Both the position numbers and the translations under genes were made by a program. A stretch of 64,000 nt of DNA from assembly GCF_003312875.1 (NCBI RefSeq), contig NZ_CP015163.1, positions 2,728,001-2,792,000 on the forward strand, in the 5' to 3' direction. Every line of letters starts with the position of its first letter. Position 1 is the stretch's first letter. Origin of the DNA: Amycolatopsis albispora (lineage in GTDB: Bacteria > Actinomycetota > Actinomycetes > Mycobacteriales > Pseudonocardiaceae). Below the pieces are notes generated by a model that made no database searches, was not told the DNA's origin, and was given only the letters and a program-made list of their open reading frames with translations. Shown piece after piece: positions 1 to 64,000 of the stretch.

Positions 1-1578
1 CGGTTGTTCGCCCGGCTGCTCGGCGCCCCGGCGGTGGCGCCGCAGGCGGACTACTTCGAGCTGGGCGGCACCTCCCTCGCCGGGATCGCCGTGCTGCGGG
101 AGGCCGAGCACCGGTTCGGCGTGCGGATCACCTTCGCCGACCTGTTCCGGCACCGCACCCCGCGGGAACTCGGCGCGCTGATCGAGGCCCGGCGGACCGG
201 GCAGGCGGCGGATCCGCGGTGGGCCGTCGAACCGGTGCCCCGGACCGGGCACCTGCCGTTGTCGGTCAACCAGGAACAGCTGTGGTACCTCGACCAGCTG
301 AATCCCGGCAGCCCGCTCTACAACATCCCGGTCGGCCTGCGGTACCGCGGGCCGCTGGACCACGAGGTCCTGCGGCACGCCCTGCGGGCGGTGGCCGCGC
401 GCCACGAAATCCTGCGCGTCCGCATGCCCGCCGAAGACGGGGTGCCCGGTCTGGTCGCGGACGGCCACGGCCCGGTGCTGAAGGTGGCAGACCTGGCGGG
501 CGCGCCGGAGCACGAACTGCGCGCCCGCACCGCGGCCGAGGCCAGTACCCCGTTCGACCTGGCCACCGGCCCGCTGCTGCGGGTGCTGCTGATCCGGCTG
601 GGACCGGCCGACCACCTGCTGATGTGCACGTGGCACCACATCATCTTCGACGGCTGGACCCCGGCGGTGTTCCTGCGCGACCTCTCGGAGTGCTACGCCG
701 CGCGGCAGGAGGGCCGCCCACCGGAACTCCCCCGGCTGGCGATCCAGTACGCCGACTACGCGTCCTGGCAGCGGTCCTGGCTGGCCGGGCCGGAAGCCGA
801 GACCGCACTGCGCTTCTGGCGCGGGAAACTGGCCGGGCTCACCACCCGGGAGCTGCCGCTCGACCACCCGCGCCCGCCGGTGCCCTCGCACCGGGGTGAG
901 CTGCTCTGGTCCGAACTGCCCGCGCCGACGGCCGAGCGCGTCCGCGAATTCGGCAGGGCCAGGGGTGTCACCACGTTCGTCACCCTGCTCGCCGTGCTCA
1001 ACACGGTGCTGCACCGGTGGAGCGGCGACGAGGACGTGGTGGTCGGCGCGGCCACCTCGGGCCGGTCGAATCCGGCCACCCACGAACTGATCGGCTACTT
1101 CAACAACGTGCTGCCGTTCCGCACCGCGGTGCACGGCTGCCTCACCTTCACCGAACTGCTCGCCCGCTGCGCCACCACCGCCACCGAGGTGCTCGATCAC
1201 GAGGAGATGCCGTTCGCCAGGATCGTTTCGGCGCTGAACCCGGCACGTGAGTTGTCCCGGCACCCGGTGTTCACCGTCGCCTACACCCACCAGAACACCG
1301 CCGCGCACGCCGGCCCGCTCGGCGCGGCCACCATGACACCCGATCGGGCCACCGGGTTCGGCATCGCCCCCGGCACCGCGAAGTTCGACCTCACCTTCGG
1401 GGTGATCGACCAGAACGGCGGGGCGATGCACTGCTATCTGGAATACGCTCTCGACCTTTTCGACGCCGCCACGGCGGCACAATTACTGGAATTGCACCGC
1501 GCGGTGACCGAAGCGGCGATCACCACCCCGGACCGGCGCCTCGACGAACTCGTGCCCTTTCCACGCCGGGTGGGCTGA
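1..1578 (+). CDS. NRPS C-terminal part: carrier protein plus terminal condensation domain (5' end outside window)
   Basis: This is the tail of a non-ribosomal peptide synthetase whose start lies before the window. Numbering from the TTG codon at position 4, the first 70 or so residues are a peptidyl carrier domain with phosphopantetheine Ser24 in LGGTSL. The rest, about residues 85-515, is a condensation domain with the catalytic motif HHIIFDG (His211, His212, Asp215), so it should be active. The protein ends after the condensation domain with no thioesterase or reductase, so release must involve another protein or this domain itself. A perfect terminator hairpin follows the stop and the next genes run the other way, so it probably belongs to a separate or only adjacent pathway. 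Substrate specificity cannot be read because no adenylation domain is inside the window. Confidence 0.9.
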   Translation, partial: RLFARLLGAPAVAPQADYFELGGTSLAGIAVLREAEHRFGVRITFADLFRHRTPRELGALIEARRTGQAADPRWAVEPVPRTGHLPLSVNQEQLWYLDQLNPGSPLYNIPVGLRYRGPLDHEVLRHALRAVAARHEILRVRMPAEDGVPGLVADGHGPVLKVADLAGAPEHELRARTAAEASTPFDLATGPLLRVLLIRLGPADHLLMCTWHHIIFDGWTPAVFLRDLSECYAARQEGRPPELPRLAIQYADYASWQRSWLAGPEAETALRFWRGKLAGLTTRELPLDHPRPPVPSHRGELLWSELPAPTAERVREFGRARGVTTFVTLLAVLNTVLHRWSGDEDVVVGAATSGRSNPATHELIGYFNNVLPFRTAVHGCLTFTELLARCATTATEVLDHEEMPFARIVSALNPARELSRHPVFTVAYTHQNTAAHAGPLGAATMTPDRATGFGIAPGTAKFDLTFGVIDQNGGAMHCYLEYALDLFDAATAAQLLELHRAVTEAAITTPDRRLDELVPFPRRVG

Positions 1579-1591
1579 CGCGGGCACAAAA

Positions 1592-1645
1592 GCCGAGGGC
1601 GCGGCCTCGCCGGTGCCGGAACACCGGTGAAGCCGCGCCCTCGGC
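1592..1645. terminator. Bidirectional terminator hairpin
   Basis: A perfect 14-bp inverted repeat (1592-1605 with 1632-1645) encloses a loop that can itself pair (CCGGTG with CACCGG). It lies exactly between the convergent stop codons of the NRPS gene and the small membrane protein gene, as expected for a shared terminator. There is no long T tract, which is common in GC-rich actinomycetes. Confidence 0.8.
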
Positions 1646-1662
1646 GGACGGGGCCGGGCAGG

Positions 1663-1902
1663 CTACTGCTGCTCGACTTCCTTTTTCTTCTTGGTGTCCC
1701 GAGTGATGTGCAACAGGAACGAGCCGACCAGGATCATGCCGATATTGGCCGCGATACGCGCGCCCGTGGCGTCGAAAATGTAGTGCATCAGGTACCAGCC
1801 GTGGTAATCCGGATGCACCGCTCCCTGGATCAGGCCACCGATCCCCTGGATCACGCACAGGAGTCCGAGTACTCCCACGGTGAACCTCAAGCTACCTTTC
1901 AC
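1663..1902 (-). CDS. Small two-helix membrane protein, last gene of the lanthipeptide operon
   Basis: A 79-residue protein with a hydrophobic N-terminal helix (about residues 6-28) and a second helix (about 48-66), ending in a Lys/Glu-rich tail (KKKKEVEQQ). It starts at GTG preceded by AAGGGGGA and lies 34 bases behind the glycosyltransferase gene on the same strand, so it is likely the promoter-distal gene of the operon. I do not recognise a family. A role in immunity or export is possible from position alone; nothing in the sequence shows it. Confidence 0.7.
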   Translation of the reverse strand: MKGSLRFTVGVLGLLCVIQGIGGLIQGAVHPDYHGWYLMHYIFDATGARIAANIGMILVGSFLLHITRDTKKKKEVEQQ

Positions 1903-1936
1903 AAGTCCCCCTTAGCCACCCGCAGTGATCAAATGA

Positions 1937-3292
1937 CTACTGTTTTGCCACCTTAGCACGGTGCGGCCGGGCGGTCAGCAGCGTGTCGCGGTGCGCGAGA
2001 AGGTGTTCCAGCACGGCCACCGCGCGCTCGGCGCCGTTCTCCGCGGAAACCCTGGTGGCCAGTTCCCGCGCCCTGGCGGAAATGGACTCGTCACCGACCG
2101 CCGTCCGGATCGCGGCGGCCAAATTCGCCGGATTCAGATCGCGGTTGCGAATCGGCGGCGGCGCGACACCGGCGCGATGCGCGTGCACCGCCCACATCAA
2201 CTGTTCATTGTGGACAGGGCAGGCGATCTGCGGAATTCCGATGCGCAGGGCCTCGTTGATCACGCCCACCCCGGCCGCGTGCACCACCGCGCGCACCCTG
2301 GCGAACAGCCACCAGTAGGGAATGTCGTCGGTGACCAGCACGTCCTGGGGCGGGTCGTCGATCTCCAGGCTGCCGGAAGCCCGGATCACCACCGCGCGCA
2401 TGCCGACCCGCCGGATCGCCTCCAGCACCAGCTGGCCCGCGTGCCGGGGATCGATTCCCCGCACCGTGCCGAAACTGACGCACAGCGGCGTTTCCCCGGC
2501 TTCCAGGAACCGGAGCAGCTCACGGGGCGGGGTGAAGCCCTCGCGTGGCGGCACGTACCAGAACCCGGTGGTCGCCACCCACGGCGGCCAGTCCGGCGCC
2601 GGGGGCACGAGTTCGGGGCTGAAGCCGTGGAGCACCGGCACCGGGCCGCCGTCCGGGCGGCGCAGCCGGTTGTGCTGGCCGCGGCGGGCGGGCAGGCCCA
2701 GCACCTCGTCCCGCCACATGTCCACCGCCATCTTCCCGATCGGCCGCAGTACCCGCACCGGGAAGTGGCTCAGCCGCCGCACCACCCGCGGGAACTCGCG
2801 ATCCGACGGCAGGTACCGCGCCGGGTAGTGGGCCGAGGGCACGTAGTTCGGGAACAGGGTGGCCAGCACGGTCGGCACACCGAGCTTTTCGGCGACGTGG
2901 TGCCCCTGCTCGAACGGCAGTCCCTCGTAGGACTGGACGACCACGTCGGCGTCCGCCGGCGCCGCGGCCGAGATTTCCCGGAGTATGCCGGGAAAGCAGC
3001 GGATGAACTCCTTCGACAGCTTCGCCAGTGCCCGCTTGCGGACCGCACGGGTGGCCGCCTTGTTGTCCCCCTGGTTGCGCAGCCAGGTGGACAGGTCGGG
3101 ATCGTTGACGTAGAAGTCGAGCAGTTCCTGGTTGCGTGGCACGTAGTCCACGCCGTACTCCGCGGCGTGCTTGGCGAACCGCTCCGGAGCGGCGAGAACG
3201 GCTTCGTGCCCGGCCTGGTTCAGCGCGTGCGCCAGCGCCAGATAGGGCTGCACGTCACCTCGTGAGCCGTAGGCGTAGATCAGGGCTTTCAC
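1937..3292 (-). CDS. Glycosyltransferase, MGT/UGT-like (GT1 type), first copy
   Basis: A 451-residue glycosyltransferase of the two-Rossmann (GT-B) type. The N-terminus carries YGSRGDVQPYLALAHAL, typical of macrolide and sterol glucosyltransferase-like enzymes; the C-terminal donor-binding region has HAAGVGVINEAL followed by the acidic NEQ segment. Family members transfer a nucleotide-activated sugar to a small-molecule acceptor. The GTG start overlaps the stop of the peptidase gene by four bases (GTGA), so translation is coupled. It is clearly related to the second glycosyltransferase at 6340-7647. By context it may decorate the lanthipeptide or its acyl chain; sugar and acceptor are unknown. 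The open frame continues upstream of the GTG, but that part is antisense shadow of the peptidase gene. Confidence 0.9.
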   Translation of the reverse strand: MKALIYAYGSRGDVQPYLALAHALNQAGHEAVLAAPERFAKHAAEYGVDYVPRNQELLDFYVNDPDLSTWLRNQGDNKAATRAVRKRALAKLSKEFIRCFPGILREISAAAPADADVVVQSYEGLPFEQGHHVAEKLGVPTVLATLFPNYVPSAHYPARYLPSDREFPRVVRRLSHFPVRVLRPIGKMAVDMWRDEVLGLPARRGQHNRLRRPDGGPVPVLHGFSPELVPPAPDWPPWVATTGFWYVPPREGFTPPRELLRFLEAGETPLCVSFGTVRGIDPRHAGQLVLEAIRRVGMRAVVIRASGSLEIDDPPQDVLVTDDIPYWWLFARVRAVVHAAGVGVINEALRIGIPQIACPVHNEQLMWAVHAHRAGVAPPPIRNRDLNPANLAAAIRTAVGDESISARARELATRVSAENGAERAVAVLEHLLAHRDTLLTARPHRAKVAKQ

Positions 3293-5304
3293 TTCGTGTT
3301 GCTCCCCTCCGTCCCCGCTCCCCCTCCGCCGAGCCCGAGGCGGTCGGCGAAGAAGGACAGGCAGTCGGCGTTCAGTTCGATCTCCCGGCTGGCCGGACGG
3401 CGTCCGTGACCGGCGCCGAGCTCGCGGCGCAGCAGGAACGGCCCGCCGCGCGCCCGCGACAGCGCGGCGCACATCTTGTACGCGTGCACCGGCGACACCC
3501 TCGTGTCGGCGTCGAAAACGGTGAACAGCACCGCCGGGTATTCCGTGGTCTCCTCGACCCGGTGGTACGGCGAATAGGCACGCAGCCAGGCCAGCTGCTC
3601 CGGGTCGTCCGCGCGCCCGTACTCGCCCCGCCAGAGCCGCCCGAGCCCGAACCGCTCGTAGCGGACCATGTCCAGCAGCGGCGCCGAGCACACCGCGGCG
3701 GCGAACCGGCCGGGGATCTGCGTCAGCGCCGCCCCGACCAGCAGCCCGCCGTTGGACACCCCGAACAGGCCCAGCTGGCCCTCGGTGGTCCAGCCGCGCT
3801 CGACCAGCCAGTGCGCGGCCGCGTGGAAATCGTCGAAACTCCGCTGCTTGCGGTCGAGCCGGCCATCGTGGTGCCAGCTCCGGCCGTTCTCCCCACCGCC
3901 GCGGACCTGCGCGATGGCGTAGACCCCACCGGCCTGCACCCAGGCCAGCAGCGCCGGTGAGTACCCGGGGCGCTGGGACAGGCCGAAACCGCCGTAGCCG
4001 TAGAGAATGGCGGGCCGGGGCCCGGGTGCGCCGGCGGCCACGATGTGGAGGCGGACCTCGGTCCCGTCCGCGGAGCGGCAGGTTTCGTGCCAGGTGCGGA
4101 TCCGGGGGTCCGGGGTGTGGCGCTCCGGCGCGGCCCAGGCCGACACCGCGCCGGTGTGGCCGTCGTAGCGCAGCACGGTCGGCGGGGTGGTGTAGTCGGT
4201 GTAGGTGAAGAAAGCCTCGTCGGCCCGCCGCGGGCGGTCGGAGATGACCGGCACCGAACCGGCGCCGGGCAACCCGGCCCGGTGGACCGGTTCGCCGGTG
4301 CGCAGATCGTGGGCCACGACCTCGGCCACCGTCGCCAGCGAGCGGAACACCAGCAGCAGCGGCCGGGCCAGTTCCGGTGCGTCCAGCAGCCGGAAATCCT
4401 CCAGCACGGCTTCGGCGTCCTCGGGCAGCAACTCTTCCCAGTTCGGGGCATCCGCCGTCACCGTCCGGAGCAACCGGCCGCGTTCCGCGGTCTCGTCGGA
4501 CAGCAGGTACACCCGGCCCGCGCGGTCGATGGCGGTGCGCACGCGTCCGCCGAGCCCGCCGCGGATCAGGCGCGTCCCGGTCACCACGCCGTCCTCCGGC
4601 AGTTCGGCGATCCAGAGATCCCGGGACTGGGAGGGGCCACGGGAAGCGGTGACGAGCAGGCGTGTTCGGTGTGTGCTCAAGCCGTACGAGGCGTACCCGG
4701 ACAGGACCGTGGTGTCCGGACCCGGCTCCCCGATCCGGTGCAGCCGGACCTCGCGGGTCCCGGCTGGTTCGCCGTCGTGGACGTAGCAGAACGCGCGGCC
4801 GCCGGGCAACCAGGCGACCGGGGAGGTCCGGCACCGGCCGAACGGCCCGTCCACCACCTCGCCGGTGTCCACGTCCAGCACCCGCAGCGTGCCCAGTTCC
4901 GTGCCACCCAGGGAAATCTGGAACGCGAGCAGCCCGCCCTCCGGGGACGGCTGCCAGGCGTCGAGAGTGGCTCCGGGACCGAATTCCGCCGGATCCAGCA
5001 GCATCCGGGCACGGCCGCCGGGGCCGGTCACCCACACCACATCGTGTTCGTGCCCGCGGGGACGCCGGTCGGTGAAACATCGGTCACCGGCCCAGACCGG
5101 GATGCCGGCGGCCCCGGTGTCCGACAGCTCGGCCAGCCGGTCCGCGAACCCGCGCGGCCACCGAGCGCGGTGCCGTTCGAACCGCACGCGCTGTTCTTCC
5201 AGCCACGCCTGGGTTCCGGCCGAGCCGGTCCGTTCCAGCCAGCGGTGGGGATCCCGGTCCACCGGCGGCGCCGGGTCCCGGTGCGCTGCGCCCAGCTCGG
5301 TCAC
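3289..5304 (-). CDS. Prolyl oligopeptidase (S9 family), candidate lanthipeptide leader peptidase
   Basis: A 671-residue S9A-type serine peptidase: an N-terminal beta-propeller (about residues 60-420) and a C-terminal alpha/beta hydrolase domain. The catalytic triad is visible as Ser517 (GVSNGG), Asp600 (DTRVSP) and His633 (GAGHG). Prolyl oligopeptidases cut short peptides after proline, and S9 enzymes of this kind (FlaP, AplP) remove leaders in class III lanthipeptide pathways. Both precursor peptides nearby have a single Pro at position 20, directly before the Ser/Thr/Cys-rich core, which fits this job well. It overlaps the epimerase gene upstream and the glycosyltransferase gene downstream by four bases each. 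There is no obvious signal peptide, so processing would be cytoplasmic. The leader-peptidase role is inference from family and precursor sequence. Confidence 0.9.
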   Translation of the reverse strand: MTELGAAHRDPAPPVDRDPHRWLERTGSAGTQAWLEEQRVRFERHRARWPRGFADRLAELSDTGAAGIPVWAGDRCFTDRRPRGHEHDVVWVTGPGGRARMLLDPAEFGPGATLDAWQPSPEGGLLAFQISLGGTELGTLRVLDVDTGEVVDGPFGRCRTSPVAWLPGGRAFCYVHDGEPAGTREVRLHRIGEPGPDTTVLSGYASYGLSTHRTRLLVTASRGPSQSRDLWIAELPEDGVVTGTRLIRGGLGGRVRTAIDRAGRVYLLSDETAERGRLLRTVTADAPNWEELLPEDAEAVLEDFRLLDAPELARPLLLVFRSLATVAEVVAHDLRTGEPVHRAGLPGAGSVPVISDRPRRADEAFFTYTDYTTPPTVLRYDGHTGAVSAWAAPERHTPDPRIRTWHETCRSADGTEVRLHIVAAGAPGPRPAILYGYGGFGLSQRPGYSPALLAWVQAGGVYAIAQVRGGGENGRSWHHDGRLDRKQRSFDDFHAAAHWLVERGWTTEGQLGLFGVSNGGLLVGAALTQIPGRFAAAVCSAPLLDMVRYERFGLGRLWRGEYGRADDPEQLAWLRAYSPYHRVEETTEYPAVLFTVFDADTRVSPVHAYKMCAALSRARGGPFLLRRELGAGHGRRPASREIELNADCLSFFADRLGLGGGGAGTEGSNTK

Positions 5305-6323
5305 ACCCGGCCCGCCAGCCCGGACGTCGCCAGCTGCCGTTCCTGGTACCAGCGCACGGTTTCGGCGAGCCCCTCCCGCAGCGGGCGTGGCACGAAGGAG
5401 ATGACCTCGGTCATGCGGCCCACGTCCAGGCGCCGGGCCGAGGGACCGGCCGGCTTGTCCGGGCGCAGGTGGATGCGCTCCGGCTCACCGAGCATCTCCG
5501 CCAGCGTCCTGGCCAGCTCCACGATGGCCACCGACTCGGTGCTGCCGATGTTGAAGGTGCGGTACCGGTCCGCCGCCACCATCTCCAGGGTCGCGCGCAC
5601 CATGTCGGTCACGTAGACGAAGGAGCGGACCTGGCTGCCGTCACCCCAGATCTCGATCTCCTCGCCGGCCGCGATCCGCGCCAGCATGCTCGGGATCACC
5701 CGGTTGACCGGGCCGTGGAACCCGTCGCGCGGGCCGTACACGTTGGTCGGCCGGACCAGGAACACGTTCATCTCGAACTGCGCGCGGAACAGCTCGGCCA
5801 GCACCTCGCCGAACACCTTCGACAGGAAGTACCCGTTGGTCGAGTACCGCATGGTCCGCCGGAAGTCGTCCTCTTCGGTGATCGGGGCCGGGCTGTCGGT
5901 GCAGTAGATCTCGGCCGAGCTGATCAGCACCACGTCCCCGACTCCGCAGTCGCGCGCGCAGTTGAGCAGGTTGGAGGTGTACCGCAGGTTCAGGTCGAGA
6001 ATGCGCGCGGAGTTCTTCACCTTGAACTCGGAGTTGCCGTCCAGCGCGGCGCAGTGGAAAACCGCGTCCACCCGCGGCGCGCAGAACCGGAACGCGGCCC
6101 GCAGTTCGTTCTCGTCGAGCAGGTCCACCCGCAGCGGCCGCAGCCGCTCGGCGCCGGGCACCCGCCGCAACTGCTGGAGGCGCCCGAAACTGTCGTTCCG
6201 GTGCAGGCTCACCACTTCGGCGCCGGCGGCGAGCAGTTCCTCGGTGAAGTGCGAACCGAGGAACCCGAGCCCGCCGGTGACCACCACGGTCTTCCCGGCC
6301 CACTTCGCCATCACGTCGGTCAT
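5301..6323 (-). CDS. NAD-dependent epimerase/dehydratase, NDP-sugar type
   Basis: A 340-residue extended short-chain dehydrogenase. It has the Rossmann motif GGLGFLG (from Gly17) and the catalytic pair Tyr165xxxLys169 in GYFLSK, with the preceding Ser in LISSAEIY and the conserved RPTNVYGP segment. The family includes UDP-glucose 4-epimerase, GDP-mannose 4,6-dehydratase and dTDP-glucose 4,6-dehydratase; the exact reaction cannot be told from the sequence. It is flanked by two glycosyltransferase genes and couples to the peptidase gene through an ATGA overlap, so it probably prepares or tailors the sugar donor. No other deoxysugar genes are present, so the donor must come largely from primary metabolism or another locus. 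Confidence 0.85.
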   Translation of the reverse strand: MTDVMAKWAGKTVVVTGGLGFLGSHFTEELLAAGAEVVSLHRNDSFGRLQQLRRVPGAERLRPLRVDLLDENELRAAFRFCAPRVDAVFHCAALDGNSEFKVKNSARILDLNLRYTSNLLNCARDCGVGDVVLISSAEIYCTDSPAPITEEDDFRRTMRYSTNGYFLSKVFGEVLAELFRAQFEMNVFLVRPTNVYGPRDGFHGPVNRVIPSMLARIAAGEEIEIWGDGSQVRSFVYVTDMVRATLEMVAADRYRTFNIGSTESVAIVELARTLAEMLGEPERIHLRPDKPAGPSARRLDVGRMTEVISFVPRPLREGLAETVRWYQERQLATSGLAGRV

Positions 6324-6339
6324 CTCAGCTCACCCCGGT

Positions 6340-7647
6340 TCACCGGACCGGCGCCGGTTCGCGCACCATCGACTCGAGTGCGCGCGCGGCCGTGCCGGCG
6401 CCGTCCTCCGCCTGGATCCGGCTGCCCAGCCGGCCGGCCGCGGCGGTCATGGCCTGGTCGCGGGTGGCCGCGCGCAGCGCCGCGGCCAGCCCGTCGGCGG
6501 TCAGGTCACGCTGCCGCACCGGTGCCGTCGCCACGCCCAGCTCGTGGACGCGGCGGCACCAGGCCTCCTGCTCGCTGGTGTGCGGGATCGGCACCTGCGG
6601 CACCCCGGCGGCCAGCGCGTCGTTGACCGTGCCGACACCGCCGCCGTGCACCACCGCGTCCATCCGCGGGAAGAGCCAGTCGTAGGGTGCTTCGTCGACC
6701 AGGAGCACGTCCGGGCCGAGCAGCGTGGCGTCGATGTTCTTGTCCCGCCGGACCACCGCCCGCACCCCGGCGCCGGCGACCGCGTCGCGGATGATCCGGC
6801 CGGTCTCGGCGGCGTCCCGGCTGAGCAGGCTGCCGAAGCCCACGAACACCGTCGGGGTGTCGCCGTCGAGGAACCCGGTCAGCTCCGCCGGGGGCGTCCA
6901 GTCACCGGCCGGGGGCAGCCGCCAGAACCCGGTGGTGTGCACTTCCCCGCGCCAGTCCGAGGCCGGCGGCACCACCAGGGGGCTGAAGCCGTGCAGGAAC
7001 GGGACCCGCTCGCCGGTGGGCGTCCGCATCCGGTTGTGGCGGCCGCGGCGCCGCGGCAGGCCGAGCGTGTTCTCCCGCCACTCGTCCACGATCCGGCGCC
7101 CCACCTGGAAGTTCCGCATCGGCAGGTAGCTCAGGCGGCAGAGCGGCTCGGGCAGGCGCATGCCGAAGGGCACCAGCTCGCTGGCGTAGTAGCGGGTGGG
7201 CACGCAGTTCGGCCACAGGGAGGTCATCACCAGCGGCACGCCGAGGTGCTCGGCGACGTGCTGGCCCAGTTCCCACTGGTAGTACCCGGCCACCACCAGA
7301 TCGGCGCCGCCCGCCGCGGCGGCCGAGGTGTCCTGCAGCATCTTCGGCAGCCGGGTGCGCAGCGTCCGCCGCAGCCGGGTGCTCGCCCGCCGCCCGCGCT
7401 TGCGGTAACCGGGATCGCCGCTGCCCTGGTACGCCATCGTGTACTGGACTTCCGGATCCTCCAGGTACATCCGGATGATCGCGTCGTCACGCGGGGCGAA
7501 CTCGACGCCGTACCCCGCGGCCAGGTCGGCGTACAGCGCCGGGGCGGACAGCACGGCGTGGTGACCGCGTGCGGCGAGGGCGTGCGCCAGTGCCAGGTAC
7601 GGCTGCACGTCACCGCGCGTGCCGTAGGTGTAGACGAGGACTCTCAT
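6340..7647 (-). CDS. Glycosyltransferase, MGT/UGT-like (GT1 type), second copy
   Basis: A 435-residue GT-B glycosyltransferase, similar along its length to the one at 1937-3292: both start with an RGDVQPYLALAHAL segment, share LPRRRGRHNRMR-like and LHGFSP segments, and have a donor-binding block (here HGGGVGTVNDAL). Two related enzymes in one operon suggest two sugars, or two positions, on the same product. It lies 16 bases upstream of the epimerase gene and 28 bases downstream of the P450 gene on the same strand. Acceptor and sugar are unknown. Confidence 0.9.
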   Translation of the reverse strand: MRVLVYTYGTRGDVQPYLALAHALAARGHHAVLSAPALYADLAAGYGVEFAPRDDAIIRMYLEDPEVQYTMAYQGSGDPGYRKRGRRASTRLRRTLRTRLPKMLQDTSAAAAGGADLVVAGYYQWELGQHVAEHLGVPLVMTSLWPNCVPTRYYASELVPFGMRLPEPLCRLSYLPMRNFQVGRRIVDEWRENTLGLPRRRGRHNRMRTPTGERVPFLHGFSPLVVPPASDWRGEVHTTGFWRLPPAGDWTPPAELTGFLDGDTPTVFVGFGSLLSRDAAETGRIIRDAVAGAGVRAVVRRDKNIDATLLGPDVLLVDEAPYDWLFPRMDAVVHGGGVGTVNDALAAGVPQVPIPHTSEQEAWCRRVHELGVATAPVRQRDLTADGLAAALRAATRDQAMTAAAGRLGSRIQAEDGAGTAARALESMVREPAPVR

Positions 7648-7675
7648 CGCTGCCTCCTCACTGGCGTCACTGCCG

Positions 7676-8887
7676 TCATGGCCGGCTGGAGGATCGGGCG
7701 CGGAAATCCACCGGCAGCGCGGCCAGCGCCAGCACCCCGCCCGCGGGATCGAAGTGCCGCAGGGGTTCGTCGGTCCGGACCGCGATGTCCTCGAAGCGGG
7801 CGGCCAGCTGCGCCAGCGCGCGCTGAGCCTCCAATTTGGACAGATGAACGCCGAGGCAGAAGTGGACCCCGCGGCCGAAGCTCAGATGCGGGTTGGGGTG
7901 GCGGTCCACCCGGAACTCCTCGGCGTCGGCGAACTTCCGCTCGTCGCGGTTGGCCGAGGTCAGCCAGGGCAGCACCACCTGCCCCGCCGGGACGCGGACC
8001 CCGCCGAGCTCGGTCTCGGCCGTGGTCCACCGGGCCACCCTGGCGAACGGCGGCCGGTACCTGGCCACCTCCTCCACCGCGGCGGGGATGAGCCCGGGGT
8101 CCTCGCGCAGCCGGTCGAGCAGGCCGGCCCGGCCGTCGAAGCACAGCACCGCGCTGGTGATCAGCGAGCAGGTGGTCATGTCCCCGCCGGTGAGCAGCAG
8201 GCGGAGAAAACCGATGAGTTCCTCGTCGGAGAGGCGGACACCGTGGATCTCGGCGTGGGCCAGCGCGGTGATCAGGTCGTCCCGCGGGTTCGCCCGGCGG
8301 TCCCGCACCTGCTCGGCGAAGTACTCGCGCATCTCGGCGAGCACCGAGCGCGCGACGTCGTGCTGCCCCTCGGCTTCGACGGCCTGCGTCCGCTGCTCGG
8401 ACAGCTGCGCGAAACTCCACCGCTTGAACAGCGGCACGTCCGCGCGCGGCAGCCCGAGCACATGGGCGATCACGCTGGCCGGGAGCCGGTAGGAGAACTC
8501 GTCGACGAAGTCGATGCCGGTGTCGCCGGACAGGTTGTCCAGCAATCCGGTGATGATGGTGTCGATCTCGTCCCGCAGCTCGGTGATGGCGCGCGCGGTG
8601 AACCGCTTGCTCACCAGCCCGCGCAGCTCGGTGTGCCGGGGCGGGTCGGTCAGGGCCAGGTTGCCCTCGATGAGGTCGTCGTTGACCGAGACCTCGCGGG
8701 GGAACTCGCTGGAGAAGATCTTGCGGTCGGTGAAGACCCGTTCGGCCTCCTCGAAGGAAAAGACATGCCAGGCGCCGGAACCGGCGTCGAAGATCACCGG
8801 CTCGGTGGCCCGCTGGTAGGTGCCCCAGTCATACAGCGCCCGCACCGCGTCCAGTCCGGTGTCCGCGCTCAAGATCGACTCTGCCAT
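7676..8887 (-). CDS. Cytochrome P450
   Basis: A 403-residue soluble bacterial P450. The heme-binding loop FGRGVHFCLG carries ligand Cys344, the I-helix oxygen-activation motif is TGGDMTT (residues 233-239), and the K-helix ExxR is in EEVARYRPP (about 273-276). No ferredoxin or reductase gene lies in the cluster, so electrons must come from elsewhere. It follows the two precursor genes after a strong hairpin and precedes the glycosyltransferase genes, so hydroxylation of the peptide or acyl chain, perhaps creating a glycosylation handle, is a reasonable guess. Confidence 0.92.
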   Translation of the reverse strand: MAESILSADTGLDAVRALYDWGTYQRATEPVIFDAGSGAWHVFSFEEAERVFTDRKIFSSEFPREVSVNDDLIEGNLALTDPPRHTELRGLVSKRFTARAITELRDEIDTIITGLLDNLSGDTGIDFVDEFSYRLPASVIAHVLGLPRADVPLFKRWSFAQLSEQRTQAVEAEGQHDVARSVLAEMREYFAEQVRDRRANPRDDLITALAHAEIHGVRLSDEELIGFLRLLLTGGDMTTCSLITSAVLCFDGRAGLLDRLREDPGLIPAAVEEVARYRPPFARVARWTTAETELGGVRVPAGQVVLPWLTSANRDERKFADAEEFRVDRHPNPHLSFGRGVHFCLGVHLSKLEAQRALAQLAARFEDIAVRTDEPLRHFDPAGGVLALAALPVDFRARSSSRP

Positions 8888-8921
8888 GACGTTTTCCCGT
8901 CCCCCAGAAGACTTCTTGCGG

Positions 8922-8958
8922 GTGGTGGGGACGCGAACGCGGTTCGCGCCCCCACCAC
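8922..8958 (-). terminator. Hairpin after lanA1: partial terminator or mRNA stabiliser
   Basis: A 17-position stem with 16 pairs (8922-8938 with 8942-8958) and a 3-base loop sits between the distal precursor gene and the P450 gene. No T tract follows on the minus strand, so read-through is likely. Such hairpins commonly let small precursor mRNAs accumulate above the downstream tailoring genes. Confidence 0.65.
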
Positions 8959-8980
8959 GGCTAGCTGCTCAACAACCGGA

Positions 8981-9116
8981 AATCACCTCAGCAGGTGATC
9001 GAGCCGGTCGAGGACGGCAGGTCGCTCTCCTCCACCTCGATGACGAGGGTCTGCAGGTCGCGGACGTTCTCCATGGTTTTCACCTCCCTGTTGGACTGGT
9101 TCTTCCTACTTCGAGC
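8981..9116. repeat. Tandem duplication carrying lanA, copy 1
   Basis: This 136-bp stretch matches 9148-9283 with seven mismatches (about 95%) at an offset of 167 bp. The unit spans the whole precursor gene, its ribosome binding site and, in copy 2, the last codons of lanKC. Because only copy 2 overlaps the lanKC stop, copy 2 is probably the original position and copy 1 the duplicate. Confidence 0.9.
8988..9074 (-). CDS. lanA1: Class III lanthipeptide precursor peptide, copy 1
   Basis: A 28-residue peptide starting MENVRDLQ and ending SSTGSITC. The leader holds the DLQ-type recognition motif of class III lanthipeptides (residues 3-8, NVRDLQ) and an acidic stretch, and ends in Leu-Pro20. Residues 21-28 form the predicted core: Ser22-x2-Ser25-x2-Cys28 fits a bridged avionin/labionin-type ring, and the Cys is the last residue, as needed for a LanD-type decarboxylase. 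GGAGG lies eight bases before the ATG. It sits just downstream of lanKC and lanA2 on the same strand. It is too short for usual gene callers. Its peptide is identical to copy 2; the coding DNA differs by one silent change at Val11. Confidence 0.9.
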   Translation of the reverse strand: MENVRDLQTLVIEVEESDLPSSTGSITC

Positions 9117-9131
9117 CTTGCCTTGCCGGAT

Positions 9132-9149
9132 TTCGCGCACTGGCGCGAA
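9132..9149 (-). terminator. Small hairpin after lanA2
   Basis: A perfect 7-bp stem (9132-9138 with 9143-9149) with a four-base loop lies a few bases behind the stop of lanA2, between the two precursor genes. With the larger hairpin after lanA1, each precursor gene has its own 3' stem-loop. It has no T tract, so protection of the mRNA end is as likely as termination. Confidence 0.45.
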
Positions 9150-9283
9150 TCAGCTCAGCAGGTGATCGAGCCGGTCGAGGACGGCAGGTCGCTCTCCTCC
9201 ACCTCGATCACGAGGGTCTGCAGGTCGCGGACGTTCTCCATGGTTTTCACCTCCTTGTTGAACTAGTTCTCCCTACTTCAAGC
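9148..9283. repeat. Tandem duplication carrying lanA, copy 2
   Basis: Second copy of the 136-bp unit at 8981-9116. Its right end includes the lanKC stop codon region, which copy 1 has lost (TCG instead of TCA on the plus strand), showing the direction of the duplication. Confidence 0.9.
9155..9241 (-). CDS. lanA2: Class III lanthipeptide precursor peptide, copy 2
   Basis: A 28-residue precursor identical in sequence to the product of the neighbouring copy: leader with NVRDLQ recognition segment, single Pro at residue 20, core SSTGSITC. AGGAGGTG precedes the ATG by about eight bases. It starts 36 bases after the lanKC stop, so it can be read from the lanKC transcript. Two identical copies suggest a dosage effect rather than a two-component product, since both would give the same core. 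Confidence 0.9.
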   Translation of the reverse strand: MENVRDLQTLVIEVEESDLPSSTGSITC

Positions 9284-11887
9284 TGTGGCTTCGAGAACGG
9301 CTTCGCGGCGGTGGTCCACGCCGGCTGCCGGGCGGTCGCTGAAGAAGGGCAGGAAGGCCCCGCTCTGCCCGGTGCAGGCGGCGGTGGTGAGCAGCACGCC
9401 CGCCGTGCCGGTGCCGAGGTCCATCGACAACCGCAGGCCGAAATCGCCGGGGAAGGCCAGGTGCCCGCGGTAGGAAACCGCGTGCCAGGACTGGCGCACC
9501 AGGTGCCGTTCGATCAGCTCGTCCAGCCCCGCCAGGCCGGGGTCGCGCCGCCGGTTGCGGTCCAGCGCGGCCAGCAGTCCGGCGCGGCCGCTGAACAGCT
9601 GCGGCTGCAGCACGAACTCGCTGGAGCAGGCGGTGAGCAGCCGGGGCAGCGCCTCGGCGATCCGCTCGTCCGCCCGGTGGGGCAGCAGTTCGTCGGCGAC
9701 CAGCGCGATGCCCGCGCTGCCCACGTCGAGATAGGCCAGGGTGCGGGTGCCCCGCTCCTCCACCTGCAGCGAACCGGACCGGGTGACCACGCACTGGTCC
9801 AGATCCCGGTGCAGGGCACGGACCGCGAGGTCGAGGAACGCCGGGTCCCCGGTGTGCTCGGCCATGCGGACGAAGAGCAACGCGGGCCCGGACCAGCCGT
9901 GCAGCAGACCGCCCTTCACCGAAGTCGCGGCACCGGCCTCACCGCCGCCGGACTCGAGCGCGGCGGCCAGTGTCGCGGCGGCCGCGGCGGCCCGCTCGTA
10001 CTCGCCGAAGTGCAGCCAGTTCAGCCCGATCCCGCTCAGCCCCTTGTACAGGCCGATCTCGCGGATCGCCGCCGACTGGCCGCCGGCGCGGTCGAGCAGC
10101 CGGTGTGCTTCGGCGCTGTGGCCGAGAAAGTCGAGGGCGTAGGCCACGCCGTGCAGTCCATTGTAGAACCCGGGTGGCTGGTGCTCGATCCGCGTGGCGG
10201 CCTCGGCCAGCCACCGCTCGAGACCTTCGTCGCGGACGCCGGTGCGGGCCAGCGCCCACAGCACCCCGGCCGCGCCGTGCGCCAGGTTCACCCCGCCCCC
10301 GGCGCGGAACTGCGCCGAGTCGCCGGGGAAGAGCCGGTCGGTGCGGGACGGCTCGGCCGAGGCCAGTATCGCCCGCTGCATCGAGGAAATCATCGACGGC
10401 CAGTCCGGCACCCCGGCCGCGAAATCGACTTCGAGCGGCTTCTCACCGAGCCCGGGTGGCGCCAGCGGCCGCACCTTCGGATCACCCAGTTTCGACCGGA
10501 TGGCGCCGAGGAACTCCTCGTCCAGGCCGAACCGGTCGCCGATGATGCCGAGCTGCTGCGCCAGTTTCGCGTGGTCGAACACGCGCATCTTCTCCATCGG
10601 GAAGAACAGCGCGAGCTTGAGCGCGGCGAAGGCGTAGTCGTCCAGTTCCAGGCCGCGGGCCTCGCGGCCGGCGATGAAGCCCATCGTGCCCATCACCGGG
10701 CTGTAGTCCGGATCGGCCAGGTCGAAGATCATCTCGAAGTCGACCAGCGCGATCGAGCCGTCCGGGCGCACCATCACGTTGCCGAAGTGCAGGTCGCCGA
10801 AGCCGATGCCGCGGGCGTGCACCTGGTCCAGGATTTCGCCGATGCGGCCGAGCAGGTCCAGCGCCTCGTCCCGGTAGGCCCGGTAGGCCTCGGGTTCGGG
10901 GAGGTCGAACAGGATCATCGGGTGGTTCTTGGCCATCCACACCCACAGGCTGGTGCCCTCGACGTACTCCATGGCCAGGAACTGGCTGCCGCCGGCTTCG
11001 AAGAAGTCGTACCACTCGGGAATCCCGGGAATACCGGCCAGTTCGGTCAGCGCGCGGTGCTCGCGGGCCAGCCGGCCGGGAGCGTCGCCGAACCCGCGGT
11101 CCAGCCCGGCCAGCGCGCGGGCTTCCTTGAGCACCACACGCTTGCCGTCGGACTCCCGCTCGGCCAGGTAGACCCCGCCGCCGTTGGAGAAGTGCAGTGC
11201 CTTGAGCACCCGGTACGGGAACCGGTCGGCGGCCCGCCGCGCGTGCTCGCTCTCGGCGAGGAACTCCGGCACACGCACCCAGTCCGGCACGGTGAAGACC
11301 GGCTTCCGCAGGTCCGGGACCAGCTCCCCGTCCGGGGTGGCCAGCGCGGCGACGAACTCACCGTCGGCGTCGAGGCAGTACCGTTCGACGAAGGAGCCGT
11401 ACCGCACGAACAGCGGCGACTCCCGCCAGCGCAGGTCGCTGAGGATGTCCGGGCCGCGCACGCCGTCGAGCTCCTTCTCCAGGTCGAGCAGCACCGATTC
11501 CAGCTGGCGCTCGTCGGCCGGGTAGATGGTCACCAGCTTTCCGCTGGCGCCGCGGGGGGCGTACTTCGAGTTGACCGCGAGATAGGTGTGCGGGGTGGAC
11601 AGGTGCTTGAACGGCAGGTTCCTGGCCACGCAGTAGTCCCAGACGAGGTCGCAGGCCTGCTCCAGGTCCGCCGGACCGGCCGTGACGTGGATCTTCCAGC
11701 CCTGCTCGGGCAGTTCCGCCCCGATCGGGGAGAGATGCGTCCAGAACCCGCGGTCGGTGCGGCGCCAGCCCGCCGGCACCTCCCTGGCGGAGACCCCGAA
11801 AGAGCTGTGCTCGCGTTCCCACCGATCCGGTGTTTCGTAGAAAACCTGGTCCGCGAAGCAGTAGACCTGGCGAGCGGCAACACTCAT
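9278..11887 (-). CDS. lanKC: Class III lanthionine synthetase (lyase-kinase-cyclase)
   Basis: An 869-residue three-domain enzyme that phosphorylates Ser/Thr in the precursor, eliminates phosphate and closes the rings. The N-terminus (YCFADQVFYETPDRW) begins the lyase domain, to about residue 200. The kinase domain follows, with Lys254 (VVLKE), the catalytic loop GFGDLHFGN (Asp365, Asn370) and the metal-binding DFE (Asp383). The cyclase domain (about 530-869) has LHG segments (GLLHGWSG, YNGLHGVAY) but lacks the Cys-Cys/His zinc ligands of LanC, which marks class III rather than class IV. ATG at 11887 is preferred because it matches the usual N-terminus; the frame stays open 18 codons further upstream. 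It has its own promoter-like sequence and is followed by both precursor genes. Confidence 0.95.
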   Translation of the reverse strand: MSVAARQVYCFADQVFYETPDRWEREHSSFGVSAREVPAGWRRTDRGFWTHLSPIGAELPEQGWKIHVTAGPADLEQACDLVWDYCVARNLPFKHLSTPHTYLAVNSKYAPRGASGKLVTIYPADERQLESVLLDLEKELDGVRGPDILSDLRWRESPLFVRYGSFVERYCLDADGEFVAALATPDGELVPDLRKPVFTVPDWVRVPEFLAESEHARRAADRFPYRVLKALHFSNGGGVYLAERESDGKRVVLKEARALAGLDRGFGDAPGRLAREHRALTELAGIPGIPEWYDFFEAGGSQFLAMEYVEGTSLWVWMAKNHPMILFDLPEPEAYRAYRDEALDLLGRIGEILDQVHARGIGFGDLHFGNVMVRPDGSIALVDFEMIFDLADPDYSPVMGTMGFIAGREARGLELDDYAFAALKLALFFPMEKMRVFDHAKLAQQLGIIGDRFGLDEEFLGAIRSKLGDPKVRPLAPPGLGEKPLEVDFAAGVPDWPSMISSMQRAILASAEPSRTDRLFPGDSAQFRAGGGVNLAHGAAGVLWALARTGVRDEGLERWLAEAATRIEHQPPGFYNGLHGVAYALDFLGHSAEAHRLLDRAGGQSAAIREIGLYKGLSGIGLNWLHFGEYERAAAAAATLAAALESGGGEAGAATSVKGGLLHGWSGPALLFVRMAEHTGDPAFLDLAVRALHRDLDQCVVTRSGSLQVEERGTRTLAYLDVGSAGIALVADELLPHRADERIAEALPRLLTACSSEFVLQPQLFSGRAGLLAALDRNRRRDPGLAGLDELIERHLVRQSWHAVSYRGHLAFPGDFGLRLSMDLGTGTAGVLLTTAACTGQSGAFLPFFSDRPAAGVDHRREAVLEATA

Positions 11888-11997
11888 GACTGGCAACCTC
11901 GGTGATTTTCCGGTGACGAGCGAAGACTCGTCGGGAACCACGCCGAACCGCGTGGAATGTCAGCGAACTTCGTTTTTGTTTCCCCGGTTCGCTCCCT

Positions 11998-12035
11998 CTG
12001 AATAAGAGTATTCAGAACGCGCGGCCCGGCGTCAA
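11998..12035 (-). promoter_or_regulatory. Promoter with overlapping inverted repeat upstream of lanKC
   Basis: On the minus strand TTGACG (12035-12030) is followed after 17 bases by AATACT (12012-12007), a good sigma-70-like promoter; the -35 box overlaps the stop of the decarboxylase gene. A perfect 7-bp inverted repeat, CTGAATA and TATTCAG with a four-base spacer (11998-12015), covers the -10 box and could be an operator. The AT-rich block stands out from its GC-rich surroundings. It would give lanKC and the precursors a transcript independent of the upstream PKS operon. Confidence 0.6.
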
Positions 12036-12685
12036 CCTTTTAACGAAAACTCACCGGGAACTGTTTCCTCTAAATTTTCCGGGGCAGTTTCGCGCAGGCG
12101 GATCGTTTCCATGTCACGGAGCACGGTGGACAGCGGGGCCGCGCCACGCGCGTCCGAACGGCCGGTGGTGGCGCTGCGCGCGGCCTGGGTGGCCGAGACG
12201 ACCACGTTCGGCCGCTGCTCCAGCAGCCGGATGTTGTTCTGGTACACCGGATTCTCCTCCACCCCCGGCGGCAGGGACGGGGCGAACCCGATGGGCACGG
12301 TGGCCGAGTGCACGGTGAGCATGCTCGGTGTGTCGGCCAGCCCCAGCGCGGACCTGGCCAGGTAGTGCACCGAGGCCGGATAGACCGCGATGGCCTCGGC
12401 CCATTCCACCAGGTCGACGTGCAACGCGGTGGTGGGCGCGTTTTCCGGCCATTCGTCGACGACGACCTCGTTTCCGGTCAGAATGCTCACCGCCTGTTTT
12501 GTGGTGAACCGCAGCGCACCACGGGTGAGCACCGCGCGCACCTCGAGGCCGGGATAGTGGCCGCGCAACCAGGTGAGCCAGAACGGCAGGTGCACCGACT
12601 GGATCGCACCGGTGGCGATCAGCAGCAGGCGCCCGGCACCGAATTCCGGCGCGGCACCGCCCGCGGGCTTCGGTTTCTCGGTCAT
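12032..12685 (-). CDS. lanD: LanD-like flavoprotein cysteine decarboxylase (HFCD family)
   Basis: A 217-residue FMN-dependent decarboxylase-like protein of the EpiD/MrsD/Dfp family. It shows the N-terminal GxI/Q...H segment (ATGAIQSVHLPFW), the putative catalytic His89 in ALHVDLVEWAE, and PASVHY (103-108) in place of the PASANT motif of EpiD. In LanD enzymes the C-terminal Cys of the peptide is oxidatively decarboxylated to an enethiol; with a LanKC this yields avionin. Both precursors end in Cys, as this reaction requires. The ATG at 12685 overlaps the MaoC gene stop by four bases. The open frame upstream of it is shadow. The substrate is inferred from context. Confidence 0.85.
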   Translation of the reverse strand: MTEKPKPAGGAAPEFGAGRLLLIATGAIQSVHLPFWLTWLRGHYPGLEVRAVLTRGALRFTTKQAVSILTGNEVVVDEWPENAPTTALHVDLVEWAEAIAVYPASVHYLARSALGLADTPSMLTVHSATVPIGFAPSLPPGVEENPVYQNNIRLLEQRPNVVVSATQAARSATTGRSDARGAAPLSTVLRDMETIRLRETAPENLEETVPGEFSLKG

Positions 12686-13227
12686 CGGTCGCTCCCGGCG
12701 GGTCGGTCCGGCGGGGGGTCCAGGCGGACTGTGCCGGCGTGGGCGAGATCGGGCAGCTCGGCGTCGGCGGCCACCTGGTACAGCCGGGTGTGGTCGGCGG
12801 TGCAGGCCGGGCGATCGGCACTGGAGGTCTCCACGGTCACCTGGAGCACCAGTTCCAGGAAGCCGCGGGGCCGGACGCGCGAACCGCCGATCGTGGCGGT
12901 GCCCCGCACCTTGTCGCCCACCAGCACCGGGGCGTGGAACCGGACGCGGTCGAGCCGGTAGTTCAGGCCGAGCGTGGTCCAGCGCAGGTCCAGCAGCCCG
13001 GAGGTCAGGTACGGGATCAGGCCCAGCACGTAGAACCCGTGCGCCACCGGCACCCCGTACGGCCCGGCGGCGGCCACCTCGGCGTCGAGGTGGATGCGCT
13101 GCCAGTCCCGGGTCACGTCGGCGAAGGCACGGACGTCGTCCGGGGTCACCTCCAGCCAGTCGCTGTGCCCGAGCCGGGTCCCTTCGTGGCCGGCGAACCA
13201 TGCGGCGATCTCGGTGAGATCCGCCAT
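12682..13227 (-). CDS. MaoC-like (R)-specific 3-hydroxyacyl dehydratase
   Basis: A 181-residue hotdog-fold protein of the MaoC/HadB type. The signature is FADVTRDWQRIHLD with the catalytic pair Asp41 and His46, followed by the conserved Gly/Pro-rich turn and VAHGFYVLGLIPYL. It dehydrates 3-hydroxyacyl thioesters to trans-2-enoyl thioesters. GGAAGGGGTG precedes ATG 13227. It stands in a row with FabI-like, FabG-like and PKS genes, so it probably works in trans on acyl chains of the PKS, whose own dehydratase domain has a substituted catalytic residue. Confidence 0.88.
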   Translation of the reverse strand: MADLTEIAAWFAGHEGTRLGHSDWLEVTPDDVRAFADVTRDWQRIHLDAEVAAAGPYGVPVAHGFYVLGLIPYLTSGLLDLRWTTLGLNYRLDRVRFHAPVLVGDKVRGTATIGGSRVRPRGFLELVLQVTVETSSADRPACTADHTRLYQVAADAELPDLAHAGTVRLDPPPDRPAGSDR

Positions 13228-13264
13228 CTTCACCCCTTCCGATACGTCAAGCACAGGCGGGAAG

Positions 13265-14038
13265 TCAGAAACCCATCGCGTGCGCGCCACCGTCGACGTG
13301 GACGATTTCGCCGGTGGTGGCGGGAAACCAGTCCGAGAGCAGGGCCACGCAGGCACGGGCGGCCGCGGTGGGGTCCCGGTCCTGCCAGCCCAGCGGCGCG
13401 TTGTCGGCCCACACCGGCCGGTTCTCGTCGAACCCGGACAGGTCCTTGGCCGCCATGGTGCGCAGCGGGCCGGCGGCGACCAGGTTCACCCGGATCCCCC
13501 GCGGTCCCAGGTACCTGGCCAGGTAACGCGCGGTCGACTCGAGCCCGGCCTTGGCCACGCCCATCCAGTCGTAGCCGTCCCAGGCCACCGACGCGTCGAA
13601 GTCCAGCCCGACCACCGCGCTGTCCTTTCCCTTCTCCAGCAGGGGAAGGACGGCGGTGGTCAGCGCCTTGAGCGAATAGGTCGAGGTGTGCAGCGTGGTC
13701 GCCACGTCGGCCCAGCCGGTGTCGAGGAAGTTGCCCCCCAGCGCCGCCGGCGGCGCGTAGGCGATGGAGTGCAGCACCCCGTCGAGATGGCCGGTGTGCT
13801 CGCCGAGTCGGCCGGCCAGCGAGTCCAGCTGCGCCGGATCGGTCACGTCCAGTTCCAGCACCGGGACCGGCTCGGGCAGCCGGCCGGCCAGCCGCTCGAC
13901 CAGCCGCAGCCGCCCGTAGCCGGTCAGGATGACCCTGGCGCCGGCCAGCTGCGCCTCGCGGGCCACGTGGAACGCGATGGACGAGGTGGTGATCACGCCG
14001 GTCACCAGTACCGTTCTGCCTTCCAGCACGCCGATCAC
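13265..14038 (-). CDS. Enoyl-ACP reductase, FabI/InhA-like
   Basis: A 257-residue short-chain dehydrogenase of the FabI/InhA type. The N-terminus VLVTGVITTSSIAFHVA matches the enoyl reductase nucleotide-binding segment, and the active-site motif is Tyr156-x6-Lys163 in YDWMGVAK, nearly the InhA sequence. It reduces trans-2-enoyl-ACP with NADH. The GTG start at 14038 overlaps the stop of the FabG-like gene (GTGA). A discrete enoyl reductase beside a one-module PKS lacking an ER domain suggests that it saturates the chain in trans. It could also confer resistance to an enoyl-reductase inhibitor, but the adjoining FabG and MaoC genes favour biosynthesis. Confidence 0.92.
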   Translation of the reverse strand: MIGVLEGRTVLVTGVITTSSIAFHVAREAQLAGARVILTGYGRLRLVERLAGRLPEPVPVLELDVTDPAQLDSLAGRLGEHTGHLDGVLHSIAYAPPAALGGNFLDTGWADVATTLHTSTYSLKALTTAVLPLLEKGKDSAVVGLDFDASVAWDGYDWMGVAKAGLESTARYLARYLGPRGIRVNLVAAGPLRTMAAKDLSGFDENRPVWADNAPLGWQDRDPTAAARACVALLSDWFPATTGEIVHVDGGAHAMGF

Positions 14039-14726
14039 CGCTCCAGGGTCAGGCCGCCGTCGACGGGCAGCACCACGCCGGTCAGGTACGAGGCACCCGG
14101 CCCGGCGAGGAAGGCGATGACCTCGGCCACCTCCTCGTCGGTGCCGAAGCGGCCCATCGGGATGCTCTCCGCCGCGGCCTCCCTGGTGGCGTCCGGCAGG
14201 TCCCTGGTCATCGCGGTCTCGATCCAGCCGGGGGCGACCACGTTCACGGTGATGTTGCGCGAGGCCAGTTCCAGTGCGGTGGCCCTGGCGAAGCCGATCA
14301 TCCCGGCCTTGGCCGCGACGTAGTTGGCCTGCCCGCGCGCGCCGATGATGGCCGAGGCGGAAGACACCGCGATGATGCGCCCGGCACGACGGCGGATCAT
14401 CGAGCGGATCGCGCGCCGGGCCACGTGGTAGGCCCCGGACAGGTTGGTCCGGAGCACGTCCTCGAAGTCGTTCTCGGTCATGGTCGCCAGCAGGCGGTCC
14501 CGCGTGATGCCCGCGTTGGCGACCAGCACCTCGACCGCGCCGAGATCCCGTTCCACCGCGGTGAACGCCTCGTCCACCGCGCCGGCGTCCCGGACGTCGC
14601 ACCGGACCGCGTAGAGGTCGGGTGGCGGCTCGGTGCCGAGGTGGGTGATGGCGACCCGCATCCCGGACTTGGCCAGTGCCCGTGCGGTGGCCAGTCCGAT
14701 ACCCCGGCTCCCGCCGGTGACCAAGG

Positions 14727-14739
<13 letters not shown>
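14035..14739 (-). CDS. 3-oxoacyl-ACP reductase, FabG-like
   Basis: A 234-residue short-chain dehydrogenase with TGGSRGIG (residues 8-15), the NAG motif (ANAGITRD), Ser127, and Tyr140xxxLys144 in GQANYVAAK, all as in FabG. It reduces 3-oxoacyl-ACP to the 3-hydroxyacyl form with NADPH. The GTG start at 14739 lies 13 bases inside the end of the PKS gene, so translation is coupled. With the following FabI- and MaoC-like genes it completes a discrete reductive loop that can act on chains attached to the PKS carrier domains. Confidence 0.92.
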
Positions 14740-20219
<5,480 letters not shown>

Positions 20220-20264
20220 GCTTCCCCCAAGGAGTTCGGTTGACTGAGAACTACGCGCCACGCG

Positions 20265-20879
20265 CTAGGGCCGGACGGGGTGCCGGTCCAGATGGGTCCG
20301 CAGCAGGCCGAGCGCGTCGGTCTTGTCCCCCGGCGGGATCAGGTCCATGCGCTCGCGGTCGCCGGGAGCCAGCGCGGCGTAGTACTCGTCCCGCAGGATC
20401 GAGCCGACGATCGCGTGGTGGTATTCGCCGTCGACGAAGAAGTAGTCGCGCAGCACGCCCTCGACGTGGATCTGCCCCGAGGTGAAGATCTGCACCATGC
20501 GCTTGTTGTAGGCCGCGGTCAGCAGGTGGATCCGGTGGGCGTTGCGCTGGTGGAACAGGTACTCCAGCAGCAGCAGCACCGACTCGGCCCCGTAGCCCAG
20601 TCCCCACAGCTCCGGTGGGCCGATCGCGTTGCCCACCTCGTAGTGGCCCTCGTAGGTCATCGGCCGCCAGTTCACGCCGCCGACCGCCTGGCCGTCGCGG
20701 TCACGGACGATGAGGAAGCGGACCTGGTGCTGGACCCCGGCTTCACGCAGTTCCGCGCCGGTCACCGGCTGGACCTGGCCGGACGAGTAGACCGAGGTGA
20801 TCGACGACGACCAGCCCGCCAGTGCTTCGAAGTCCTCCGCCGTACGCGCGGGATGGAGCGACACCAATTCACCTTGCAC
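20265..20879 (-). CDS. GNAT-family acyltransferase, candidate for joining acyl chain and lanthipeptide
   Basis: A 204-residue GNAT-fold protein; the pattern WGLGYGAESVLLLLEYLF is the acyl-CoA/ACP pyrophosphate-binding segment, followed by the AAYNKRMVQIF helix. GNAT enzymes move acyl groups to amines. In goadvionin and microvionin-type lipolanthine pathways a GNAT enzyme attaches the PKS-made chain to the N-terminus of the lanthipeptide, and this gene sits directly upstream of the PKS gene at the head of the operon. GTG at 20879 is chosen because it gives a complete GNAT fold. The role is inference; N-acetylation or self-resistance are the alternatives. Confidence 0.85.
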   Translation of the reverse strand: MQGELVSLHPARTAEDFEALAGWSSSITSVYSSGQVQPVTGAELREAGVQHQVRFLIVRDRDGQAVGGVNWRPMTYEGHYEVGNAIGPPELWGLGYGAESVLLLLEYLFHQRNAHRIHLLTAAYNKRMVQIFTSGQIHVEGVLRDYFFVDGEYHHAIVGSILRDEYYAALAPGDRERMDLIPPGDKTDALGLLRTHLDRHPVRP

Positions 20880-20904
20880 TGTTTCGCCTCACTGTGCTCC
20901 ACGA

Positions 20905-20923
20905 CCGGATTTTCGAAAACCGG
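20905..20923. promoter_or_regulatory. Near-palindrome upstream of the GNAT-PKS operon
   Basis: The palindrome TTTTCGAAAA is framed by CCGG on both sides (one extra base on the left) and ends 26-44 bases before the GNAT start. It is AT-rich in its centre and could be an operator in the 5' region of the operon. No convincing minus-strand -35/-10 pair was found, so function is uncertain. Confidence 0.35.
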
Positions 20924-20955
20924 CCGTTCGACAGCCGGTGACCCGATGGATACCA

Positions 20956-21017
20956 TTGACACATTCAATACTCGCGAGAATATTCTTGCGGGAATATTTG
21001 TACCAGCCGGAATATTC
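20956..21017 (+). promoter_or_regulatory. Strong promoter-like sequence with three GAATATT repeats
   Basis: On the plus strand TTGACA (20956-20961), a 17-base spacer and AATATT (20979-20984) make a near-consensus promoter. The -10 box lies inside GAATATTC, and related GCGRGAATATT units start at 20974, 20988 and 21006; a further GAATATTC is at 21412-21419. An 8-bp palindrome CTCGCGAG (20971-20978) touches the first repeat. It stands in the gap between the two arms of the cluster and may drive the plus-strand operon through the transposase remnant. Which regulator binds is unknown. Confidence 0.6.
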
Positions 21018-21357
21018 TTCGCCCCCAGGTTGTTCTCCCCGCGCTGCGACGTCCGGCAAACGGCGGGCTGATTCATGCCTACGCCAGCTCCGCGAAGGCT
21101 GTCAAGTGTCCCGAAAACCTCGGATAACGCCTGGACAGGGGCACCTGAAAATTTCCTGAGAACTAGCGCGGCGGTTTGCCGGGTACCACCTGACCGCGGC
21201 CGGCCATTGCTTGTTGACACCCGCCGGGGCCGATGCTTCGATGGGGTTGCCCGAGGAATCGGCGGACCGGGCAGGCGTGACCACTGGGGCAGTTCATCCC
21301 GCCGAATGAACACGAAGAAATTCGAAGCGACGCGATTTATAACTGGTTTCGACGACA
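21018..21357. other. Intergenic stretch between the two cluster arms
   Basis: No convincing gene is seen. Short open frames here lack domain features and good ribosome binding sites. A TATAAC-like -10 at 21338-21343 has no matching -35. Confidence 0.4.
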
Positions 21358-21906
21358 GTGCCGTCGTTTCAACCTGTACCGAGCTTTCTGGGGGCATTGG
21401 TGCATCGAGGTGAATATTCTGCGGGATCGCTGCGGCCGCGGGTCGCGGCCGGCTTCGCCGCCATGCGGCCGATGGTGCTGGCCGGGGCCGGCACCGAGTT
21501 GGTGCGCGGCGGGCTGGCCAGCGAGTTCGCCGCCATGCTCGGCCCGCGTCGTCCGACGGTGGCCCTGCGCGTGGCGTTCGTGGACCGGCATCGGATACGC
21601 CAGCCGGTCAGCACGATCTGCGCGGCGATCGGCTTGGCTCCGTCCACCTACTACGCGGTCAAAAAACGCGAGCGCGACCCGTCCGAGCGCGTGCGGAAGG
21701 ACCGGGAACTCGCCGTCGCGATCCGGGACGTCTGGCTTTCCAGCGACCGCACCTACGGCGCCAGGAAGGTCTGGCGGGAACTCCAGAACCGCGGGGTGGA
21801 CGTGGCCCGCTGCACGGTCGAGCGGCTGATGCGCAACGAGGGCATGCGCGGATCGCCGCTGGCGCGGCTCCACCAGGTGGAGCCGGTGGAGCCGGTGCAG
21901 TTCTAG
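21358..21906 (+). pseudogene. IS3-family transposase (OrfB) remnant
   Basis: The part from about 21555 reads as the N-terminal region of an IS3-type OrfB: AFVDRHRIRQPVSTICAAIGLAPSTYYAVKKRE is the HTH-like segment, and RTYGARKVWRELQNRGVDVARCTVERLMRNEGMRG is the linker before the catalytic core. The frame then stops after 20 or so unrelated residues, so the DDE integrase domain is lost; no OrfA and no inverted terminal repeats were recognised. The sequence before 21555 does not resemble a transposase. It marks a past insertion in the gap between the minus-strand and plus-strand arms. Confidence 0.75.
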
Positions 21907-21954
21907 ACCCGAGCACACCGGCAGAAACTCCGGAGGAACTGGGGGAAACGCAGA

Positions 21955-23433
21955 ATGTCTGAGGGTGCCAGCGACTGTTGTCGCCGCACTTCGGCCGCGG
22001 CGCGGCCGGATCCGGCGGTGCTCACCCCGGCCGGCCTGTCCGCTGGCACCGGCCGGGTGGCCTCGGCACTGGCCGCCCGTGGCGTGCGGCCGGACCAGGT
22101 CGTCCTGCTCAGCGCGGCGAACTCGGCCGGTTTCGCCGAGGTGCTGCTCGGCCTGATGCGGTACGGCACCGGCATCGCGCTGCTCAGCCCCGGCCGTCCC
22201 GCCACCGAGCTCGCGCGCGCCGCGGCGGAGGCCGGGGCCGCGTGGGTGATCAGCGACAATCCGGCGCACCGGCGGGAACTCGGGACCGGCACCGGCTTGC
22301 TGTCCGTCGCCGAGCTCACCGATGACCCCCACCACGCCGGTACCGGTGCCCGGCCCTCGTTCGAGCGGTGGGCCGCGCGCGCCGACGGCCTGATCTGCTG
22401 GTCGTCCGGCTCCACCGGCGCCCCGAAGGCGATCGTCCGATCAGGACAGTCCGTTTTGGACAACATCGAGCGCACCGCGCGGCGGATGCGCTACCGGAGC
22501 GACGACCTGATCGCGCCGCTGCTGCCGTTCTCCCACCAGTACGGCATGTCGCTGATCCTGCTGGCCTGGCACACCGGGGCGAGCCTGCTGATCGCCCCGC
22601 ACACGCGGCCGGACCGCGCGCTGCCCCTGCTGGCCGAGCACCGCGCCACCGTGGTGGACGCCACCCCGGCCACCTACCGCAGCGTGCTGAACCTGCTGCG
22701 GCGCCGCCCGGCGCTGGCGGCCGCGCTCGGCGAGGTCCGGATGTGGTGCACCGGCGGCGCGCCACTGGTGGACCACCTGCGGGCGGAGTTCGCCACGCAG
22801 ACCGGCAAGCCGCTGCTCGACGGCTACGGCAGCACCGAACTGGGCAACATCGCGCTGGCCGGGCCGGACGCTCCCGAATACTGCGAGCCGCTGGACGGGG
22901 TGCGAGTGCGGGTGACCGACCAGCGGGGCCGCGCGCTGCCCGCCGGCCAGGTCGGCGAGGTGTGGGTGGAGGCGCCCGACGTCATGGTCGGCACCCTGGT
23001 CGCCGGCACGCTGCTGCCGACCGTGCCCGGTGCCTTCCCCACCAACGACATCGGCTACCTGGACCCGCGGTTCGGGCTGCGGATCGTGGGCCGCAAGAAG
23101 GCGGTGCACCGCCGCGGGTACACGCTCTTCCCCGACTACCTGGCCCACCGGGCCGAGGAGTGCGGGCAGCCGGTGCAGGTCGTCCCGGTCGAGCGCGAAC
23201 CGGACGAGTGGCGGCTGGTTTTTGTCATCGAGGACCCGGCGCGCGGCCCGGCCGCGCAGTGGCGGGAGCGGTTCAAGCTGATCTTCGCGCCGCACGAGCT
23301 GCCGGACCGGATCGTGGTGCTGGAGCGGTTCCCGCAGCTGGCCACCGGGAAGCGGGACGCCCGGCGGATCCGGGAACTCGCCGTGGCGAACACGCGGCAC
23401 CGGCGCCCCGGGCCCGCCGCGAACCCCACCTGA
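21955..23433 (+). CDS. AMP-forming acyl ligase / adenylating enzyme (ANL family)
   Basis: A 492-residue adenylate-forming enzyme. Motifs in order: SSGSTGAPKA (about 149-158), the aromatic/active-site YGSTE, the NDIGYLDP segment, GRKK hinge and the C-terminal TGKRD lysine. It activates a carboxylic acid as an acyl-AMP for transfer to CoA or a carrier protein. It is shorter than typical acyl-CoA synthetases (about 500-560) at the N-terminus. GGGGGAAA precedes the ATG. It heads the plus-strand operon and is 24 bases from the ketosynthase gene. The FAAL-like enzyme at 27720 is a second adenylating enzyme in the same operon, so the two probably activate different acids. Confidence 0.9.
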   Translation: MSEGASDCCRRTSAAARPDPAVLTPAGLSAGTGRVASALAARGVRPDQVVLLSAANSAGFAEVLLGLMRYGTGIALLSPGRPATELARAAAEAGAAWVISDNPAHRRELGTGTGLLSVAELTDDPHHAGTGARPSFERWAARADGLICWSSGSTGAPKAIVRSGQSVLDNIERTARRMRYRSDDLIAPLLPFSHQYGMSLILLAWHTGASLLIAPHTRPDRALPLLAEHRATVVDATPATYRSVLNLLRRRPALAAALGEVRMWCTGGAPLVDHLRAEFATQTGKPLLDGYGSTELGNIALAGPDAPEYCEPLDGVRVRVTDQRGRALPAGQVGEVWVEAPDVMVGTLVAGTLLPTVPGAFPTNDIGYLDPRFGLRIVGRKKAVHRRGYTLFPDYLAHRAEECGQPVQVVPVEREPDEWRLVFVIEDPARGPAAQWRERFKLIFAPHELPDRIVVLERFPQLATGKRDARRIRELAVANTRHRRPGPAANPT

Positions 23434-23456
23434 GTCGACTACGAAGGGATGCTGTC

Positions 23457-24719
23457 ATGACGCACGCGGACGAGGTGGTGCGGGCCCGCCGGGTCGTGGT
23501 GACCGGCCGGGGCGCGGTTTCGCCGATCGGCCTGGACTGGCCGTCGACCTGGGAGAACCTGATCAAGGGGGTCAGCGGGATCCGGAAGCTGAGCACCGTG
23601 GACATGTCCGGGCTGCCGGTGTCGATCGGCGGTGAGGTGCTCGGCCTGGAGCCGGAACGGCTGCTGCCGCACAAGCTCGTCCGGCGCACCGACAGCTCCG
23701 TGCACATGGCGCTGCTCGCGGCGATCGAAGCGATCACCGACGCCGGGCTGGAGATCACCCCGGAAATCGCCCCGCGCACCGCCGTGGTGGTCGGCTCGGC
23801 GGGCGGGCCGACCAAGCTCTCGGCCGAGGCCACCGCCGGGCTGGAAGCCCGCGGCGCCCGCGGGATCAGCCCGTTCTACTTCCCCGGCAGCGGGGTGGAC
23901 AGCGCCACCAGCGAGATCGCGCTGTACACCGGCGCGCAGGGCGCGTCGATCTGCATGGTGACCGCCTGCGCCACCGGCGCGAACTCGATCGGCGAGGCGA
24001 TGCGGATGATCCGCTTCGGCGAGGCCGACGTCGCCATCGCCGGCGGGGTGGACGACACCCTGACCCGGCTCGACATCACCGGTGCCGCGGTTTCCCGTGC
24101 GCTCTCGCGCCGGGAGGACGAACCGGCGGCCGCCTGCCGTCCGTTCGACACCGACCGGGACGGGTTCGTGATGAGCGCCGGGGGCGGGGTACTGGTGCTG
24201 GAAAGCGCCGACCACGCCGCGGCGCGGGGCGCCAGGGTGCTGGCCGAGCTGGCCGGGTACGGCACCACCACCGACGCCTTCCACATGACCGCACCGCACC
24301 CGGAGGCGATCACCGCCCAGCGGGCGATGCGGATCGCACTGGACCGGGCCGGGGCCCAGGCGTCCGATGTGGACTACATCAACGCGCACGGAACGGCCAC
24401 GAAGCTCAACGACACCACCGAAATCAAGGCGATCCGCGGGGTGTTCGGCGAGCGGGCCCCGAAGATCCCGGTGAGCTCGATCAAGAGCATGACCGGGCAC
24501 ATGCTCGGCGGCGCCGGCGCGGTGGAGCTGATCACCGCGATCGAGACGATCCTCACCGGGATCGTGCCCCCGACGATCAACTGCGACCGGCCGGAAGACC
24601 CGGAAATGAACTTCGTGCCGCACGTGGCGCAGTCGCACGAGGTGCGCACGGTGATGAGCAACTCGTTCGGGTTCGGCGGCCACAACGCCGTGCTGGTCGC
24701 GCGCCGCTGGGCGGGCTGA
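23457..24719 (+). CDS. Beta-ketoacyl-ACP synthase II (FabF-like)
   Basis: A 420-residue thiolase-fold ketosynthase with the full triad Cys171 (TACATG), His311 (NAHGTAT) and His348 (MTGHMLG), and the C-terminal SNSFGFGGHN. It carries out decarboxylative condensation of malonyl-ACP with an acyl-ACP. As a stand-alone KAS II next to a free ACP and adenylating enzymes it may extend a starter acid before or after the PKS acts. No partner chain-length factor is present. The ATG follows AAGGGATG. Confidence 0.93.
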   Translation: MTHADEVVRARRVVVTGRGAVSPIGLDWPSTWENLIKGVSGIRKLSTVDMSGLPVSIGGEVLGLEPERLLPHKLVRRTDSSVHMALLAAIEAITDAGLEITPEIAPRTAVVVGSAGGPTKLSAEATAGLEARGARGISPFYFPGSGVDSATSEIALYTGAQGASICMVTACATGANSIGEAMRMIRFGEADVAIAGGVDDTLTRLDITGAAVSRALSRREDEPAAACRPFDTDRDGFVMSAGGGVLVLESADHAAARGARVLAELAGYGTTTDAFHMTAPHPEAITAQRAMRIALDRAGAQASDVDYINAHGTATKLNDTTEIKAIRGVFGERAPKIPVSSIKSMTGHMLGGAGAVELITAIETILTGIVPPTINCDRPEDPEMNFVPHVAQSHEVRTVMSNSFGFGGHNAVLVARRWAG

Positions 24720-24775
24720 CCTGGCGCCGCCGCGCGACGCGGACGACTGCTGGACCTAAACCGAAGGAGCTAACA

Positions 24776-26047
24776 GTGTCGGAAACTTCGATTGATCTGG
24801 CGGGGCTGTTCGGCGCTGACGTCTTCAGCACCAGCGCCGGCCCGTACCGGGGGGTGGACGACCAGTTCACCCTCAACGTGATCCGGGTCCTGCTGTCCCG
24901 GTGGGACGAACTGGTCGACGTGCTGACCGCGATCGCCACGCGGCCCGCCGCGGTGGACGAGCTGCGCCGGTCGATCTCCTGCCTGGCCGGGGCGTCCTGG
25001 GAACTCGGGCGGCACCAGCCCCGGCGCATCCGGGAGCTGGCGGTTTTCCTGCCCTCCAACAACATTCTCTACTCGTACGTGCTCTTCGGGCTGATCCCGG
25101 CCCGCTACAGCGACGCGGTGGTGATCCGGCCGTCGGCGCGGGTGGCCGACACCGCCCGCGCGGTGCACCGGATCCTGAGCACCGACCCGCTGCTGGCCGG
25201 TGACTTCCCGATCGAGTTCGCCGAGCTGTCCCAGCGGCAGTTCGTGCGCCGGTGCGCCGCCGCGGACGCGGTGGTGTTCACCGGGCAGGCGTCCAACGCC
25301 GAGACCGTCGCCGCGCAGCTGACCGCGAACCCGTTGTTCCTGGCCTTCGGCTCTGGCCCCAATCCGGTGGTGGCCGGCCCGAAGGCCGACCTCGCCAGGG
25401 TGGTCTCCGACGTGCTGCGGGTGCGCACCTACAACTCCGGCCAGGACTGCCTGTGCCCGGACGTGATCTTCGCGCACGAGAGCGTCGCCGACGACCTGGT
25501 TTCCGGCTTCGAGCAGTCGATCCGGCGGCTGAACGTGGGTGCCAGAACCGAGCACGACGTGGACGTCGCCCCGCTGGTGTACGCCGACGCGGTCGCCGAG
25601 ATCGGCTCCTTCCTGCACCACCACCGTGCGCACGTGCGTGCCGGGGGCGCGGTCTCGGAGGAGACCGGCCTGGTGCAGCCGACCCTGCTCGACCTGCCGT
25701 GGGACGAGAACTTCCACCCGCCGGAGTTCTTCGGCCCGGTGTTCTGCGTGGTCCGCTACCGCGACCTGGCCGGGCTGCGGCGGTGGGCGGCCAAGCCGGC
25801 GGAGGCCCGGCGCGGGATGTACCTGTCGCAGTACGGCGCGGAGGACCTGACCGGAGACGTGTTCGGCACCAGCGTGGTGCTGCACGAGCAGATCACCCTC
25901 GACATGGAGAACGGCAACGAGCCGCTGGGCGGGTACGGGTTCGACGCCAGCCACGTCCGCCGCGGCGCCACGGTGCTGGCCCGGCCGCTGCTGCTGTCGG
26001 CCGAACTGGGCCGCGACAGCCTGATCGGGCTGGCGGGCGTGTCATGA
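24776..26047 (+). CDS. Aldehyde dehydrogenase superfamily protein
   Basis: A 423-residue member of the aldehyde dehydrogenase fold, shorter than the usual 480-500. The presumed nucleophile is Cys225 in YNSGQDCLCPD, and the NAD-binding fold is visible in the first half (IRPSARVADTARAVH, VVFTGQASNAETV). The family oxidises aldehydes or reduces acyl thioesters; LuxC-like acyl reductases are another possibility. The GTG start is at 24776 and the end overlaps the ThDP enzyme gene by four bases, so the two probably act in sequence, for example aldehyde made by the ThDP enzyme then oxidised. Substrate unknown. Confidence 0.8.
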   Translation: MSETSIDLAGLFGADVFSTSAGPYRGVDDQFTLNVIRVLLSRWDELVDVLTAIATRPAAVDELRRSISCLAGASWELGRHQPRRIRELAVFLPSNNILYSYVLFGLIPARYSDAVVIRPSARVADTARAVHRILSTDPLLAGDFPIEFAELSQRQFVRRCAAADAVVFTGQASNAETVAAQLTANPLFLAFGSGPNPVVAGPKADLARVVSDVLRVRTYNSGQDCLCPDVIFAHESVADDLVSGFEQSIRRLNVGARTEHDVDVAPLVYADAVAEIGSFLHHHRAHVRAGGAVSEETGLVQPTLLDLPWDENFHPPEFFGPVFCVVRYRDLAGLRRWAAKPAEARRGMYLSQYGAEDLTGDVFGTSVVLHEQITLDMENGNEPLGGYGFDASHVRRGATVLARPLLLSAELGRDSLIGLAGVS

Positions 26048-27723
26048 GCGAGAGACTCGGCTGCTGGGACGCCGTGGCCGAAACCCTGGCCCAGTCCGGT
26101 TGCGAGGTGGTCTTCGGCCTGCCGTCGGACGAGCCCGGCCTGCTCGACGCGGCCGAGCGCCATCCGGGGCTGGCGGTGAAGGTGTTCGGCGACCAGCGCG
26201 TGGCCGGGTGCGCCGCCGCCGGGTACGCGATGGCGAGCGGGCGCCCGGTGGTGCTGGCGCTGAATTCGGGGCCCGGGTTCGCCAACGCGATGCCCGCCCT
26301 GCTGGAGGCCGCCTCACTCGGGGTGCCGCTGGTCGTGGTGACCACCCGCGTGCCAGGCGCCAACATCGGCCGCGGTGCCTTCCAGCACCTCGAGCAGCGC
26401 GGGCTGGCCGCGCCGCTGACCGGCTGGCACCACCTGGCCGAACACGCCGGCAACCTCTCATGGGCGCTGCACCGGGCGGTCCGGCTGGCCGTGGACGGGC
26501 GCGCCGGGATTTCACTGGTGGAGATCACCGACGAGCTGACCCGCGAGTCGGTGCCTCGCCCAGCGGTCCGCCCGGTGCGCGCGCTGCGCGCGGCCGGTGA
26601 CCCGGACCAGCTCGACCGGGCGGCGCGGTTGCTGTCCGAGGCCGAGCGTCCGCTGATCGTCGTCGGTGGCGGGTGCCGTCAGGCCGCGGCCGGCGAGGAC
26701 GTCCTGCGGCTGGCCGAAGCGCTCGGCGCGCCGGTGTTCACCACCGCCGCCGGCCGGGGCACGGTCCCCGAGAGCCACCGGCTCTGCTTCGGGCTGCTCG
26801 GCCTCTACACGACTCCCCCGGCCGACGCCCTGCTCGAGAAGGCGGACGTGGTGCTGGTGCTGGGCAGCCGCCTGGAGGAGACGGCCAGGATGCGCTGGGA
26901 GGGCTGGCAGCGGGCGCGGATGATCCAGGTCGACAAGTCCGCCGAGGCCTTCGGGGAAAGCGCCGAGCCGGAGATCGCGGTGCTGGCCGACGCCGGGCTG
27001 GCCGTGCGCGGCCTGCTGGAGCGGGTCCGCCCGGGTGAGACCCGGCTGTACTGGGCGGCGGAGCAGGCACTGGTGCGGCCCGAACTGGCCGCACTGGCCC
27101 AGGTCGGTTTCGGCCAGTCCCCGGTGCGGGCCACCATCGGGCAGGTCACCGAGGTGCTCGGCCCGCCACCGGTGGTCGTGCTGGAGAACGGGCTGCACGA
27201 CATCTGGGCCTACCACTACCCGGTGCTGCGGGTCGACGCCGGAACGCGGGTGGTCTGCCCCGGCGAGCAGACGATGATGGGTTTCGGCGTCGCGGCCTCG
27301 GCCGGCGCGGCCATGACCACCACCGGGCCGGTGGTGGTCTTCACCGGGGATTCCGCCTTCCTGCTCAGCGTCGGCGCACTCGCCGCCCTCGCCGAGCACT
27401 CGCTCGGCGTGATCCTGGTGGTCTTCGACAACGGTGGTTTCGGCTGGCCCCGCTTCCTGCGCGCGGCCACCGGCGAACCGGACCGGCTCACCGCGGTGCG
27501 GCAGCGGCGGAACCCGGCGGAACTGGCGGCCGCGTTCGGCGGCTGGGGCACCACCGCGCGCAACGAGGCGGAACTGCACGACGCGCTGCTGATGGCCAAG
27601 CAGAACGCCGCCGCGGGCCGGTTCACCGTGATCCGCGTGCCCGTGCCCGACGACGACGTGCCTGCCGGGGTGCTCGCGATGGAGGAGTTCGACGAGATGG
27701 AAGCGGCCGGGGGCCCCGCATGA
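26044..27723 (+). CDS. Thiamine diphosphate-dependent enzyme (acetolactate synthase/decarboxylase-like)
   Basis: A 559-residue ThDP enzyme with PYR, central and PP domains. The ThDP-binding motif runs from TGDSAFLLSVGAL to VVFDNGG in the C-terminal third. In the PYR domain the catalytic Glu that activates ThDP is usually in a HE motif; here the aligned sequence is FGDQ with Asp50, a notable change. Members decarboxylate 2-oxoacids or make carbon-carbon bonds between aldehyde equivalents. It is coupled by ATGA overlaps to the aldehyde dehydrogenase gene before it and the FAAL gene after it, which ties it to acyl-chain or starter-unit formation. Exact reaction unknown. Confidence 0.88.
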   Translation: MSERLGCWDAVAETLAQSGCEVVFGLPSDEPGLLDAAERHPGLAVKVFGDQRVAGCAAAGYAMASGRPVVLALNSGPGFANAMPALLEAASLGVPLVVVTTRVPGANIGRGAFQHLEQRGLAAPLTGWHHLAEHAGNLSWALHRAVRLAVDGRAGISLVEITDELTRESVPRPAVRPVRALRAAGDPDQLDRAARLLSEAERPLIVVGGGCRQAAAGEDVLRLAEALGAPVFTTAAGRGTVPESHRLCFGLLGLYTTPPADALLEKADVVLVLGSRLEETARMRWEGWQRARMIQVDKSAEAFGESAEPEIAVLADAGLAVRGLLERVRPGETRLYWAAEQALVRPELAALAQVGFGQSPVRATIGQVTEVLGPPPVVVLENGLHDIWAYHYPVLRVDAGTRVVCPGEQTMMGFGVAASAGAAMTTTGPVVVFTGDSAFLLSVGALAALAEHSLGVILVVFDNGGFGWPRFLRAATGEPDRLTAVRQRRNPAELAAAFGGWGTTARNEAELHDALLMAKQNAAAGRFTVIRVPVPDDDVPAGVLAMEEFDEMEAAGGPA

Positions 27724-29468
27724 GCGTGACCCGTCAGCTGGAACAGACCGGACTGGTCGGCGCGCTGCGGACCTTCGCCCGCACCCGCGGCGACCAGCCG
27801 GCGCTCACCTTCCTGCAGTACACCACCGGGACCGAGCACACCGCGCGGACCCACACCTACGCCGAGACCGACCGGGCCGCGGCCACCGTGGCCGCGCAGT
27901 TGCAGCGGCGGTGCGGGCTCGGCGCGCGGGTGGCGGTCATCTGCGCGCACGACTTCACCTATCCGGCCGCGTTCCTGGGCTGCCTCTACGCGAACCGGAT
28001 CGCGGTGCCGCTGCCGGAGGTCGAGGCCCGCCGCAAGAACGACCGGATCGTCTCGGCCCTGCTCGACGCCGAACCCGAGGTGGTGCTGACCAACCGGGCC
28101 GCGCTGGACCGGACCACCGAGGTGGCCGCGGCGGCCGGGATCCCGGCGGCCGCCATCTGCGCGGTCGAGGACCTGCTCGAACTGCCGGCGCCGGAGTGGA
28201 CCGACCGCACCACCCCGGCCGCGGTCGCCTACCTGCAGTACACCTCCGGCTCGACCGGGAATCCCGCCGGGGTGCGGATCACCCACGCCAACATGACCGC
28301 GAATGCGCGGCAGATCGCCGGGTTCGCCACCTATCTGACCCCGGGCGCGCCCATGGTCAGCTGGGTGCCCTTCTTCCACGATCTCGGGCTGATCACCGGC
28401 CTGGTGGTGCCGCTGAGCATCGGCGGGCACGCCATCCACCTGAGCCCGGTCGCCTTCGTGCAGTCGCCCTACCGCTGGCTCAAGGCGATCTCGGACTACC
28501 GGTCGGCGTGGATGGTCGGCCCCAACTTCTCCTACGAGCTCAGCGCGCGGCGCGTCACCGATGAGCAGAAGGCCACCCTCGACCTGAGCTGCCTGCTCGG
28601 CCTGGTCAGCGGGGGCGAGGCGGTACGGCCGAACACCCAGCGGGTCTTCGCCGACGCGTTCGCCGGCTGCGGGCTGACCGCCGACCTCGACGCCGGGGCC
28701 TACGGCCTGGCCGAGGCGACCCTGTGCGTGACCGCGCGGTACGACGAGGACGGGCGGTCGGTCTACCACTTCGACCGGGCCGAGCTCACCGCCGGCCGGG
28801 TGCGCGAACGCGAGCCCGGACCCGACGCCAGGGCCATGTCCTCCTGCGGGGTCCCGGTCGAGGACGTGCGGGTGGCCATCGTCGATCCGGACTCCGGGAC
28901 CGAGGTCGCCGCCGACGAGGTGGGCGAAATCTGGGTGCAGGGACCGAACGTCGCGGCCGGGTACTGGCGGCAGCCCGCCCGCACCGCGGAGGTCTTCCAC
29001 GGCTCGTTCACCGACCGGGACGGCGAACCGGTGAAGGGCGACTGGCTGCGCACCGGCGACATCGGGTTCCGGCACCGGGAACTGCTGTTCGTGGTCGGCC
29101 GCCGCAAGGACCTGATGATCGTCAACGGCCGCAACCACTACCCGGTGGACATCGAGGCCACCATCGAGTCGGCCACCCTGCCCTGCCCGATCGGCGAGAG
29201 CGCGGTGTTCTCGATCGACCGGGACGACCGGGAACAGGTGGTGGTCGTGGTCGAGGTGCGGCCCCGCGACGTGGAATCGCCGAAACTGCGGGCACTGACC
29301 GAGGAAGCCGTCCGGCGGGTCGTTTCCCGCGCCCACGGGCTCGAACTCCACGACGTGCTGCTGACTTCCCGCGGCGCCATTCCCCGCACCAGCAGCCACA
29401 AGATCCAGCACAGCCGCTGCCGGGAAAAGTACCTGCTCGGCCAGTTGCGCAGAATCAACGAAAGGTGA
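27720..29468 (+). CDS. Fatty acyl-AMP ligase (FAAL-like)
   Basis: A 582-residue adenylating enzyme of the FAAL/FadD32 type: LQYTSGSTGNPAGVRITHAN (about 182-201), the WVPFFHDLGLITG segment typical of FAALs, YGLAEATL, the TGDIG motif and GRRKDLMIVNGRNHYPVDIE. FAALs make acyl-AMP and pass the acyl group directly to an ACP instead of CoA. A free ACP gene begins five bases after its stop, so it very likely loads that ACP with a fatty acid starter for the PKS system. The start overlaps the ThDP gene by four bases. Confidence 0.93.
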   Translation: MSVTRQLEQTGLVGALRTFARTRGDQPALTFLQYTTGTEHTARTHTYAETDRAAATVAAQLQRRCGLGARVAVICAHDFTYPAAFLGCLYANRIAVPLPEVEARRKNDRIVSALLDAEPEVVLTNRAALDRTTEVAAAAGIPAAAICAVEDLLELPAPEWTDRTTPAAVAYLQYTSGSTGNPAGVRITHANMTANARQIAGFATYLTPGAPMVSWVPFFHDLGLITGLVVPLSIGGHAIHLSPVAFVQSPYRWLKAISDYRSAWMVGPNFSYELSARRVTDEQKATLDLSCLLGLVSGGEAVRPNTQRVFADAFAGCGLTADLDAGAYGLAEATLCVTARYDEDGRSVYHFDRAELTAGRVREREPGPDARAMSSCGVPVEDVRVAIVDPDSGTEVAADEVGEIWVQGPNVAAGYWRQPARTAEVFHGSFTDRDGEPVKGDWLRTGDIGFRHRELLFVVGRRKDLMIVNGRNHYPVDIEATIESATLPCPIGESAVFSIDRDDREQVVVVVEVRPRDVESPKLRALTEEAVRRVVSRAHGLELHDVLLTSRGAIPRTSSHKIQHSRCREKYLLGQLRRINER

Positions 29469-29473
29469 ACCAG

Positions 29474-29731
29474 ATGACCAAGGAAGAAATCCTGCGGCAG
29501 GTGGCCGACATCATCGCCGACGTCGGCGGCCTGCCGGTGGACGAGATCACCCCGGAGAAATACTTCGCCGACGACCTGGACATCGACTCGCTCGGCCTGG
29601 TGGAGATCGGCGCGAACATCGAGGACAACCTCGGCGTGGAGATCCCGGACGATAAGCTGGCCGAACTGACCACCGTCGGCGCGGTCGTCGACTATCTGGC
29701 GGGAAGCGCGCAGCCGATCTCGGCGGGCTGA
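29474..29731 (+). CDS. Free acyl carrier protein
   Basis: An 85-residue acyl carrier protein with phosphopantetheine site Ser39 in LDIDSLGLVEI and the usual four-helix pattern (DELTPEKYFADDL-like loop). It lies directly behind the FAAL gene, its probable loading enzyme, and shares the operon with the FabF-like ketosynthase. It would carry the activated starter acid to the ketosynthase or PKS. GTGAACCAG before the ATG gives a weak ribosome binding site within the preceding stop region, consistent with coupled translation. Confidence 0.95.
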   Translation: MTKEEILRQVADIIADVGGLPVDEITPEKYFADDLDIDSLGLVEIGANIEDNLGVEIPDDKLAELTTVGAVVDYLAGSAQPISAG

Positions 29732-29818
29732 GCCCGGCGGCACCGGTGCCGCCCGGCCGGAAAACGGCGCGGGCGGCGCGGAAGAACGACCAACGCCATT
29801 TGACCGGAAGGCGGCTTC

Positions 29819-30529
29819 GTGGGCGCCAAGGACCTGTTGACCGTGGGTGGGCTGGCACTGCTCGACTCGCTCAACATCTCATTGCTCCTCGCCACGCTCT
29901 ACCTGCTGGTGAACAACCAGCGCCCGATTCCCCGGGTGTTGCTGTTCGTCGGGGTTTTCTACGCCGTCTACGTGGTGGCCGGGTTCGCGCTGGCCAGCGG
30001 CGCGGCCGCGATCGGCGGCGCGCTGGGCGGCTCGGCCGGAAAGCTGATCCAGCTCGCCGTCGGCGCCTTGCTGCTGCTCTACGGCATTTTCGCCAGAACC
30101 GAGCCGCGCGAGCAGCGAGCCGGGCGGACCGGCGCCGTCGGCTACCTGGCAACCATGGGGCTGGCGCTGACCGTGGCCGCGGTGGAGGTGGCGACCGCCC
30201 TGCCCTATCTGGCGGCGATCTCGGTGCTTTCGCAGAGCGGGCTCGACCCCGTGGTGCGGCTGCTGATCATTCTCGGTTACAACCTGATCGTGGTCGCGCC
30301 CTGCCTGATCGCGGCGATCGCGTACACCAGGAGCCGGTCGCGGATGAAGTCCCGGTTCGAGGAGTTCATCGCCAAGCGGCAGGAGAAAAAGAAAAAGGAT
30401 CGCAAGGGCCTGCTGCTCCTGTGCATCATCGCGGGTTTCTACATCGCCGGGGACGCGCTGGTGAAACTGGAGTTCTTCGGCCTGGTCGAGCTCACCGAGG
30501 AACAGCGGAGAAAAATCCACAGCTACTGA
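29819..30529 (+). CDS. Polytopic membrane protein, GAP/SfLAP-like lipid exporter family
   Basis: A 236-residue integral membrane protein with about six hydrophobic helices and a charged cytoplasmic loop (KRQEKKKKDRK, around 180-195). The LLDSLNISLLLATLYLL opening and the ALPYLAAI segment resemble the GAP/sulfolipid-addressing proteins of mycobacteria, which help move lipids across the membrane. That assignment is by pattern only. It starts with GTG at 29819 between the ACP gene and the ABC exporter genes, which fits a role in exporting the lipidated product. Confidence 0.7.
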   Translation: MGAKDLLTVGGLALLDSLNISLLLATLYLLVNNQRPIPRVLLFVGVFYAVYVVAGFALASGAAAIGGALGGSAGKLIQLAVGALLLLYGIFARTEPREQRAGRTGAVGYLATMGLALTVAAVEVATALPYLAAISVLSQSGLDPVVRLLIILGYNLIVVAPCLIAAIAYTRSRSRMKSRFEEFIAKRQEKKKKDRKGLLLLCIIAGFYIAGDALVKLEFFGLVELTEEQRRKIHSY

Positions 30530-30566
30530 GCACGCGCGTCGGCGCGTATTACCAGAAAGAGCCGGT

Positions 30567-31529
30567 GTGAACTCCACTCTACCCGCGATCGTGGCCACGG
30601 GGCTGCGCAAGCGCTATCGCGAAACCGTCGCGCTCGACGGGTTCGACCTGTCCGTGACCAGGGGCACCGTGTGCGGTCTTCTCGGCCCCAACGGGGCAGG
30701 CAAAACCACCGCGGTGCGGATCCTGGCCACCCTGCTCCGCCTGGACAGCGGTTCGGCCAGCGTGGCCGGGTTCGACGTCGGCCGCGAGCCGGAACAGGTC
30801 CGCTACCGCATCGGGTTGTGCGGCCAGCACTCGGCCGTGGACAACATCCTGACCGGGCGGGACAACCTGGTGATGTTCGGCAGGCTCTGCCACCTCAGCC
30901 CGAAGGCCGCCCGGCGCCGCGCGGACGAACTGCTCGAGCAGTTCGGTCTCACCCACGTGGCCACGCTGCCGCCCAAGCAGTACTCCGGCGGCATGCGGCG
31001 GCGGCTGGACCTGGCCGCGAGCCTGCTCGTCACCCCGGAGGTGCTGTTCCTCGACGAGCCGACCACCGGCCTGGACCCGCGCAACCGCAACGAGGTCTGG
31101 GCCGAGATCCGCGCGGTCGCCGCCTCCGGCGGCACCGTGCTGCTGACCACCCAGTACCTCGACGAGGCCGACCAGCTCGCCGGGCAGATCGCGGTGATGA
31201 ACGGCGGCCGGGTCGTCGCCGAGGGCAGCCCCAGCGAGCTCAAGGCCAGGATCGACGAGGACCAGGTGGATCTGGTCCTGCGCGACCCCGGCGACCTGCC
31301 GCGGGCGCGGGAACTGCTCGAACTGGTCACCGGCGGTACCGCGGTGGCCGACCCGGAAGCGCGGCGGCTGCGGGCGCCGGTGCGGGACGGGGCATACGGA
31401 CTGGCCGAAGCGGCCAGGGCACTGGCCGGAGCCGGGATCGCGGTGGAGGACATCGGCCTGCGGCGGCCGACCCTCGACGAGGTGTTCCTCCGGCTGACCG
31501 AGAAACGCGCCGAGGAGCTGGCACGGTGA
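30567..31529 (+). CDS. ABC exporter ATPase, DrrA-like
   Basis: A 320-residue ATP-binding subunit with Walker A GPNGAGKTT (about residues 40-48), Q-loop, signature YSGGMRRRLDLA, Walker B VLFLDEPTTGLD and the H-loop region, plus a C-terminal extension of about 90 residues seen in daunorubicin-resistance-type (DrrA) exporters. It pairs with the permease gene that overlaps its end by four bases. It likely powers export of the finished product and so self-protection. The GTG start is at 30567. Confidence 0.93.
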   Translation: MNSTLPAIVATGLRKRYRETVALDGFDLSVTRGTVCGLLGPNGAGKTTAVRILATLLRLDSGSASVAGFDVGREPEQVRYRIGLCGQHSAVDNILTGRDNLVMFGRLCHLSPKAARRRADELLEQFGLTHVATLPPKQYSGGMRRRLDLAASLLVTPEVLFLDEPTTGLDPRNRNEVWAEIRAVAASGGTVLLTTQYLDEADQLAGQIAVMNGGRVVAEGSPSELKARIDEDQVDLVLRDPGDLPRARELLELVTGGTAVADPEARRLRAPVRDGAYGLAEAARALAGAGIAVEDIGLRRPTLDEVFLRLTEKRAEELAR

Positions 31530-32356
31530 CCACGATCAACATGGCGGTACTGCCGAAGAATCGTGCCGACCGGCTGCGCTGGGCGGTGGTGGACTCACTG
31601 GTCATCGCCCGGCGCGACCTGACGCACTGGATCCGCCGCCCGACCCAGGTGGTGGGCGGAATGCTGTTCCCGGCGTTCTCGATCCTGCTGTTCGGTTACG
31701 TGTTCGGCAGTTCGATCATCATTCCCGGCGGCGGCGACTACCGCGAATTCCTCATGCCCGGCCTGTTCGGCCAGACCATGATGTTCGGCATCGGCCAGAC
31801 GATGACCGCGGTCACCACCGACGCCGACCGCGGGGTCACCGACCGGTTCCGCTCGCTGCCGATGTCGAAAACCGCGGTGGTGGCCGGGCGGAGCATCGCC
31901 GACATCGCGAACTCGTCGCTGGACCTGCTCATCCTGATGGCCTGCGGGCTGATCGTCGGCTGGACCTGGCACGGCAGCTTCGGGGCGGCGCTGGCCGGGG
32001 CCGGGCTGCTGCTCCTGCTGCGGTTCGGGGTGATCTGGGTGGGCATCTACATCGGACTGGTGCTGCCCAGCCCGGAAAGCGTGTCCTCGGCGTGGATGCT
32101 GCTGTTCCCGTTCACCATGATCGCGAACACCTTCGTGCTGCCGTCCAGCATGCCGGACTGGCTCCGGGTGCTGGCCGAGTGGAACCCGCTGTCGGCGACG
32201 GTGGGCGCGACCCGTGAACTGTTCGGCAATCCCGGCGTGGCCGGGGATTCCTGGGTGAGCCAGCACTACCTGCTGATGGCGGTGGTGTGGCCGGTGCTGC
32301 TGGTGGCGATCTTCCTGCCGCTGTCGATCCGGCGCTACCGCCGCCTGAGCAACTGA
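31526..32356 (+). CDS. ABC-2 type permease, DrrB-like
   Basis: A 276-residue membrane protein with six predicted helices and the ABC-2 signature region (SPESVSSAWMLLFPFTMIANTFVLPSSMPDWLRVLAEWNPLSATVGATREL). It is the membrane partner of the preceding DrrA-like ATPase. The GTG start overlaps the ATPase stop (GTGA). Substrate is unknown, presumably the lipidated lanthipeptide of this locus. Confidence 0.93.
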   Translation: MTTINMAVLPKNRADRLRWAVVDSLVIARRDLTHWIRRPTQVVGGMLFPAFSILLFGYVFGSSIIIPGGGDYREFLMPGLFGQTMMFGIGQTMTAVTTDADRGVTDRFRSLPMSKTAVVAGRSIADIANSSLDLLILMACGLIVGWTWHGSFGAALAGAGLLLLLRFGVIWVGIYIGLVLPSPESVSSAWMLLFPFTMIANTFVLPSSMPDWLRVLAEWNPLSATVGATRELFGNPGVAGDSWVSQHYLLMAVVWPVLLVAIFLPLSIRRYRRLSN

Positions 32357-32391
32357 CCGGCGCACCGCACCACGGCACTATGATCGGCGGC

Positions 32392-33270
32392 ATGGACGAC
32401 GAGCTGGCCGGGCCCGACGAGAAGTGGACCTTCGACCTCCGCGAGGTCCGGATCATTCCCGCGCCGGACGGCGACCTGCACGAGCTGCGGCGCGCGCTGG
32501 GCCCGGTCAGCGTCCCGCTGGCGGCGCTGACCGGGATCAGCTTCGAACCGGGCCGCCGCAGCTGCCGCCTGCGCCTGCAACTGCGTGCCGGGGCCGATCC
32601 GCTGACCCAGGTGTCCAGCGACTGGCTCACCGGCCGGGCCGATCCGTACCAGCTCACCGTGGAAGCCGAGCGCTCCGCGGCGGCCGAGTACTTCGCCGGC
32701 CGGGTCCGCGACGCGCTGCTCGTCGAGCAGGTGCCCGAGGGGCCGGCCGAGCAGTACCTGATGCCGGGGCCGCGGGTGCCGGTGACCGCCGCCGCCGGGG
32801 ACGGCACGGTGGTCTTCGACGGCGAGCGGCTCCGCTTCGAGTGGAACTGGCTGGCCGACGACCGCAAGCGCGCGATGGGGCCGCAGCAACTGCGGCTGGC
32901 CGACGTGGCGGCGGTCGAGTGGCAGCCGGTGGTCGGGCTCGACCACGGCTTTCTCCGGTTCCGGCCGCGCGGGATGAGCACTCCCCCGCCGATCGAGCAC
33001 GACCCCTACAGCCTGCACTGGGGAATCAAGCGGGAGGGTGGCACGGCGGTGCTGGTCGCCGCCGCGGTCGCGGCCCGGCTCCCGCACCCGTCGGAGACCA
33101 CCGCGGAACCACTGGCGCTCCCCGCGGCGGCACCGGCACCGGCCGGCGAGGTCCACGAAGCCGACGCGCTGCTGCACCGGCTGCGCGAACTCGGGGCCCT
33201 GCACCGGGACGGCATCCTCACCGACGACGAATTCGCCGCGGCGAAACAACTCCTGCTCAAACCGCGCTGA
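32392..33270 (+). CDS. DUF4429-like protein with C-terminal SHOCT motif
   Basis: A 292-residue soluble protein with two similar beta-rich halves (about residues 10-115 and 120-225), a Pro/Ala-rich linker and a C-terminal short helix-turn segment, LHRLRELGALHRDGILTDDEFAAAKQLLL, which is a SHOCT motif. Proteins of this layout are common in actinomycetes; their function is unknown to me. It follows the permease gene by 35 bases but may be housekeeping rather than pathway-related. An alternative ATG lies four codons upstream at 32380. Confidence 0.8.
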   Translation: MDDELAGPDEKWTFDLREVRIIPAPDGDLHELRRALGPVSVPLAALTGISFEPGRRSCRLRLQLRAGADPLTQVSSDWLTGRADPYQLTVEAERSAAAEYFAGRVRDALLVEQVPEGPAEQYLMPGPRVPVTAAAGDGTVVFDGERLRFEWNWLADDRKRAMGPQQLRLADVAAVEWQPVVGLDHGFLRFRPRGMSTPPPIEHDPYSLHWGIKREGGTAVLVAAAVAARLPHPSETTAEPLALPAAAPAPAGEVHEADALLHRLRELGALHRDGILTDDEFAAAKQLLLKPR

Positions 33271-34087
33271 GCCCGGTCACCCGGCGGCGGGCCCGGTGCC
33301 CGAGCACCACGGCGGTCGCGCCGAGCGCGAAAGGCAGCGCCCAGAACGCCACCGCGCTGAGCGGTTCGACCCCCTCGACCCGGGACAGCCCGTCACTGAG
33401 CGGGGTGGTGCCCGGGGTGAAGAACTGGGCCGCCACCTGGTAGGCGGTGTGGAAACCGATCCCGGTCCACACGGTGCCGGTCGCCGCTCGGCAGGCGCCG
33501 AGCGCCAGCCCGAAGGTGAAGAACAGCAGCACGCGCACCGGGCCGTCGATCCCGCCCCAGCACAGGGCCCACAGGGTGAACAGCGCGGCCTGGGCCACCA
33601 CGACCACCGGCGTCCGGTACCGCTCAGCCAGGTTGCGGAACAGGTAGCCGCGGAAGATCAGTTCCTCCGGCAGCGCCTCGTAGCAGATCACCAGCGCCAC
33701 CAGCGCCAGCAGCGACGCGGCCACCTCGGCCGCGTCACCGGTCACGGTCACCCGCGCCCAGCCGAGCCCGGTGCACAGCGCCCAGCCGAGCGCGGCGGGC
33801 ACCAGCCACAAAACCATGCCCAGCAGGAAAAACCGCCAGCCGGCGCGGGGCGGGCCCAGCTGGAGCTCCCGCCACGGACGCCGGTCGAGGAAGCGGCAGG
33901 CGAGCGCGATCGCGGCCACCGTGAGCACCGTGGCGCTGACCGCCCGGATCGTGTGGGCCAGCAGGTCACGACCGGTCGAGGGCAGCAGCAGATCCAGGCC
34001 CTGCACCAGGAGCAGCCAGATCAGGACCGCGGCCGCGAACACCGCACCCACCCGCACCCACAACGCCACCGGCGTCTCGAATCTCAT
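33257..34087 (-). CDS. CPBP-family intramembrane protease
   Basis: A 276-residue membrane protein with about eight helices. The CPBP (Abi, Rce1-like) motifs are present: EELIFRGYLF (glutamates plus Arg) and the downstream His in GIGFHTAYQVA. Such proteases cut within membranes, and some give self-immunity to peptide antibiotics, which would fit this locus, but they are also widespread housekeeping genes. ATG 34087 is preferred; the frame stays open 20 codons upstream. Its 3' end overlaps the DUF4429-like gene by 14 bases, convergently. Confidence 0.85.
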   Translation of the reverse strand: MRFETPVALWVRVGAVFAAAVLIWLLLVQGLDLLLPSTGRDLLAHTIRAVSATVLTVAAIALACRFLDRRPWRELQLGPPRAGWRFFLLGMVLWLVPAALGWALCTGLGWARVTVTGDAAEVAASLLALVALVICYEALPEELIFRGYLFRNLAERYRTPVVVVAQAALFTLWALCWGGIDGPVRVLLFFTFGLALGACRAATGTVWTGIGFHTAYQVAAQFFTPGTTPLSDGLSRVEGVEPLSAVAFWALPFALGATAVVLGHRARRRVTGLSAV

Positions 34088-34163
34088 TCGATCACGTAAG
34101 CACAGCGCACCGGTGCCCGCAGGCCGAAAGTCCACCGGAACGGGCAAACCTGGGCGCGGGGCG

Positions 34164-35015
34164 TCAGCGCCAGTGGTGGAAACCGCGCCCGGTCTTGCGG
34201 CCGAGGTGCCCGGCGGCGATCAGCTCGAGCAGCCGCTCGTCCGGGGTGAACCGGGGCTCCCCGGTGCATTCGGCCAGCACGCCCAGGGTGTCGGCGACGG
34301 TGTCCAGGCCGATCAGGTCCGCCGTGCGCAGCGGTCCCAGCTGGTGTCCCAGGCACTGCTGGAAAAGCCGGTCCACCGTGGCCGCGTCCGCGGTTCCGGC
34401 GCCCACCACGGCGGCGGCCTCGTTGATGGCGGGCATCAGCACCCGGTTGAGCGCGAATCCGGGCCCGTCGGCGACCACGATCCCGGTTTTGCCCAGTGCC
34501 GCCAGCAGGTCCCCGGCCGCGCGGAGGGTGTCCGGCCCGGTGCGCGGACCGCGGACCAGTTCCACGGTCTCCTTCATCGGCGCCGGGTTCATGAAGTGCA
34601 GGCCGACCACCCCGGCCGGGCGCCGGGTGCACGCGGCCAGCCGGTCGATGGGGATCGCCGAGGTGACCGAGGCGAGCACCGCCCCGGCCGGGCAGCACCG
34701 GTCCAGTTCCGCGAAAACCGCTTCCTTGAGCGGAATCCGTTCCGGGGCGCACTCGAGCACAAAGCCGGTCCCGGCCAGGTCCTCGAACCGGCCGGTCCAG
34801 CGGACCCGGCCCGTCACCGTGGACACCGGCGCGGCGGCGGGATCGCGGCGCACCAGCCGGATCCGCCGGAGTTCCTCGGCCAGGCGCACCGGCGCGGTGC
34901 CGAGCGCCTCCGGCACCGGGTCCACGACCACCACCGGAAACCCGGCCTCGGCCAGGCAGTGCGTGACGCCCAGGCCCATCGTCCCGGCGCCGACCACACC
35001 GATCTGCTGTCTCAT
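34164..35015 (-). CDS. 3-hydroxyacyl-CoA dehydrogenase-like protein (FkbK-like)
   Basis: A 283-residue dehydrogenase with GAGTMG (9-14) for NAD binding, the catalytic His140 in GLHFMNPAPMKETVEL and a C-terminal helical domain ending GRGFHHW. In methoxymalonyl-ACP pathways (FkbK, AsmP-type) this enzyme oxidises the 3-hydroxyl of glyceryl-ACP. It is the last gene of a five-gene minus-strand operon with an FkbH-like HAD, an acyl-CoA dehydrogenase and an ACP; the ATG overlaps the FkbH-like stop by four bases. The O-methyltransferase (FkbG) is absent. Confidence 0.88.
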   Translation of the reverse strand: MRQQIGVVGAGTMGLGVTHCLAEAGFPVVVVDPVPEALGTAPVRLAEELRRIRLVRRDPAAAPVSTVTGRVRWTGRFEDLAGTGFVLECAPERIPLKEAVFAELDRCCPAGAVLASVTSAIPIDRLAACTRRPAGVVGLHFMNPAPMKETVELVRGPRTGPDTLRAAGDLLAALGKTGIVVADGPGFALNRVLMPAINEAAAVVGAGTADAATVDRLFQQCLGHQLGPLRTADLIGLDTVADTLGVLAECTGEPRFTPDERLLELIAAGHLGRKTGRGFHHWR

Positions 35016-36076
35016 GAGCGCTCTCCCGGGTTCGGCGGACCGGCGACCACCCGGACCGGATGGGCTCGCGGTCGCGGCGGGCGGGCCGGGTCGACGGACA
35101 GGCGGAGCCGGTCCGCGGTGCCGCCGTCCACCGCGTAGCCCGCGAACCGCAGGGTCACCAGCATGATCCGGTTGACCGGGGTGGGCACGAACTCGGCCAC
35201 CGGCCGCCTGCCGGCGGCCAGCGCGGTGCGCACCAGGTGGTCCAGCAGGGCGGCACCGGCCCCGCGGGAGAGCACCCGGCAGGACATCAGCAGCAGTTCG
35301 AGGACCGACTCGTCGGCGGTCACCGCGTTGACGGCGAGGCCGACGGTGCCGTAGGAGCCGAGGCGGTCCACCAGATCGGCGACCAGCACCTCGTGATCGG
35401 GTGAGCCGCACAACGCACGCAGCCTGCCGAGTCCCAGCGTGCGCCCGGTGGTGTTGAGCTGATGCGTGCGCACGGTCAGTTCGTGCGCCCTGGCCAGATC
35501 CCGTTCGGTGGCGGGCCGGACGGTGAGCACGAGATCCAGCGTGGTGAGGAACTCCGCGGCCGGGCCCGGGTACTCCTGTTCGGCGGCCCGCCGCAGCCGG
35601 TCGGCGCGGTAGAGCTGCCGCCGGCCACGGGCTTCCTCGGTGATGACGCCCGGGGTGAACTCCGGCCGCCCGGGCAGCCCGGCCACCGCGCCTGCCGGGA
35701 AGCAGCGCACGGCGGGCAGCGCGGCGGCCACCTCCGCCCGCTCGAATTCGTCGTTGTCCACCAAGGCGACGGTGTCCAGGCCGATCCCCAGTTCGGCGGC
35801 GATTTCCCGGATCGCCGCCGACTTGGCGCCCCAGCCGATCCGGACGGCGCTGAACAGCTCGTCGAGCCCGTGGCGGGCGAGGTGGGCTTCGACGGGCGCC
35901 GGGACCGAGCGGCTGGCCACCGCGTGCAGAATGCCGCGCCGGTCCAGCGCACGCAGGGTGGCCACCGCGGCCGGGAACGGCGGCGGCTCGTCGCCTTCCA
36001 GCACCACACCGTCCCACACCGTGTCGTCGAGATCCCAGACCAGGCACTTCACCGGCGGCGGGCCGGGCCGGCTCAT
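35012..36076 (-). CDS. FkbH-like HAD protein: glyceryl-ACP formation
   Basis: A 354-residue protein of the FkbH family: N-terminal HAD phosphatase-like domain with DLDDT (Asp15, Asp17) and the later VDNDEFERAE metal site, plus a C-terminal GNAT-like domain (about 190-330). FkbH enzymes take 1,3-bisphosphoglycerate, remove phosphate and load glycerate on a dedicated ACP. The small ACP at 37197-37439 is the likely partner. Start and stop overlap their neighbours by four bases (ATGA). Confidence 0.92.
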   Translation of the reverse strand: MSRPGPPPVKCLVWDLDDTVWDGVVLEGDEPPPFPAAVATLRALDRRGILHAVASRSVPAPVEAHLARHGLDELFSAVRIGWGAKSAAIREIAAELGIGLDTVALVDNDEFERAEVAAALPAVRCFPAGAVAGLPGRPEFTPGVITEEARGRRQLYRADRLRRAAEQEYPGPAAEFLTTLDLVLTVRPATERDLARAHELTVRTHQLNTTGRTLGLGRLRALCGSPDHEVLVADLVDRLGSYGTVGLAVNAVTADESVLELLLMSCRVLSRGAGAALLDHLVRTALAAGRRPVAEFVPTPVNRIMLVTLRFAGYAVDGGTADRLRLSVDPARPPRPRAHPVRVVAGPPNPGERS

Positions 36077-37209
36077 CGGGCGCCCGCCGTGGAATATCCG
36101 TGGCGCCGCAACAGGTCCTCGGCCACGGTCAGCTCGCACACCTGCGCGGAGCCCTCGATGATCTCCATCACCTTGGCATCGCGGAAGAACCGGCCGGGAC
36201 GGCTCTCCGGGGCGCAGCCGGCCGCGCCGAGCACCTGCACCGCGGAACCGGCGACCTCGGCCGCCGCCCGCGCCGCGGCGTACTTGGCCGCCACGGTGCC
36301 GACCACCGCTTCCGGGTCACCGGCGGCACGCAGCCGCGCCGCCCGCCGGCACAGTTCCCTGGCGGCCGCGGTGTCCACCGCGGCCCGGCCCAGCAGCCCG
36401 CGGACGACCTGGTGCTCGGCCAGGGAAACCCCGCCCTGACGGCGGTTCACCACGTGCCCGGTGGCCTCCCGCAAGCAGGCCTCGGCCATGCCGACACAGC
36501 CCCAGCCCACGGTGAACCGCCCGTGGTCCAAAGCCGTGGCCACCACGTGCGAGAGCCCGAAACCCGGTGGCGCCACCAGGTTCTCCGCCGGCACCGAGAC
36601 CGCGTCGAACCGCAGGTGGGCCAGCTGGGCCGCGCGCATCCCGAGCTGGCCGGTCACCGGTTCGCGCCACACCCCGGGGCGGTCGGCCTCCACCAGCACC
36701 GTGGTGTGCTCCCCGTCGACCAGGCCGGAAACCAGGAACACGTCGGCGACCTGCCCGAAGGTGACCCACCGCTTGCGGCCGGTCAGCTCGAATCCCGTGC
36801 CTGCCCGGCTGATCGTGGTCGTGGCCACGGCCAGGTCGGTACCGGCGCCCTCCTCGGTCACCGCGAATCCGGCGATCCGGGTGCCGCGGGCCAGCGCGGG
36901 CAGCCACCGGTCGCGCTGGGCGGGGGTGCCCCAGCGCAGCAGCGCCGCCGAAACCATGCCCTGCACCGTGACCAGGCCGCGCAGCGCGCTGCACACGCCG
37001 CCGAGGTGGGCACACAGCTCACCGAGCGCGGCCGCCCCGGCGTCGAGACCACCGTGCGCGCGCGGCAGATCGGCGCCGAGCAGCCCGTTCGCGCCCAGTG
37101 CCCGCGCCATCTCCGCCGGGAGCGCACCGCGCCGGTCCCAGCCCGTGGCCTCCTCGCGCACGGCCGCGGCGAAGTCGGCGCCCAGGGCTTCCACGCTCAG
37201 CACGCGCAC
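36073..37209 (-). CDS. Acyl-CoA dehydrogenase-like protein (FkbI-like)
   Basis: A 378-residue flavoprotein of the acyl-CoA dehydrogenase family (FAEEGAGTDLA-type FAD/substrate segment FAVTEEGAGTDLA, and the C-terminal EIIEGSAQV). In hydroxymalonyl/methoxymalonyl-ACP pathways the FkbI-type member oxidises the three-carbon ACP-bound aldehyde to the carboxylate. It lies between the ACP and FkbH-like genes, as in fkb/asm-type cassettes. The GTG start at 37209 overlaps the ACP stop by 13 bases; GTG 37203 or 37194 are alternatives. Confidence 0.87.
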   Translation of the reverse strand: MRVLSVEALGADFAAAVREEATGWDRRGALPAEMARALGANGLLGADLPRAHGGLDAGAAALGELCAHLGGVCSALRGLVTVQGMVSAALLRWGTPAQRDRWLPALARGTRIAGFAVTEEGAGTDLAVATTTISRAGTGFELTGRKRWVTFGQVADVFLVSGLVDGEHTTVLVEADRPGVWREPVTGQLGMRAAQLAHLRFDAVSVPAENLVAPPGFGLSHVVATALDHGRFTVGWGCVGMAEACLREATGHVVNRRQGGVSLAEHQVVRGLLGRAAVDTAAARELCRRAARLRAAGDPEAVVGTVAAKYAAARAAAEVAGSAVQVLGAAGCAPESRPGRFFRDAKVMEIIEGSAQVCELTVAEDLLRRHGYSTAGAR

Positions 37210-37439
37210 TTGGCCACGACAAAGGCGGCCAGCCTGCTGACCGTGCGGAAATTGTCACGATCGAGGTCATCGACCTCGACGGTGAACGCGTAGCCGCGTT
37301 CGACGAACGCGATCAGTTCGATCGCGAAAAGCGAATTGACCAAACCGAGTTCGAAGTAGTCCTCGTCGTCGCCGACAGTTGTGCCGAGTGACCGGGTGAC
37401 GAACTCCCGGATCTCACGGGCGACCGCCGTCACTTCCAT
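37197..37439 (-). CDS. Acyl carrier protein of the three-carbon unit (FkbJ-like)
   Basis: An 80-residue carrier protein with Ser36 in GLVNSLFAIEL. The Asn-Ser-Leu instead of the common Asp-Ser-Leu is typical of ACPs that carry glyceryl or methoxymalonyl units. Its gene is in one operon with the FkbH-, FkbI- and FkbK-like genes and follows the KAS III-like gene by 38 bases. It should carry glycerate and its oxidation products up to hydroxymalonate. Confidence 0.92.
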   Translation of the reverse strand: MEVTAVAREIREFVTRSLGTTVGDDEDYFELGLVNSLFAIELIAFVERGYAFTVEVDDLDRDNFRTVSRLAAFVVAKCAC

Positions 37440-37477
37440 CGCACATCCCCCATGGGCTCGCCGCGCGGGTGGTTTTG

Positions 37478-38464
37478 TCAGAGCAGGTCGTCCCCGGCGC
37501 CCGTGCCGAGGAGCACCAGGCTCCACGCGGCGGCGGGGCTGGCGTTCAGCAGCACCGCGTACTTGCCATCCCCCAGCCCGCCGCGGCCGATTTCGGCCCA
37601 CAGGTTGAGCAGGACGTCGTTGGCGCCGAGATGACCGAGGGTCCGCAGGTGCTCCCGGCACACCGGGCTGAGCTCGGCCTCCAGTACCTCCTCGGCGAAC
37701 CGGAAGGCGGCCGCGGACAGGTTGTGGCTGAGGTAGCAGGCGACCTCGTCCGGCCGCAACCCGTTGCGGTCGAACAGTCGCCGGCGCAGTTCCCGCAGCC
37801 GGTTGCGGGTCTCCACGGCCAGGCCGAAGGAGTAGTCCGGGAGGTCCCGGCACTCTTCGCGCCAGTCCCGGACCGGCCGGTCCCGGTAGTCCACCCGGAA
37901 CAGGTCCCAATGCCTGCCGTTGCTCTCCTGCAGGATGTCCAGCACCGAAACCGGTCCGTGCCGGGCGAGCACCACGGCGCCGCCGCCGTCCCCGTTCACC
38001 GTGACCGGATGCCGGTACCGCGCCGGGGTGGCCGGCTTGCTGCCGTGCACCACGAGCACCTCGCCCAGTTCCGGGTCCGCCGCCAGCAGGCCGCGGGCCG
38101 CCAGCAGCGCCGGGGTGACCGAGACGCAGCCGAGCCCGCCCACCGAGAAGGTCAGCGCGCGGTGCGCGCCGAACTCGGCCTGCAGCCGGGTCGCCTCCGA
38201 AGCCAGCAGGGCGGCCGGGGCGCGTGGCTCCACCACGATCAGCGCGCCGAGTTCCGCCGCGTCCAGCCCGGCTCCGGCCAGCGCCCGGCGACCGGCCTCG
38301 GCGGCGAGGTCGAACGCGGTGAGCCCGTCGTCGGCCCGGATCTCGTCGATGCCCAGGTTCGCCAGGTTTTCCCGTCCGGCGGGGGTCAGCTCCGCGACCT
38401 CCGGCAACTCGGCGACCTTGGCCGTGGCGGCGGGGTGGAAGAAAGCGGCGGTGCGTACCGCCAT
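37478..38464 (-). CDS. KAS III-like ketoacyl synthase or acyltransferase
   Basis: A 328-residue thiolase-fold protein of the KAS III type. The triad looks intact: Cys113 (GGLGCVSV), His247 (LSHNLS) and Asn282. KAS III-like enzymes start fatty acid chains, join acyl groups to ACP-bound units, or make esters. As the first gene of the hydroxymalonyl-ACP operon it may condense an acyl-ACP with the three-carbon unit; in tetronate pathways a KAS III-like enzyme uses glyceryl-ACP. ATG at 38464 is chosen because the family-like sequence begins there; an upstream GTG is possible. Confidence 0.85.
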   Translation of the reverse strand: MAVRTAAFFHPAATAKVAELPEVAELTPAGRENLANLGIDEIRADDGLTAFDLAAEAGRRALAGAGLDAAELGALIVVEPRAPAALLASEATRLQAEFGAHRALTFSVGGLGCVSVTPALLAARGLLAADPELGEVLVVHGSKPATPARYRHPVTVNGDGGGAVVLARHGPVSVLDILQESNGRHWDLFRVDYRDRPVRDWREECRDLPDYSFGLAVETRNRLRELRRRLFDRNGLRPDEVACYLSHNLSAAAFRFAEEVLEAELSPVCREHLRTLGHLGANDVLLNLWAEIGRGGLGDGKYAVLLNASPAAAWSLVLLGTGAGDDLL

Positions 38465-38510
38465 CGGCGCGCTCACCGCACCACGCCCGTTTTCCGCATT
38501 CCCACCCCTC

Positions 38511-38570
38511 AGAACCGGAACAAACCTTGCTGTCAATCAAGCACGCCGGCGATCAGCGCGTCAAGAACGA
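38511..38570 (-). promoter_or_regulatory. Possible promoter upstream of the KAS III operon
   Basis: On the minus strand there are two -35-like boxes, TTGACG at about 38566 and TTGACA at 38536-38531, in a locally AT-richer patch before the KAS III gene. Matching -10 boxes are weak (TTGATT near the second box), so only the general location is supported. The region also lies upstream of the divergent GntR gene. Confidence 0.35.
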
Positions 38571-38657
38571 CAATTCCGGGGCATTTGAATCCGTCCCCGT
38601 TCTCCCCGCGCTGCCGGTATTTCCGGCGCTTCCCGCAGCCGCCGGCACCGTCCGCCA

Positions 38658-38680
38658 ACTCCTCAGATAAGCTGAGGAGT
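38658..38680. promoter_or_regulatory. Perfect 9-bp inverted repeat upstream of the GntR gene
   Basis: ACTCCTCAG and CTGAGGAGT, five bases apart, end 16 bases before the regulator start. The size and location suit the autoregulatory operator of a FadR-type GntR protein. Confidence 0.6.
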
Positions 38681-38696
38681 AGTGAAAGGAGCCGAC

Positions 38697-39362
38697 ATGC
38701 CACCGGTCATCCGGCGCCCGCTGGCCGCGCAGGCGGCGGAGGTGCTGCTGGAACGCATCCGCGCCGCGGAATGGCCCGTCGGGCACAAGCTGCCCAGCGA
38801 GGCCGCCCTGGCCGCGCAGCTGGGCGTGGGCCGCTCGACCCTGCGTGAAGCGGTCCGCGAACTCGCCGCCAAGGGCGTGCTCGATTCCCGGCAGGGCGCC
38901 GGCGTGTTCGTCACCGCGGCCGACGTCGCCGAGGACTGGGACGCGGTCCTGCGGCGCGCGTCCGTGATCGCCGTCATCGAGGCGCGCGTGGCCATCGAAG
39001 CGGAGGCCGCGGCACTCGCCGCCGAGCGGCGCACGCCGGGCGACCTGCGTGCGCTGCGCCGGACGCTGGCCGGTCGCGAGTACCGGGGCCAGCCCGTCGA
39101 GGAGTACGTGGACGCGGACATGGCCTTCCACCGGGCCGTGCTCACCGCCGCGCACAACGACGTGCTCGTGGAGCTGTTCGACAGCTTCCTCCCGCGGCTG
39201 CGCAAGGCGATGATCGACATGCTCCGCGTCCATTCTCTCGAGCCACACGGCGACCACGCCGCGCACGCCGATCTCGTGACGGCCATCGCCGAACGCGAAC
39301 CGCAGGCGGCCGCCGCGCACAGCCGTTCCCACCTGACCGCACTGAAACGAGCCTTCGCATGA
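38697..39362 (+). CDS. GntR/FadR-family transcriptional regulator
   Basis: A 221-residue regulator: winged helix-turn-helix at about residues 8-75 (LPSEAALAAQLGVGRSTLREAVRELAAKGVL) and a FCD ligand-binding domain with an Asp/His pattern (DADMAFHRAVLTAAHND, HADLVTAI). FadR-type proteins sense small carboxylates or metals. AAGGAG lies five bases before the ATG at 38697. A perfect palindrome just upstream suggests self-regulation, and the end overlaps the ABC ATPase gene by four bases. It is at the edge of the biosynthetic locus; whether it controls the cluster is unknown. Confidence 0.9.
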   Translation: MPPVIRRPLAAQAAEVLLERIRAAEWPVGHKLPSEAALAAQLGVGRSTLREAVRELAAKGVLDSRQGAGVFVTAADVAEDWDAVLRRASVIAVIEARVAIEAEAAALAAERRTPGDLRALRRTLAGREYRGQPVEEYVDADMAFHRAVLTAAHNDVLVELFDSFLPRLRKAMIDMLRVHSLEPHGDHAAHADLVTAIAEREPQAAAAHSRSHLTALKRAFA

Positions 39363-40162
39363 GTCCCGTACTGGAACTGGACGGCGTGAACTTCCGCCGT
39401 CAGGGCAAGCAGATCCTGCACGGCGTGAGCTTCACCGTGCGGCGCGGCGAGCACTGGGCCCTGCTCGGCCCGAACGGCGCCGGCAAGAGCACGATCCTCG
39501 GCTTCTGCGGCGCCACCACCCATCCGACCACGGGCACGGTCCGCGTGCTCGGCGAGCAACTCGGCCGCGTGGAGCTGCAGGCGCTGCGCCGCGCGATCGG
39601 GCACGTGAACCCGCGGCACCCGCTGCGGTCACCGCTGACCGTTCGCGAGGTCGTCCTCACCGGGATCACCGGAACCGTCGACCTCCCGCCCCGCTGGCGT
39701 CCCGCGGCCGAGGACCTCGCCAAGGCGGACGCGCTCATCCGCGACCTCGGCCTGGCGGGCAAGGCCGAGGAACGCTGGCCCACTCTGTCGCAGGGGGAAC
39801 GCGGACGTGCACTGGTGGCGCGGGCGCTCAGCTGCGACCCGCGGCTGCTGTTGCTGGACGAGCCAGCCACGGGCCTGGACGTGGCCGCGCGCGAGCAACT
39901 GCTGGAAACCCTTGACCTGCTGGGCAAAACGCATCCCGGGGTGGCGTCGATCCTGGTCACCCACCACCTCGAGGAACTACCGGCCACGACCACGCACGCC
40001 TTGCTCGTGGCGCACGGCCGGGTGGTCACGTCCGGCCCGGCTGGCCGCGTGATCACCACCGAGCACGTTTCGGCGGCCTTCGAGCACCCCATCGAGGTGC
40101 AGCGCCACGACGGCCGCTGGGCGGCCCGCGCCGGGAGGCAGCTCGCGGCCTCGCCCACCTGA
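39359..40162 (+). CDS. Stand-alone ABC transporter ATPase
   Basis: A 267-residue ATPase with Walker A GPNGAGKST, signature LSQGERGRALVA, Walker B LLLLDEPATGLD and H-loop THH. The signature and size resemble ModF/iron-siderophore-type ATPases. No membrane partner lies next to it, so it may pair with a permease elsewhere or act in the cytoplasm. It is translationally coupled to the GntR gene. Confidence 0.88.
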   Translation: MSPVLELDGVNFRRQGKQILHGVSFTVRRGEHWALLGPNGAGKSTILGFCGATTHPTTGTVRVLGEQLGRVELQALRRAIGHVNPRHPLRSPLTVREVVLTGITGTVDLPPRWRPAAEDLAKADALIRDLGLAGKAEERWPTLSQGERGRALVARALSCDPRLLLLDEPATGLDVAAREQLLETLDLLGKTHPGVASILVTHHLEELPATTTHALLVAHGRVVTSGPAGRVITTEHVSAAFEHPIEVQRHDGRWAARAGRQLAASPT

Positions 40163-40607
40163 GCCCCCGGGCGCTCAGCGGGAGGGCGGCGGCCCGCCGG
40201 GGCCTTCGGCCGGTTCGGTGGTGGTTGCCGGTGACCGAGGCGGGCTGGCTTAGGCGTGCTCGTCACCGTTTCGGCGTAGGCCTTTTCGCAGCTGTCCTGC
40301 GGCAGCTTTCCGTGCGGTGGCGGTGCCGAGGTGGTGCGCCATACGACTCCGGGGTCAGCCGCACTTCGAGTCCCTCGCCGTCCAGCCGGAAGCGCAGGCC
40401 ATCCGGATCGAAGTCGTCGCGCTCTTCGTCGTCCAGCAGGAACCGAGTCGTTCCGCGGTGGCCGAGCGGCGCGGGCTCGATCACCGAGTGTGTATCTGCA
40501 CATCGGCGGCGGGGCCAAGTGTGTGTGCCGCTCACTTGCCGCGGGCCCGTCCCGGCGTGACCGTGGAACCGGCCGCAACGGGACCCACGACTGGAGGCAC
40601 GATCCGC
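40163..40607. other. Intergenic region with a possible gene remnant on the minus strand
   Basis: No clear gene. On the minus strand about 40330-40490 translates to a protein-like stretch, TRFLLDDEERDDFDPDGLRF and following, which reads like a decayed fragment with no recognisable ends. The 9-mer ATCTGCACA (40494-40502) recurs at 44576-44584 before the other transcription units of the catabolic island. Confidence 0.35.
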
Positions 40608-41885
40608 ATGCTCGACCCCGAAATCGCCGGGCGCGTCATCGCGGCGGTGAACGAGCGCTTCGACGAGCAGCTCGCCTGGACCGCCGAGCTGGTGCGCCGC
40701 CCGAGCCTGCGCACCGGTGAAGCGGGGGCGCAGGACCTGATCGAGGAAGCGCTGACCGGGGCGGGACTGGACATCGACCGCTGGGCCATCGACTCACCGG
40801 AACTGCGGGCGCACCAGGGATACGGGCCGACCACGGTCGATCCCGCCGCGCTGGAGAACGTGGTCGGCACCTGGCACCCGCCGGTGGAGCGCGGCCGGTC
40901 GCTGATCCTCAATGGACACGTCGACGTCGTCCCGACCGGGCCGGAGGAGTACTGGAGCCGGTCCCCGTGGGACGCGAGCGTGGTCGACGGCTGGCTGTAC
41001 GGCCGCGGCAGCGCCGACATGAAGGCCGGGATCGGCGCGAACCTGTTCGCGCTCACCGCGCTGAGGACCGCCGAGCTGCGGCCGACCGGCCGGATCCACG
41101 TGCAGTCCGTGGTCGAGGAGGAGTGCACCGGCAACGGTTCGCTGGCCGCCCTGCTGCGCGGCTACACCGCCGACGCCTGCGTGATCCCCGAGCCGGAGGA
41201 CGACAAGCTCGTCCGCGCCAACGTCGGCGTGCTGTGGTTCGACGTCACGGTCCGGGGTGTGCCGGCCCACCTGCGGGTGATGGACACCGGGCAGAACGCC
41301 ATCGACGCCGCGTACACGGTGATGAACGACCTGCGCGGGCTCGAAGCCGAGTGGAACCGGCGCAAGGACCGGCACCGGTACTTCGAGGACACCGAGCACC
41401 CGATCAACTTCAACTTCGGCGTGATCAACGGCGGCGACTGGCCCTCCAGCGTCCCGGCGCAGTGCACCTTCACCGTGCGCGCGGCCTTCTACCCGGGGAT
41501 CTCCGCCGCCGACGCGTGGGCCGAGATCCAGGAGACGCTGGCCAAGTCGGCCGCGCGGTTCGACCTGCCGGACGCCGTCGTCGCCACTCCGTCGGGCTTC
41601 TTCGCCGAGGGCTACGTGCTGGAGGAAGGCTCCGACGCCGAGGCGGTGCTGGCCCGTTCGCACGAGCGGGTGTTCGGCAGCGAGCTGGAATCCTTCACCA
41701 CGCCCGGTTACCTGGACGGCCGGGTGTTCACCCTCTACGGGAACATGCCGTGCCTGGTCTACGGGCCGGTTTCCGAGGCGATCCACGGCATCGACGAGCG
41801 CGTGGAGGTCGAGTCGATCCGGCGGATCACCACCGCCATCGCCTTGTTCACCGCCGAATGGTGCGGGGTCGAACCCCAGCCGTAA
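40608..41885 (+). CDS. M20-family metallohydrolase (ArgE/DapE/CPG2-like)
   Basis: A 425-residue zinc hydrolase. Ligand motifs: NGHVDVVP, LYGRGSADMKAG (bridging Asp), VVEEECTGNGSL (Glu-Glu), a later acidic site and HGIDERV near the end; the dimerisation domain is in the middle. Family members cleave amide bonds of acylated amino acids or small peptides. GGAGG lies about 11 bases before ATG 40608. It is followed by the PucR gene and belongs to an island with a carbamoylase, suggesting nitrogen-compound degradation. Confidence 0.9.
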   Translation: MLDPEIAGRVIAAVNERFDEQLAWTAELVRRPSLRTGEAGAQDLIEEALTGAGLDIDRWAIDSPELRAHQGYGPTTVDPAALENVVGTWHPPVERGRSLILNGHVDVVPTGPEEYWSRSPWDASVVDGWLYGRGSADMKAGIGANLFALTALRTAELRPTGRIHVQSVVEEECTGNGSLAALLRGYTADACVIPEPEDDKLVRANVGVLWFDVTVRGVPAHLRVMDTGQNAIDAAYTVMNDLRGLEAEWNRRKDRHRYFEDTEHPINFNFGVINGGDWPSSVPAQCTFTVRAAFYPGISAADAWAEIQETLAKSAARFDLPDAVVATPSGFFAEGYVLEEGSDAEAVLARSHERVFGSELESFTTPGYLDGRVFTLYGNMPCLVYGPVSEAIHGIDERVEVESIRRITTAIALFTAEWCGVEPQP

Positions 41886-41894
41886 AGTGTGCAC

Positions 41895-43130
41895 ATGCCC
41901 AACGGTGCGGAGCCCGCCGACGCCCGCTGGGAGGAACTGGTCACGCGGCTGCGCGGGGACTCCGACGCGTTGTTCCAGTCCTTCCTGGCGCGGGTCCGCC
42001 GCGTGCCGCCGTACGCGCGCGGGCTGGTCCCCACCGACCGGATGGAACACGACGCCACCCGCACCTTCGACTACCTGCTGCGCCGGATCAGCCGTGCGCC
42101 GATGCCGGACCGCCTCGCCGGGATCGGCACCGAGATCGGCCGGGACCGGGCCCACCGCGGCGTCCCGCTCAACGACCTGCTCACCGCGGTGCGGCTGAAC
42201 TTCCGGATCGTCTGGGACGCGCTGCGCGAGCAGGCCGGGCCGGAGGACGGCCCGCTGCTGGTGGCGCGCGTGGACCGGGTGTGGGCGGCGGTGGAGGAAC
42301 ACGCCCTGCACGTCCAGCTCGCCTACCAGGACGAGGGTGCGCTGATCGCCCGTGAGCGCCAGGGCGAGCGGTCGATGCTGGTCGCCGCCCTGCTCGGCGA
42401 GGTCGACGGGGCCGGCCACGTGCTCGGCGACCCCGCACCGGACGACGTGGCGCGGGTCGCGCGGGCACTGGCCATCGACGTCGACGACGACCTGCTCGTG
42501 GTGGTCTCCCCCGCCTCCGCCGGGGCGCGGCTGCACCGGGTCGCGGACACCTTCGCCGCGCAGGGCCGCCCGGTCCACGTGCAGGCGCTGGCCCGGCACG
42601 CGGTGCTGCTCGCCCGGTGGACGGGTGCGTCACCACCGGGCGAGGGCTCGGCCGGGATCCGCGCGCTGCGCTCCGCGCTCGGCGGCCTGCTCGACACCGT
42701 GCCGTGTGTGCTGGGACCGCTGGCGCACGGCGTGGCCAACGTGCCGGCGAGCGCGCGGACCGCGTTGCGTGCCGTGGACGCGCTGCCCGGCCTGACCGGG
42801 CCGGTCGATCCGTACGACGTCTGGTTGCCGGTGGCCGCGGCGGGCCTCGCCGGCACGCGAGGCATCGGGCCGGAGCTGGCCGGGTCCGTGCTCGGCGGCC
42901 TGTCCGCATTGCCGCCCGCCGAGCGCGAACGGCTGCTGGAAACCATCCGGGCGTGGGCGCGCACCGGCTCGGTCACCGCCGTGGCCCAGGAACTGTGGTG
43001 CCACCGCAACACCGTGCTCAACCGCCTCCGCCGGATCACCGAACTCACCGGGCGCGACGTGACGGTGCCGGAGCAGGCGACCGTGGTGCTGCTGGCGCTC
43101 GCCTGCTCCGACGCGCTCGGCCCGCGCTGA
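41895..43130 (+). CDS. PucR-family transcriptional regulator
   Basis: A 411-residue regulator with a long N-terminal and GGDEF-like central region (about 130-330) and a C-terminal PucR helix-turn-helix, VTAVAQELWCHRNTVLNRLRRITELTG. PucR-type proteins usually control purine, amide or amino acid degradation. Three or so bases separate the candidate GTG (41889) and ATG (41895) starts; ATG is used here. The genes on both sides are hydrolases and a permease, their likely targets. Confidence 0.88.
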   Translation: MPNGAEPADARWEELVTRLRGDSDALFQSFLARVRRVPPYARGLVPTDRMEHDATRTFDYLLRRISRAPMPDRLAGIGTEIGRDRAHRGVPLNDLLTAVRLNFRIVWDALREQAGPEDGPLLVARVDRVWAAVEEHALHVQLAYQDEGALIARERQGERSMLVAALLGEVDGAGHVLGDPAPDDVARVARALAIDVDDDLLVVVSPASAGARLHRVADTFAAQGRPVHVQALARHAVLLARWTGASPPGEGSAGIRALRSALGGLLDTVPCVLGPLAHGVANVPASARTALRAVDALPGLTGPVDPYDVWLPVAAAGLAGTRGIGPELAGSVLGGLSALPPAERERLLETIRAWARTGSVTAVAQELWCHRNTVLNRLRRITELTGRDVTVPEQATVVLLALACSDALGPR

Positions 43131-43140
43131 GCGGATCGGC

Positions 43141-44469
43141 TCAGGCCGCCGTCTCGACGGTTTTCACCTTGTCACGACTGGAAAAGAACCGCGGCGCGGC
43201 AAGCCCGCACCCGGCGGTGATCAGCGAAATCGCCACCAGCAGCAGGGTCGGCAGCACCGAGCTGCCGCCGCCGAGGGTGAGCAGCGCGGTCGCGGCCAGC
43301 GGCACAAAACCGCTCGCGACACCGGCGATGTTCGCCGAAAGCGCGACCCCGCTGTACCGCAGGTGCGCCGGGAACAGCTCGGTGAGCAGCGCGCCCGACA
43401 CCGCGTACGGCACCGAGAGCAGCGCGGTCACCAGGGTCACGCCGATGATCACCGCGAGCCCCGCGGTGCTGTCGATCAGCCAGAACGCCGGGAACGCCAC
43501 CAGCGCCGAGCCCAGCGCCCCGGCCACGGTCACGCGCGCGGGCCCGTGGCGTTCGGCCAGCCTGCCGCCCACGATGAGCACCACGATCTCGACCACGGCG
43601 GCGACCAGCGTCGCGGTGAGCAGCAGCCAGCGCGGCATGCCGAGCGTGGTGGTGCCGTAGCTGATCACGAAGGTGGTGATCAGGTAGAAACCGCCGACGC
43701 CGAGCAACGCGGTCCCGGCCCCGACCAGCAGCTGCGGCCACGCGGTGGTGAAGACCTGGCGGACCGGCGACGACGCACGCGCGTCCTCTTCGAGCAGCTT
43801 CTCGAACAGCGGCGACTCCTCGACCCGGCGCCGCAGCCACAACGCGATGCCGAGCAGGGGGAACGCGGCGAGGAACGGCAGCCGCCAGCCCCACGAGTCG
43901 AACGATTCCGACGGCAGGGTCGACACCGCCAGGAACGCGCCGGAGGAGAGCAGGGTGCCCACCGGTGAGCCGATCTGCGGCATCGCGGCGTAGCGGCCGC
44001 GGCGCTCCGGCGGGGCGTGCTCGACGGCGAGAGTGACCGCCCCGCCCCACTCACCGCCCACCGCGACGCCCTGCAGCAGCCGGAACAACGTCAGCAGGAT
44101 CGGCGCGGCGACACCGATCGACAGGTAGCTGGGCAGCAGGCCGATCAGCGTGGTCACCACGCCGATCATGGTCACCGTGATGATCAGGCACTTCTTGCGC
44201 CCGATCCGGTCACCGAGGTGGCCGAAGACCACCGCGCCGAGCGGGCGGGCGGCGAACCCGACGGCGAACGACGCGAACGCGGCCAGGGTGGAGACCAGCG
44301 CGTCGTCGGTGGCGAAGTAGAGCCGGTTGAACACCAGTGAGGCGGCCGTGCCGTACAGGAAGAAGTCGTACCACTCCAGCGCGGTGCCGACGAACGCGCC
44401 GAAGGCCACCTTCCTGGCTTCGGCGTCGGTCACCGTCGCGGCCCCGGCGGGGCTGGGTTTCTCGCTCAT
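43141..44469 (-). CDS. MFS transporter, metabolite:H+ symporter type
   Basis: A 442-residue membrane protein with 12 predicted helices. It has the MHS-type motifs: GTALEWYDFFLYGTAA in the first helix, FGHLGDRIGRKK in loop 2-3, and FRLLQGVAVGGEWGG. Such carriers import small organic acids or related solutes with protons. It is divergent from the ThDP enzyme gene; the 214-bp gap between them holds one ATCTGCACA motif. Confidence 0.92.
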   Translation of the reverse strand: MSEKPSPAGAATVTDAEARKVAFGAFVGTALEWYDFFLYGTAASLVFNRLYFATDDALVSTLAAFASFAVGFAARPLGAVVFGHLGDRIGRKKCLIITVTMIGVVTTLIGLLPSYLSIGVAAPILLTLFRLLQGVAVGGEWGGAVTLAVEHAPPERRGRYAAMPQIGSPVGTLLSSGAFLAVSTLPSESFDSWGWRLPFLAAFPLLGIALWLRRRVEESPLFEKLLEEDARASSPVRQVFTTAWPQLLVGAGTALLGVGGFYLITTFVISYGTTTLGMPRWLLLTATLVAAVVEIVVLIVGGRLAERHGPARVTVAGALGSALVAFPAFWLIDSTAGLAVIIGVTLVTALLSVPYAVSGALLTELFPAHLRYSGVALSANIAGVASGFVPLAATALLTLGGGSSVLPTLLLVAISLITAGCGLAAPRFFSSRDKVKTVETAA

Positions 44470-44682
44470 CGCTCATCCTCGGTCCGCAGGTCGCCGTGCA
44501 GTGCGCAACAGCATGCAGACGAGACCGGGGGCACGAAACCGCGCGGTGCACCGACTTGCCGGGGCCGCACTGGGCATCTGCACAACCAGCTTGCCGGTTC
44601 GCGTGGCGGACGCCGCTTCTCCACGCCACCGGCGGCTGGTGTGCTGGGGGTCCGCCGAGTCGGGAACCACCGGGAGGAAACC

Positions 44683-46308
44683 TTGCCGAACCCGTGCAGC
44701 GCCGGGCACCTGGTCGTCCGCCAGCTGGAGCGCTCGGGGGTCGAGCGCGTCTACTGCGTGCCGGGAGAGAGCTATCTCGACGTGCTCGACGGCCTGCACG
44801 ACTCCCCCATCGACACGGTGGTCTGCCGCCACGAGGGTGGCGCGGGGTTCATGGCCGTGGCCGAAGGGCGGCTCACCGGCCGCCCCGGCGTGGCGATGGT
44901 GACCCGCGGCCCAGGCGCGGCGAACGCCGCGATCGCGGTGCACACCGCCTGGCAGGACGCCACGCCGATGGTGTTGTTCGCCGGGCTGATCCCGGCGGGC
45001 CAGCGGTACCGCGAGTCCTTCCAGGAATTCGACCCGAACGCCTGGTTCGGCAGCACGGCCAAGCGGGTGCTGGTGCTCGACGACCCGGCGGCCGCGGCCG
45101 GGATCGTCGCCGAAGCCATGCAGGTCGCGGTGACCGGGCGGCCGGGACCGGTGGTGGTCGGCCTGCCGGAGACCACCCTGACCGAACTCACCGACGGGGT
45201 CACGCTGCCGCCGCGCGCGCCCGCCCGGCCGGCACCGTCGCCCGCCGACCTCGACACGATCGGCGGGTTGCTGGCCGGTGCGCGGGCGCCGGTGGTCGTC
45301 GCCGGTGGCGAGGGCTGGACCGAGCAGGCGGCCCGCGACCTCGCCGACTGGGCCGAGGCCGCCGCGCTGCCGGTGCTCACCGACTTCCGCGCCTACGACG
45401 TGATCGACCACGACAGCGCCGGTTACGCCGGTTCGCTCGGTTACGGCCGCTCCGCGTCGGCAGCCGCGGTGCTGCGCGACAGCGATCTCCAGCTGTGGCT
45501 GGGCTGCCCGCGCGGGGACGTGCCCACCGATTCCTCCACGCTCGGCATGGGAGCGGCGTCTGTCTACATCGGACCGGATCCGGCCGCGCACGGCCACACC
45601 GGGCGGCTGGACGCGACCGTGGTCGCCACCCCGGCGGCGTTCGTGGCCGCCGCCCGTGACGTGCTGGTGCGGCCGGACGCCGATCCGGCACCCATGCGAG
45701 CCGCGCACGAAGCACACCGGGCCTGGTCGCGGCCGGTGCCCGACGGAGACCGCGGGGTGGACCTCGGTGCCGCCTTCGGGATCCTGCGCCGCACCATGGA
45801 CCTCTCGGAAACCGACCCCGTGGTCACCTTCGGCGCGGGCAACCACGCGCTCTGGCCGCAGCGCTACCTGCCCGCGCACCGGCCGGGTTCGCTGCTCGCG
45901 CCCCGCAACGGCGCCATGGGTTTCGGCATTCCGGCCGCCGTGGCGGCCGCGCTCGTCCAGCCGGGCAGGCGGGTCCTGTCGGTCGCGGGTGACGGCTGCT
46001 TCCTGATGAACGGCCAGGAACTCGCGGTTGCCGTCGACCGGCGCCTGCCGGTGCTGGTGCTGATCGTGGACAACGGCTGCTACGCGACGATCCGGGCACA
46101 CCAGGAGACGCACTATCCCGGCCGCCCCAGCGGAACCGGACTGTCCAATCCGGACTTCGCCGAGCTGGCGAAGGCGTACGGCGCGTTCGGCGCCACCGTC
46201 ACGCACACCTCCGAATTCGAGGTGGCCCTGCGCAAGGCACTCGACACCCCCGGGCCCGCGGTGTTGCATCTGCGCACCGATCCGAGTACCCGTGGCCCGG
46301 TGTCCTGA
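44683..46308 (+). CDS. Thiamine diphosphate-dependent enzyme (acetolactate synthase-like)
   Basis: A 541-residue ThDP enzyme with the catalytic Glu51 (CRHEGGAGF) and the ThDP-binding motif AGDGCFLMNGQEL...VDNGCYA. It probably decarboxylates a 2-oxoacid or acts as a carboligase in catabolism. TTG 44683 is selected as start because GGGAGGA lies six bases before it; the frame is open 14 codons further upstream. It is 17 bases upstream of the carbamoylase gene and thus in the same transcript. Confidence 0.88.
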   Translation: MPNPCSAGHLVVRQLERSGVERVYCVPGESYLDVLDGLHDSPIDTVVCRHEGGAGFMAVAEGRLTGRPGVAMVTRGPGAANAAIAVHTAWQDATPMVLFAGLIPAGQRYRESFQEFDPNAWFGSTAKRVLVLDDPAAAAGIVAEAMQVAVTGRPGPVVVGLPETTLTELTDGVTLPPRAPARPAPSPADLDTIGGLLAGARAPVVVAGGEGWTEQAARDLADWAEAAALPVLTDFRAYDVIDHDSAGYAGSLGYGRSASAAAVLRDSDLQLWLGCPRGDVPTDSSTLGMGAASVYIGPDPAAHGHTGRLDATVVATPAAFVAAARDVLVRPDADPAPMRAAHEAHRAWSRPVPDGDRGVDLGAAFGILRRTMDLSETDPVVTFGAGNHALWPQRYLPAHRPGSLLAPRNGAMGFGIPAAVAAALVQPGRRVLSVAGDGCFLMNGQELAVAVDRRLPVLVLIVDNGCYATIRAHQETHYPGRPSGTGLSNPDFAELAKAYGAFGATVTHTSEFEVALRKALDTPGPAVLHLRTDPSTRGPVS

Positions 46309-46325
46309 CCGAAAGGAGCGCTTCG

Positions 46326-47579
46326 ATGAACCACCATGCCGCCTTCCTGGCCGACTTCGCCACGCTGTCCACCTTCGGCGCCACCGAGCGGGGCGGGGTG
46401 CACCGCGAAGCCGCCACCGACGCCGACGCCGCGCAGCGCGCGTGGTTCGGTGAACTGCTCGCCGCACGTGGTTTCCGGGTGGCCTTCGACCGGATCGGCA
46501 ACCAGTTCGGGCTGCTCGACGCCGTGCCGGGCGCGCCGTACGTGCTGGTCGGCTCGCATCTGGACAGCCAGCCGTTCGGCGGCCGGTACGACGGCGCGTA
46601 CGGGGTGCTGGCCGCGGCGCACGCCGCGGAGCGCGTGGCCGCGCGGTGGCGCGATTCCGGCCGCACGCCGCGTTACAACGTCGGCGTGGTGAACTGGTTC
46701 AACGAAGAGGGCTCGCGGTTCACGCCGAGCATGATGGGCAGCGCGGTGTACACCGGCTTGCTCGACCTCGACGCCGCGCTGGACACGCGTGACCTGCGTG
46801 GGGTCCGGGTCGGGGACCGGCTCGCCGAACTGGGGCAGCTCGGCGACGGCGGGCCGTCGCTCGACGACGTGGCCGCCTACGCCGAGATCCACATCGAGCA
46901 GGGGCGGGTGCTGGAGGACAGCGGGCACACCATCGGGCTGGTGCACGCGACCTGGTCGGCGCACAAGTACTTCCTCACCGTGGAGGGCGAGCAGAGCCAC
47001 ACCGGCTCCACCGTCATGGCCGACCGGCGGGACGCGCTGCTCGGCGCCGCGCACCTGACCGTGCTGGCCCGCGAAATCGCCGACGCGCTGTCCACTTCGG
47101 ACGCTCCGCTGCACACTTCGGTGTCGCAGCTGACCGTGGAGCCGAACAGCCCGGTGACGGTGGCCAGGGAGGCGCGGCTGCACCTGGACCTGCGCTCGCC
47201 GGACGAGGCCGTGCTGGCGCGGGCGAACGCGATGCTGCACGAGCGGATCCCGTCGATCGAGCGGGCGGCGCGGGTTTCGATCTCGGTGGCGGGCGCGCAC
47301 CACTGGGGCGTGCGCCCGTTCCCGGCGGCGGGCGTGGCGCTGGCCCGCGACTGCGCGGACGAACTGGGCCTGTCGCACCGGGAAATCATGACGATCGCCG
47401 GGCACGACTCGGTGAACATGAACGGCCGCGTCCCGACGGTGATGCTGTTCGTGCCCAGCGTGGAAGGCATCAGCCACAACGAAGGCGAGCTGACCAAGGA
47501 CGCGGACGCGTGCGCCGGTGCCGACCTGCTCACCGAGGTCGTCGACCGCCTCACCGCCGGAACCCTCGATGGACGGTGA
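46326..47579 (+). CDS. Amidase, hydantoinase/carbamoylase family (M20)
   Basis: A 417-residue zinc hydrolase like N-carbamoyl-L-amino acid hydrolases and allantoate amidohydrolase. Metal ligands: GSHLDSQPFGGRYDGAYG (His, Asp), FNEEGSRF (Glu), AEIHIEQG (His) and HDSVNM (His). It cleaves carbamoyl or ureido groups from amino-acid-like substrates. Together with the M20 hydrolase, the permease and PucR it points to ureide or hydantoin degradation. GAAAGGAG precedes the ATG. Confidence 0.92.
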   Translation: MNHHAAFLADFATLSTFGATERGGVHREAATDADAAQRAWFGELLAARGFRVAFDRIGNQFGLLDAVPGAPYVLVGSHLDSQPFGGRYDGAYGVLAAAHAAERVAARWRDSGRTPRYNVGVVNWFNEEGSRFTPSMMGSAVYTGLLDLDAALDTRDLRGVRVGDRLAELGQLGDGGPSLDDVAAYAEIHIEQGRVLEDSGHTIGLVHATWSAHKYFLTVEGEQSHTGSTVMADRRDALLGAAHLTVLAREIADALSTSDAPLHTSVSQLTVEPNSPVTVAREARLHLDLRSPDEAVLARANAMLHERIPSIERAARVSISVAGAHHWGVRPFPAAGVALARDCADELGLSHREIMTIAGHDSVNMNGRVPTVMLFVPSVEGISHNEGELTKDADACAGADLLTEVVDRLTAGTLDGR

Positions 47580-48588
47580 CCTGGCTGCCGTCCGGACCGC
47601 CGCGGAAGCACAGGCGCGCCGCGTCACGCCCGGCCTCGAAAACATGGCGGACTACCTTGCGCGGCAGGTGAAGGACCGCTCGCACCGGGAAGTACTCGGG
47701 CCCCTGCTCCCCGCCTCCGGCGCCAGCGGCGTCATCCTCCACAAAGGACAGGAGATCGCCGCCTGGGGCGCCCCGTCCACGCCCGAAATGGCCTACAGCG
47801 TCACCAAGAGCTTCGTCTCGGCGGTCGCCGGAATCGCCTACGACCGGGGACTGCTGCCGGACGTCGACCGGTCGGTGGCCGCCACGGTCGACCTTTCCGC
47901 GCTCGGCATCCGTGTCCAGCCGGCGATCACCTGGCGGCACCTGCTCCAGCAAACCAGCCAATGGGACGGTGAACTCTGGGGCAAGCCAGCGAGGGTCGAT
48001 GCTGCCAGCGCACACCGGGCCCACGCGCCACCGGGCGGCGCCTGGGCCTACAACGACGTCCGCGTGAACCTCCTGAGCCTGGCGCTGACCGTGTTGTTCC
48101 AGCAGCCCCTGCCCACCGTGCTGCACGAAAACCTTCTCGAACCGCTCGGAGCGTCGCCCACTTGGTCGTGGCACGGTTACCGCAATTCCACGATCGAACT
48201 CAACGGCAAGGCGGTGCCCGTCGTCAGCGGCGGCGCGCACTGGGGTGGCGGGCTGTGGATCTCCGCCCGCGACCTCGCCCGGTTCGGCCAGCTCTACCTC
48301 GACCACGGCCGTCACCGGGGAAAACAGCTGCTCAGCAGCGCGTGGATCGAGCACACCTGGCGGCCCTGCCCGGTCAACCCGGACTACGGCTACCTGTGGT
48401 GGCTCAACGACGCCCAGCGCGTCTTCCCCACCGCACCCCCGACCGGGCGGTGCGCACGCGGCAACGCCGACCGGCACCTGCTCTGGATCGACCCCGCACG
48501 CGACCTCGTCATCGCCTCCCGCTGCGGCGAAAACGTCGAAATCCTGCTCCACGCCGTGTCGGCGGCGCTGCCCGGGTCACGCGGCTAG
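47569..48588 (+). CDS. Serine hydrolase, class C beta-lactamase-like
   Basis: A 339-residue beta-lactamase-fold protein with Ser77-x-x-Lys80 (YSVTKS) and the YxN motif (AYNDVRVN). There is no signal peptide, so it is probably a cytoplasmic esterase or peptidase, not a resistance enzyme. Its start overlaps the carbamoylase gene by 11 bases, so the two are coupled. Confidence 0.85.
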   Translation: MDGDLAAVRTAAEAQARRVTPGLENMADYLARQVKDRSHREVLGPLLPASGASGVILHKGQEIAAWGAPSTPEMAYSVTKSFVSAVAGIAYDRGLLPDVDRSVAATVDLSALGIRVQPAITWRHLLQQTSQWDGELWGKPARVDAASAHRAHAPPGGAWAYNDVRVNLLSLALTVLFQQPLPTVLHENLLEPLGASPTWSWHGYRNSTIELNGKAVPVVSGGAHWGGGLWISARDLARFGQLYLDHGRHRGKQLLSSAWIEHTWRPCPVNPDYGYLWWLNDAQRVFPTAPPTGRCARGNADRHLLWIDPARDLVIASRCGENVEILLHAVSAALPGSRG

Positions 48589-48701
48589 GTCCCCAAGGCC
48601 ACGAACGTCACGACTCAGCGATGTCCGGGGTGACCGTCGACAGCGGAAAACCCACGCAGGTCAGCACGTATCCATCGGCTCGCTGTACCAGTACCGTGGG
48701 A

Positions 48702-48800
48702 ATGAACACGCACAAGTTCATGGCCACGTCAGACAAAGCGCCCGTGGAGACGTTCGAAAACGAGCTGGTCGCCATGGTGACCCGGTACCTGCGCGGGTAG
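48702..48800 (+). CDS. Possible 32-residue protein
   Basis: A short frame starting MNTHKF and ending VTRYLRG, with a charged amphipathic look and no recognised family. Its last codons form the left arm of the terminator hairpin at 48781-48816. GTGGGA just before the ATG is a weak ribosome binding site. It may be a small protein or a chance frame. Confidence 0.3.
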   Translation: MNTHKFMATSDKAPVETFENELVAMVTRYLRG

Positions 48801-48816
48801 CCGCGCAGGTACCGGG
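48781..48816. terminator. Perfect 16-bp hairpin between convergent genes
   Basis: Arms 48781-48796 and 48801-48816 pair perfectly around a four-base loop. It lies between plus-strand genes and the pectate-lyase-like gene that ends at 48821, as a bidirectional terminator. Confidence 0.8.
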
Positions 48817-48820
48817 CGGC

Positions 48821-50401
48821 CTACCAGGCCACCGGCTTGCCGCCGAGGGTGACGACCAGACGGCCGTCCGCGGCGAAGGACCAGCCGAGCGCGCCCGTGT
48901 ACGAGGCGCACCGCGATCCGTTCGACCCCATCCAGAACTGGTTCGAGCTGTCGGTGTTGCCGACGACCTTGTCGTTGGTCCCGCTGCTGCTGCGGCAAGA
49001 AGTGTTGTCGCGGAACACGGTCGATCCGGCTTCGAAGGTGTAGTTGCGCTGGTCGTTGTCGATGCTGAGGTTGTCCGACATCGTCATCGTGCCCGGGTTG
49101 CGGTTGTAGGTGAACCCGTGCTTGCCGTTGTCGAAGGCGATGCTGCGCCGGACGGTGTGGTCGACCCCGATGTCCTCGCCACCGAGCTTGTAGCCGTTGC
49201 GGTCGCCGTTGCCCGCCTGACCGCCGTTGCTCAGCGTGCCGTTCTGGTAGGCCAGCGAGTCCTCGATGGTCACCGCACCGATGGCGCCGGTGTCGGTCTT
49301 GGTGTAGAGGTCCCAGCCGTCATCGATGTTGTTGTGCGCCACCGCGTAGCGGAACACGTTGCCGGGACCGGAGGTGAGCTTCGCGGCGAAGCCGTCGGCG
49401 TCCTCCCCGTCGGAATCGGCGTTGTCGTGGGATTCCGCGCTCAGGATGAGGTTGTTCGCCGGCCACTGGGCTTTCGGCGTGTCGGAGGCCATTCGCGACA
49501 GCTGGAGCCCGGTGTCCCGGTTGAACCGGGTGACCGTGCGCTCGAGGATGTTGTTGCTGCCGCCGACGAAGATGCCGTTGTCCCCGGCACGCTCGACGGT
49601 GACGCCGGAGAGGTGCCAGTACGAACCGTTCACCGCCAGGCCGCGGTTCGCCGGATCTTCGCTCTGCGCCGAGAAGTTCAGCACCGGCTTCTCCGCCTGG
49701 TACGCGACCAGCTTCTTGCGGGCGCTGACGGTACCGCTGTTGCCCGGCGGAATGGTGACCGTCTGCGAGTAGTTGTACGTGCCGCCGCGCAGGTAGATCG
49801 TTCCCCCGGCGGCGACCCTGGTCAGCGCCGAGGTGAGCGTGGTGGGGTCGGAAATCGTGCCGGTGGCGCCGTCGCTGCCGGTCGGCGAGGCGTACAACGC
49901 GTCGGCGGGCTGCGGGCCGGGCCCGCCGTCGCCGGTGGTGATGTCGGCGTAGTCGATGTTGGGCAGGCCGCCCGAACTGGTCGGGCTGAGGCGGATCGTG
50001 CTGGTCCCGGCGGGCAGCGAGACGGTCAGCGCCTTCGACACCCAGCCGGACCACGCGCCGGTCGGCTCGAACGACACCGACTGCACCTTCGTGCCGTTGA
50101 CCAGGAGGTCGGCGCCCCGGCTGGTGGCGGTGCCGTTGGCGAACCGGACCGACACCGTCGCCGTGCCCGCGACGGCCGCCGACGCGGTGAACTCGACGTG
50201 CGCACCCGTCGCGTTTTCGCCGTTGCAGAACCCGGAACCGGAGTAACCGGGCCAGTTCGTGTCGATGGTGCCGGTGCAGACCGCGGGCGCGGACTCGGCC
50301 TCGTAGTGCGCCGTCGCGGCACCCGCCGTGGCGAGCGGCAGCGCCAGTGCCGCGCCCGCGGCCAGCGCGGCACCGGCCGCGACCATTCGCATTCTCATCA
50401 T
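48821..50401 (-). CDS. Secreted pectate-lyase-like protein with N-terminal carbohydrate-binding module
   Basis: A 526-residue exported protein: signal peptide about 1-29 (ending AGAATA), a CBM6/35-like beta-sandwich about 30-160, a Gly/Pro linker, then a right-handed beta-helix (about 170-510) with many Asn-rich turns, as in PL9 pectate lyases. It presumably cleaves pectic polysaccharide outside the cell. AGGAGG precedes the start; a LacI-type box lies in the promoter region. Confidence 0.88.
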   Translation of the reverse strand: MMRMRMVAAGAALAAGAALALPLATAGAATAHYEAESAPAVCTGTIDTNWPGYSGSGFCNGENATGAHVEFTASAAVAGTATVSVRFANGTATSRGADLLVNGTKVQSVSFEPTGAWSGWVSKALTVSLPAGTSTIRLSPTSSGGLPNIDYADITTGDGGPGPQPADALYASPTGSDGATGTISDPTTLTSALTRVAAGGTIYLRGGTYNYSQTVTIPPGNSGTVSARKKLVAYQAEKPVLNFSAQSEDPANRGLAVNGSYWHLSGVTVERAGDNGIFVGGSNNILERTVTRFNRDTGLQLSRMASDTPKAQWPANNLILSAESHDNADSDGEDADGFAAKLTSGPGNVFRYAVAHNNIDDGWDLYTKTDTGAIGAVTIEDSLAYQNGTLSNGGQAGNGDRNGYKLGGEDIGVDHTVRRSIAFDNGKHGFTYNRNPGTMTMSDNLSIDNDQRNYTFEAGSTVFRDNTSCRSSSGTNDKVVGNTDSSNQFWMGSNGSRCASYTGALGWSFAADGRLVVTLGGKPVAW

Positions 50402-50418
50402 GGACCTCCTGGAATGCC

Positions 50419-50465
50419 CTGTTCACATTCCTGAACAGCGCAAACGCCGATTGGGAGCGCTCACA
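50419..50465. promoter_or_regulatory. Inverted repeat and CebR/LacI-type box upstream of the lyase gene
   Basis: CTGTTCA and TGAACAG are six bases apart (50419-50438), and TGGGAGCGCTCACA (50452-50465) is close to the CebR/LacI consensus of cellulose-utilisation operons in actinomycetes. Both sit 18-64 bases before the lyase start. Regulation by plant-derived sugars is likely. Confidence 0.6.
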
Positions 50466-50698
50466 CTAGCGGGCGCGGCGGACGCATCGCAAAACTGTGA
50501 ACTGATCGGAGCAATGGCGTTCACAACGATGAACAAAACCCGCGCGAATGGCGGATCACCACCAACTCCATGGCTCCTTTGTGTACCAATTCGAGCGGAC
50601 ACTCCGTCGCGCGGCGCCGCGAATCGGCGAGCCTTGACCTCCGCCTTGGTCGAGGTTCTACGGTCGGAAACCCCGTCCGTGCTACCGAGGAGTGCAGG

Positions 50699-50971
50699 GT
50701 GATCGTCACCGTCGCCAAGGTTGCCGACCCCGAACGGTTCCTGGAGATTTTCCGGACCATCGGCGCGCGGAAGCGGCGCGAACACGGCTGCCGCGGTGCC
50801 CGCGTCTACTTCGACCCCGAAGACCCGCACCGGGCGTGGTCCGTCTTCGACTGGGACCAGAAGGACTACGACAGGTTCCTCGCCGACCCCGAGATCCCGG
50901 CCATCGCACGGGAACTCGGGCTCCACGCACCGCCGGTGCACGCCGTCGCCGCGGTCGAGCTCGACTCCTGA
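50699..50971 (+). CDS. Small ABM-fold protein (antibiotic biosynthesis monooxygenase-like)
   Basis: A 90-residue protein that starts with GTG and has the dimeric ferredoxin-like pattern VTVAKVADPERFLEIFRTIGARKRREHGCRGARVYFDPEDPHRAWSVFDW. Proteins of this fold are small oxygenases or heme-degrading or stress proteins; catalytic residues cannot be assigned. GAGGA lies a few bases before the start. The genes around it are unrelated. Confidence 0.65.
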   Translation: MIVTVAKVADPERFLEIFRTIGARKRREHGCRGARVYFDPEDPHRAWSVFDWDQKDYDRFLADPEIPAIARELGLHAPPVHAVAAVELDS

Positions 50972-50978
50972 GCGCGCG

Positions 50979-51908
50979 TCACGACGTCGAACCGGCGCGC
51001 GGGTCGAAGTCGCGGGTGGCGTCGGCGTAGGCGCGCAGTGCCTCGCGCGCCCGGCGGTCGTGCCGCTCTGGCAACGCCGCCCGCAGCGTGACCAGGAGAT
51101 CTCCCGGACGGCCGTGCTCGCGCCGGATGCCGTGCCCGCGCAGGCGCAGGGTCCGGCCAGGCTTGCTGTCGGCGGGAACGCGCACGTTCCGGCTGCCGTC
51201 CAGGGTGGGCACGGCGACGGTCGCGCCGAAGACCAGTTCGGGCACCGACACCGGCAGGCTCACCAGGAGATCGTCGCCGTCGCGGTCGAACACCGGGTCC
51301 GGGGTGACGTGGATGCGCAGGTAGAGGTCACCGGGCACGCCGTGCGGCCCGCCAGGTTCACCCTGTCCGCGCAGGCGGATGCGCTGGCCGTCGGTGACCC
51401 CGGCCGGGATGCGGACCTGCCCGCCGCGGGTGCCGGAGTCGTCGGTCAGCGGCAGCGTGGTGCCACGGGCGGCGGTGCGGAAGTCCAGCGTCAGCTCGGC
51501 TTCCAGGTCCGCGCCACGCCGCGGCGCTGTGCCGGTACCGAAGAGGCTGTCGAACAACGCCTGGGCGTCCGCCATGCCCATGCCACCACGGCCGGAGCCG
51601 AACAGGTCACCGAGATCGAAGAACGATCCGCCCGTCGCCGTGCCCACGCTGCCACCGCGGGCGGCGCCGCTGGCCGCGAACCGGCGCGCTTCGTCGTATT
51701 CGGCGCGCTTGCCCGGGTCGGACAACACGGTGTACGCCTCGGAAACCGCCTTGAACCGCGCCTCGGCGCCCTCATCGCCCGGATTGGCGTCCGGGTGGTA
51801 CCGGCGGGCGAGCCGCCGGTACGCCTTCTTGATCTCGTCGGCCGGGGCGCCGGGCGAAACGCCGAGGTCGGCGTAGAAGTCCCGGTCGAACCATTCCGGA
51901 CTGCTCAT
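50979..51908 (-). CDS. DnaJ-like co-chaperone (CbpA type)
   Basis: A 309-residue protein: J domain about residues 10-72 with the HPD motif (RYHPDANPGD), a Gly/Phe-rich linker (about 80-115), and two C-terminal substrate-binding beta domains; the zinc-finger of classical DnaJ is missing, as in CbpA. It stimulates a DnaK partner. It is the third gene of a minus-strand operon with a small J-domain protein and Hsp20. Confidence 0.92.
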   Translation of the reverse strand: MSSPEWFDRDFYADLGVSPGAPADEIKKAYRRLARRYHPDANPGDEGAEARFKAVSEAYTVLSDPGKRAEYDEARRFAASGAARGGSVGTATGGSFFDLGDLFGSGRGGMGMADAQALFDSLFGTGTAPRRGADLEAELTLDFRTAARGTTLPLTDDSGTRGGQVRIPAGVTDGQRIRLRGQGEPGGPHGVPGDLYLRIHVTPDPVFDRDGDDLLVSLPVSVPELVFGATVAVPTLDGSRNVRVPADSKPGRTLRLRGHGIRREHGRPGDLLVTLRAALPERHDRRAREALRAYADATRDFDPRAGSTS

Positions 51909-51935
51909 CGATCCTCCCTCAGCGTTCGGGCTGGC

Positions 51936-52256
51936 TCAGCGCGGCGGGTGGTAACGCACCGGCCCGGCCCACAGGTCGGGCGGGCGGTCGGCGGGGCTGC
52001 TCCGGCGCACGCGGACCGGCACCGCGGTGCCACGGGTGCGGTGCCGGTCGTACTCGGCGCGGAGCTGCCGGTCCCGCAGCAGGCGGTAGGCCTCCACCAC
52101 CGCGGCCAGCAGCGCCGCGTCACCGCCCGGCGCGTCCGGGTGCACCTCGCGTACCCGCCGCCGGTAGGCCAGCGTGATCTCACGCGGGGCGGCGTCCGGG
52201 CCGACGCCCAGCACCCGGTACGGATCGGCGCGACGCGATTCGGGCACGGTTCTCAC
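51936..52256 (-). CDS. Small J-domain protein
   Basis: A 106-residue protein whose residues about 11-72 form a J domain (DPYRVLGVGPDAAPREITLAYRRRVREVHPDAPGG, with HPD at 39-41), followed by a basic C-terminal tail ending WAGPVRYHPPR. GTG 52256 lies eight bases behind the Hsp20 stop with a GCCGGGG stretch before it. It sits between Hsp20 and the DnaJ-like gene, so it belongs to the stress operon. Confidence 0.8.
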   Translation of the reverse strand: MRTVPESRRADPYRVLGVGPDAAPREITLAYRRRVREVHPDAPGGDAALLAAVVEAYRLLRDRQLRAEYDRHRTRGTAVPVRVRRSSPADRPPDLWAGPVRYHPPR

Positions 52257-52266
52257 CCCGGCGGGC

Positions 52267-52635
52267 TCAGCTCGCCCCCGCGGTGACGGCGATCTTGCGC
52301 GGCTTGGCCCGCTCGCCGACCGGGATCCGCAGCGTGAGCACACCCGCGTCGTAGTCGGCCGCGATGTTGCCGGTGTCGAGCGTCTCGCCGAGGAACAGCC
52401 GGCGAGTGAACACCCCGCGCGGACGTTCGGCGACCCGCACGTCGTCGTTCTTGCCGTAACCGCTGCCGCGCTCGGCCTTCACGGTCAGCACGTCGCGTTC
52501 GACGTTCAGCTCGATCGACTCCGGCGAAACCCCGGGAAGATCGAACTGCACCACGAACTCGTCACCGGACCGGTAGGCGTCCATCGGCATCACCGCGGGG
52601 CGGCTCGTGCCGTTCGTGCCGGAGAACATCACCAT
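52267..52635 (-). CDS. Hsp20/alpha-crystallin small heat-shock protein
   Basis: A 122-residue protein with a standard alpha-crystallin domain (about 20-115; FVVQFDLPGVSPESIELNVERDVLTVKAER and GVLTLRIPV). It holds unfolding proteins. AGGAGG lies eight bases before ATG 52635. The start lies inside the 3' part of thiI in another frame, and a SigE/SigR-like promoter precedes it. Confidence 0.92.
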   Translation of the reverse strand: MVMFSGTNGTSRPAVMPMDAYRSGDEFVVQFDLPGVSPESIELNVERDVLTVKAERGSGYGKNDDVRVAERPRGVFTRRLFLGETLDTGNIAADYDAGVLTLRIPVGERAKPRKIAVTAGAS

Positions 52636-53887
52636 CGCCGTTGCCTCCTGACTCCTTCCACGTTCTGCGCACATTGCCAACGCACGACTCAACTTTTGTG
52701 TTCCCGTCACCGGAGGATTTCCCGGGTTCACCCGGTTGCAGTACCTGGACGGCGGCCACCAGCTGGTCGGCGAGGTCATCCAGCCCCGCGCGCCGGTCGA
52801 TGGCGGCCAAGCGGTCCGGGGTCGTGCGGGTGGCCACGCGGGGTGGCGCGAGCAGCGAGCAGCAGTCCTCGTCGGGCAGTGCGGAGATCTCGCCAGTGCC
52901 GATCCGGCGGGCTTCGGCGACGATCTCTTCCTTGTCCCAGCCCAGGAGCGGGCGCAGCAGCGGCAGTTCGCAGCCCTGCTCGGCCGCGGCGAGATTGCTC
53001 AGCGTCTGGCTGGCGACCTGGCCGAGGCTGTCCCCGGTGACCAGCGCCTGCGCGTCCAGCTCGGGCGCGAGCCGCGCGGCGGCGCGGATCATCAACCGGC
53101 GCTGGGCCACCACCTGCTCCGCGCCCGCGCCCGCGGTGGCCAGCGCCCGTTGTGCCGTGCCCATCGGGATCACGTGCAGCCGGGACGGCCCCTGGATCCC
53201 GCTCAGCACGCGCACCAGCGCGTACGCCTTGTACGCCGAAGCCGGTGAGGTGTAGGGGGCGCCGGTGAAGTGGACGAACTCGCACCGCAGCCCGCGCCGC
53301 ATCGCCCGGTAGGCCGCGACCGGCGAGTCGTACCCACCGGAGAGCAGCACCAGCGCCCGCCCGCTGGACCCGACCGGCAGCCCACCCTGCCCGCGGAAGC
53401 GTTCTGAGGAAACAAAAACCTCCCGGCGATCGACTTCGACGGTGATCTCCACCTCCGGCTCGTCCAGGTCGACCGGCCAGCCGGTCTCCTGCCCCACCCG
53501 GTACCCCACCGCTGCGGCGAGTTCCTGGGAGGTCAGCGGAAACCGCCGGTCCCGCCGCCGCGCCCGCACGGCGAACCGGCGCGGCCCGCCGTCCAGGCGT
53601 TCCCGGACCAGGCGCACGGCGGCGTCGGCGGCCGCCTCCGGGGTCTTGGCCGCCCGCAGCGCGGGCTGCACCACGCTGATCCCTGGCAACCGGCGCGCCC
53701 GCTCGACCAGCTCCGCCCGCGGCAGCCGGGAGTAGAGCACCAGCACGCCGTCACGGCGGCCGACCCGCACCACGTCACGCTCGCCGACGGTCTGGCGGAG
53801 GCTGTCGAGCAGGCACCGTTCGAACCAGCCGCGGTTGCGGCCCTTCAACATCAGCTCGCCGTACTTGAGCAGCACGCACGGACGCAC
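52562..53887 (-). CDS. thiI: tRNA 4-thiouridine / thiamine sulfurtransferase ThiI
   Basis: A 441-residue protein: N-terminal ferredoxin-like and THUMP regions (about 1-165), then an ATP-PPase domain with the PP-loop LLSGGYDSPVAAY (about 178-190) and the Cys-containing DEDCCSLLAPP. It moves sulfur to tRNA uridine 8 or thiamine precursors. GTG 53887 is preferred because it just follows the GAF-ANTAR stop; GTG 53917 is also open. The last 60 or so residues do not look ThiI-like and cover the hsp20 promoter and first 24 codons; a shifted stop is possible. Confidence 0.85.
   Translation of the reverse strand: MRPCVLLKYGELMLKGRNRGWFERCLLDSLRQTVGERDVVRVGRRDGVLVLYSRLPRAELVERARRLPGISVVQPALRAAKTPEAAADAAVRLVRERLDGGPRRFAVRARRRDRRFPLTSQELAAAVGYRVGQETGWPVDLDEPEVEITVEVDRREVFVSSERFRGQGGLPVGSSGRALVLLSGGYDSPVAAYRAMRRGLRCEFVHFTGAPYTSPASAYKAYALVRVLSGIQGPSRLHVIPMGTAQRALATAGAGAEQVVAQRRLMIRAAARLAPELDAQALVTGDSLGQVASQTLSNLAAAEQGCELPLLRPLLGWDKEEIVAEARRIGTGEISALPDEDCCSLLAPPRVATRTTPDRLAAIDRRAGLDDLADQLVAAVQVLQPGEPGKSSGDGNTKVESCVGNVRRTWKESGGNGDGDVLRHERHEPPRGDADGRLPVR
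52679..52704 (-). promoter_or_regulatory. SigE/SigR-like promoter for the hsp20 operon
   Basis: On the minus strand GGAAC (52704-52700; GGGAAC with the flanking base) is followed by 18 bases and GTT (52681-52679), the pattern bound by actinobacterial SigE/SigR-type sigma factors. It ends about 43 bases before the hsp20 start and lies within the thiI tail. Confidence 0.6.
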
Positions 53888-53894
53888 CGCCTCA

Positions 53895-54674
53895 TCACCA
53901 CCCTTTCCCTCCGTCACGGGCTTCAGCGGCGGTCACCTCGGTGACGAACCGCTGCGCGAGGTCACGCACCTTGACGTTGTCGCGCTGGGAGCGTGCCACG
54001 AGCAGCGCGAAGGCTTCGTCGGCGGAGACGCGGCGGGCGCCCATGATGATCCCTTTGGCCTGCTCGATCACCGCCCGCGAGGCGAGCGCCTCGCGCAGCT
54101 GCTCGGCGCGCCGCCGGCTCTCGAAAAACCGGCGGGCGTTGCGCAGGGCCGCTTCGGCGGCGGTGGTGTACAGCTCGAGCAGCGCGGCGTCGAGTTCCCG
54201 GAAACCGTGGTGGCGCGTGCCGTAGAGGTTGAGCGAGCCGTGGCACTCCTCGTCGACGAACAGCGGGGCCGACAGGTAGCCGGCCACCCCCGCCACCGCG
54301 GCGGCGAAGCCCGGCCAGCGGGAGCGGGCCTCGGCAACCGAGACCCGCTCGACCTGCCCGCTGCGGGCCGCTTCCAGGCACGGGCCCTCGCCCGCGCGGT
54401 ACTGCGCCTCGTCGATCTCACCGGCCCTGGCCACCGTGGTGGCGGCCGTGCGCGGCCCGGCGTCGCTCAGCAGCGTCACGCTGGCCATGTCCGCGCCGGG
54501 AACGGCGTGGACCGCCTGCCGGCACAGCCGGTCCAGGATCGTGTCGAGGTCCTCCTCGTGGTCCAGCACGCGCGCCAGGTTCTCCAGCGCACCGGTCACC
54601 TCGTCGAGCCGTCGCGCGAACCGCGCGGTGAACGAAGCGTCCGGGCCGTCGGGCATCCACACCGCCTCGGCCAT
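53895..54674 (-). CDS. GAF-ANTAR domain regulator
   Basis: A 259-residue protein with a GAF sensory domain (about 35-175) and a C-terminal ANTAR RNA-binding domain (about 190-250; LREALASRAVIEQAKGIIMGARRVSADEAFALL). ANTAR proteins bind paired RNA hairpins to stop termination. ATG 54674 follows the stop of a 58-residue membrane protein gene by five bases. The signal for the GAF domain is unknown. Confidence 0.9.
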   Translation of the reverse strand: MAEAVWMPDGPDASFTARFARRLDEVTGALENLARVLDHEEDLDTILDRLCRQAVHAVPGADMASVTLLSDAGPRTAATTVARAGEIDEAQYRAGEGPCLEAARSGQVERVSVAEARSRWPGFAAAVAGVAGYLSAPLFVDEECHGSLNLYGTRHHGFRELDAALLELYTTAAEAALRNARRFFESRRRAEQLREALASRAVIEQAKGIIMGARRVSADEAFALLVARSQRDNVKVRDLAQRFVTEVTAAEARDGGKGW

Positions 54675-54679
54675 CACCG

Positions 54680-54856
54680 TCAGCCTCGCGCCTCCGCGTC
54701 GGTCACCAGCTCGCGCGCGGAGACGAACACCGACAGGAACACGCCGAACAGCAGCCCGAACCACGCACCGGCCAGCGCGCCACCGGCCGCGCAGCGGTCG
54801 AAACCGGCCACCGGCACGCGGTTGGCGGCCGGATGCCGGGTTCTCGTGGTGGTCAT
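54680..54856 (-). CDS. 58-residue single-helix membrane protein
   Basis: A small protein with a basic N-terminus (MTTTRTRH), a Gly-rich hydrophobic segment (about residues 24-47, AAGGALAGAWFGLLFGVFL) and an acidic tail. GGGAGGTG lies about ten bases before the ATG. It ends five bases upstream of the GAF-ANTAR gene start, so translation is probably coupled. It is too short for most gene callers; I do not recognise the family. Confidence 0.7.
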   Translation of the reverse strand: MTTTRTRHPAANRVPVAGFDRCAAGGALAGAWFGLLFGVFLSVFVSARELVTDAEARG

Positions 54857-54943
54857 CGCGGTAGCACCTCCCGATGGTCAAGTGGTCCCTCCAGCGCCTG
54901 GTGAAGCGCGTTCACTAGGAAAGACGACAACGGGCCCCGGCTT

Positions 54944-54969
54944 GTTCCCAAACCTACGGCGACTGAAAC
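54944..54969 (-). promoter_or_regulatory. Possible stress sigma-factor (SigB/SigH-type) promoter
   Basis: On the minus strand GTTTCA (54969-54964), 14 bases, GGGAAC (54949-54944) resembles the GTTT-N14-16-GGGWAT class of general stress promoters in actinomycetes. It lies about 90 bases before the 58-residue gene. Pattern evidence only. Confidence 0.35.
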
Positions 54970-55045
54970 AGGAAACTTGACTCCGACGCTATCAAGCCCC
55001 AGCTGGCGGCTATCGCCGCTCTCCGCTCGCGCACTACCCTTGTCC

Positions 55046-55061
55046 GTCGAAGCGCTTCGAC
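55046..55061. promoter_or_regulatory. Perfect 16-bp palindrome before the GH12 gene
   Basis: GTCGAAGCGCTTCGAC is fully self-complementary with the AGCGCT core of LacI-family operators, and lies 31 bases before the glucanase start. Sugar-responsive repression is the likely meaning. Confidence 0.65.
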
Positions 55062-55092
55062 AGTTCGACGGTGTTCGACAAGGGAGTCGTCC

Positions 55093-55785
55093 ATGTTCAG
55101 ATTCGTGCGCACCGCGGTCCCCGCACTGGTGCTGGCACTGGTGTTCACCGGCCTGCCCAGCCCGGCGCTGGCCGCGGCGTGGAGTTCGTCGGACCGCTGG
55201 GGCACCTGGCAGAACGGCGGATACACGCTCTACAACAACATCTGGGGCGAAGGTGGCGGCCCGCAGACGATCTGGGCCAACTCGTTCAGCAACTGGGGGG
55301 TGTGGGCCGATCACCCGAACACGGGCGGTATCAAGTCCTACCCGAACTCCACCAGGCAGGTGAACCGGCGGCTCAGTTCGCTGAACAGCGTGTCCAGCAG
55401 CTTCGACGTCACCGTGCCCGCCAGCGGCGCCTACACCAGCACCTACGACATCTGGGCCGACGACCACGCCTACGAGATCATGCTGTGGATGAACCAGAAC
55501 GGCCCGATCGGGCCCATCGGTTCCTTCCAGGCCAACGTTTCGGCCGGCGGGCACGACTGGGCGGTCTACCGCGGTTCCAACGGCTCGGCGCAGGTTTTCT
55601 CGTTCCTCCGGCGCTCGGACACCAACGCGGGCACGGTGGACATCCTGGCGATCATGAACTGGATCCGCGCCCGCGGCTGGTTCGGCGACGTCACGCTGAG
55701 CCGCGCCCAGTTCGGTTACGAGATCACCTCGTCGGCCGGTGGCCTGGACTTCCGCACCAACCAGTTCTCGGTGAACTATTCCTGA
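55093..55785 (+). CDS. Secreted GH12 endoglucanase/xyloglucanase
   Basis: A 230-residue exported protein: signal peptide about 1-28 (ending PALAAA), then a jelly-roll GH12 domain. The likely nucleophile is Glu128 in YEIMLWMNQ and the acid/base is Glu210 in FGYEITSS, at normal GH12 spacing. It cleaves beta-1,4-glucans outside the cell. There is no binding module. A LacI-type palindrome lies just upstream. Confidence 0.9.
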   Translation: MFRFVRTAVPALVLALVFTGLPSPALAAAWSSSDRWGTWQNGGYTLYNNIWGEGGGPQTIWANSFSNWGVWADHPNTGGIKSYPNSTRQVNRRLSSLNSVSSSFDVTVPASGAYTSTYDIWADDHAYEIMLWMNQNGPIGPIGSFQANVSAGGHDWAVYRGSNGSAQVFSFLRRSDTNAGTVDILAIMNWIRARGWFGDVTLSRAQFGYEITSSAGGLDFRTNQFSVNYS

Positions 55786-55851
55786 CGGCGTACCCGGGCA
55801 CGAAGCCGCGGCGGCACCACCGGTGGGTGGTACCGCCGCGGCGAGCCGGGG

Positions 55852-56532
55852 TTACTTGTTGGTGCCCGGCATCATCACCTTGTCGATGACAAAAACGGTG
55901 GCGTTCTTGGTGGGGATGTTGCCGCACAGCACCTTCGCGCCGTTGACGGTCAGGTTCTCGCCACTGCCCTCGATCTTGAGCGGGCCGCCGGCGGTGTTCA
56001 GGCTCTCCAGCGAACCGCCCGCGGCCTCCAGGCCCTTGGCGTCGTAGCGCTTGGCCACGACGTGGTACTGCAGGATCGGCGCCAGCTCGTCCGGCTTGCC
56101 CGCCAGCTCGGTGAACTTCGCGTCGCCCAGCTCGGCGAAGGCCGGGTCGGCGGGCGCGAACACGGTGATCGCCTGCTGGCTGTTGAGGGTGTCCACCAGG
56201 TTGGTGGCCTTGACCGCGGCCACCAGCTTGGTCAGCAGCGGGTTGGTGGAGGCGGCGCTGGCCACCGGCTGCGGGCCCATCGAGTCCAGCGAACCGGGCT
56301 CGTTGCCCTGCGGCAACTGGGAACAGGCCGGGCCGAACACGTCGGCGTTGGTGGTCACGCCGTCCCCCGCGGCGGCCGCGGGGCTGGACATCGGCGGCGC
56401 CATCTCGCTGGTCGGGGCCGGAGCCGGCGCGGCGGTGTTGCCGGGCGACGCGGTGTCGTCGCTGCCACAGGCGGCCAGTGAAAGCGCGGCCACCGCGGTG
56501 AAACCGATTCCGGCGAGGCGAAGCTTCTTCAC
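55852..56532 (-). CDS. Fasciclin-domain lipoprotein (MPB70-like)
   Basis: A 226-residue lipoprotein: signal with lipobox LSLAAC, a Pro/Ala-rich linker (about 30-65), then one fasciclin (FAS1) domain (about 85-226) with TVFAPADPAFAEL and YHVVAKRY. These proteins are membrane-anchored adhesion or surface proteins; the mycobacterial MPB70/MPT83 are related. GTG 56532 follows GGAGTG; ATG 56556 is also open. It follows the sulfite-oxidase-like gene by 103 bases on the same strand. Confidence 0.9.
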   Translation of the reverse strand: MKKLRLAGIGFTAVAALSLAACGSDDTASPGNTAAPAPAPTSEMAPPMSSPAAAAGDGVTTNADVFGPACSQLPQGNEPGSLDSMGPQPVASAASTNPLLTKLVAAVKATNLVDTLNSQQAITVFAPADPAFAELGDAKFTELAGKPDELAPILQYHVVAKRYDAKGLEAAGGSLESLNTAGGPLKIEGSGENLTVNGAKVLCGNIPTKNATVFVIDKVMMPGTNK

Positions 56533-56635
56533 AAAAATCACTCCATTGGATTGCACAGGCCCGGCTCGAGCCGGTTTTCTGCTGGGGATTCGGTACCGCG
56601 GGGATGCCGGATTGGTGTTTTCCGGAAAAAATTTC

Positions 56636-58183
56636 TCAGCGGGTGGTGAAGTTGATGACGTGCCAGCCGGTGGCGCCGTCGGGCACGGTGCCCATGCGCT
56701 GGTCGGTCTGGGTGTAGCCGGATTTGTCGGTGGCCCGGCAGGTCACCTGGTGGTTGCCGACGGGCAGGTCGAACTCGTGCCACCACATGCGCCAGGTGTC
56801 GGCGTTCACTTCCCGGCTCAGGGTGGTTTCCTGCCACGCGCCCTGGCCGACGCGCACCTCGACCTTGGCGATCCCGGTGCCCTGCGCCCAGGCGATGCCG
56901 CCGACGCGGACCTTGCCCGCGGGCACCGTCTCGAACCCTTTCGGGAAATCGATGCGTGACTGCGTTTTGATCGGCGCCTGCTCGGCCCAGCTCCGTTCGA
57001 GCCAATAGGCGCGCCGGGCCGCCCAGGTGGTGACTTCGAGATCGATCACCCATTTGGTGGCCGAGACGTAGCCGTACAGCCCGGGGATCACCAGCCGCGC
57101 CGGGAAACCGTGCTCGACCGGCAACGGCTCACCGTTCATCCCGATCGCCAGCATCGCGCCCCGGCCGGGGTCGGCCGCCGCGGCGACCGGGCTGCCGCAG
57201 GTCCAGCCGTCCACACTGGTGGAGAACAGCTGCTCGGCACCGGGCCGCACACCCGCCTCGGCGAGCAGGTCCGCCAGGTCGATGCCGACGAAGTTCGCCG
57301 TGGACACGTAGCTGCCACCGACCTCATTGGACACACAGGTCATCGTGATCGTGCGTTCCACCAGCGGGCGGTTGCGGATGTCGGCGTAGTTGTAGGTGCG
57401 CTCGTTCTCGACCATGCCGTGCAGGCGCAGGCTCCAATCCTCGGTGCGCACCTGCGGCACCGACAACGCGGTGTCGACGCGGTAGAAATCCTTGTTGGGG
57501 GTGAGGAAGGTCGGCGTGCCCAGCTTGGCGAAATCAGCGTCGGCCGGAATCGCGGGTGCGGTGCGAGCAGGCACCAACGCCCCGACCGCGGCACGCGACG
57601 ACGCGGCATCACGGGCACCGGCGAGCCACTGCCCACCAGCCCCGGCCACACCCGCACCGACCACCACCCCGGCGCCAGCCACCAGGAAACTCCGACGCGA
57701 TGGTTGCCCACCCTCGACAAGCTCATCGTGAGGGCGCGCCACCCGATGCAGCCAGAGAAAGACGGCCGTCCCGGCAAGCAGGCTCGCCACCGGCGCGAGC
57801 AACGCCACCACACCCAGATCGGGCCGCTGAGCCACCGCCAGCACCCCTACCAGTCCAAACAGGACAATAGCCACGGCGCCCGGCACCGGGCTGCGCCGCG
57901 AGGCGATCCCGGCCAGCGCGGCCGCGATCACCATCACCGCCGCCATGCCCAGCAGCAACACGAGCTTGTCGTAGACGCCGAAGGTCCGGACCGCGAAGTC
58001 CTTCAACTCCACCGGCGTCAGATCGATGGCGCCATTCCCCACCGCCAGATAGGGCGACGCGTTGATGTTGATCAACGCCGCCACCAGATGCCCGGCGGCC
58101 AACGCCGAGGCCAGTGCCAGGACACCGAGGAGCCCCGCGCGCCCCACCCCGATGACCGCTGCCGAACGCTTCGCGTGGTTCAT
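56636..58183 (-). CDS. Membrane-anchored sulfite-oxidase-family molybdoprotein
   Basis: A 515-residue protein: about five membrane helices (roughly 15-40, 72-95, 100-118, 122-146, 165-183), the last preceded by a Tat-like RRSFL, then an external molybdopterin-binding domain with the molybdenum ligand Cys283 (MTCVSNEVGG) and a C-terminal Ig-like dimer domain. The family oxidises sulfite or reduces oxidised methionine and similar substrates. A second ATG at 58192 is possible. It may be in one transcript with the fasciclin gene. Confidence 0.88.
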   Translation of the reverse strand: MNHAKRSAAVIGVGRAGLLGVLALASALAAGHLVAALININASPYLAVGNGAIDLTPVELKDFAVRTFGVYDKLVLLLGMAAVMVIAAALAGIASRRSPVPGAVAIVLFGLVGVLAVAQRPDLGVVALLAPVASLLAGTAVFLWLHRVARPHDELVEGGQPSRRSFLVAGAGVVVGAGVAGAGGQWLAGARDAASSRAAVGALVPARTAPAIPADADFAKLGTPTFLTPNKDFYRVDTALSVPQVRTEDWSLRLHGMVENERTYNYADIRNRPLVERTITMTCVSNEVGGSYVSTANFVGIDLADLLAEAGVRPGAEQLFSTSVDGWTCGSPVAAAADPGRGAMLAIGMNGEPLPVEHGFPARLVIPGLYGYVSATKWVIDLEVTTWAARRAYWLERSWAEQAPIKTQSRIDFPKGFETVPAGKVRVGGIAWAQGTGIAKVEVRVGQGAWQETTLSREVNADTWRMWWHEFDLPVGNHQVTCRATDKSGYTQTDQRMGTVPDGATGWHVINFTTR

Positions 58184-58405
58184 ACGGTGCATTCGGCGCC
58201 GGTAGCGCGCCGGATTGGTCCCGCCCCCGAATCCCCTGCTACGCGCCTCCGGACCAGGCCGCAGCCACCACCACCCCAGCGCCAAGCCGGGAGCCGGGCC
58301 TCAGCAGCCAAAACGGGAACCAAGGCCCCACCATCCGAAAGCCGGGAAACAAACCGGAGCAGCCACCCACACTCCCCCTTCCCCGCCCCGGTCCACAGCC
58401 AAAAC

Positions 58406-58465
58406 ACGGGGAAGAACTCGTTGTCAAGGTACTCTCCCCAGCCTCGACAACGAGTTCTTCCCCGT
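58406..58465. terminator. Perfect 20-bp inverted repeat
   Basis: Arms 58406-58425 and 58446-58465 are exactly complementary, 20 bases apart. It lies behind the CsbD gene on the minus strand and is followed there by TGTTTTGG, so it is best read as the CsbD terminator. The perfect arms are longer than usual terminators. Confidence 0.6.
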
Positions 58466-58514
58466 CGTAACAAACCCGGGGTGGCGGCGCCCCGGCCGCA
58501 CCCCCGGCAGAAAA

Positions 58515-58721
58515 TTACCGCTTGAAAACGCCCTTGACCTTGTCAGCAGCGTCGCCGACCGCGTCCTTCACGTCTTCGACAGCGCCCTTCAGCCCCGCCT
58601 TGGCCTGGTCGCCCTGGCCCTCCGCCCGCAACTGCTCGTCACCGGTGGCCCGCCCGGCGGCTTCCTTGGCCTTGCCGCCGAGGTCTTCGGCCTTGTTGCT
58701 GATCTTGTCGCCCAACGACAT
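58515..58721 (-). CDS. CsbD-family stress protein
   Basis: A 68-residue highly charged helical protein (DKISNKAEDLGGKAKEAAGRATGDEQLRAEGQ), typical of CsbD, a general stress protein of unknown function. AGGAGGGAG precedes the ATG. It forms its own unit with a strong hairpin behind it. Confidence 0.92.
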   Translation of the reverse strand: MSLGDKISNKAEDLGGKAKEAAGRATGDEQLRAEGQGDQAKAGLKGAVEDVKDAVGDAADKVKGVFKR

Positions 58722-59000
58722 CGCGGTTCTCCCTCCTCGAGGCGCCCCTGGCGGGCGCCGCTACCAGGAAGGACACCGGGCCACCAGATCCGTCACGGCG
58801 GCGTGACCGGGGTCACCCCAAGCCCGCCACCACTAGCACGCCCGACCCCCACCCCTCTTCTTTCTTCTTGCTTCCTTTCCCCGGTGATCAAGGGTTGTTG
58901 TGCCATCTCCGGATGCACTAGGTTGGCATCGGCTTCCCGCAAACCAGTCGAACACCTGGACGAACGACCATTTTGTTCAGCAACCCCCGAGGAGAACTGC
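58722..59000. other. Intergenic region between CsbD and the alpha/beta hydrolase
   Basis: No gene. A GTGACC/GGTCAC inverted repeat with a two-base spacer (58803-58816) lies about 80 bases upstream of the CsbD start and may be an operator. The ribosome binding site GAGGAGA (58989-58995) belongs to the hydrolase. Confidence 0.4.
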
Positions 59001-60005
59001 GTGTTCCGAAGAAACAGCGCCCAGTCACGCGCGCGCCGCGGCCTCTACGCCGTGCTGGCCGCCGTCGTGCTGCTGCTGGCCGGGTCGGCCGCCGGTGCCG
59101 AGCAGCCGGTCGCCGAGCAGGCCGAATCGAAGAGCCTTCCCGGGTTCAGCCACGGCACCGTGGCCGTGCAGGGCACCACGCTGCACTACGTCCGCGGTGG
59201 CTCCGGGCCGCCGCTGGTCCTGCTGCACGGCTGGCCGCAGACCTGGTGGGAATGGGCGAAGGTGATGCCCGCGCTCGCCGAAAACCACACCGTGATCGCG
59301 TTCGACCTGCCCGGTGCCGGTGAGTCGAGCATCCCGGCGGGCGGCTACGACAAGGCGACCACCGCGGCCCGCATCCGCGAGGGCGTCCACAAGCTGGGCT
59401 ACACCCAGGTGTCCCTGCTCGGCCACGACACCGGCGCGCTCGTCGCCTACCCGTACGCCCGCGACTACCCGGCGGAGGTCGTGCGGATGGCCGTGCTGGA
59501 GACACCGCTGTCCGGCTTCGGCCTCGAGAACTTCTACGGCATCAGCTTCCACCTCGGCCTGAACCAGACCGCCGCGCCCGTCCCGGAAAAGCTCATCGAC
59601 AACGACGATGTGCCGACCTATCTCGGCTGGCTGTTCAGCGGCGCGCGCTATCCCGAGCGCATCGACCAGGCGACCTTCTTCCAGGCCTACGCGAGCCCGG
59701 CACGCCGGACCGCGGGCTACGAGTACTACCGGGCCTTCGCCGCCGACGGCGCGAACAACCAGGCCAACGCGCACAAGCGCCTGCAGATGCCGGTGCTGGC
59801 GATGGGTGCGGAGTTCGCGTTCGGCCCGCACGTGGCCAACTCGTTCAGCCAGGTGGGCGATGACGTCCGCGGCGTCGTCGCGCCGGACAGCGGCCACTGG
59901 ATCGCCGAGGAGAACACGGCTTTCCTGAGCGCCTGCGCCAAGCTCTTCTTCGGACCGGCGGGCGTTCCCGCGCCCAGCCCGGAACTGGCGAACTGCGTGG
60001 CCTGA
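59001..60005 (+). CDS. Secreted alpha/beta hydrolase, epoxide hydrolase/dehalogenase-like
   Basis: A 334-residue protein with a signal peptide (about 1-35), HGWPQTWWEW oxyanion motif, nucleophile Asp143 (LLGHDTGA) and His299 (DSGHWIAEE). An Asp nucleophile marks the epoxide hydrolase or haloalkane dehalogenase branch. GGAGAACTGC precedes GTG 59001; the open frame upstream is not coding by content. Export suggests detoxification or nutrient use outside the cytoplasm. Confidence 0.9.
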   Translation: MFRRNSAQSRARRGLYAVLAAVVLLLAGSAAGAEQPVAEQAESKSLPGFSHGTVAVQGTTLHYVRGGSGPPLVLLHGWPQTWWEWAKVMPALAENHTVIAFDLPGAGESSIPAGGYDKATTAARIREGVHKLGYTQVSLLGHDTGALVAYPYARDYPAEVVRMAVLETPLSGFGLENFYGISFHLGLNQTAAPVPEKLIDNDDVPTYLGWLFSGARYPERIDQATFFQAYASPARRTAGYEYYRAFAADGANNQANAHKRLQMPVLAMGAEFAFGPHVANSFSQVGDDVRGVVAPDSGHWIAEENTAFLSACAKLFFGPAGVPAPSPELANCVA

Positions 60006-60055
60006 CAAAGCACCCGGTCCCGCGCGTTTCACCGGACGCGCGGGACCGAGCAGCG

Positions 60056-60592
60056 CTAACCGGCGATCCAGCCCCGGTCCACCGCCGACCGCAGCATGAC
60101 GTCCTCGGCCAGCGGCAGCGTCACGAACGAAACGGCGTACAGCACCACAACCAGCGCGGCGGGCACGGCCCAGGCACGGGGACCGGCCACCTTCGGTTCA
60201 CGGTCACCACCGATCCGGCGGCTGGCCGGGCGCAGCGCCCACGACACCGCACCCAGCACCGCGAACCCCAACGGCGGCCCCCACGACACGAGTCCGTCGC
60301 CGAGCGCCAGGTGCGAAGTCACCGCGGCCAGCCACGTGAACAGCACGCCCGCGTACGCCCATTCCTTGAGCAGCGGGAAACCCGGCGCGATGATCGCGAG
60401 CGCCGCGGCCACGTGGCACACGCCCAGGATGTAGGCGACGAACGGCGGATATCCCAGGTGGCCGAGCTGGACTTCCACCCATTCGATCCTCATCAGGTTC
60501 CAGACCGAGCCGGCGATCAGCTCGGAAACAACGGCGAGCGTGGCCACCCGGAAAACGATCTGGCGGGCCCGGCCGGACGTCGGTGCTGGCAT
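60056..60592 (-). CDS. DoxX-like membrane protein
   Basis: A 178-residue protein with four predicted helices and the DoxX-type segment WVEVQLGHLGYPPFVAYILGVCHVAAALAIIAPGFPLLKEWAYAGVLF. It lies 37 bases behind the ECF sigma factor gene on the same strand and is a likely member of its operon. Function unknown; DoxX proteins have been linked to redox and membrane stress. Confidence 0.85.
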   Translation of the reverse strand: MPAPTSGRARQIVFRVATLAVVSELIAGSVWNLMRIEWVEVQLGHLGYPPFVAYILGVCHVAAALAIIAPGFPLLKEWAYAGVLFTWLAAVTSHLALGDGLVSWGPPLGFAVLGAVSWALRPASRRIGGDREPKVAGPRAWAVPAALVVVLYAVSFVTLPLAEDVMLRSAVDRGWIAG

Positions 60593-60629
60593 TCTTTTCT
60601 TCCTCCTTGAATGAAATGGACAGGGGAAT

Positions 60630-61544
60630 TCAGCGCCCGGGAAGCCACGAACGGAGTTTTTCCGGGTTGCGCACCGCCCAAATGTGCTTGATGCGGTCGT
60701 GCTCGACCTCGAACGCGGCGACCGTCACGGTGACGCCGTCCCGCTGCACCACCAGCCCCGGCTGGCCGTTCACCGTGCGTTCCAGGATGGTCAGGCCCTC
60801 CAGTCGCGCGGTGAGCCGGACCATGGCCCGCACGATGCCCTCGGCGCCTTCGACCGGGTGGCGCACCGTGCTGACCAGGCCGCCGCCGTCGGCGATGGCC
60901 GTGGCACCGGGGTCGAGCAGGCCGATCAGCGCGCCGATGTCCCCGGCTTCCCAGGCCCGCTTGAACGCCCTGACCACACCGGCCTGCGCCGACGCCGGGC
61001 CGGGCGCCCGCTCGGCGCGGATGCGGCGCCGCGCCGAGGACGCCAGCTGACGGCACGCGGCCGGGCTGCGGCCGACGATTTCGGCGACTTCGGCGAAGGA
61101 GTACCGGAAGACGTCGTGCAGGATGAACGCGACGCGCTCGGCCGGGGTCATCGCGTCCAGCACCACGAGGAACGCCATGTTGACCGACTCGTCGAGGGTG
61201 ACCCGGTCGGCGGGATCGGTGGTGAGCCCGTCGGTGACCCACTCCCCCGGTTCCGGCAGCGGCTCGGGAATCCATTCACCCACATAGGTTTCACGTCGCA
61301 CGCGGGCCGAGGACAGCACGTTGAGGCAGATCCGGCTGGCGACCTTGCTCAGCCACGCGCCGGGCACCTCGATGGCGTCCTGCTCCTGCGGTGACAGGGC
61401 GTACCAGCGGGCGTAGGTCTCCTGCACGACGTCTTCGGCGTCGGCCAGCGAGCCGAGCAGGCGGTACGCGAGATTGATCAGCTGGCGGCGCTCGCCCATG
61501 ATCGCGGTCAGGCCCGGGTCGGCCGGTTCTGGCTGGGTGGTCAT
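60630..61544 (-). CDS. ECF41-type RNA polymerase sigma factor
   Basis: A 304-residue sigma factor: region 2 about 15-85 (RRQLINLAYRLLGSLADAEDVVQETYARW), region 4 about 125-180 (TPAERVAFILHDVFRYSFAEVAEIVGRSPAACRQLASSARRRI) and a C-terminal SnoaL-like extension, the mark of ECF41 (SigJ-like), which modulates its own activity without an anti-sigma factor. ECF41 genes usually lie beside an oxidoreductase or carboxymuconolactone-type gene; here a divergent FAD oxidoreductase takes that place and DoxX follows. Confidence 0.92.
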   Translation of the reverse strand: MTTQPEPADPGLTAIMGERRQLINLAYRLLGSLADAEDVVQETYARWYALSPQEQDAIEVPGAWLSKVASRICLNVLSSARVRRETYVGEWIPEPLPEPGEWVTDGLTTDPADRVTLDESVNMAFLVVLDAMTPAERVAFILHDVFRYSFAEVAEIVGRSPAACRQLASSARRRIRAERAPGPASAQAGVVRAFKRAWEAGDIGALIGLLDPGATAIADGGGLVSTVRHPVEGAEGIVRAMVRLTARLEGLTILERTVNGQPGLVVQRDGVTVTVAAFEVEHDRIKHIWAVRNPEKLRSWLPGR

Positions 61545-61585
61545 GGCGTGGCGGCTCCCTCGCTGGCGGCTGCTTTCCCCCTTAC

Positions 61586-61651
61586 GACAAGACAGCGCGG
61601 CGAAATGTGAGGCGGGCCGGTCACCTCACATTCCGCGGCGGTGCCTTGTCG
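61586..61651. promoter_or_regulatory. Divergent ECF41-type promoters
   Basis: Two copies of CCTCACA-N16-TGTC face away from each other. Plus strand: 61624-61630 and 61647-61650, towards the oxidoreductase. Minus strand: 61612-61606 and 61589-61586, towards the sigma gene. Spacing is 16 in both, close to the known ECF41 element TGTCACA-N16-CGTC. The sigma factor probably drives both genes. Confidence 0.75.
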
Positions 61652-61693
61652 GACTGGTGAGACCCCATCCACTCCAGACAAGGGAGCCACCCC

Positions 61694-62866
61694 ATGCCCG
61701 AACACCGGAAAGCCCACCGGGTTGTCGTCCTCGGCGGCGGTTACGCCGGCGCGCTCGCGGCCAACCGCCTGCGCCAGCGCGACGACGTCGAGATCACCCT
61801 GGTCAATCCCCGGCCCTCGTTCGTCGACCGGATCCGGCTGCACCAGTACGTCGCCGGCACCGGGGAGGCCACAGTGGACTTCCGCGAGCTGCTCGGCGAA
61901 GGCGTCCGGCTGGTGGTCGACAGTGCCACGGCCATCGATCCCGCGGCCCGCTCGGTCGAACTGGCCTCCGGGCGCGTGCTGGACTACGACTACCTCGTCT
62001 ACGCGGTCGGCAGCACCGGCGCGGTGCCGTCCTCGGTGCCCGGCGCACGCGAATTCGCCGTCTCGATGGCCGAACTGGAAGCCGCGCAGGAGCTGCGCAC
62101 CAGGCTGGCCGGACTACGCCCGGACGCGCCGATCACGGTCGTCGGTGGCGGGCTGACCGGCATCGAGGCGGCCGCGGAGCTGGCCGAGCAAGGGCGCAAT
62201 GTCACGCTGGTGAGTGGCGGGACCCTGGCGCCGTCACTGAGCGTGGCGGCCCGCCGGTCCACGGCGAAGTGGTTGTCCCGGCACGACGTCACCGTGGTCG
62301 AGGCCAAGGTCCGCGAGGTGCGGGCGGACGCCGTCGTGTTCGCGGGCGGCGAGGTGCGCACGAGCGCGCTGACCATCTGGGCGGCCGGTTTCGGCGTGCC
62401 CGGCCTGGCGGCGGCGAGCGGGTTGCGCACCGACGACGTCGGCCGCCTGCTCACCGACGAGACGCTGACCAGCCTCGACGACGAGCGGATCGTCGCGGCC
62501 GGGGACGCCGCCGCGCCCTCGGGCCGGCCGCTGCGGATGAGCTGCCAGATCGCCGCGCCGCTGGGCGCGCACGCCGTCGACACCGTGCTCAACCGCATCG
62601 CGGGCACCGAGCCGCCGAAGCTCGACGTGGCGTTCGTCGGCTCGTGCGTCAGCCTCGGCAGGCACGGCGGGGTGCGGCAGTTCGCCCGCAAGGACGACAC
62701 CACGCTGAACTTCCACTTCGGCGGCCGTCTCGCCGCCGCGTACAAGGAGCTGACCTGCAAGCTCGGCGTGGCGAAGATCCGCCGCGAAGCCCGCAAGCCG
62801 GGCTCACTGCCGTGGGCGAAGGGCGGCAGGCACCCGGAGCTGGTGGAAAGCGTGGCCGGTCACTGA
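61694..62866 (+). CDS. FAD-dependent pyridine nucleotide oxidoreductase (NDH-2-like)
   Basis: A 390-residue flavoprotein with two Rossmann folds: VVVLGGGYAGALAA (about 10-23) for FAD and TVVGGGLTGIEAAAELAEQG for NAD(P)H, and the C-terminal GDAAA segment. It resembles type II NADH dehydrogenases and AIF-type enzymes. An ECF41-type promoter precedes it. Its end overlaps the convergent AraC gene by 63 bases. Confidence 0.9.
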   Translation: MPEHRKAHRVVVLGGGYAGALAANRLRQRDDVEITLVNPRPSFVDRIRLHQYVAGTGEATVDFRELLGEGVRLVVDSATAIDPAARSVELASGRVLDYDYLVYAVGSTGAVPSSVPGAREFAVSMAELEAAQELRTRLAGLRPDAPITVVGGGLTGIEAAAELAEQGRNVTLVSGGTLAPSLSVAARRSTAKWLSRHDVTVVEAKVREVRADAVVFAGGEVRTSALTIWAAGFGVPGLAAASGLRTDDVGRLLTDETLTSLDDERIVAAGDAAAPSGRPLRMSCQIAAPLGAHAVDTVLNRIAGTEPPKLDVAFVGSCVSLGRHGGVRQFARKDDTTLNFHFGGRLAAAYKELTCKLGVAKIRREARKPGSLPWAKGGRHPELVESVAGH

Positions 62867-63700
62867 CCCCGGGCCCGGCCAGCCCCAGGCGAGGTCGTCG
62901 ATGGCGAGGAACGGCTCGTCGACGACGGTCGCGGGGGTCCGCGAGGTGAACGCCACCACGTCCCGGTGCAGGTGGGACTGGTCGGCGTAACCGCCTTCGG
63001 CCGCGACCCCCGCCGCGGCCTGGCCCGCGACCAGGCGGTGCACGGCGTGGTCGAAGCGGACCAGTTTCGCCGCGTGCTTGGGCGGCCTGCCGAGCTGCGC
63101 CTGGAACCGGGACCACAGGCGCTTCCGGCTCCAGCCGAGGTCGGCGGCGAGCCGCTCGATCCGGACGAGGCCGCGGCCGGCGACGATCCGGTGCCAGGCC
63201 CACGCCACCTCGGGGGCCACCCGGGCCCGGCTCCGGACCGCTGCCGCGCATCGGCGGGCGAGCCACGCGTCGGTCCACGCGAAGCGGTCGTCCCAGGAGG
63301 CGAGCGCGCTCAGCTGCTCGCTGAGCCGTGCCGATTCCCTGCCCCACAACGCATCCAGGGGCACGGCCTCGGTCAGCTCGGCCGCGGCGGGCCCCAGCAC
63401 GGCGTGCGCGACCACCGGTGACAGCCGCACCTGCAGGCATTCGAAACCTTCCGCGTGCCGCACGCGGAAGTGGTCGCCGAAGCCGAGCCCGGTGGCAAAG
63501 CTGCCCCGGCACTGCCGTCCGGCGGTGTCCTCCGCGGCGATCGTGCCGCCCAGCACCAGGAGCAGCGTCACGGCCGGGTGCGGGATCAACCGGAGGCCGG
63601 GCGGGGTCCGGCCGCGGTCGCCGAACCCGGCCATGGCGACCCCGGGCACCCGGCCGGGCCGCTTCGGGCGGGCGATGTCCCACAGCACGTCAACCCCCAT
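62804..63700 (-). CDS. AraC-family transcriptional regulator
   Basis: A 298-residue regulator with an N-terminal effector region (about 1-150) and a C-terminal AraC DNA-binding domain (about 165-250; VRIERLAADLGWSRKRLWSRFQAQLGRPPKHAAKLVRFDHAV). The last 20 or so residues overlap the oxidoreductase gene from the other strand; the stop might be earlier in the native gene. It is divergent from the hydrolase at 63774, its likely target. Confidence 0.88.
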   Translation of the reverse strand: MGVDVLWDIARPKRPGRVPGVAMAGFGDRGRTPPGLRLIPHPAVTLLLVLGGTIAAEDTAGRQCRGSFATGLGFGDHFRVRHAEGFECLQVRLSPVVAHAVLGPAAAELTEAVPLDALWGRESARLSEQLSALASWDDRFAWTDAWLARRCAAAVRSRARVAPEVAWAWHRIVAGRGLVRIERLAADLGWSRKRLWSRFQAQLGRPPKHAAKLVRFDHAVHRLVAGQAAAGVAAEGGYADQSHLHRDVVAFTSRTPATVVDEPFLAIDDLAWGWPGPGSVTGHAFHQLRVPAALRPRQ

Positions 63701-63773
63701 GACCCGATGTTACGCACGACCGGCGGAACATTTGTTCAAGCCACGGGACGGCAAGGGTCACCACAGTGCACGC

Positions 63774-64000
63774 ATGAGTTCGCCTGCCCAAGAATCGTTC
63801 CTTTCCTTTGACGACGGCAAAATCCACGTGTGCCAGGACGGCCCGCGTGACGCGCCCGCACTGCTGCTCATCCACGGGACCGCCGTGTCGGCGCGCTCGT
63901 GGGACCCGATGGTCCCGTTCCTGGCTGACGCACACCACGTCATCCGGATCGACCTGCTCGGCTGCGGCCGCTCGGCCAAACCACGCGACGCGAGTTACGC
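63774..64000 (+). CDS. Alpha/beta hydrolase, cut by the window end
   Basis: The first 75 residues of an alpha/beta hydrolase: LLLIHGTAVSARSWDPM is the oxyanion-hole segment and IDLLGCGRSAKP the following turn. The catalytic residues lie beyond position 64000. It is divergent from the AraC regulator gene, with 73 bases between the starts. Confidence 0.85.
   Translation, partial: MSSPAQESFLSFDDGKIHVCQDGPRDAPALLLIHGTAVSARSWDPMVPFLADAHHVIRIDLLGCGRSAKPRDASY

Follow-up and report, generated by a model that had tools for sequence, protein, structure and literature searches.

Gene content and limits of the locus

The window analysed was a stretch of 64,000 nucleotides from Amycolatopsis albispora. 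Its lipolanthine-type cluster and left boundary contain the following features (coordinates, strand, description).

1592..1645, no strand, 24-nt inverted repeat, likely a bidirectional terminator; separates an NRPS unit (+) from the lipolanthine unit (-) as left boundary
1663..1878, -, small hydrophobic protein, 71 aa, without Pfam family; 48% homologue at the equivalent place in Actinosynnema mirum
1937..3292, -, glycosyltransferase GT1 (GT28-N/EryCIII-C); relatives in A. mirum, Saccharomonospora and Amycolatopsis NPDC059657
3289..5304, -, prolyl oligopeptidase (POP, S9), proposed leader peptidase
5301..6323, -, NDP-sugar extended SDR (epimerase/dehydratase family)
6340..7647, -, glycosyltransferase GT2, paralogue of GT1
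7676..8887, -, cytochrome P450, haem-ligand Cys seen by eye
8988..9074, -, precursor LanA copy 1, 28 aa, core SSTGSITC
9155..9241, -, precursor LanA copy 2, identical 28-aa peptide
9278..11887, -, class III synthetase LanKC (NCBIfam NF038151, 951 bits against a cut-off of 575)
12032..12685, -, flavin cysteine decarboxylase LanD (Pfam Flavoprotein, 49 bits, cut-off 22.7)
12682..13254, -, MaoC-like dehydratase
13265..14038, -, SDR, enoyl-ACP-reductase-like
14035..14739, -, SDR, ketoreductase-like
14727..20219, -, type I PKS (ACP-KS-AT-DH-KR-ACP)
20265..20879, -, GNAT, proposed acyl-to-peptide transferase
21400..21906, +, HTH_21 protein (IS3-type N-terminal part or regulator); homologue in the matching A. 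mirum position
22018..23433, +, AMP-binding acyl ligase
23457..24719, +, FabF-like ketosynthase (KS), start chosen by eye
24776..26047, +, aldehyde-dehydrogenase (ALDH) family enzyme
26044..27723, +, ThDP enzyme, acetolactate-synthase family
27726..29468, +, fatty-acid-AMP ligase (FAAL)
29465..29731, +, acyl carrier protein (ACP)
29819..30529, +, SfLAP membrane protein
30591..32356, +, ABC exporter (ATPase 30591-31529, membrane part 31541-32356)
32380..33270, +, DUF4429 protein; five more distant lipolanthine-type loci encode 28-32% relatives

Two convergent units flank the inverted repeat at the left edge; on the right the cluster stops at a convergent gene end, 33270. The cluster spans about 1663-33270, not 1663-38464. 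The LanKC, LanD, Cys-ending precursors, PKS, GNAT, FAAL, exporter, glycosyltransferases, sugar SDR, P450, ThDP/ALDH pair and hydroxymalonyl cassette named in the first-pass annotation were all found by Pfam and NCBIfam matches and sequence inspection. The POP, FabF-like KS, second AMP-binding enzyme, MaoC, two SDRs and SfLAP had not been listed there.

The gene order of 1663-29731, from the 71-aa protein through the ACP, is repeated in A. mirum (G125:C1, about 5760000-5790000), with identities of 68% for GT1, 46% for the POP, 63-64% for the SDR, 70% for GT2 and 60% for the P450. Two precursors are present there, in which the core ASTGSITC follows DLP. The A. mirum locus differs from the window in that SfLAP lies at the other cluster end and no clear counterpart of the ABC exporter or of the DUF4429 protein was found in it. 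The frames of the window's FabF-like KS and of the KS, LanD and ThDP enzyme of A. mirum were read by eye and confirmed by tblastn. In the Saccharomonospora-group loci the exporter has matches of 53-54% for the ATPase and 28% for the membrane part; we are less sure that the DUF4429 protein belongs to the cluster.

Collection of related loci

In order to compare gene contents, 24 other lipolanthine-type loci were tabulated, the term "lipolanthine-type" being a label assigned by gene neighbourhood. They comprise 18 of the 76 loci of the GNAT alignment (15 with a LanKC within reach and three on broken contigs, L096, L099 and L108) and six genomes found only in the GNAT search of the family genomes (G125, G069, G278, G372, G212, G208); five loci shared by the two collections were counted once. 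The other 58 of the 76, e.g. from Brevibacillus, Actinomadura and Clostridia, have no LanKC in reach and were left out, among them L139, with a precursor-like ORF and no LanKC. L137-L170 were mostly weak matches and the analysis stopped at L139. The 24 rows are partly dependent, the LanKCs of Crossiella and G212 and those of S. neyagawaensis and S. torulosus being near-identical. Among the 18 genomes of the family search, G210, G211, G282, G373, G376 and G378 were covered by the short search locus only.

When the GNAT profile was run against 397 genomes of the order, 7 had matches, of which 6 (window included) were from the window's own family. Against plasmids the GNAT matched 47 records, all below 60% identity, the 20 matches listed being at about 27-35%.

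Precursors and modifying enzymes

A single nucleotide out of 87 distinguishes the two LanA genes and leaves the encoded peptide unchanged. Both copies carry the C-terminal pattern Ser-X2-Ser-Xn-Cys used to recognise lipolanthine precursors, Cys being the last residue of SSTGSITC, and the core has the X-S-X2-S-X2-C spacing of avionin. FAS/PKS genes and a GNAT acyltransferase, likewise expected of lipolanthine clusters, are also present. In the LanKC tree the window's enzyme and those of six other lipolanthine-type loci form a 7-row group (support 100/100), with the 29 class III LanKCs from Amycolatopsis placed outside it. Taken together, the lipolanthine-type LanKCs do not make a single clade and the label needs 2 changes on the tree, which was counted against the main reading. 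The proposed lipolanthine assignment is supported by the A. mirum synteny, the LanKC grouping and the avionin-spaced 8-residue core.

The best PDB match of LanD is cypemycin decarboxylase; the NCBIfam CypD model gave 79 bits, under its own cut-off of 215. When genome contigs were scanned with LanD, 0 confirmed relatives were obtained among 46 candidate stretches.

It had been considered that the LanKC/LanA and PKS/FAAL parts might belong to separate clusters. Near relatives (Actinosynnema, Saccharomonospora, several Streptomyces) speak against this, with LanKC, GNAT, KS, PKS and FAAL kept together; more distant lipolanthine-type loci have neither the FAAL nor this PKS in the stretch covered. 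The ThDP/ALDH pair, formerly taken as an unusual addition, turned out to be ordinary in the family: both genes occur in 12 of the 24 loci.

A silent or decayed cluster without product would agree with the lack of a known product and with the HTH_21 fragment within the divergent intergenic region. However, the called genes are open, the KS, AT, DH, KR and P450 motifs seem intact by eye, and the duplicated precursors are each preceded by a good RBS; we consider decay very unlikely.

The only Pro of the LanA leader is at -1 (...DLP|SSTGSITC). POP genes were also found in the S. neyagawaensis locus, whose precursors read ELP|TSSASTNC, and in that of S. prasinopilosus, together with a P450. Since Pro(-1) is also present in the Saccharomonospora, Kutzneria and A. 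jejuensis loci, where the stretches fetched contain no POP, the link between POP and Pro(-1) is not exclusive.

Glycosyltransferases, sugar SDR and P450

The GT, NDP-sugar and P450 genes noted earlier as additions proved to be so, and the order GT-POP-SDR-GT-P450 is the same in A. mirum. An EryCIII-type GT stands near the SDR relative in all five fetched loci (adjacent in 4, within 3 kb in 1). Beyond Amycolatopsis, the GT is conserved with the lipolanthine genes within the cluster in A. mirum and Saccharomonospora sp. NB11; the two Saccharomonospora-group genomes have one GT, and in the metagenome-assembled genome DX1.bin91 it lies on a separate contig from the lipolanthine genes. In Amycolatopsis sp. 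NPDC059657, the contigs that carry relatives of the GNAT (75%), P450 (67%) and GT1 (74%) have the same length, 262,902 bases, by which GT1 was linked to the lipolanthine genes there.

Among the 24 loci, many of which span 10 kb per side so that absences there are weak evidence, the SDR was found in 1, a GT2 distinct from GT1 in 1 and a P450 matching across most of its length in 2; because of this scarcity these three genes are regarded as accessory. The P450 was also considered as a haem-less GT helper, and this was rejected since the haem Cys is retained.

The same rarity would fit GT1, SDR, GT2 and P450 making a separate metabolite, their location in the cluster being incidental. This is scarcely probable: the genes form a co-directional run with the POP, precursors and LanKC, the order is kept in two genera, and in Saccharomonospora sp. 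NB11 GT1 comes after the precursors. Counted against the block were relatives of GT2 (9 of 18 genomes) and of the P450 (6 of 18) found also away from the lipolanthine cluster, and the lack of a complete deoxysugar pathway within the cluster. On the sequence evidence, the GT-POP-NDP-sugar SDR-GT-P450 block is part of the lipolanthine cluster, and therefore a glycosylated lipolanthine is predicted, whose leader the POP would cleave off behind Pro(-1).

The GTs match the antibiotic-inactivating Rgt/MGT models weakly, below cut-off, and GT2 also the OleI self-immunity model. Such matches could mean that the GTs and SDR serve self-protection, an inactive glycosylated peptide inside the cell being freed outside to give a sugar-free mature product. 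We consider this unlikely, since no glycosidase is among the Pfam matches of 1663-33270 and two GTs with a dedicated sugar SDR exceed the needs of inactivation.

The hydroxymalonyl-type cassette

The lipolanthine locus sits between the NRPS left of the window and a hydroxymalonyl-type cassette (34164..38464, -), which is assigned to the neighbouring NRPS cluster and not to the lipolanthine cluster.

34164-35015, -, HBDH
35012-36052, -, FkbH-like protein
36073-37209, -, acyl-CoA DH (ACAD)
37197-37439, -, ACP
37478-38464, -, KSIII

The earlier description of one continuous set (1663-38464) holds for 1663-33270 and fails at the right end. Since the cassette, with its HBDH, FkbH-like protein, acyl-CoA DH and ACP, adjoins the lipolanthine genes, a single pathway in which hydroxymalonyl-ACP extends the lipolanthine PKS chain to a hydroxylated chain had to be weighed. 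However, KSIII, FkbH and ACAD were found in 0 of the 24 loci, many seen over 10 kb per side. Among 390 family genomes the GNAT occurs in 18 and KSIII in 46, overlapping only in the window genome and G069, where the two are on different contigs. In 17 of 19 fetched relatives (one of the 17 being the probe source) KSIII directly adjoins, in the same orientation, a homologue of the NRPS C-terminal stretch. Moreover, the lipolanthine PKS carries its own AT domain. The single pathway was rejected on these grounds as very unlikely, and the cassette, judged by its neighbours in relatives, goes with the NRPS-type cluster left of the window; in the 80 kb of A. mirum neither the cassette nor an NRPS of the window's type is present.

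The nearest NRPS relatives, at 53-55% identity, are too distant to show a clean pre-insertion site. An inversion in the window is no more than possible, since the cassette of one relative (G225) diverges from its NRPS homologue (39%).

Comparison with known systems

In 2020 Kozakai reportedly found the goadvionin polyketide to be joined to the peptide by an acyltransferase; from its context, the window's GNAT appears to be the counterpart of goadvionin GdvG. To our knowledge, goadvionin and lipoavitides have no GT, NDP-sugar SDR or in-cluster POP, and NAI-112 has no acyl chain. We know of no compound from the window's or any syntenic locus; the literature searched gave no product for the A. 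mirum locus, and the open-access literature searched no glycosylated lipolanthine.

Microvionin and other lipolanthines are active against MRSA and pneumococci; as of 2023 only 12 lipolanthines were known (PMC10435860). Microvionin, nocavionin and nocaviogua, which are N-acylated avionin peptides, share with the window the class III LanKC, the LanD-type decarboxylase and the C-terminal Cys; the available text of that source mentions no sugar on them (PMC10435860). The nocaviogua core, Ala1-Avi2-Val3-Ser4-Avi5-Asn/Asp6-Gly7-Avi8, equals that of the window in its 8-residue length and X-S-X2-S-X2-C spacing (PMC10435860). NAI-112 is a glycosylated class III lanthipeptide with labionin rings, its sugar being placed on Trp by AplG, whereas the window's core has no Trp (PMC12328550). 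Microvionin relies on two M1 proteases, MicP1/MicP2, whose genes lie elsewhere than in its cluster, in contrast to the window's POP (PMC10885120). In flavipeptin, FlaP is a POP encoded in the class III cluster, but it cuts after Pro(-12), not at -1 as expected here (PMC10885120).

Proposed pathway

Gene content, synteny, LanKC grouping and core spacing are firm at the sequence level; the chemical steps, their order, the product, the sugar and its attachment site are inferred. Taken together, 1663-33270 probably directs the biosynthesis of a glycosylated lipolanthine. LanKC would phosphorylate and then eliminate Ser2 and Ser5 of SSTGSITC, the C-terminal Cys would be oxidatively decarboxylated by LanD, and the enethiol with two Dha would give the avionin ring. 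The resulting peptide, as free amine, is predicted at 672.290 Da, and its A. mirum equivalent at 656.295 Da. Cleavage after Pro(-1) by the POP would free the N-terminus of the 8-residue core. A starter may come from the ThDP/ALDH/AMP-ligase/KS set or be loaded via FAAL-ACP, and would be extended by the PKS, apparently of iterative type, with the trans MaoC/SDR enzymes; the GNAT would acylate the N-terminus of the peptide with this chain. The P450 would hydroxylate most likely the acyl chain, GT1 and GT2 would attach one or two sugars from an NDP donor modified by the SDR, and ABC/SfLAP would export the product.

The chances are about even that Amycolatopsis and Actinosynnema hold a glycosylated-lipolanthine family with a P450-hydroxylated polyketide tail, a disaccharide set there by the two paralogous GTs with a donor from the dedicated SDR, and a core freed by the dedicated POP in a single Pro(-1) cut. 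If so, we know of no other lipopeptide in which sugars and a polyketide tail accompany a ribosomally made avionin ring, and lipolanthines would gain a chemical handle from a branch that bears sugars and has a sugar enzyme, P450 and leader peptidase of its own. The sorting of the genes averts a wrong structure prediction, the chain being expected without a hydroxymalonate unit, and the locus offers paired GTs and a POP for study on a minimal 28-residue precursor.

Gene organization of the locus

The window corresponds to positions 2728001-2792000 of a single contig of 9,121,443 bases, and according to the gene calls and Pfam the lipolanthine locus consists of two divergent runs.

Genes of the lipolanthine locus, in order along each run
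from 20879, minus strand: GNAT, PKS, two SDRs, MaoC, LanD, LanKC, two precursors
continued down to 1663, minus strand: P450, glycosyltransferase GT2, NDP-sugar-type SDR, prolyl oligopeptidase (POP), glycosyltransferase GT1, 71-aa protein
21400-33270, plus strand: HTH_21, AMP ligase, FabF-like KS, ALDH, ThDP enzyme, FAAL, ACP, SfLAP, ABC exporter, DUF4429

The gene order of the Actinosynnema mirum locus is that of the window from the 71-aa protein through the ACP.

Gene order in A. mirum
first half: 71-aa protein, GT1, POP, SDR, GT2, P450, two precursors, LanKC, LanD, MaoC, two SDRs, PKS, GNAT
second half: HTH_21, AMP ligase, KS, ALDH, ThDP, FAAL, ACP

In contrast to the window, the SfLAP gene of A. 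mirum lies at the opposite end, and no clear counterpart of the ABC exporter or of DUF4429 was found in that locus. Since the GNAT match of A. mirum falls in two pieces, a frameshift or a sequence error is possible there. The HTH_21 (IS3-like) protein at 21400-21906 has a homologue in the corresponding position of the A. mirum locus, thus it may be a regulator rather than a remnant of an IS element. SfLAP (29819-30529), of the Pfam family named for the sulfolipid-1-addressing protein, has matches of 31-56% identity in 6 of 24 other lipolanthine-type loci.

Two further genomes gave relatives of several cluster genes. Amycolatopsis sp. NPDC059657 probably also carries the cluster, since its GNAT (75%), P450 (67%) and GT1 (74%) relatives all come from contigs of 262,902 bases; GNAT (52%) and P450 (43%) relatives were likewise obtained from S. 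glaucosporus, on contigs of 476,643 bases.

Class assignment

The window LanKC scored 951 bits against the class III model. In a tree of 53 rows, including 23 lipolanthine-type LanKCs and 29 from the window's own genus, it fell with 100/100 support into a group of seven, the other members being the lipolanthine-type loci of A. mirum, of two Saccharomonospora-group genomes and of three Streptomyces; the 29 own-genus LanKCs formed a separate group (100/100). Its identity was at most 47% to the latter and 38-63% to the 23 lipolanthine-type rows, this label being derived from the neighbourhood (GNAT, LanKC, Cys-ended precursors). The 23 rows taken together are not monophyletic (2 changes on the tree), so the assignment to the lipolanthines rests on the group of seven. 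In seven Bacillota loci (L106, L109, L110, L111, L115, L124, L126) a GNAT relative is accompanied by matches to the SDR, the AMP ligase, the ALDH and the ThDP enzyme, and no LanKC match was found there.

Common and accessory genes

The genes were counted in 24 other lipolanthine-type loci, many covered for 10 kb each way only and some being near-copies of each other. The FabF-like KS was found in all 24 (one partial, two below 40% identity), the AMP ligase in 23 (three over about half its length) and the FAAL, at 43% identity or more, in 9. ALDH was present in 17 and ThDP in 13, both together in 12, thus the pair, regarded as an unusual addition in the first-pass annotation, is ordinary. GT1 occurred in 3 loci, in one of them on a separate contig, POP in 4 (the Streptoalloteichus POP, 33%, adjoins a second LanKC), the P450 over most of its length in 2, with one further partial match of 29%, and the NDP-sugar-type SDR in 1. 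In two Saccharomonospora-group loci the GT2 match (43%) and the GT1 match fall on one and the same gene. On these counts the block of GT, SDR and P450 genes is an accessory part, though one inherited along with the cluster, and this part of the added chemistry proposed earlier holds. As a control, GT2 relatives were found in 9 and P450 relatives in 6 of 18 lipolanthine-type genomes, mostly away from the cluster; the GT stretches fetched from two Streptomyces and from Streptoalloteichus contained no other cluster gene. The lipolanthine-type locus of S. neyagawaensis also carries genes for a GH5 protein of the cellulase family and for a PhyH dioxygenase (L202:9300-10433 and 13802-14722).

No glycosylated lipolanthine was found in the portions seen of the open-access literature, which included PMC10435860, PMC10885120, PMC12159101, PMC10880069, PMC10373908, PMC13060382 and PMC12328550; a subscription paper could exist.

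Tailoring and polyketide enzymes

The best solved relatives of GT2 are sterol glucosyltransferases and GtfA/B/D, which would fit a lipid or a peptide acceptor, yet decide nothing. The SDR scored below the cut-off with NCBIfam models; 10 of 398 relatives matched at E <= 1e-80. Apart from A. mirum, five of these were fetched, and each has a glycosyltransferase of the EryCIII type nearby, directly adjacent in four and within 3 kb in the fifth.

By eye, the haem Cys of the P450 is present and the PKS motifs are intact, namely KS (VDTACSGS), AT (GHSMG and VASH), DH (HxxxGxxxxP) and KR. The VASH motif is closer to the methylmalonyl than to the malonyl type. An ER-like protein and MaoC would act as trans partners of the PKS. 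ThDP enzymes usually carry an activating Glu and ALDHs an ELGG Glu; by eye, the ThDP enzyme (26044-27723) has GDQ at the usual site of the former, likewise in A. mirum, and the ALDH (24776-26047) is without the latter.

Precursors and proposed leader removal

The two precursor genes differ at 1 of 87 nucleotides, have the ribosome sites AAGGAGGTG and AGGGAGGTG, and encode the same peptide, MENVRDLQTLVIEVEESDLPSSTGSITC. Its C-terminal eight residues, with Ser in positions 2 and 5 and Cys in position 8, are spaced as described for nocaviogua (Avi2/Avi5/Avi8) in PMC10435860. The free peptide after avionin formation would have a mass of 672.290 Da. The core of both A. mirum precursors is ASTGSITC.

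The leader contains a single Pro, in position -1. Leader removal by the in-cluster POP at Pro(-1) would be a distinct proposal, because, according to PMC10885120, the microvionin leader is removed by M1 proteases encoded outside that cluster and FlaP cleaves after Pro(-12). That precursors with Pro(-1) also occur in loci in which no POP was found weakens the proposal.

One Saccharomonospora precursor (joined L062+L063, 27988-28074) ends ...NSTASVNCG, one residue past the Cys. Precursors of L062/L063 (Saccharomonospora NB11) and L068/L069 (Kutzneria 744) are Cys-ended despite the lack of any LanD detectable by tblastn in 40 kb. A related MAG has a 36% LanD match far left of the cluster (L177:2684-3172), therefore the LanD of these loci may be out of reach, or the MAG match may be a CoaC-like relative.

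The hydroxymalonyl cassette and the neighbouring NRPS

The cassette at 34164-38464 was counted among the lipolanthine genes in the first-pass annotation, an assignment that we withdraw: no KSIII, FkbH or acyl-CoA dehydrogenase match was found in the 24 other loci, many of them covered for 10 kb each way, and the cassette keeps company with an NRPS. Among 390 family genomes, the window genome counted in both cases, KSIII matches were found in 46 and GNAT matches in 18, and the two lists share only the window genome and G069; in G069 KSIII and GNAT lie on separate contigs. A stretch homologous to the C-terminal part of the NRPS of G176 adjoins KSIII on the same strand in 17 of the 19 relatives with the locus kept (the probe's source included).

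The window NRPS gene, which ends at 1578, shows 53-55% identity to the NRPSs of G176, G246 and G406, in which KSIII and the cassette follow on the same strand, and 39% to that of G225. It is without the terminal carrier-condensation part found in the relatives, the genome's best match to this part being 33%. Since the NRPS is next to KSIII and the cassette in relatives, gene order indicates that the lipolanthine locus sits between the NRPS and its usual partner cassette, which now has the opposite orientation. The NRPS/KSIII/hydroxymalonyl cluster (-11247 to 1578 and 34164-38464) thus appears to have been split by the lipolanthine locus, either by insertion or by rearrangement.
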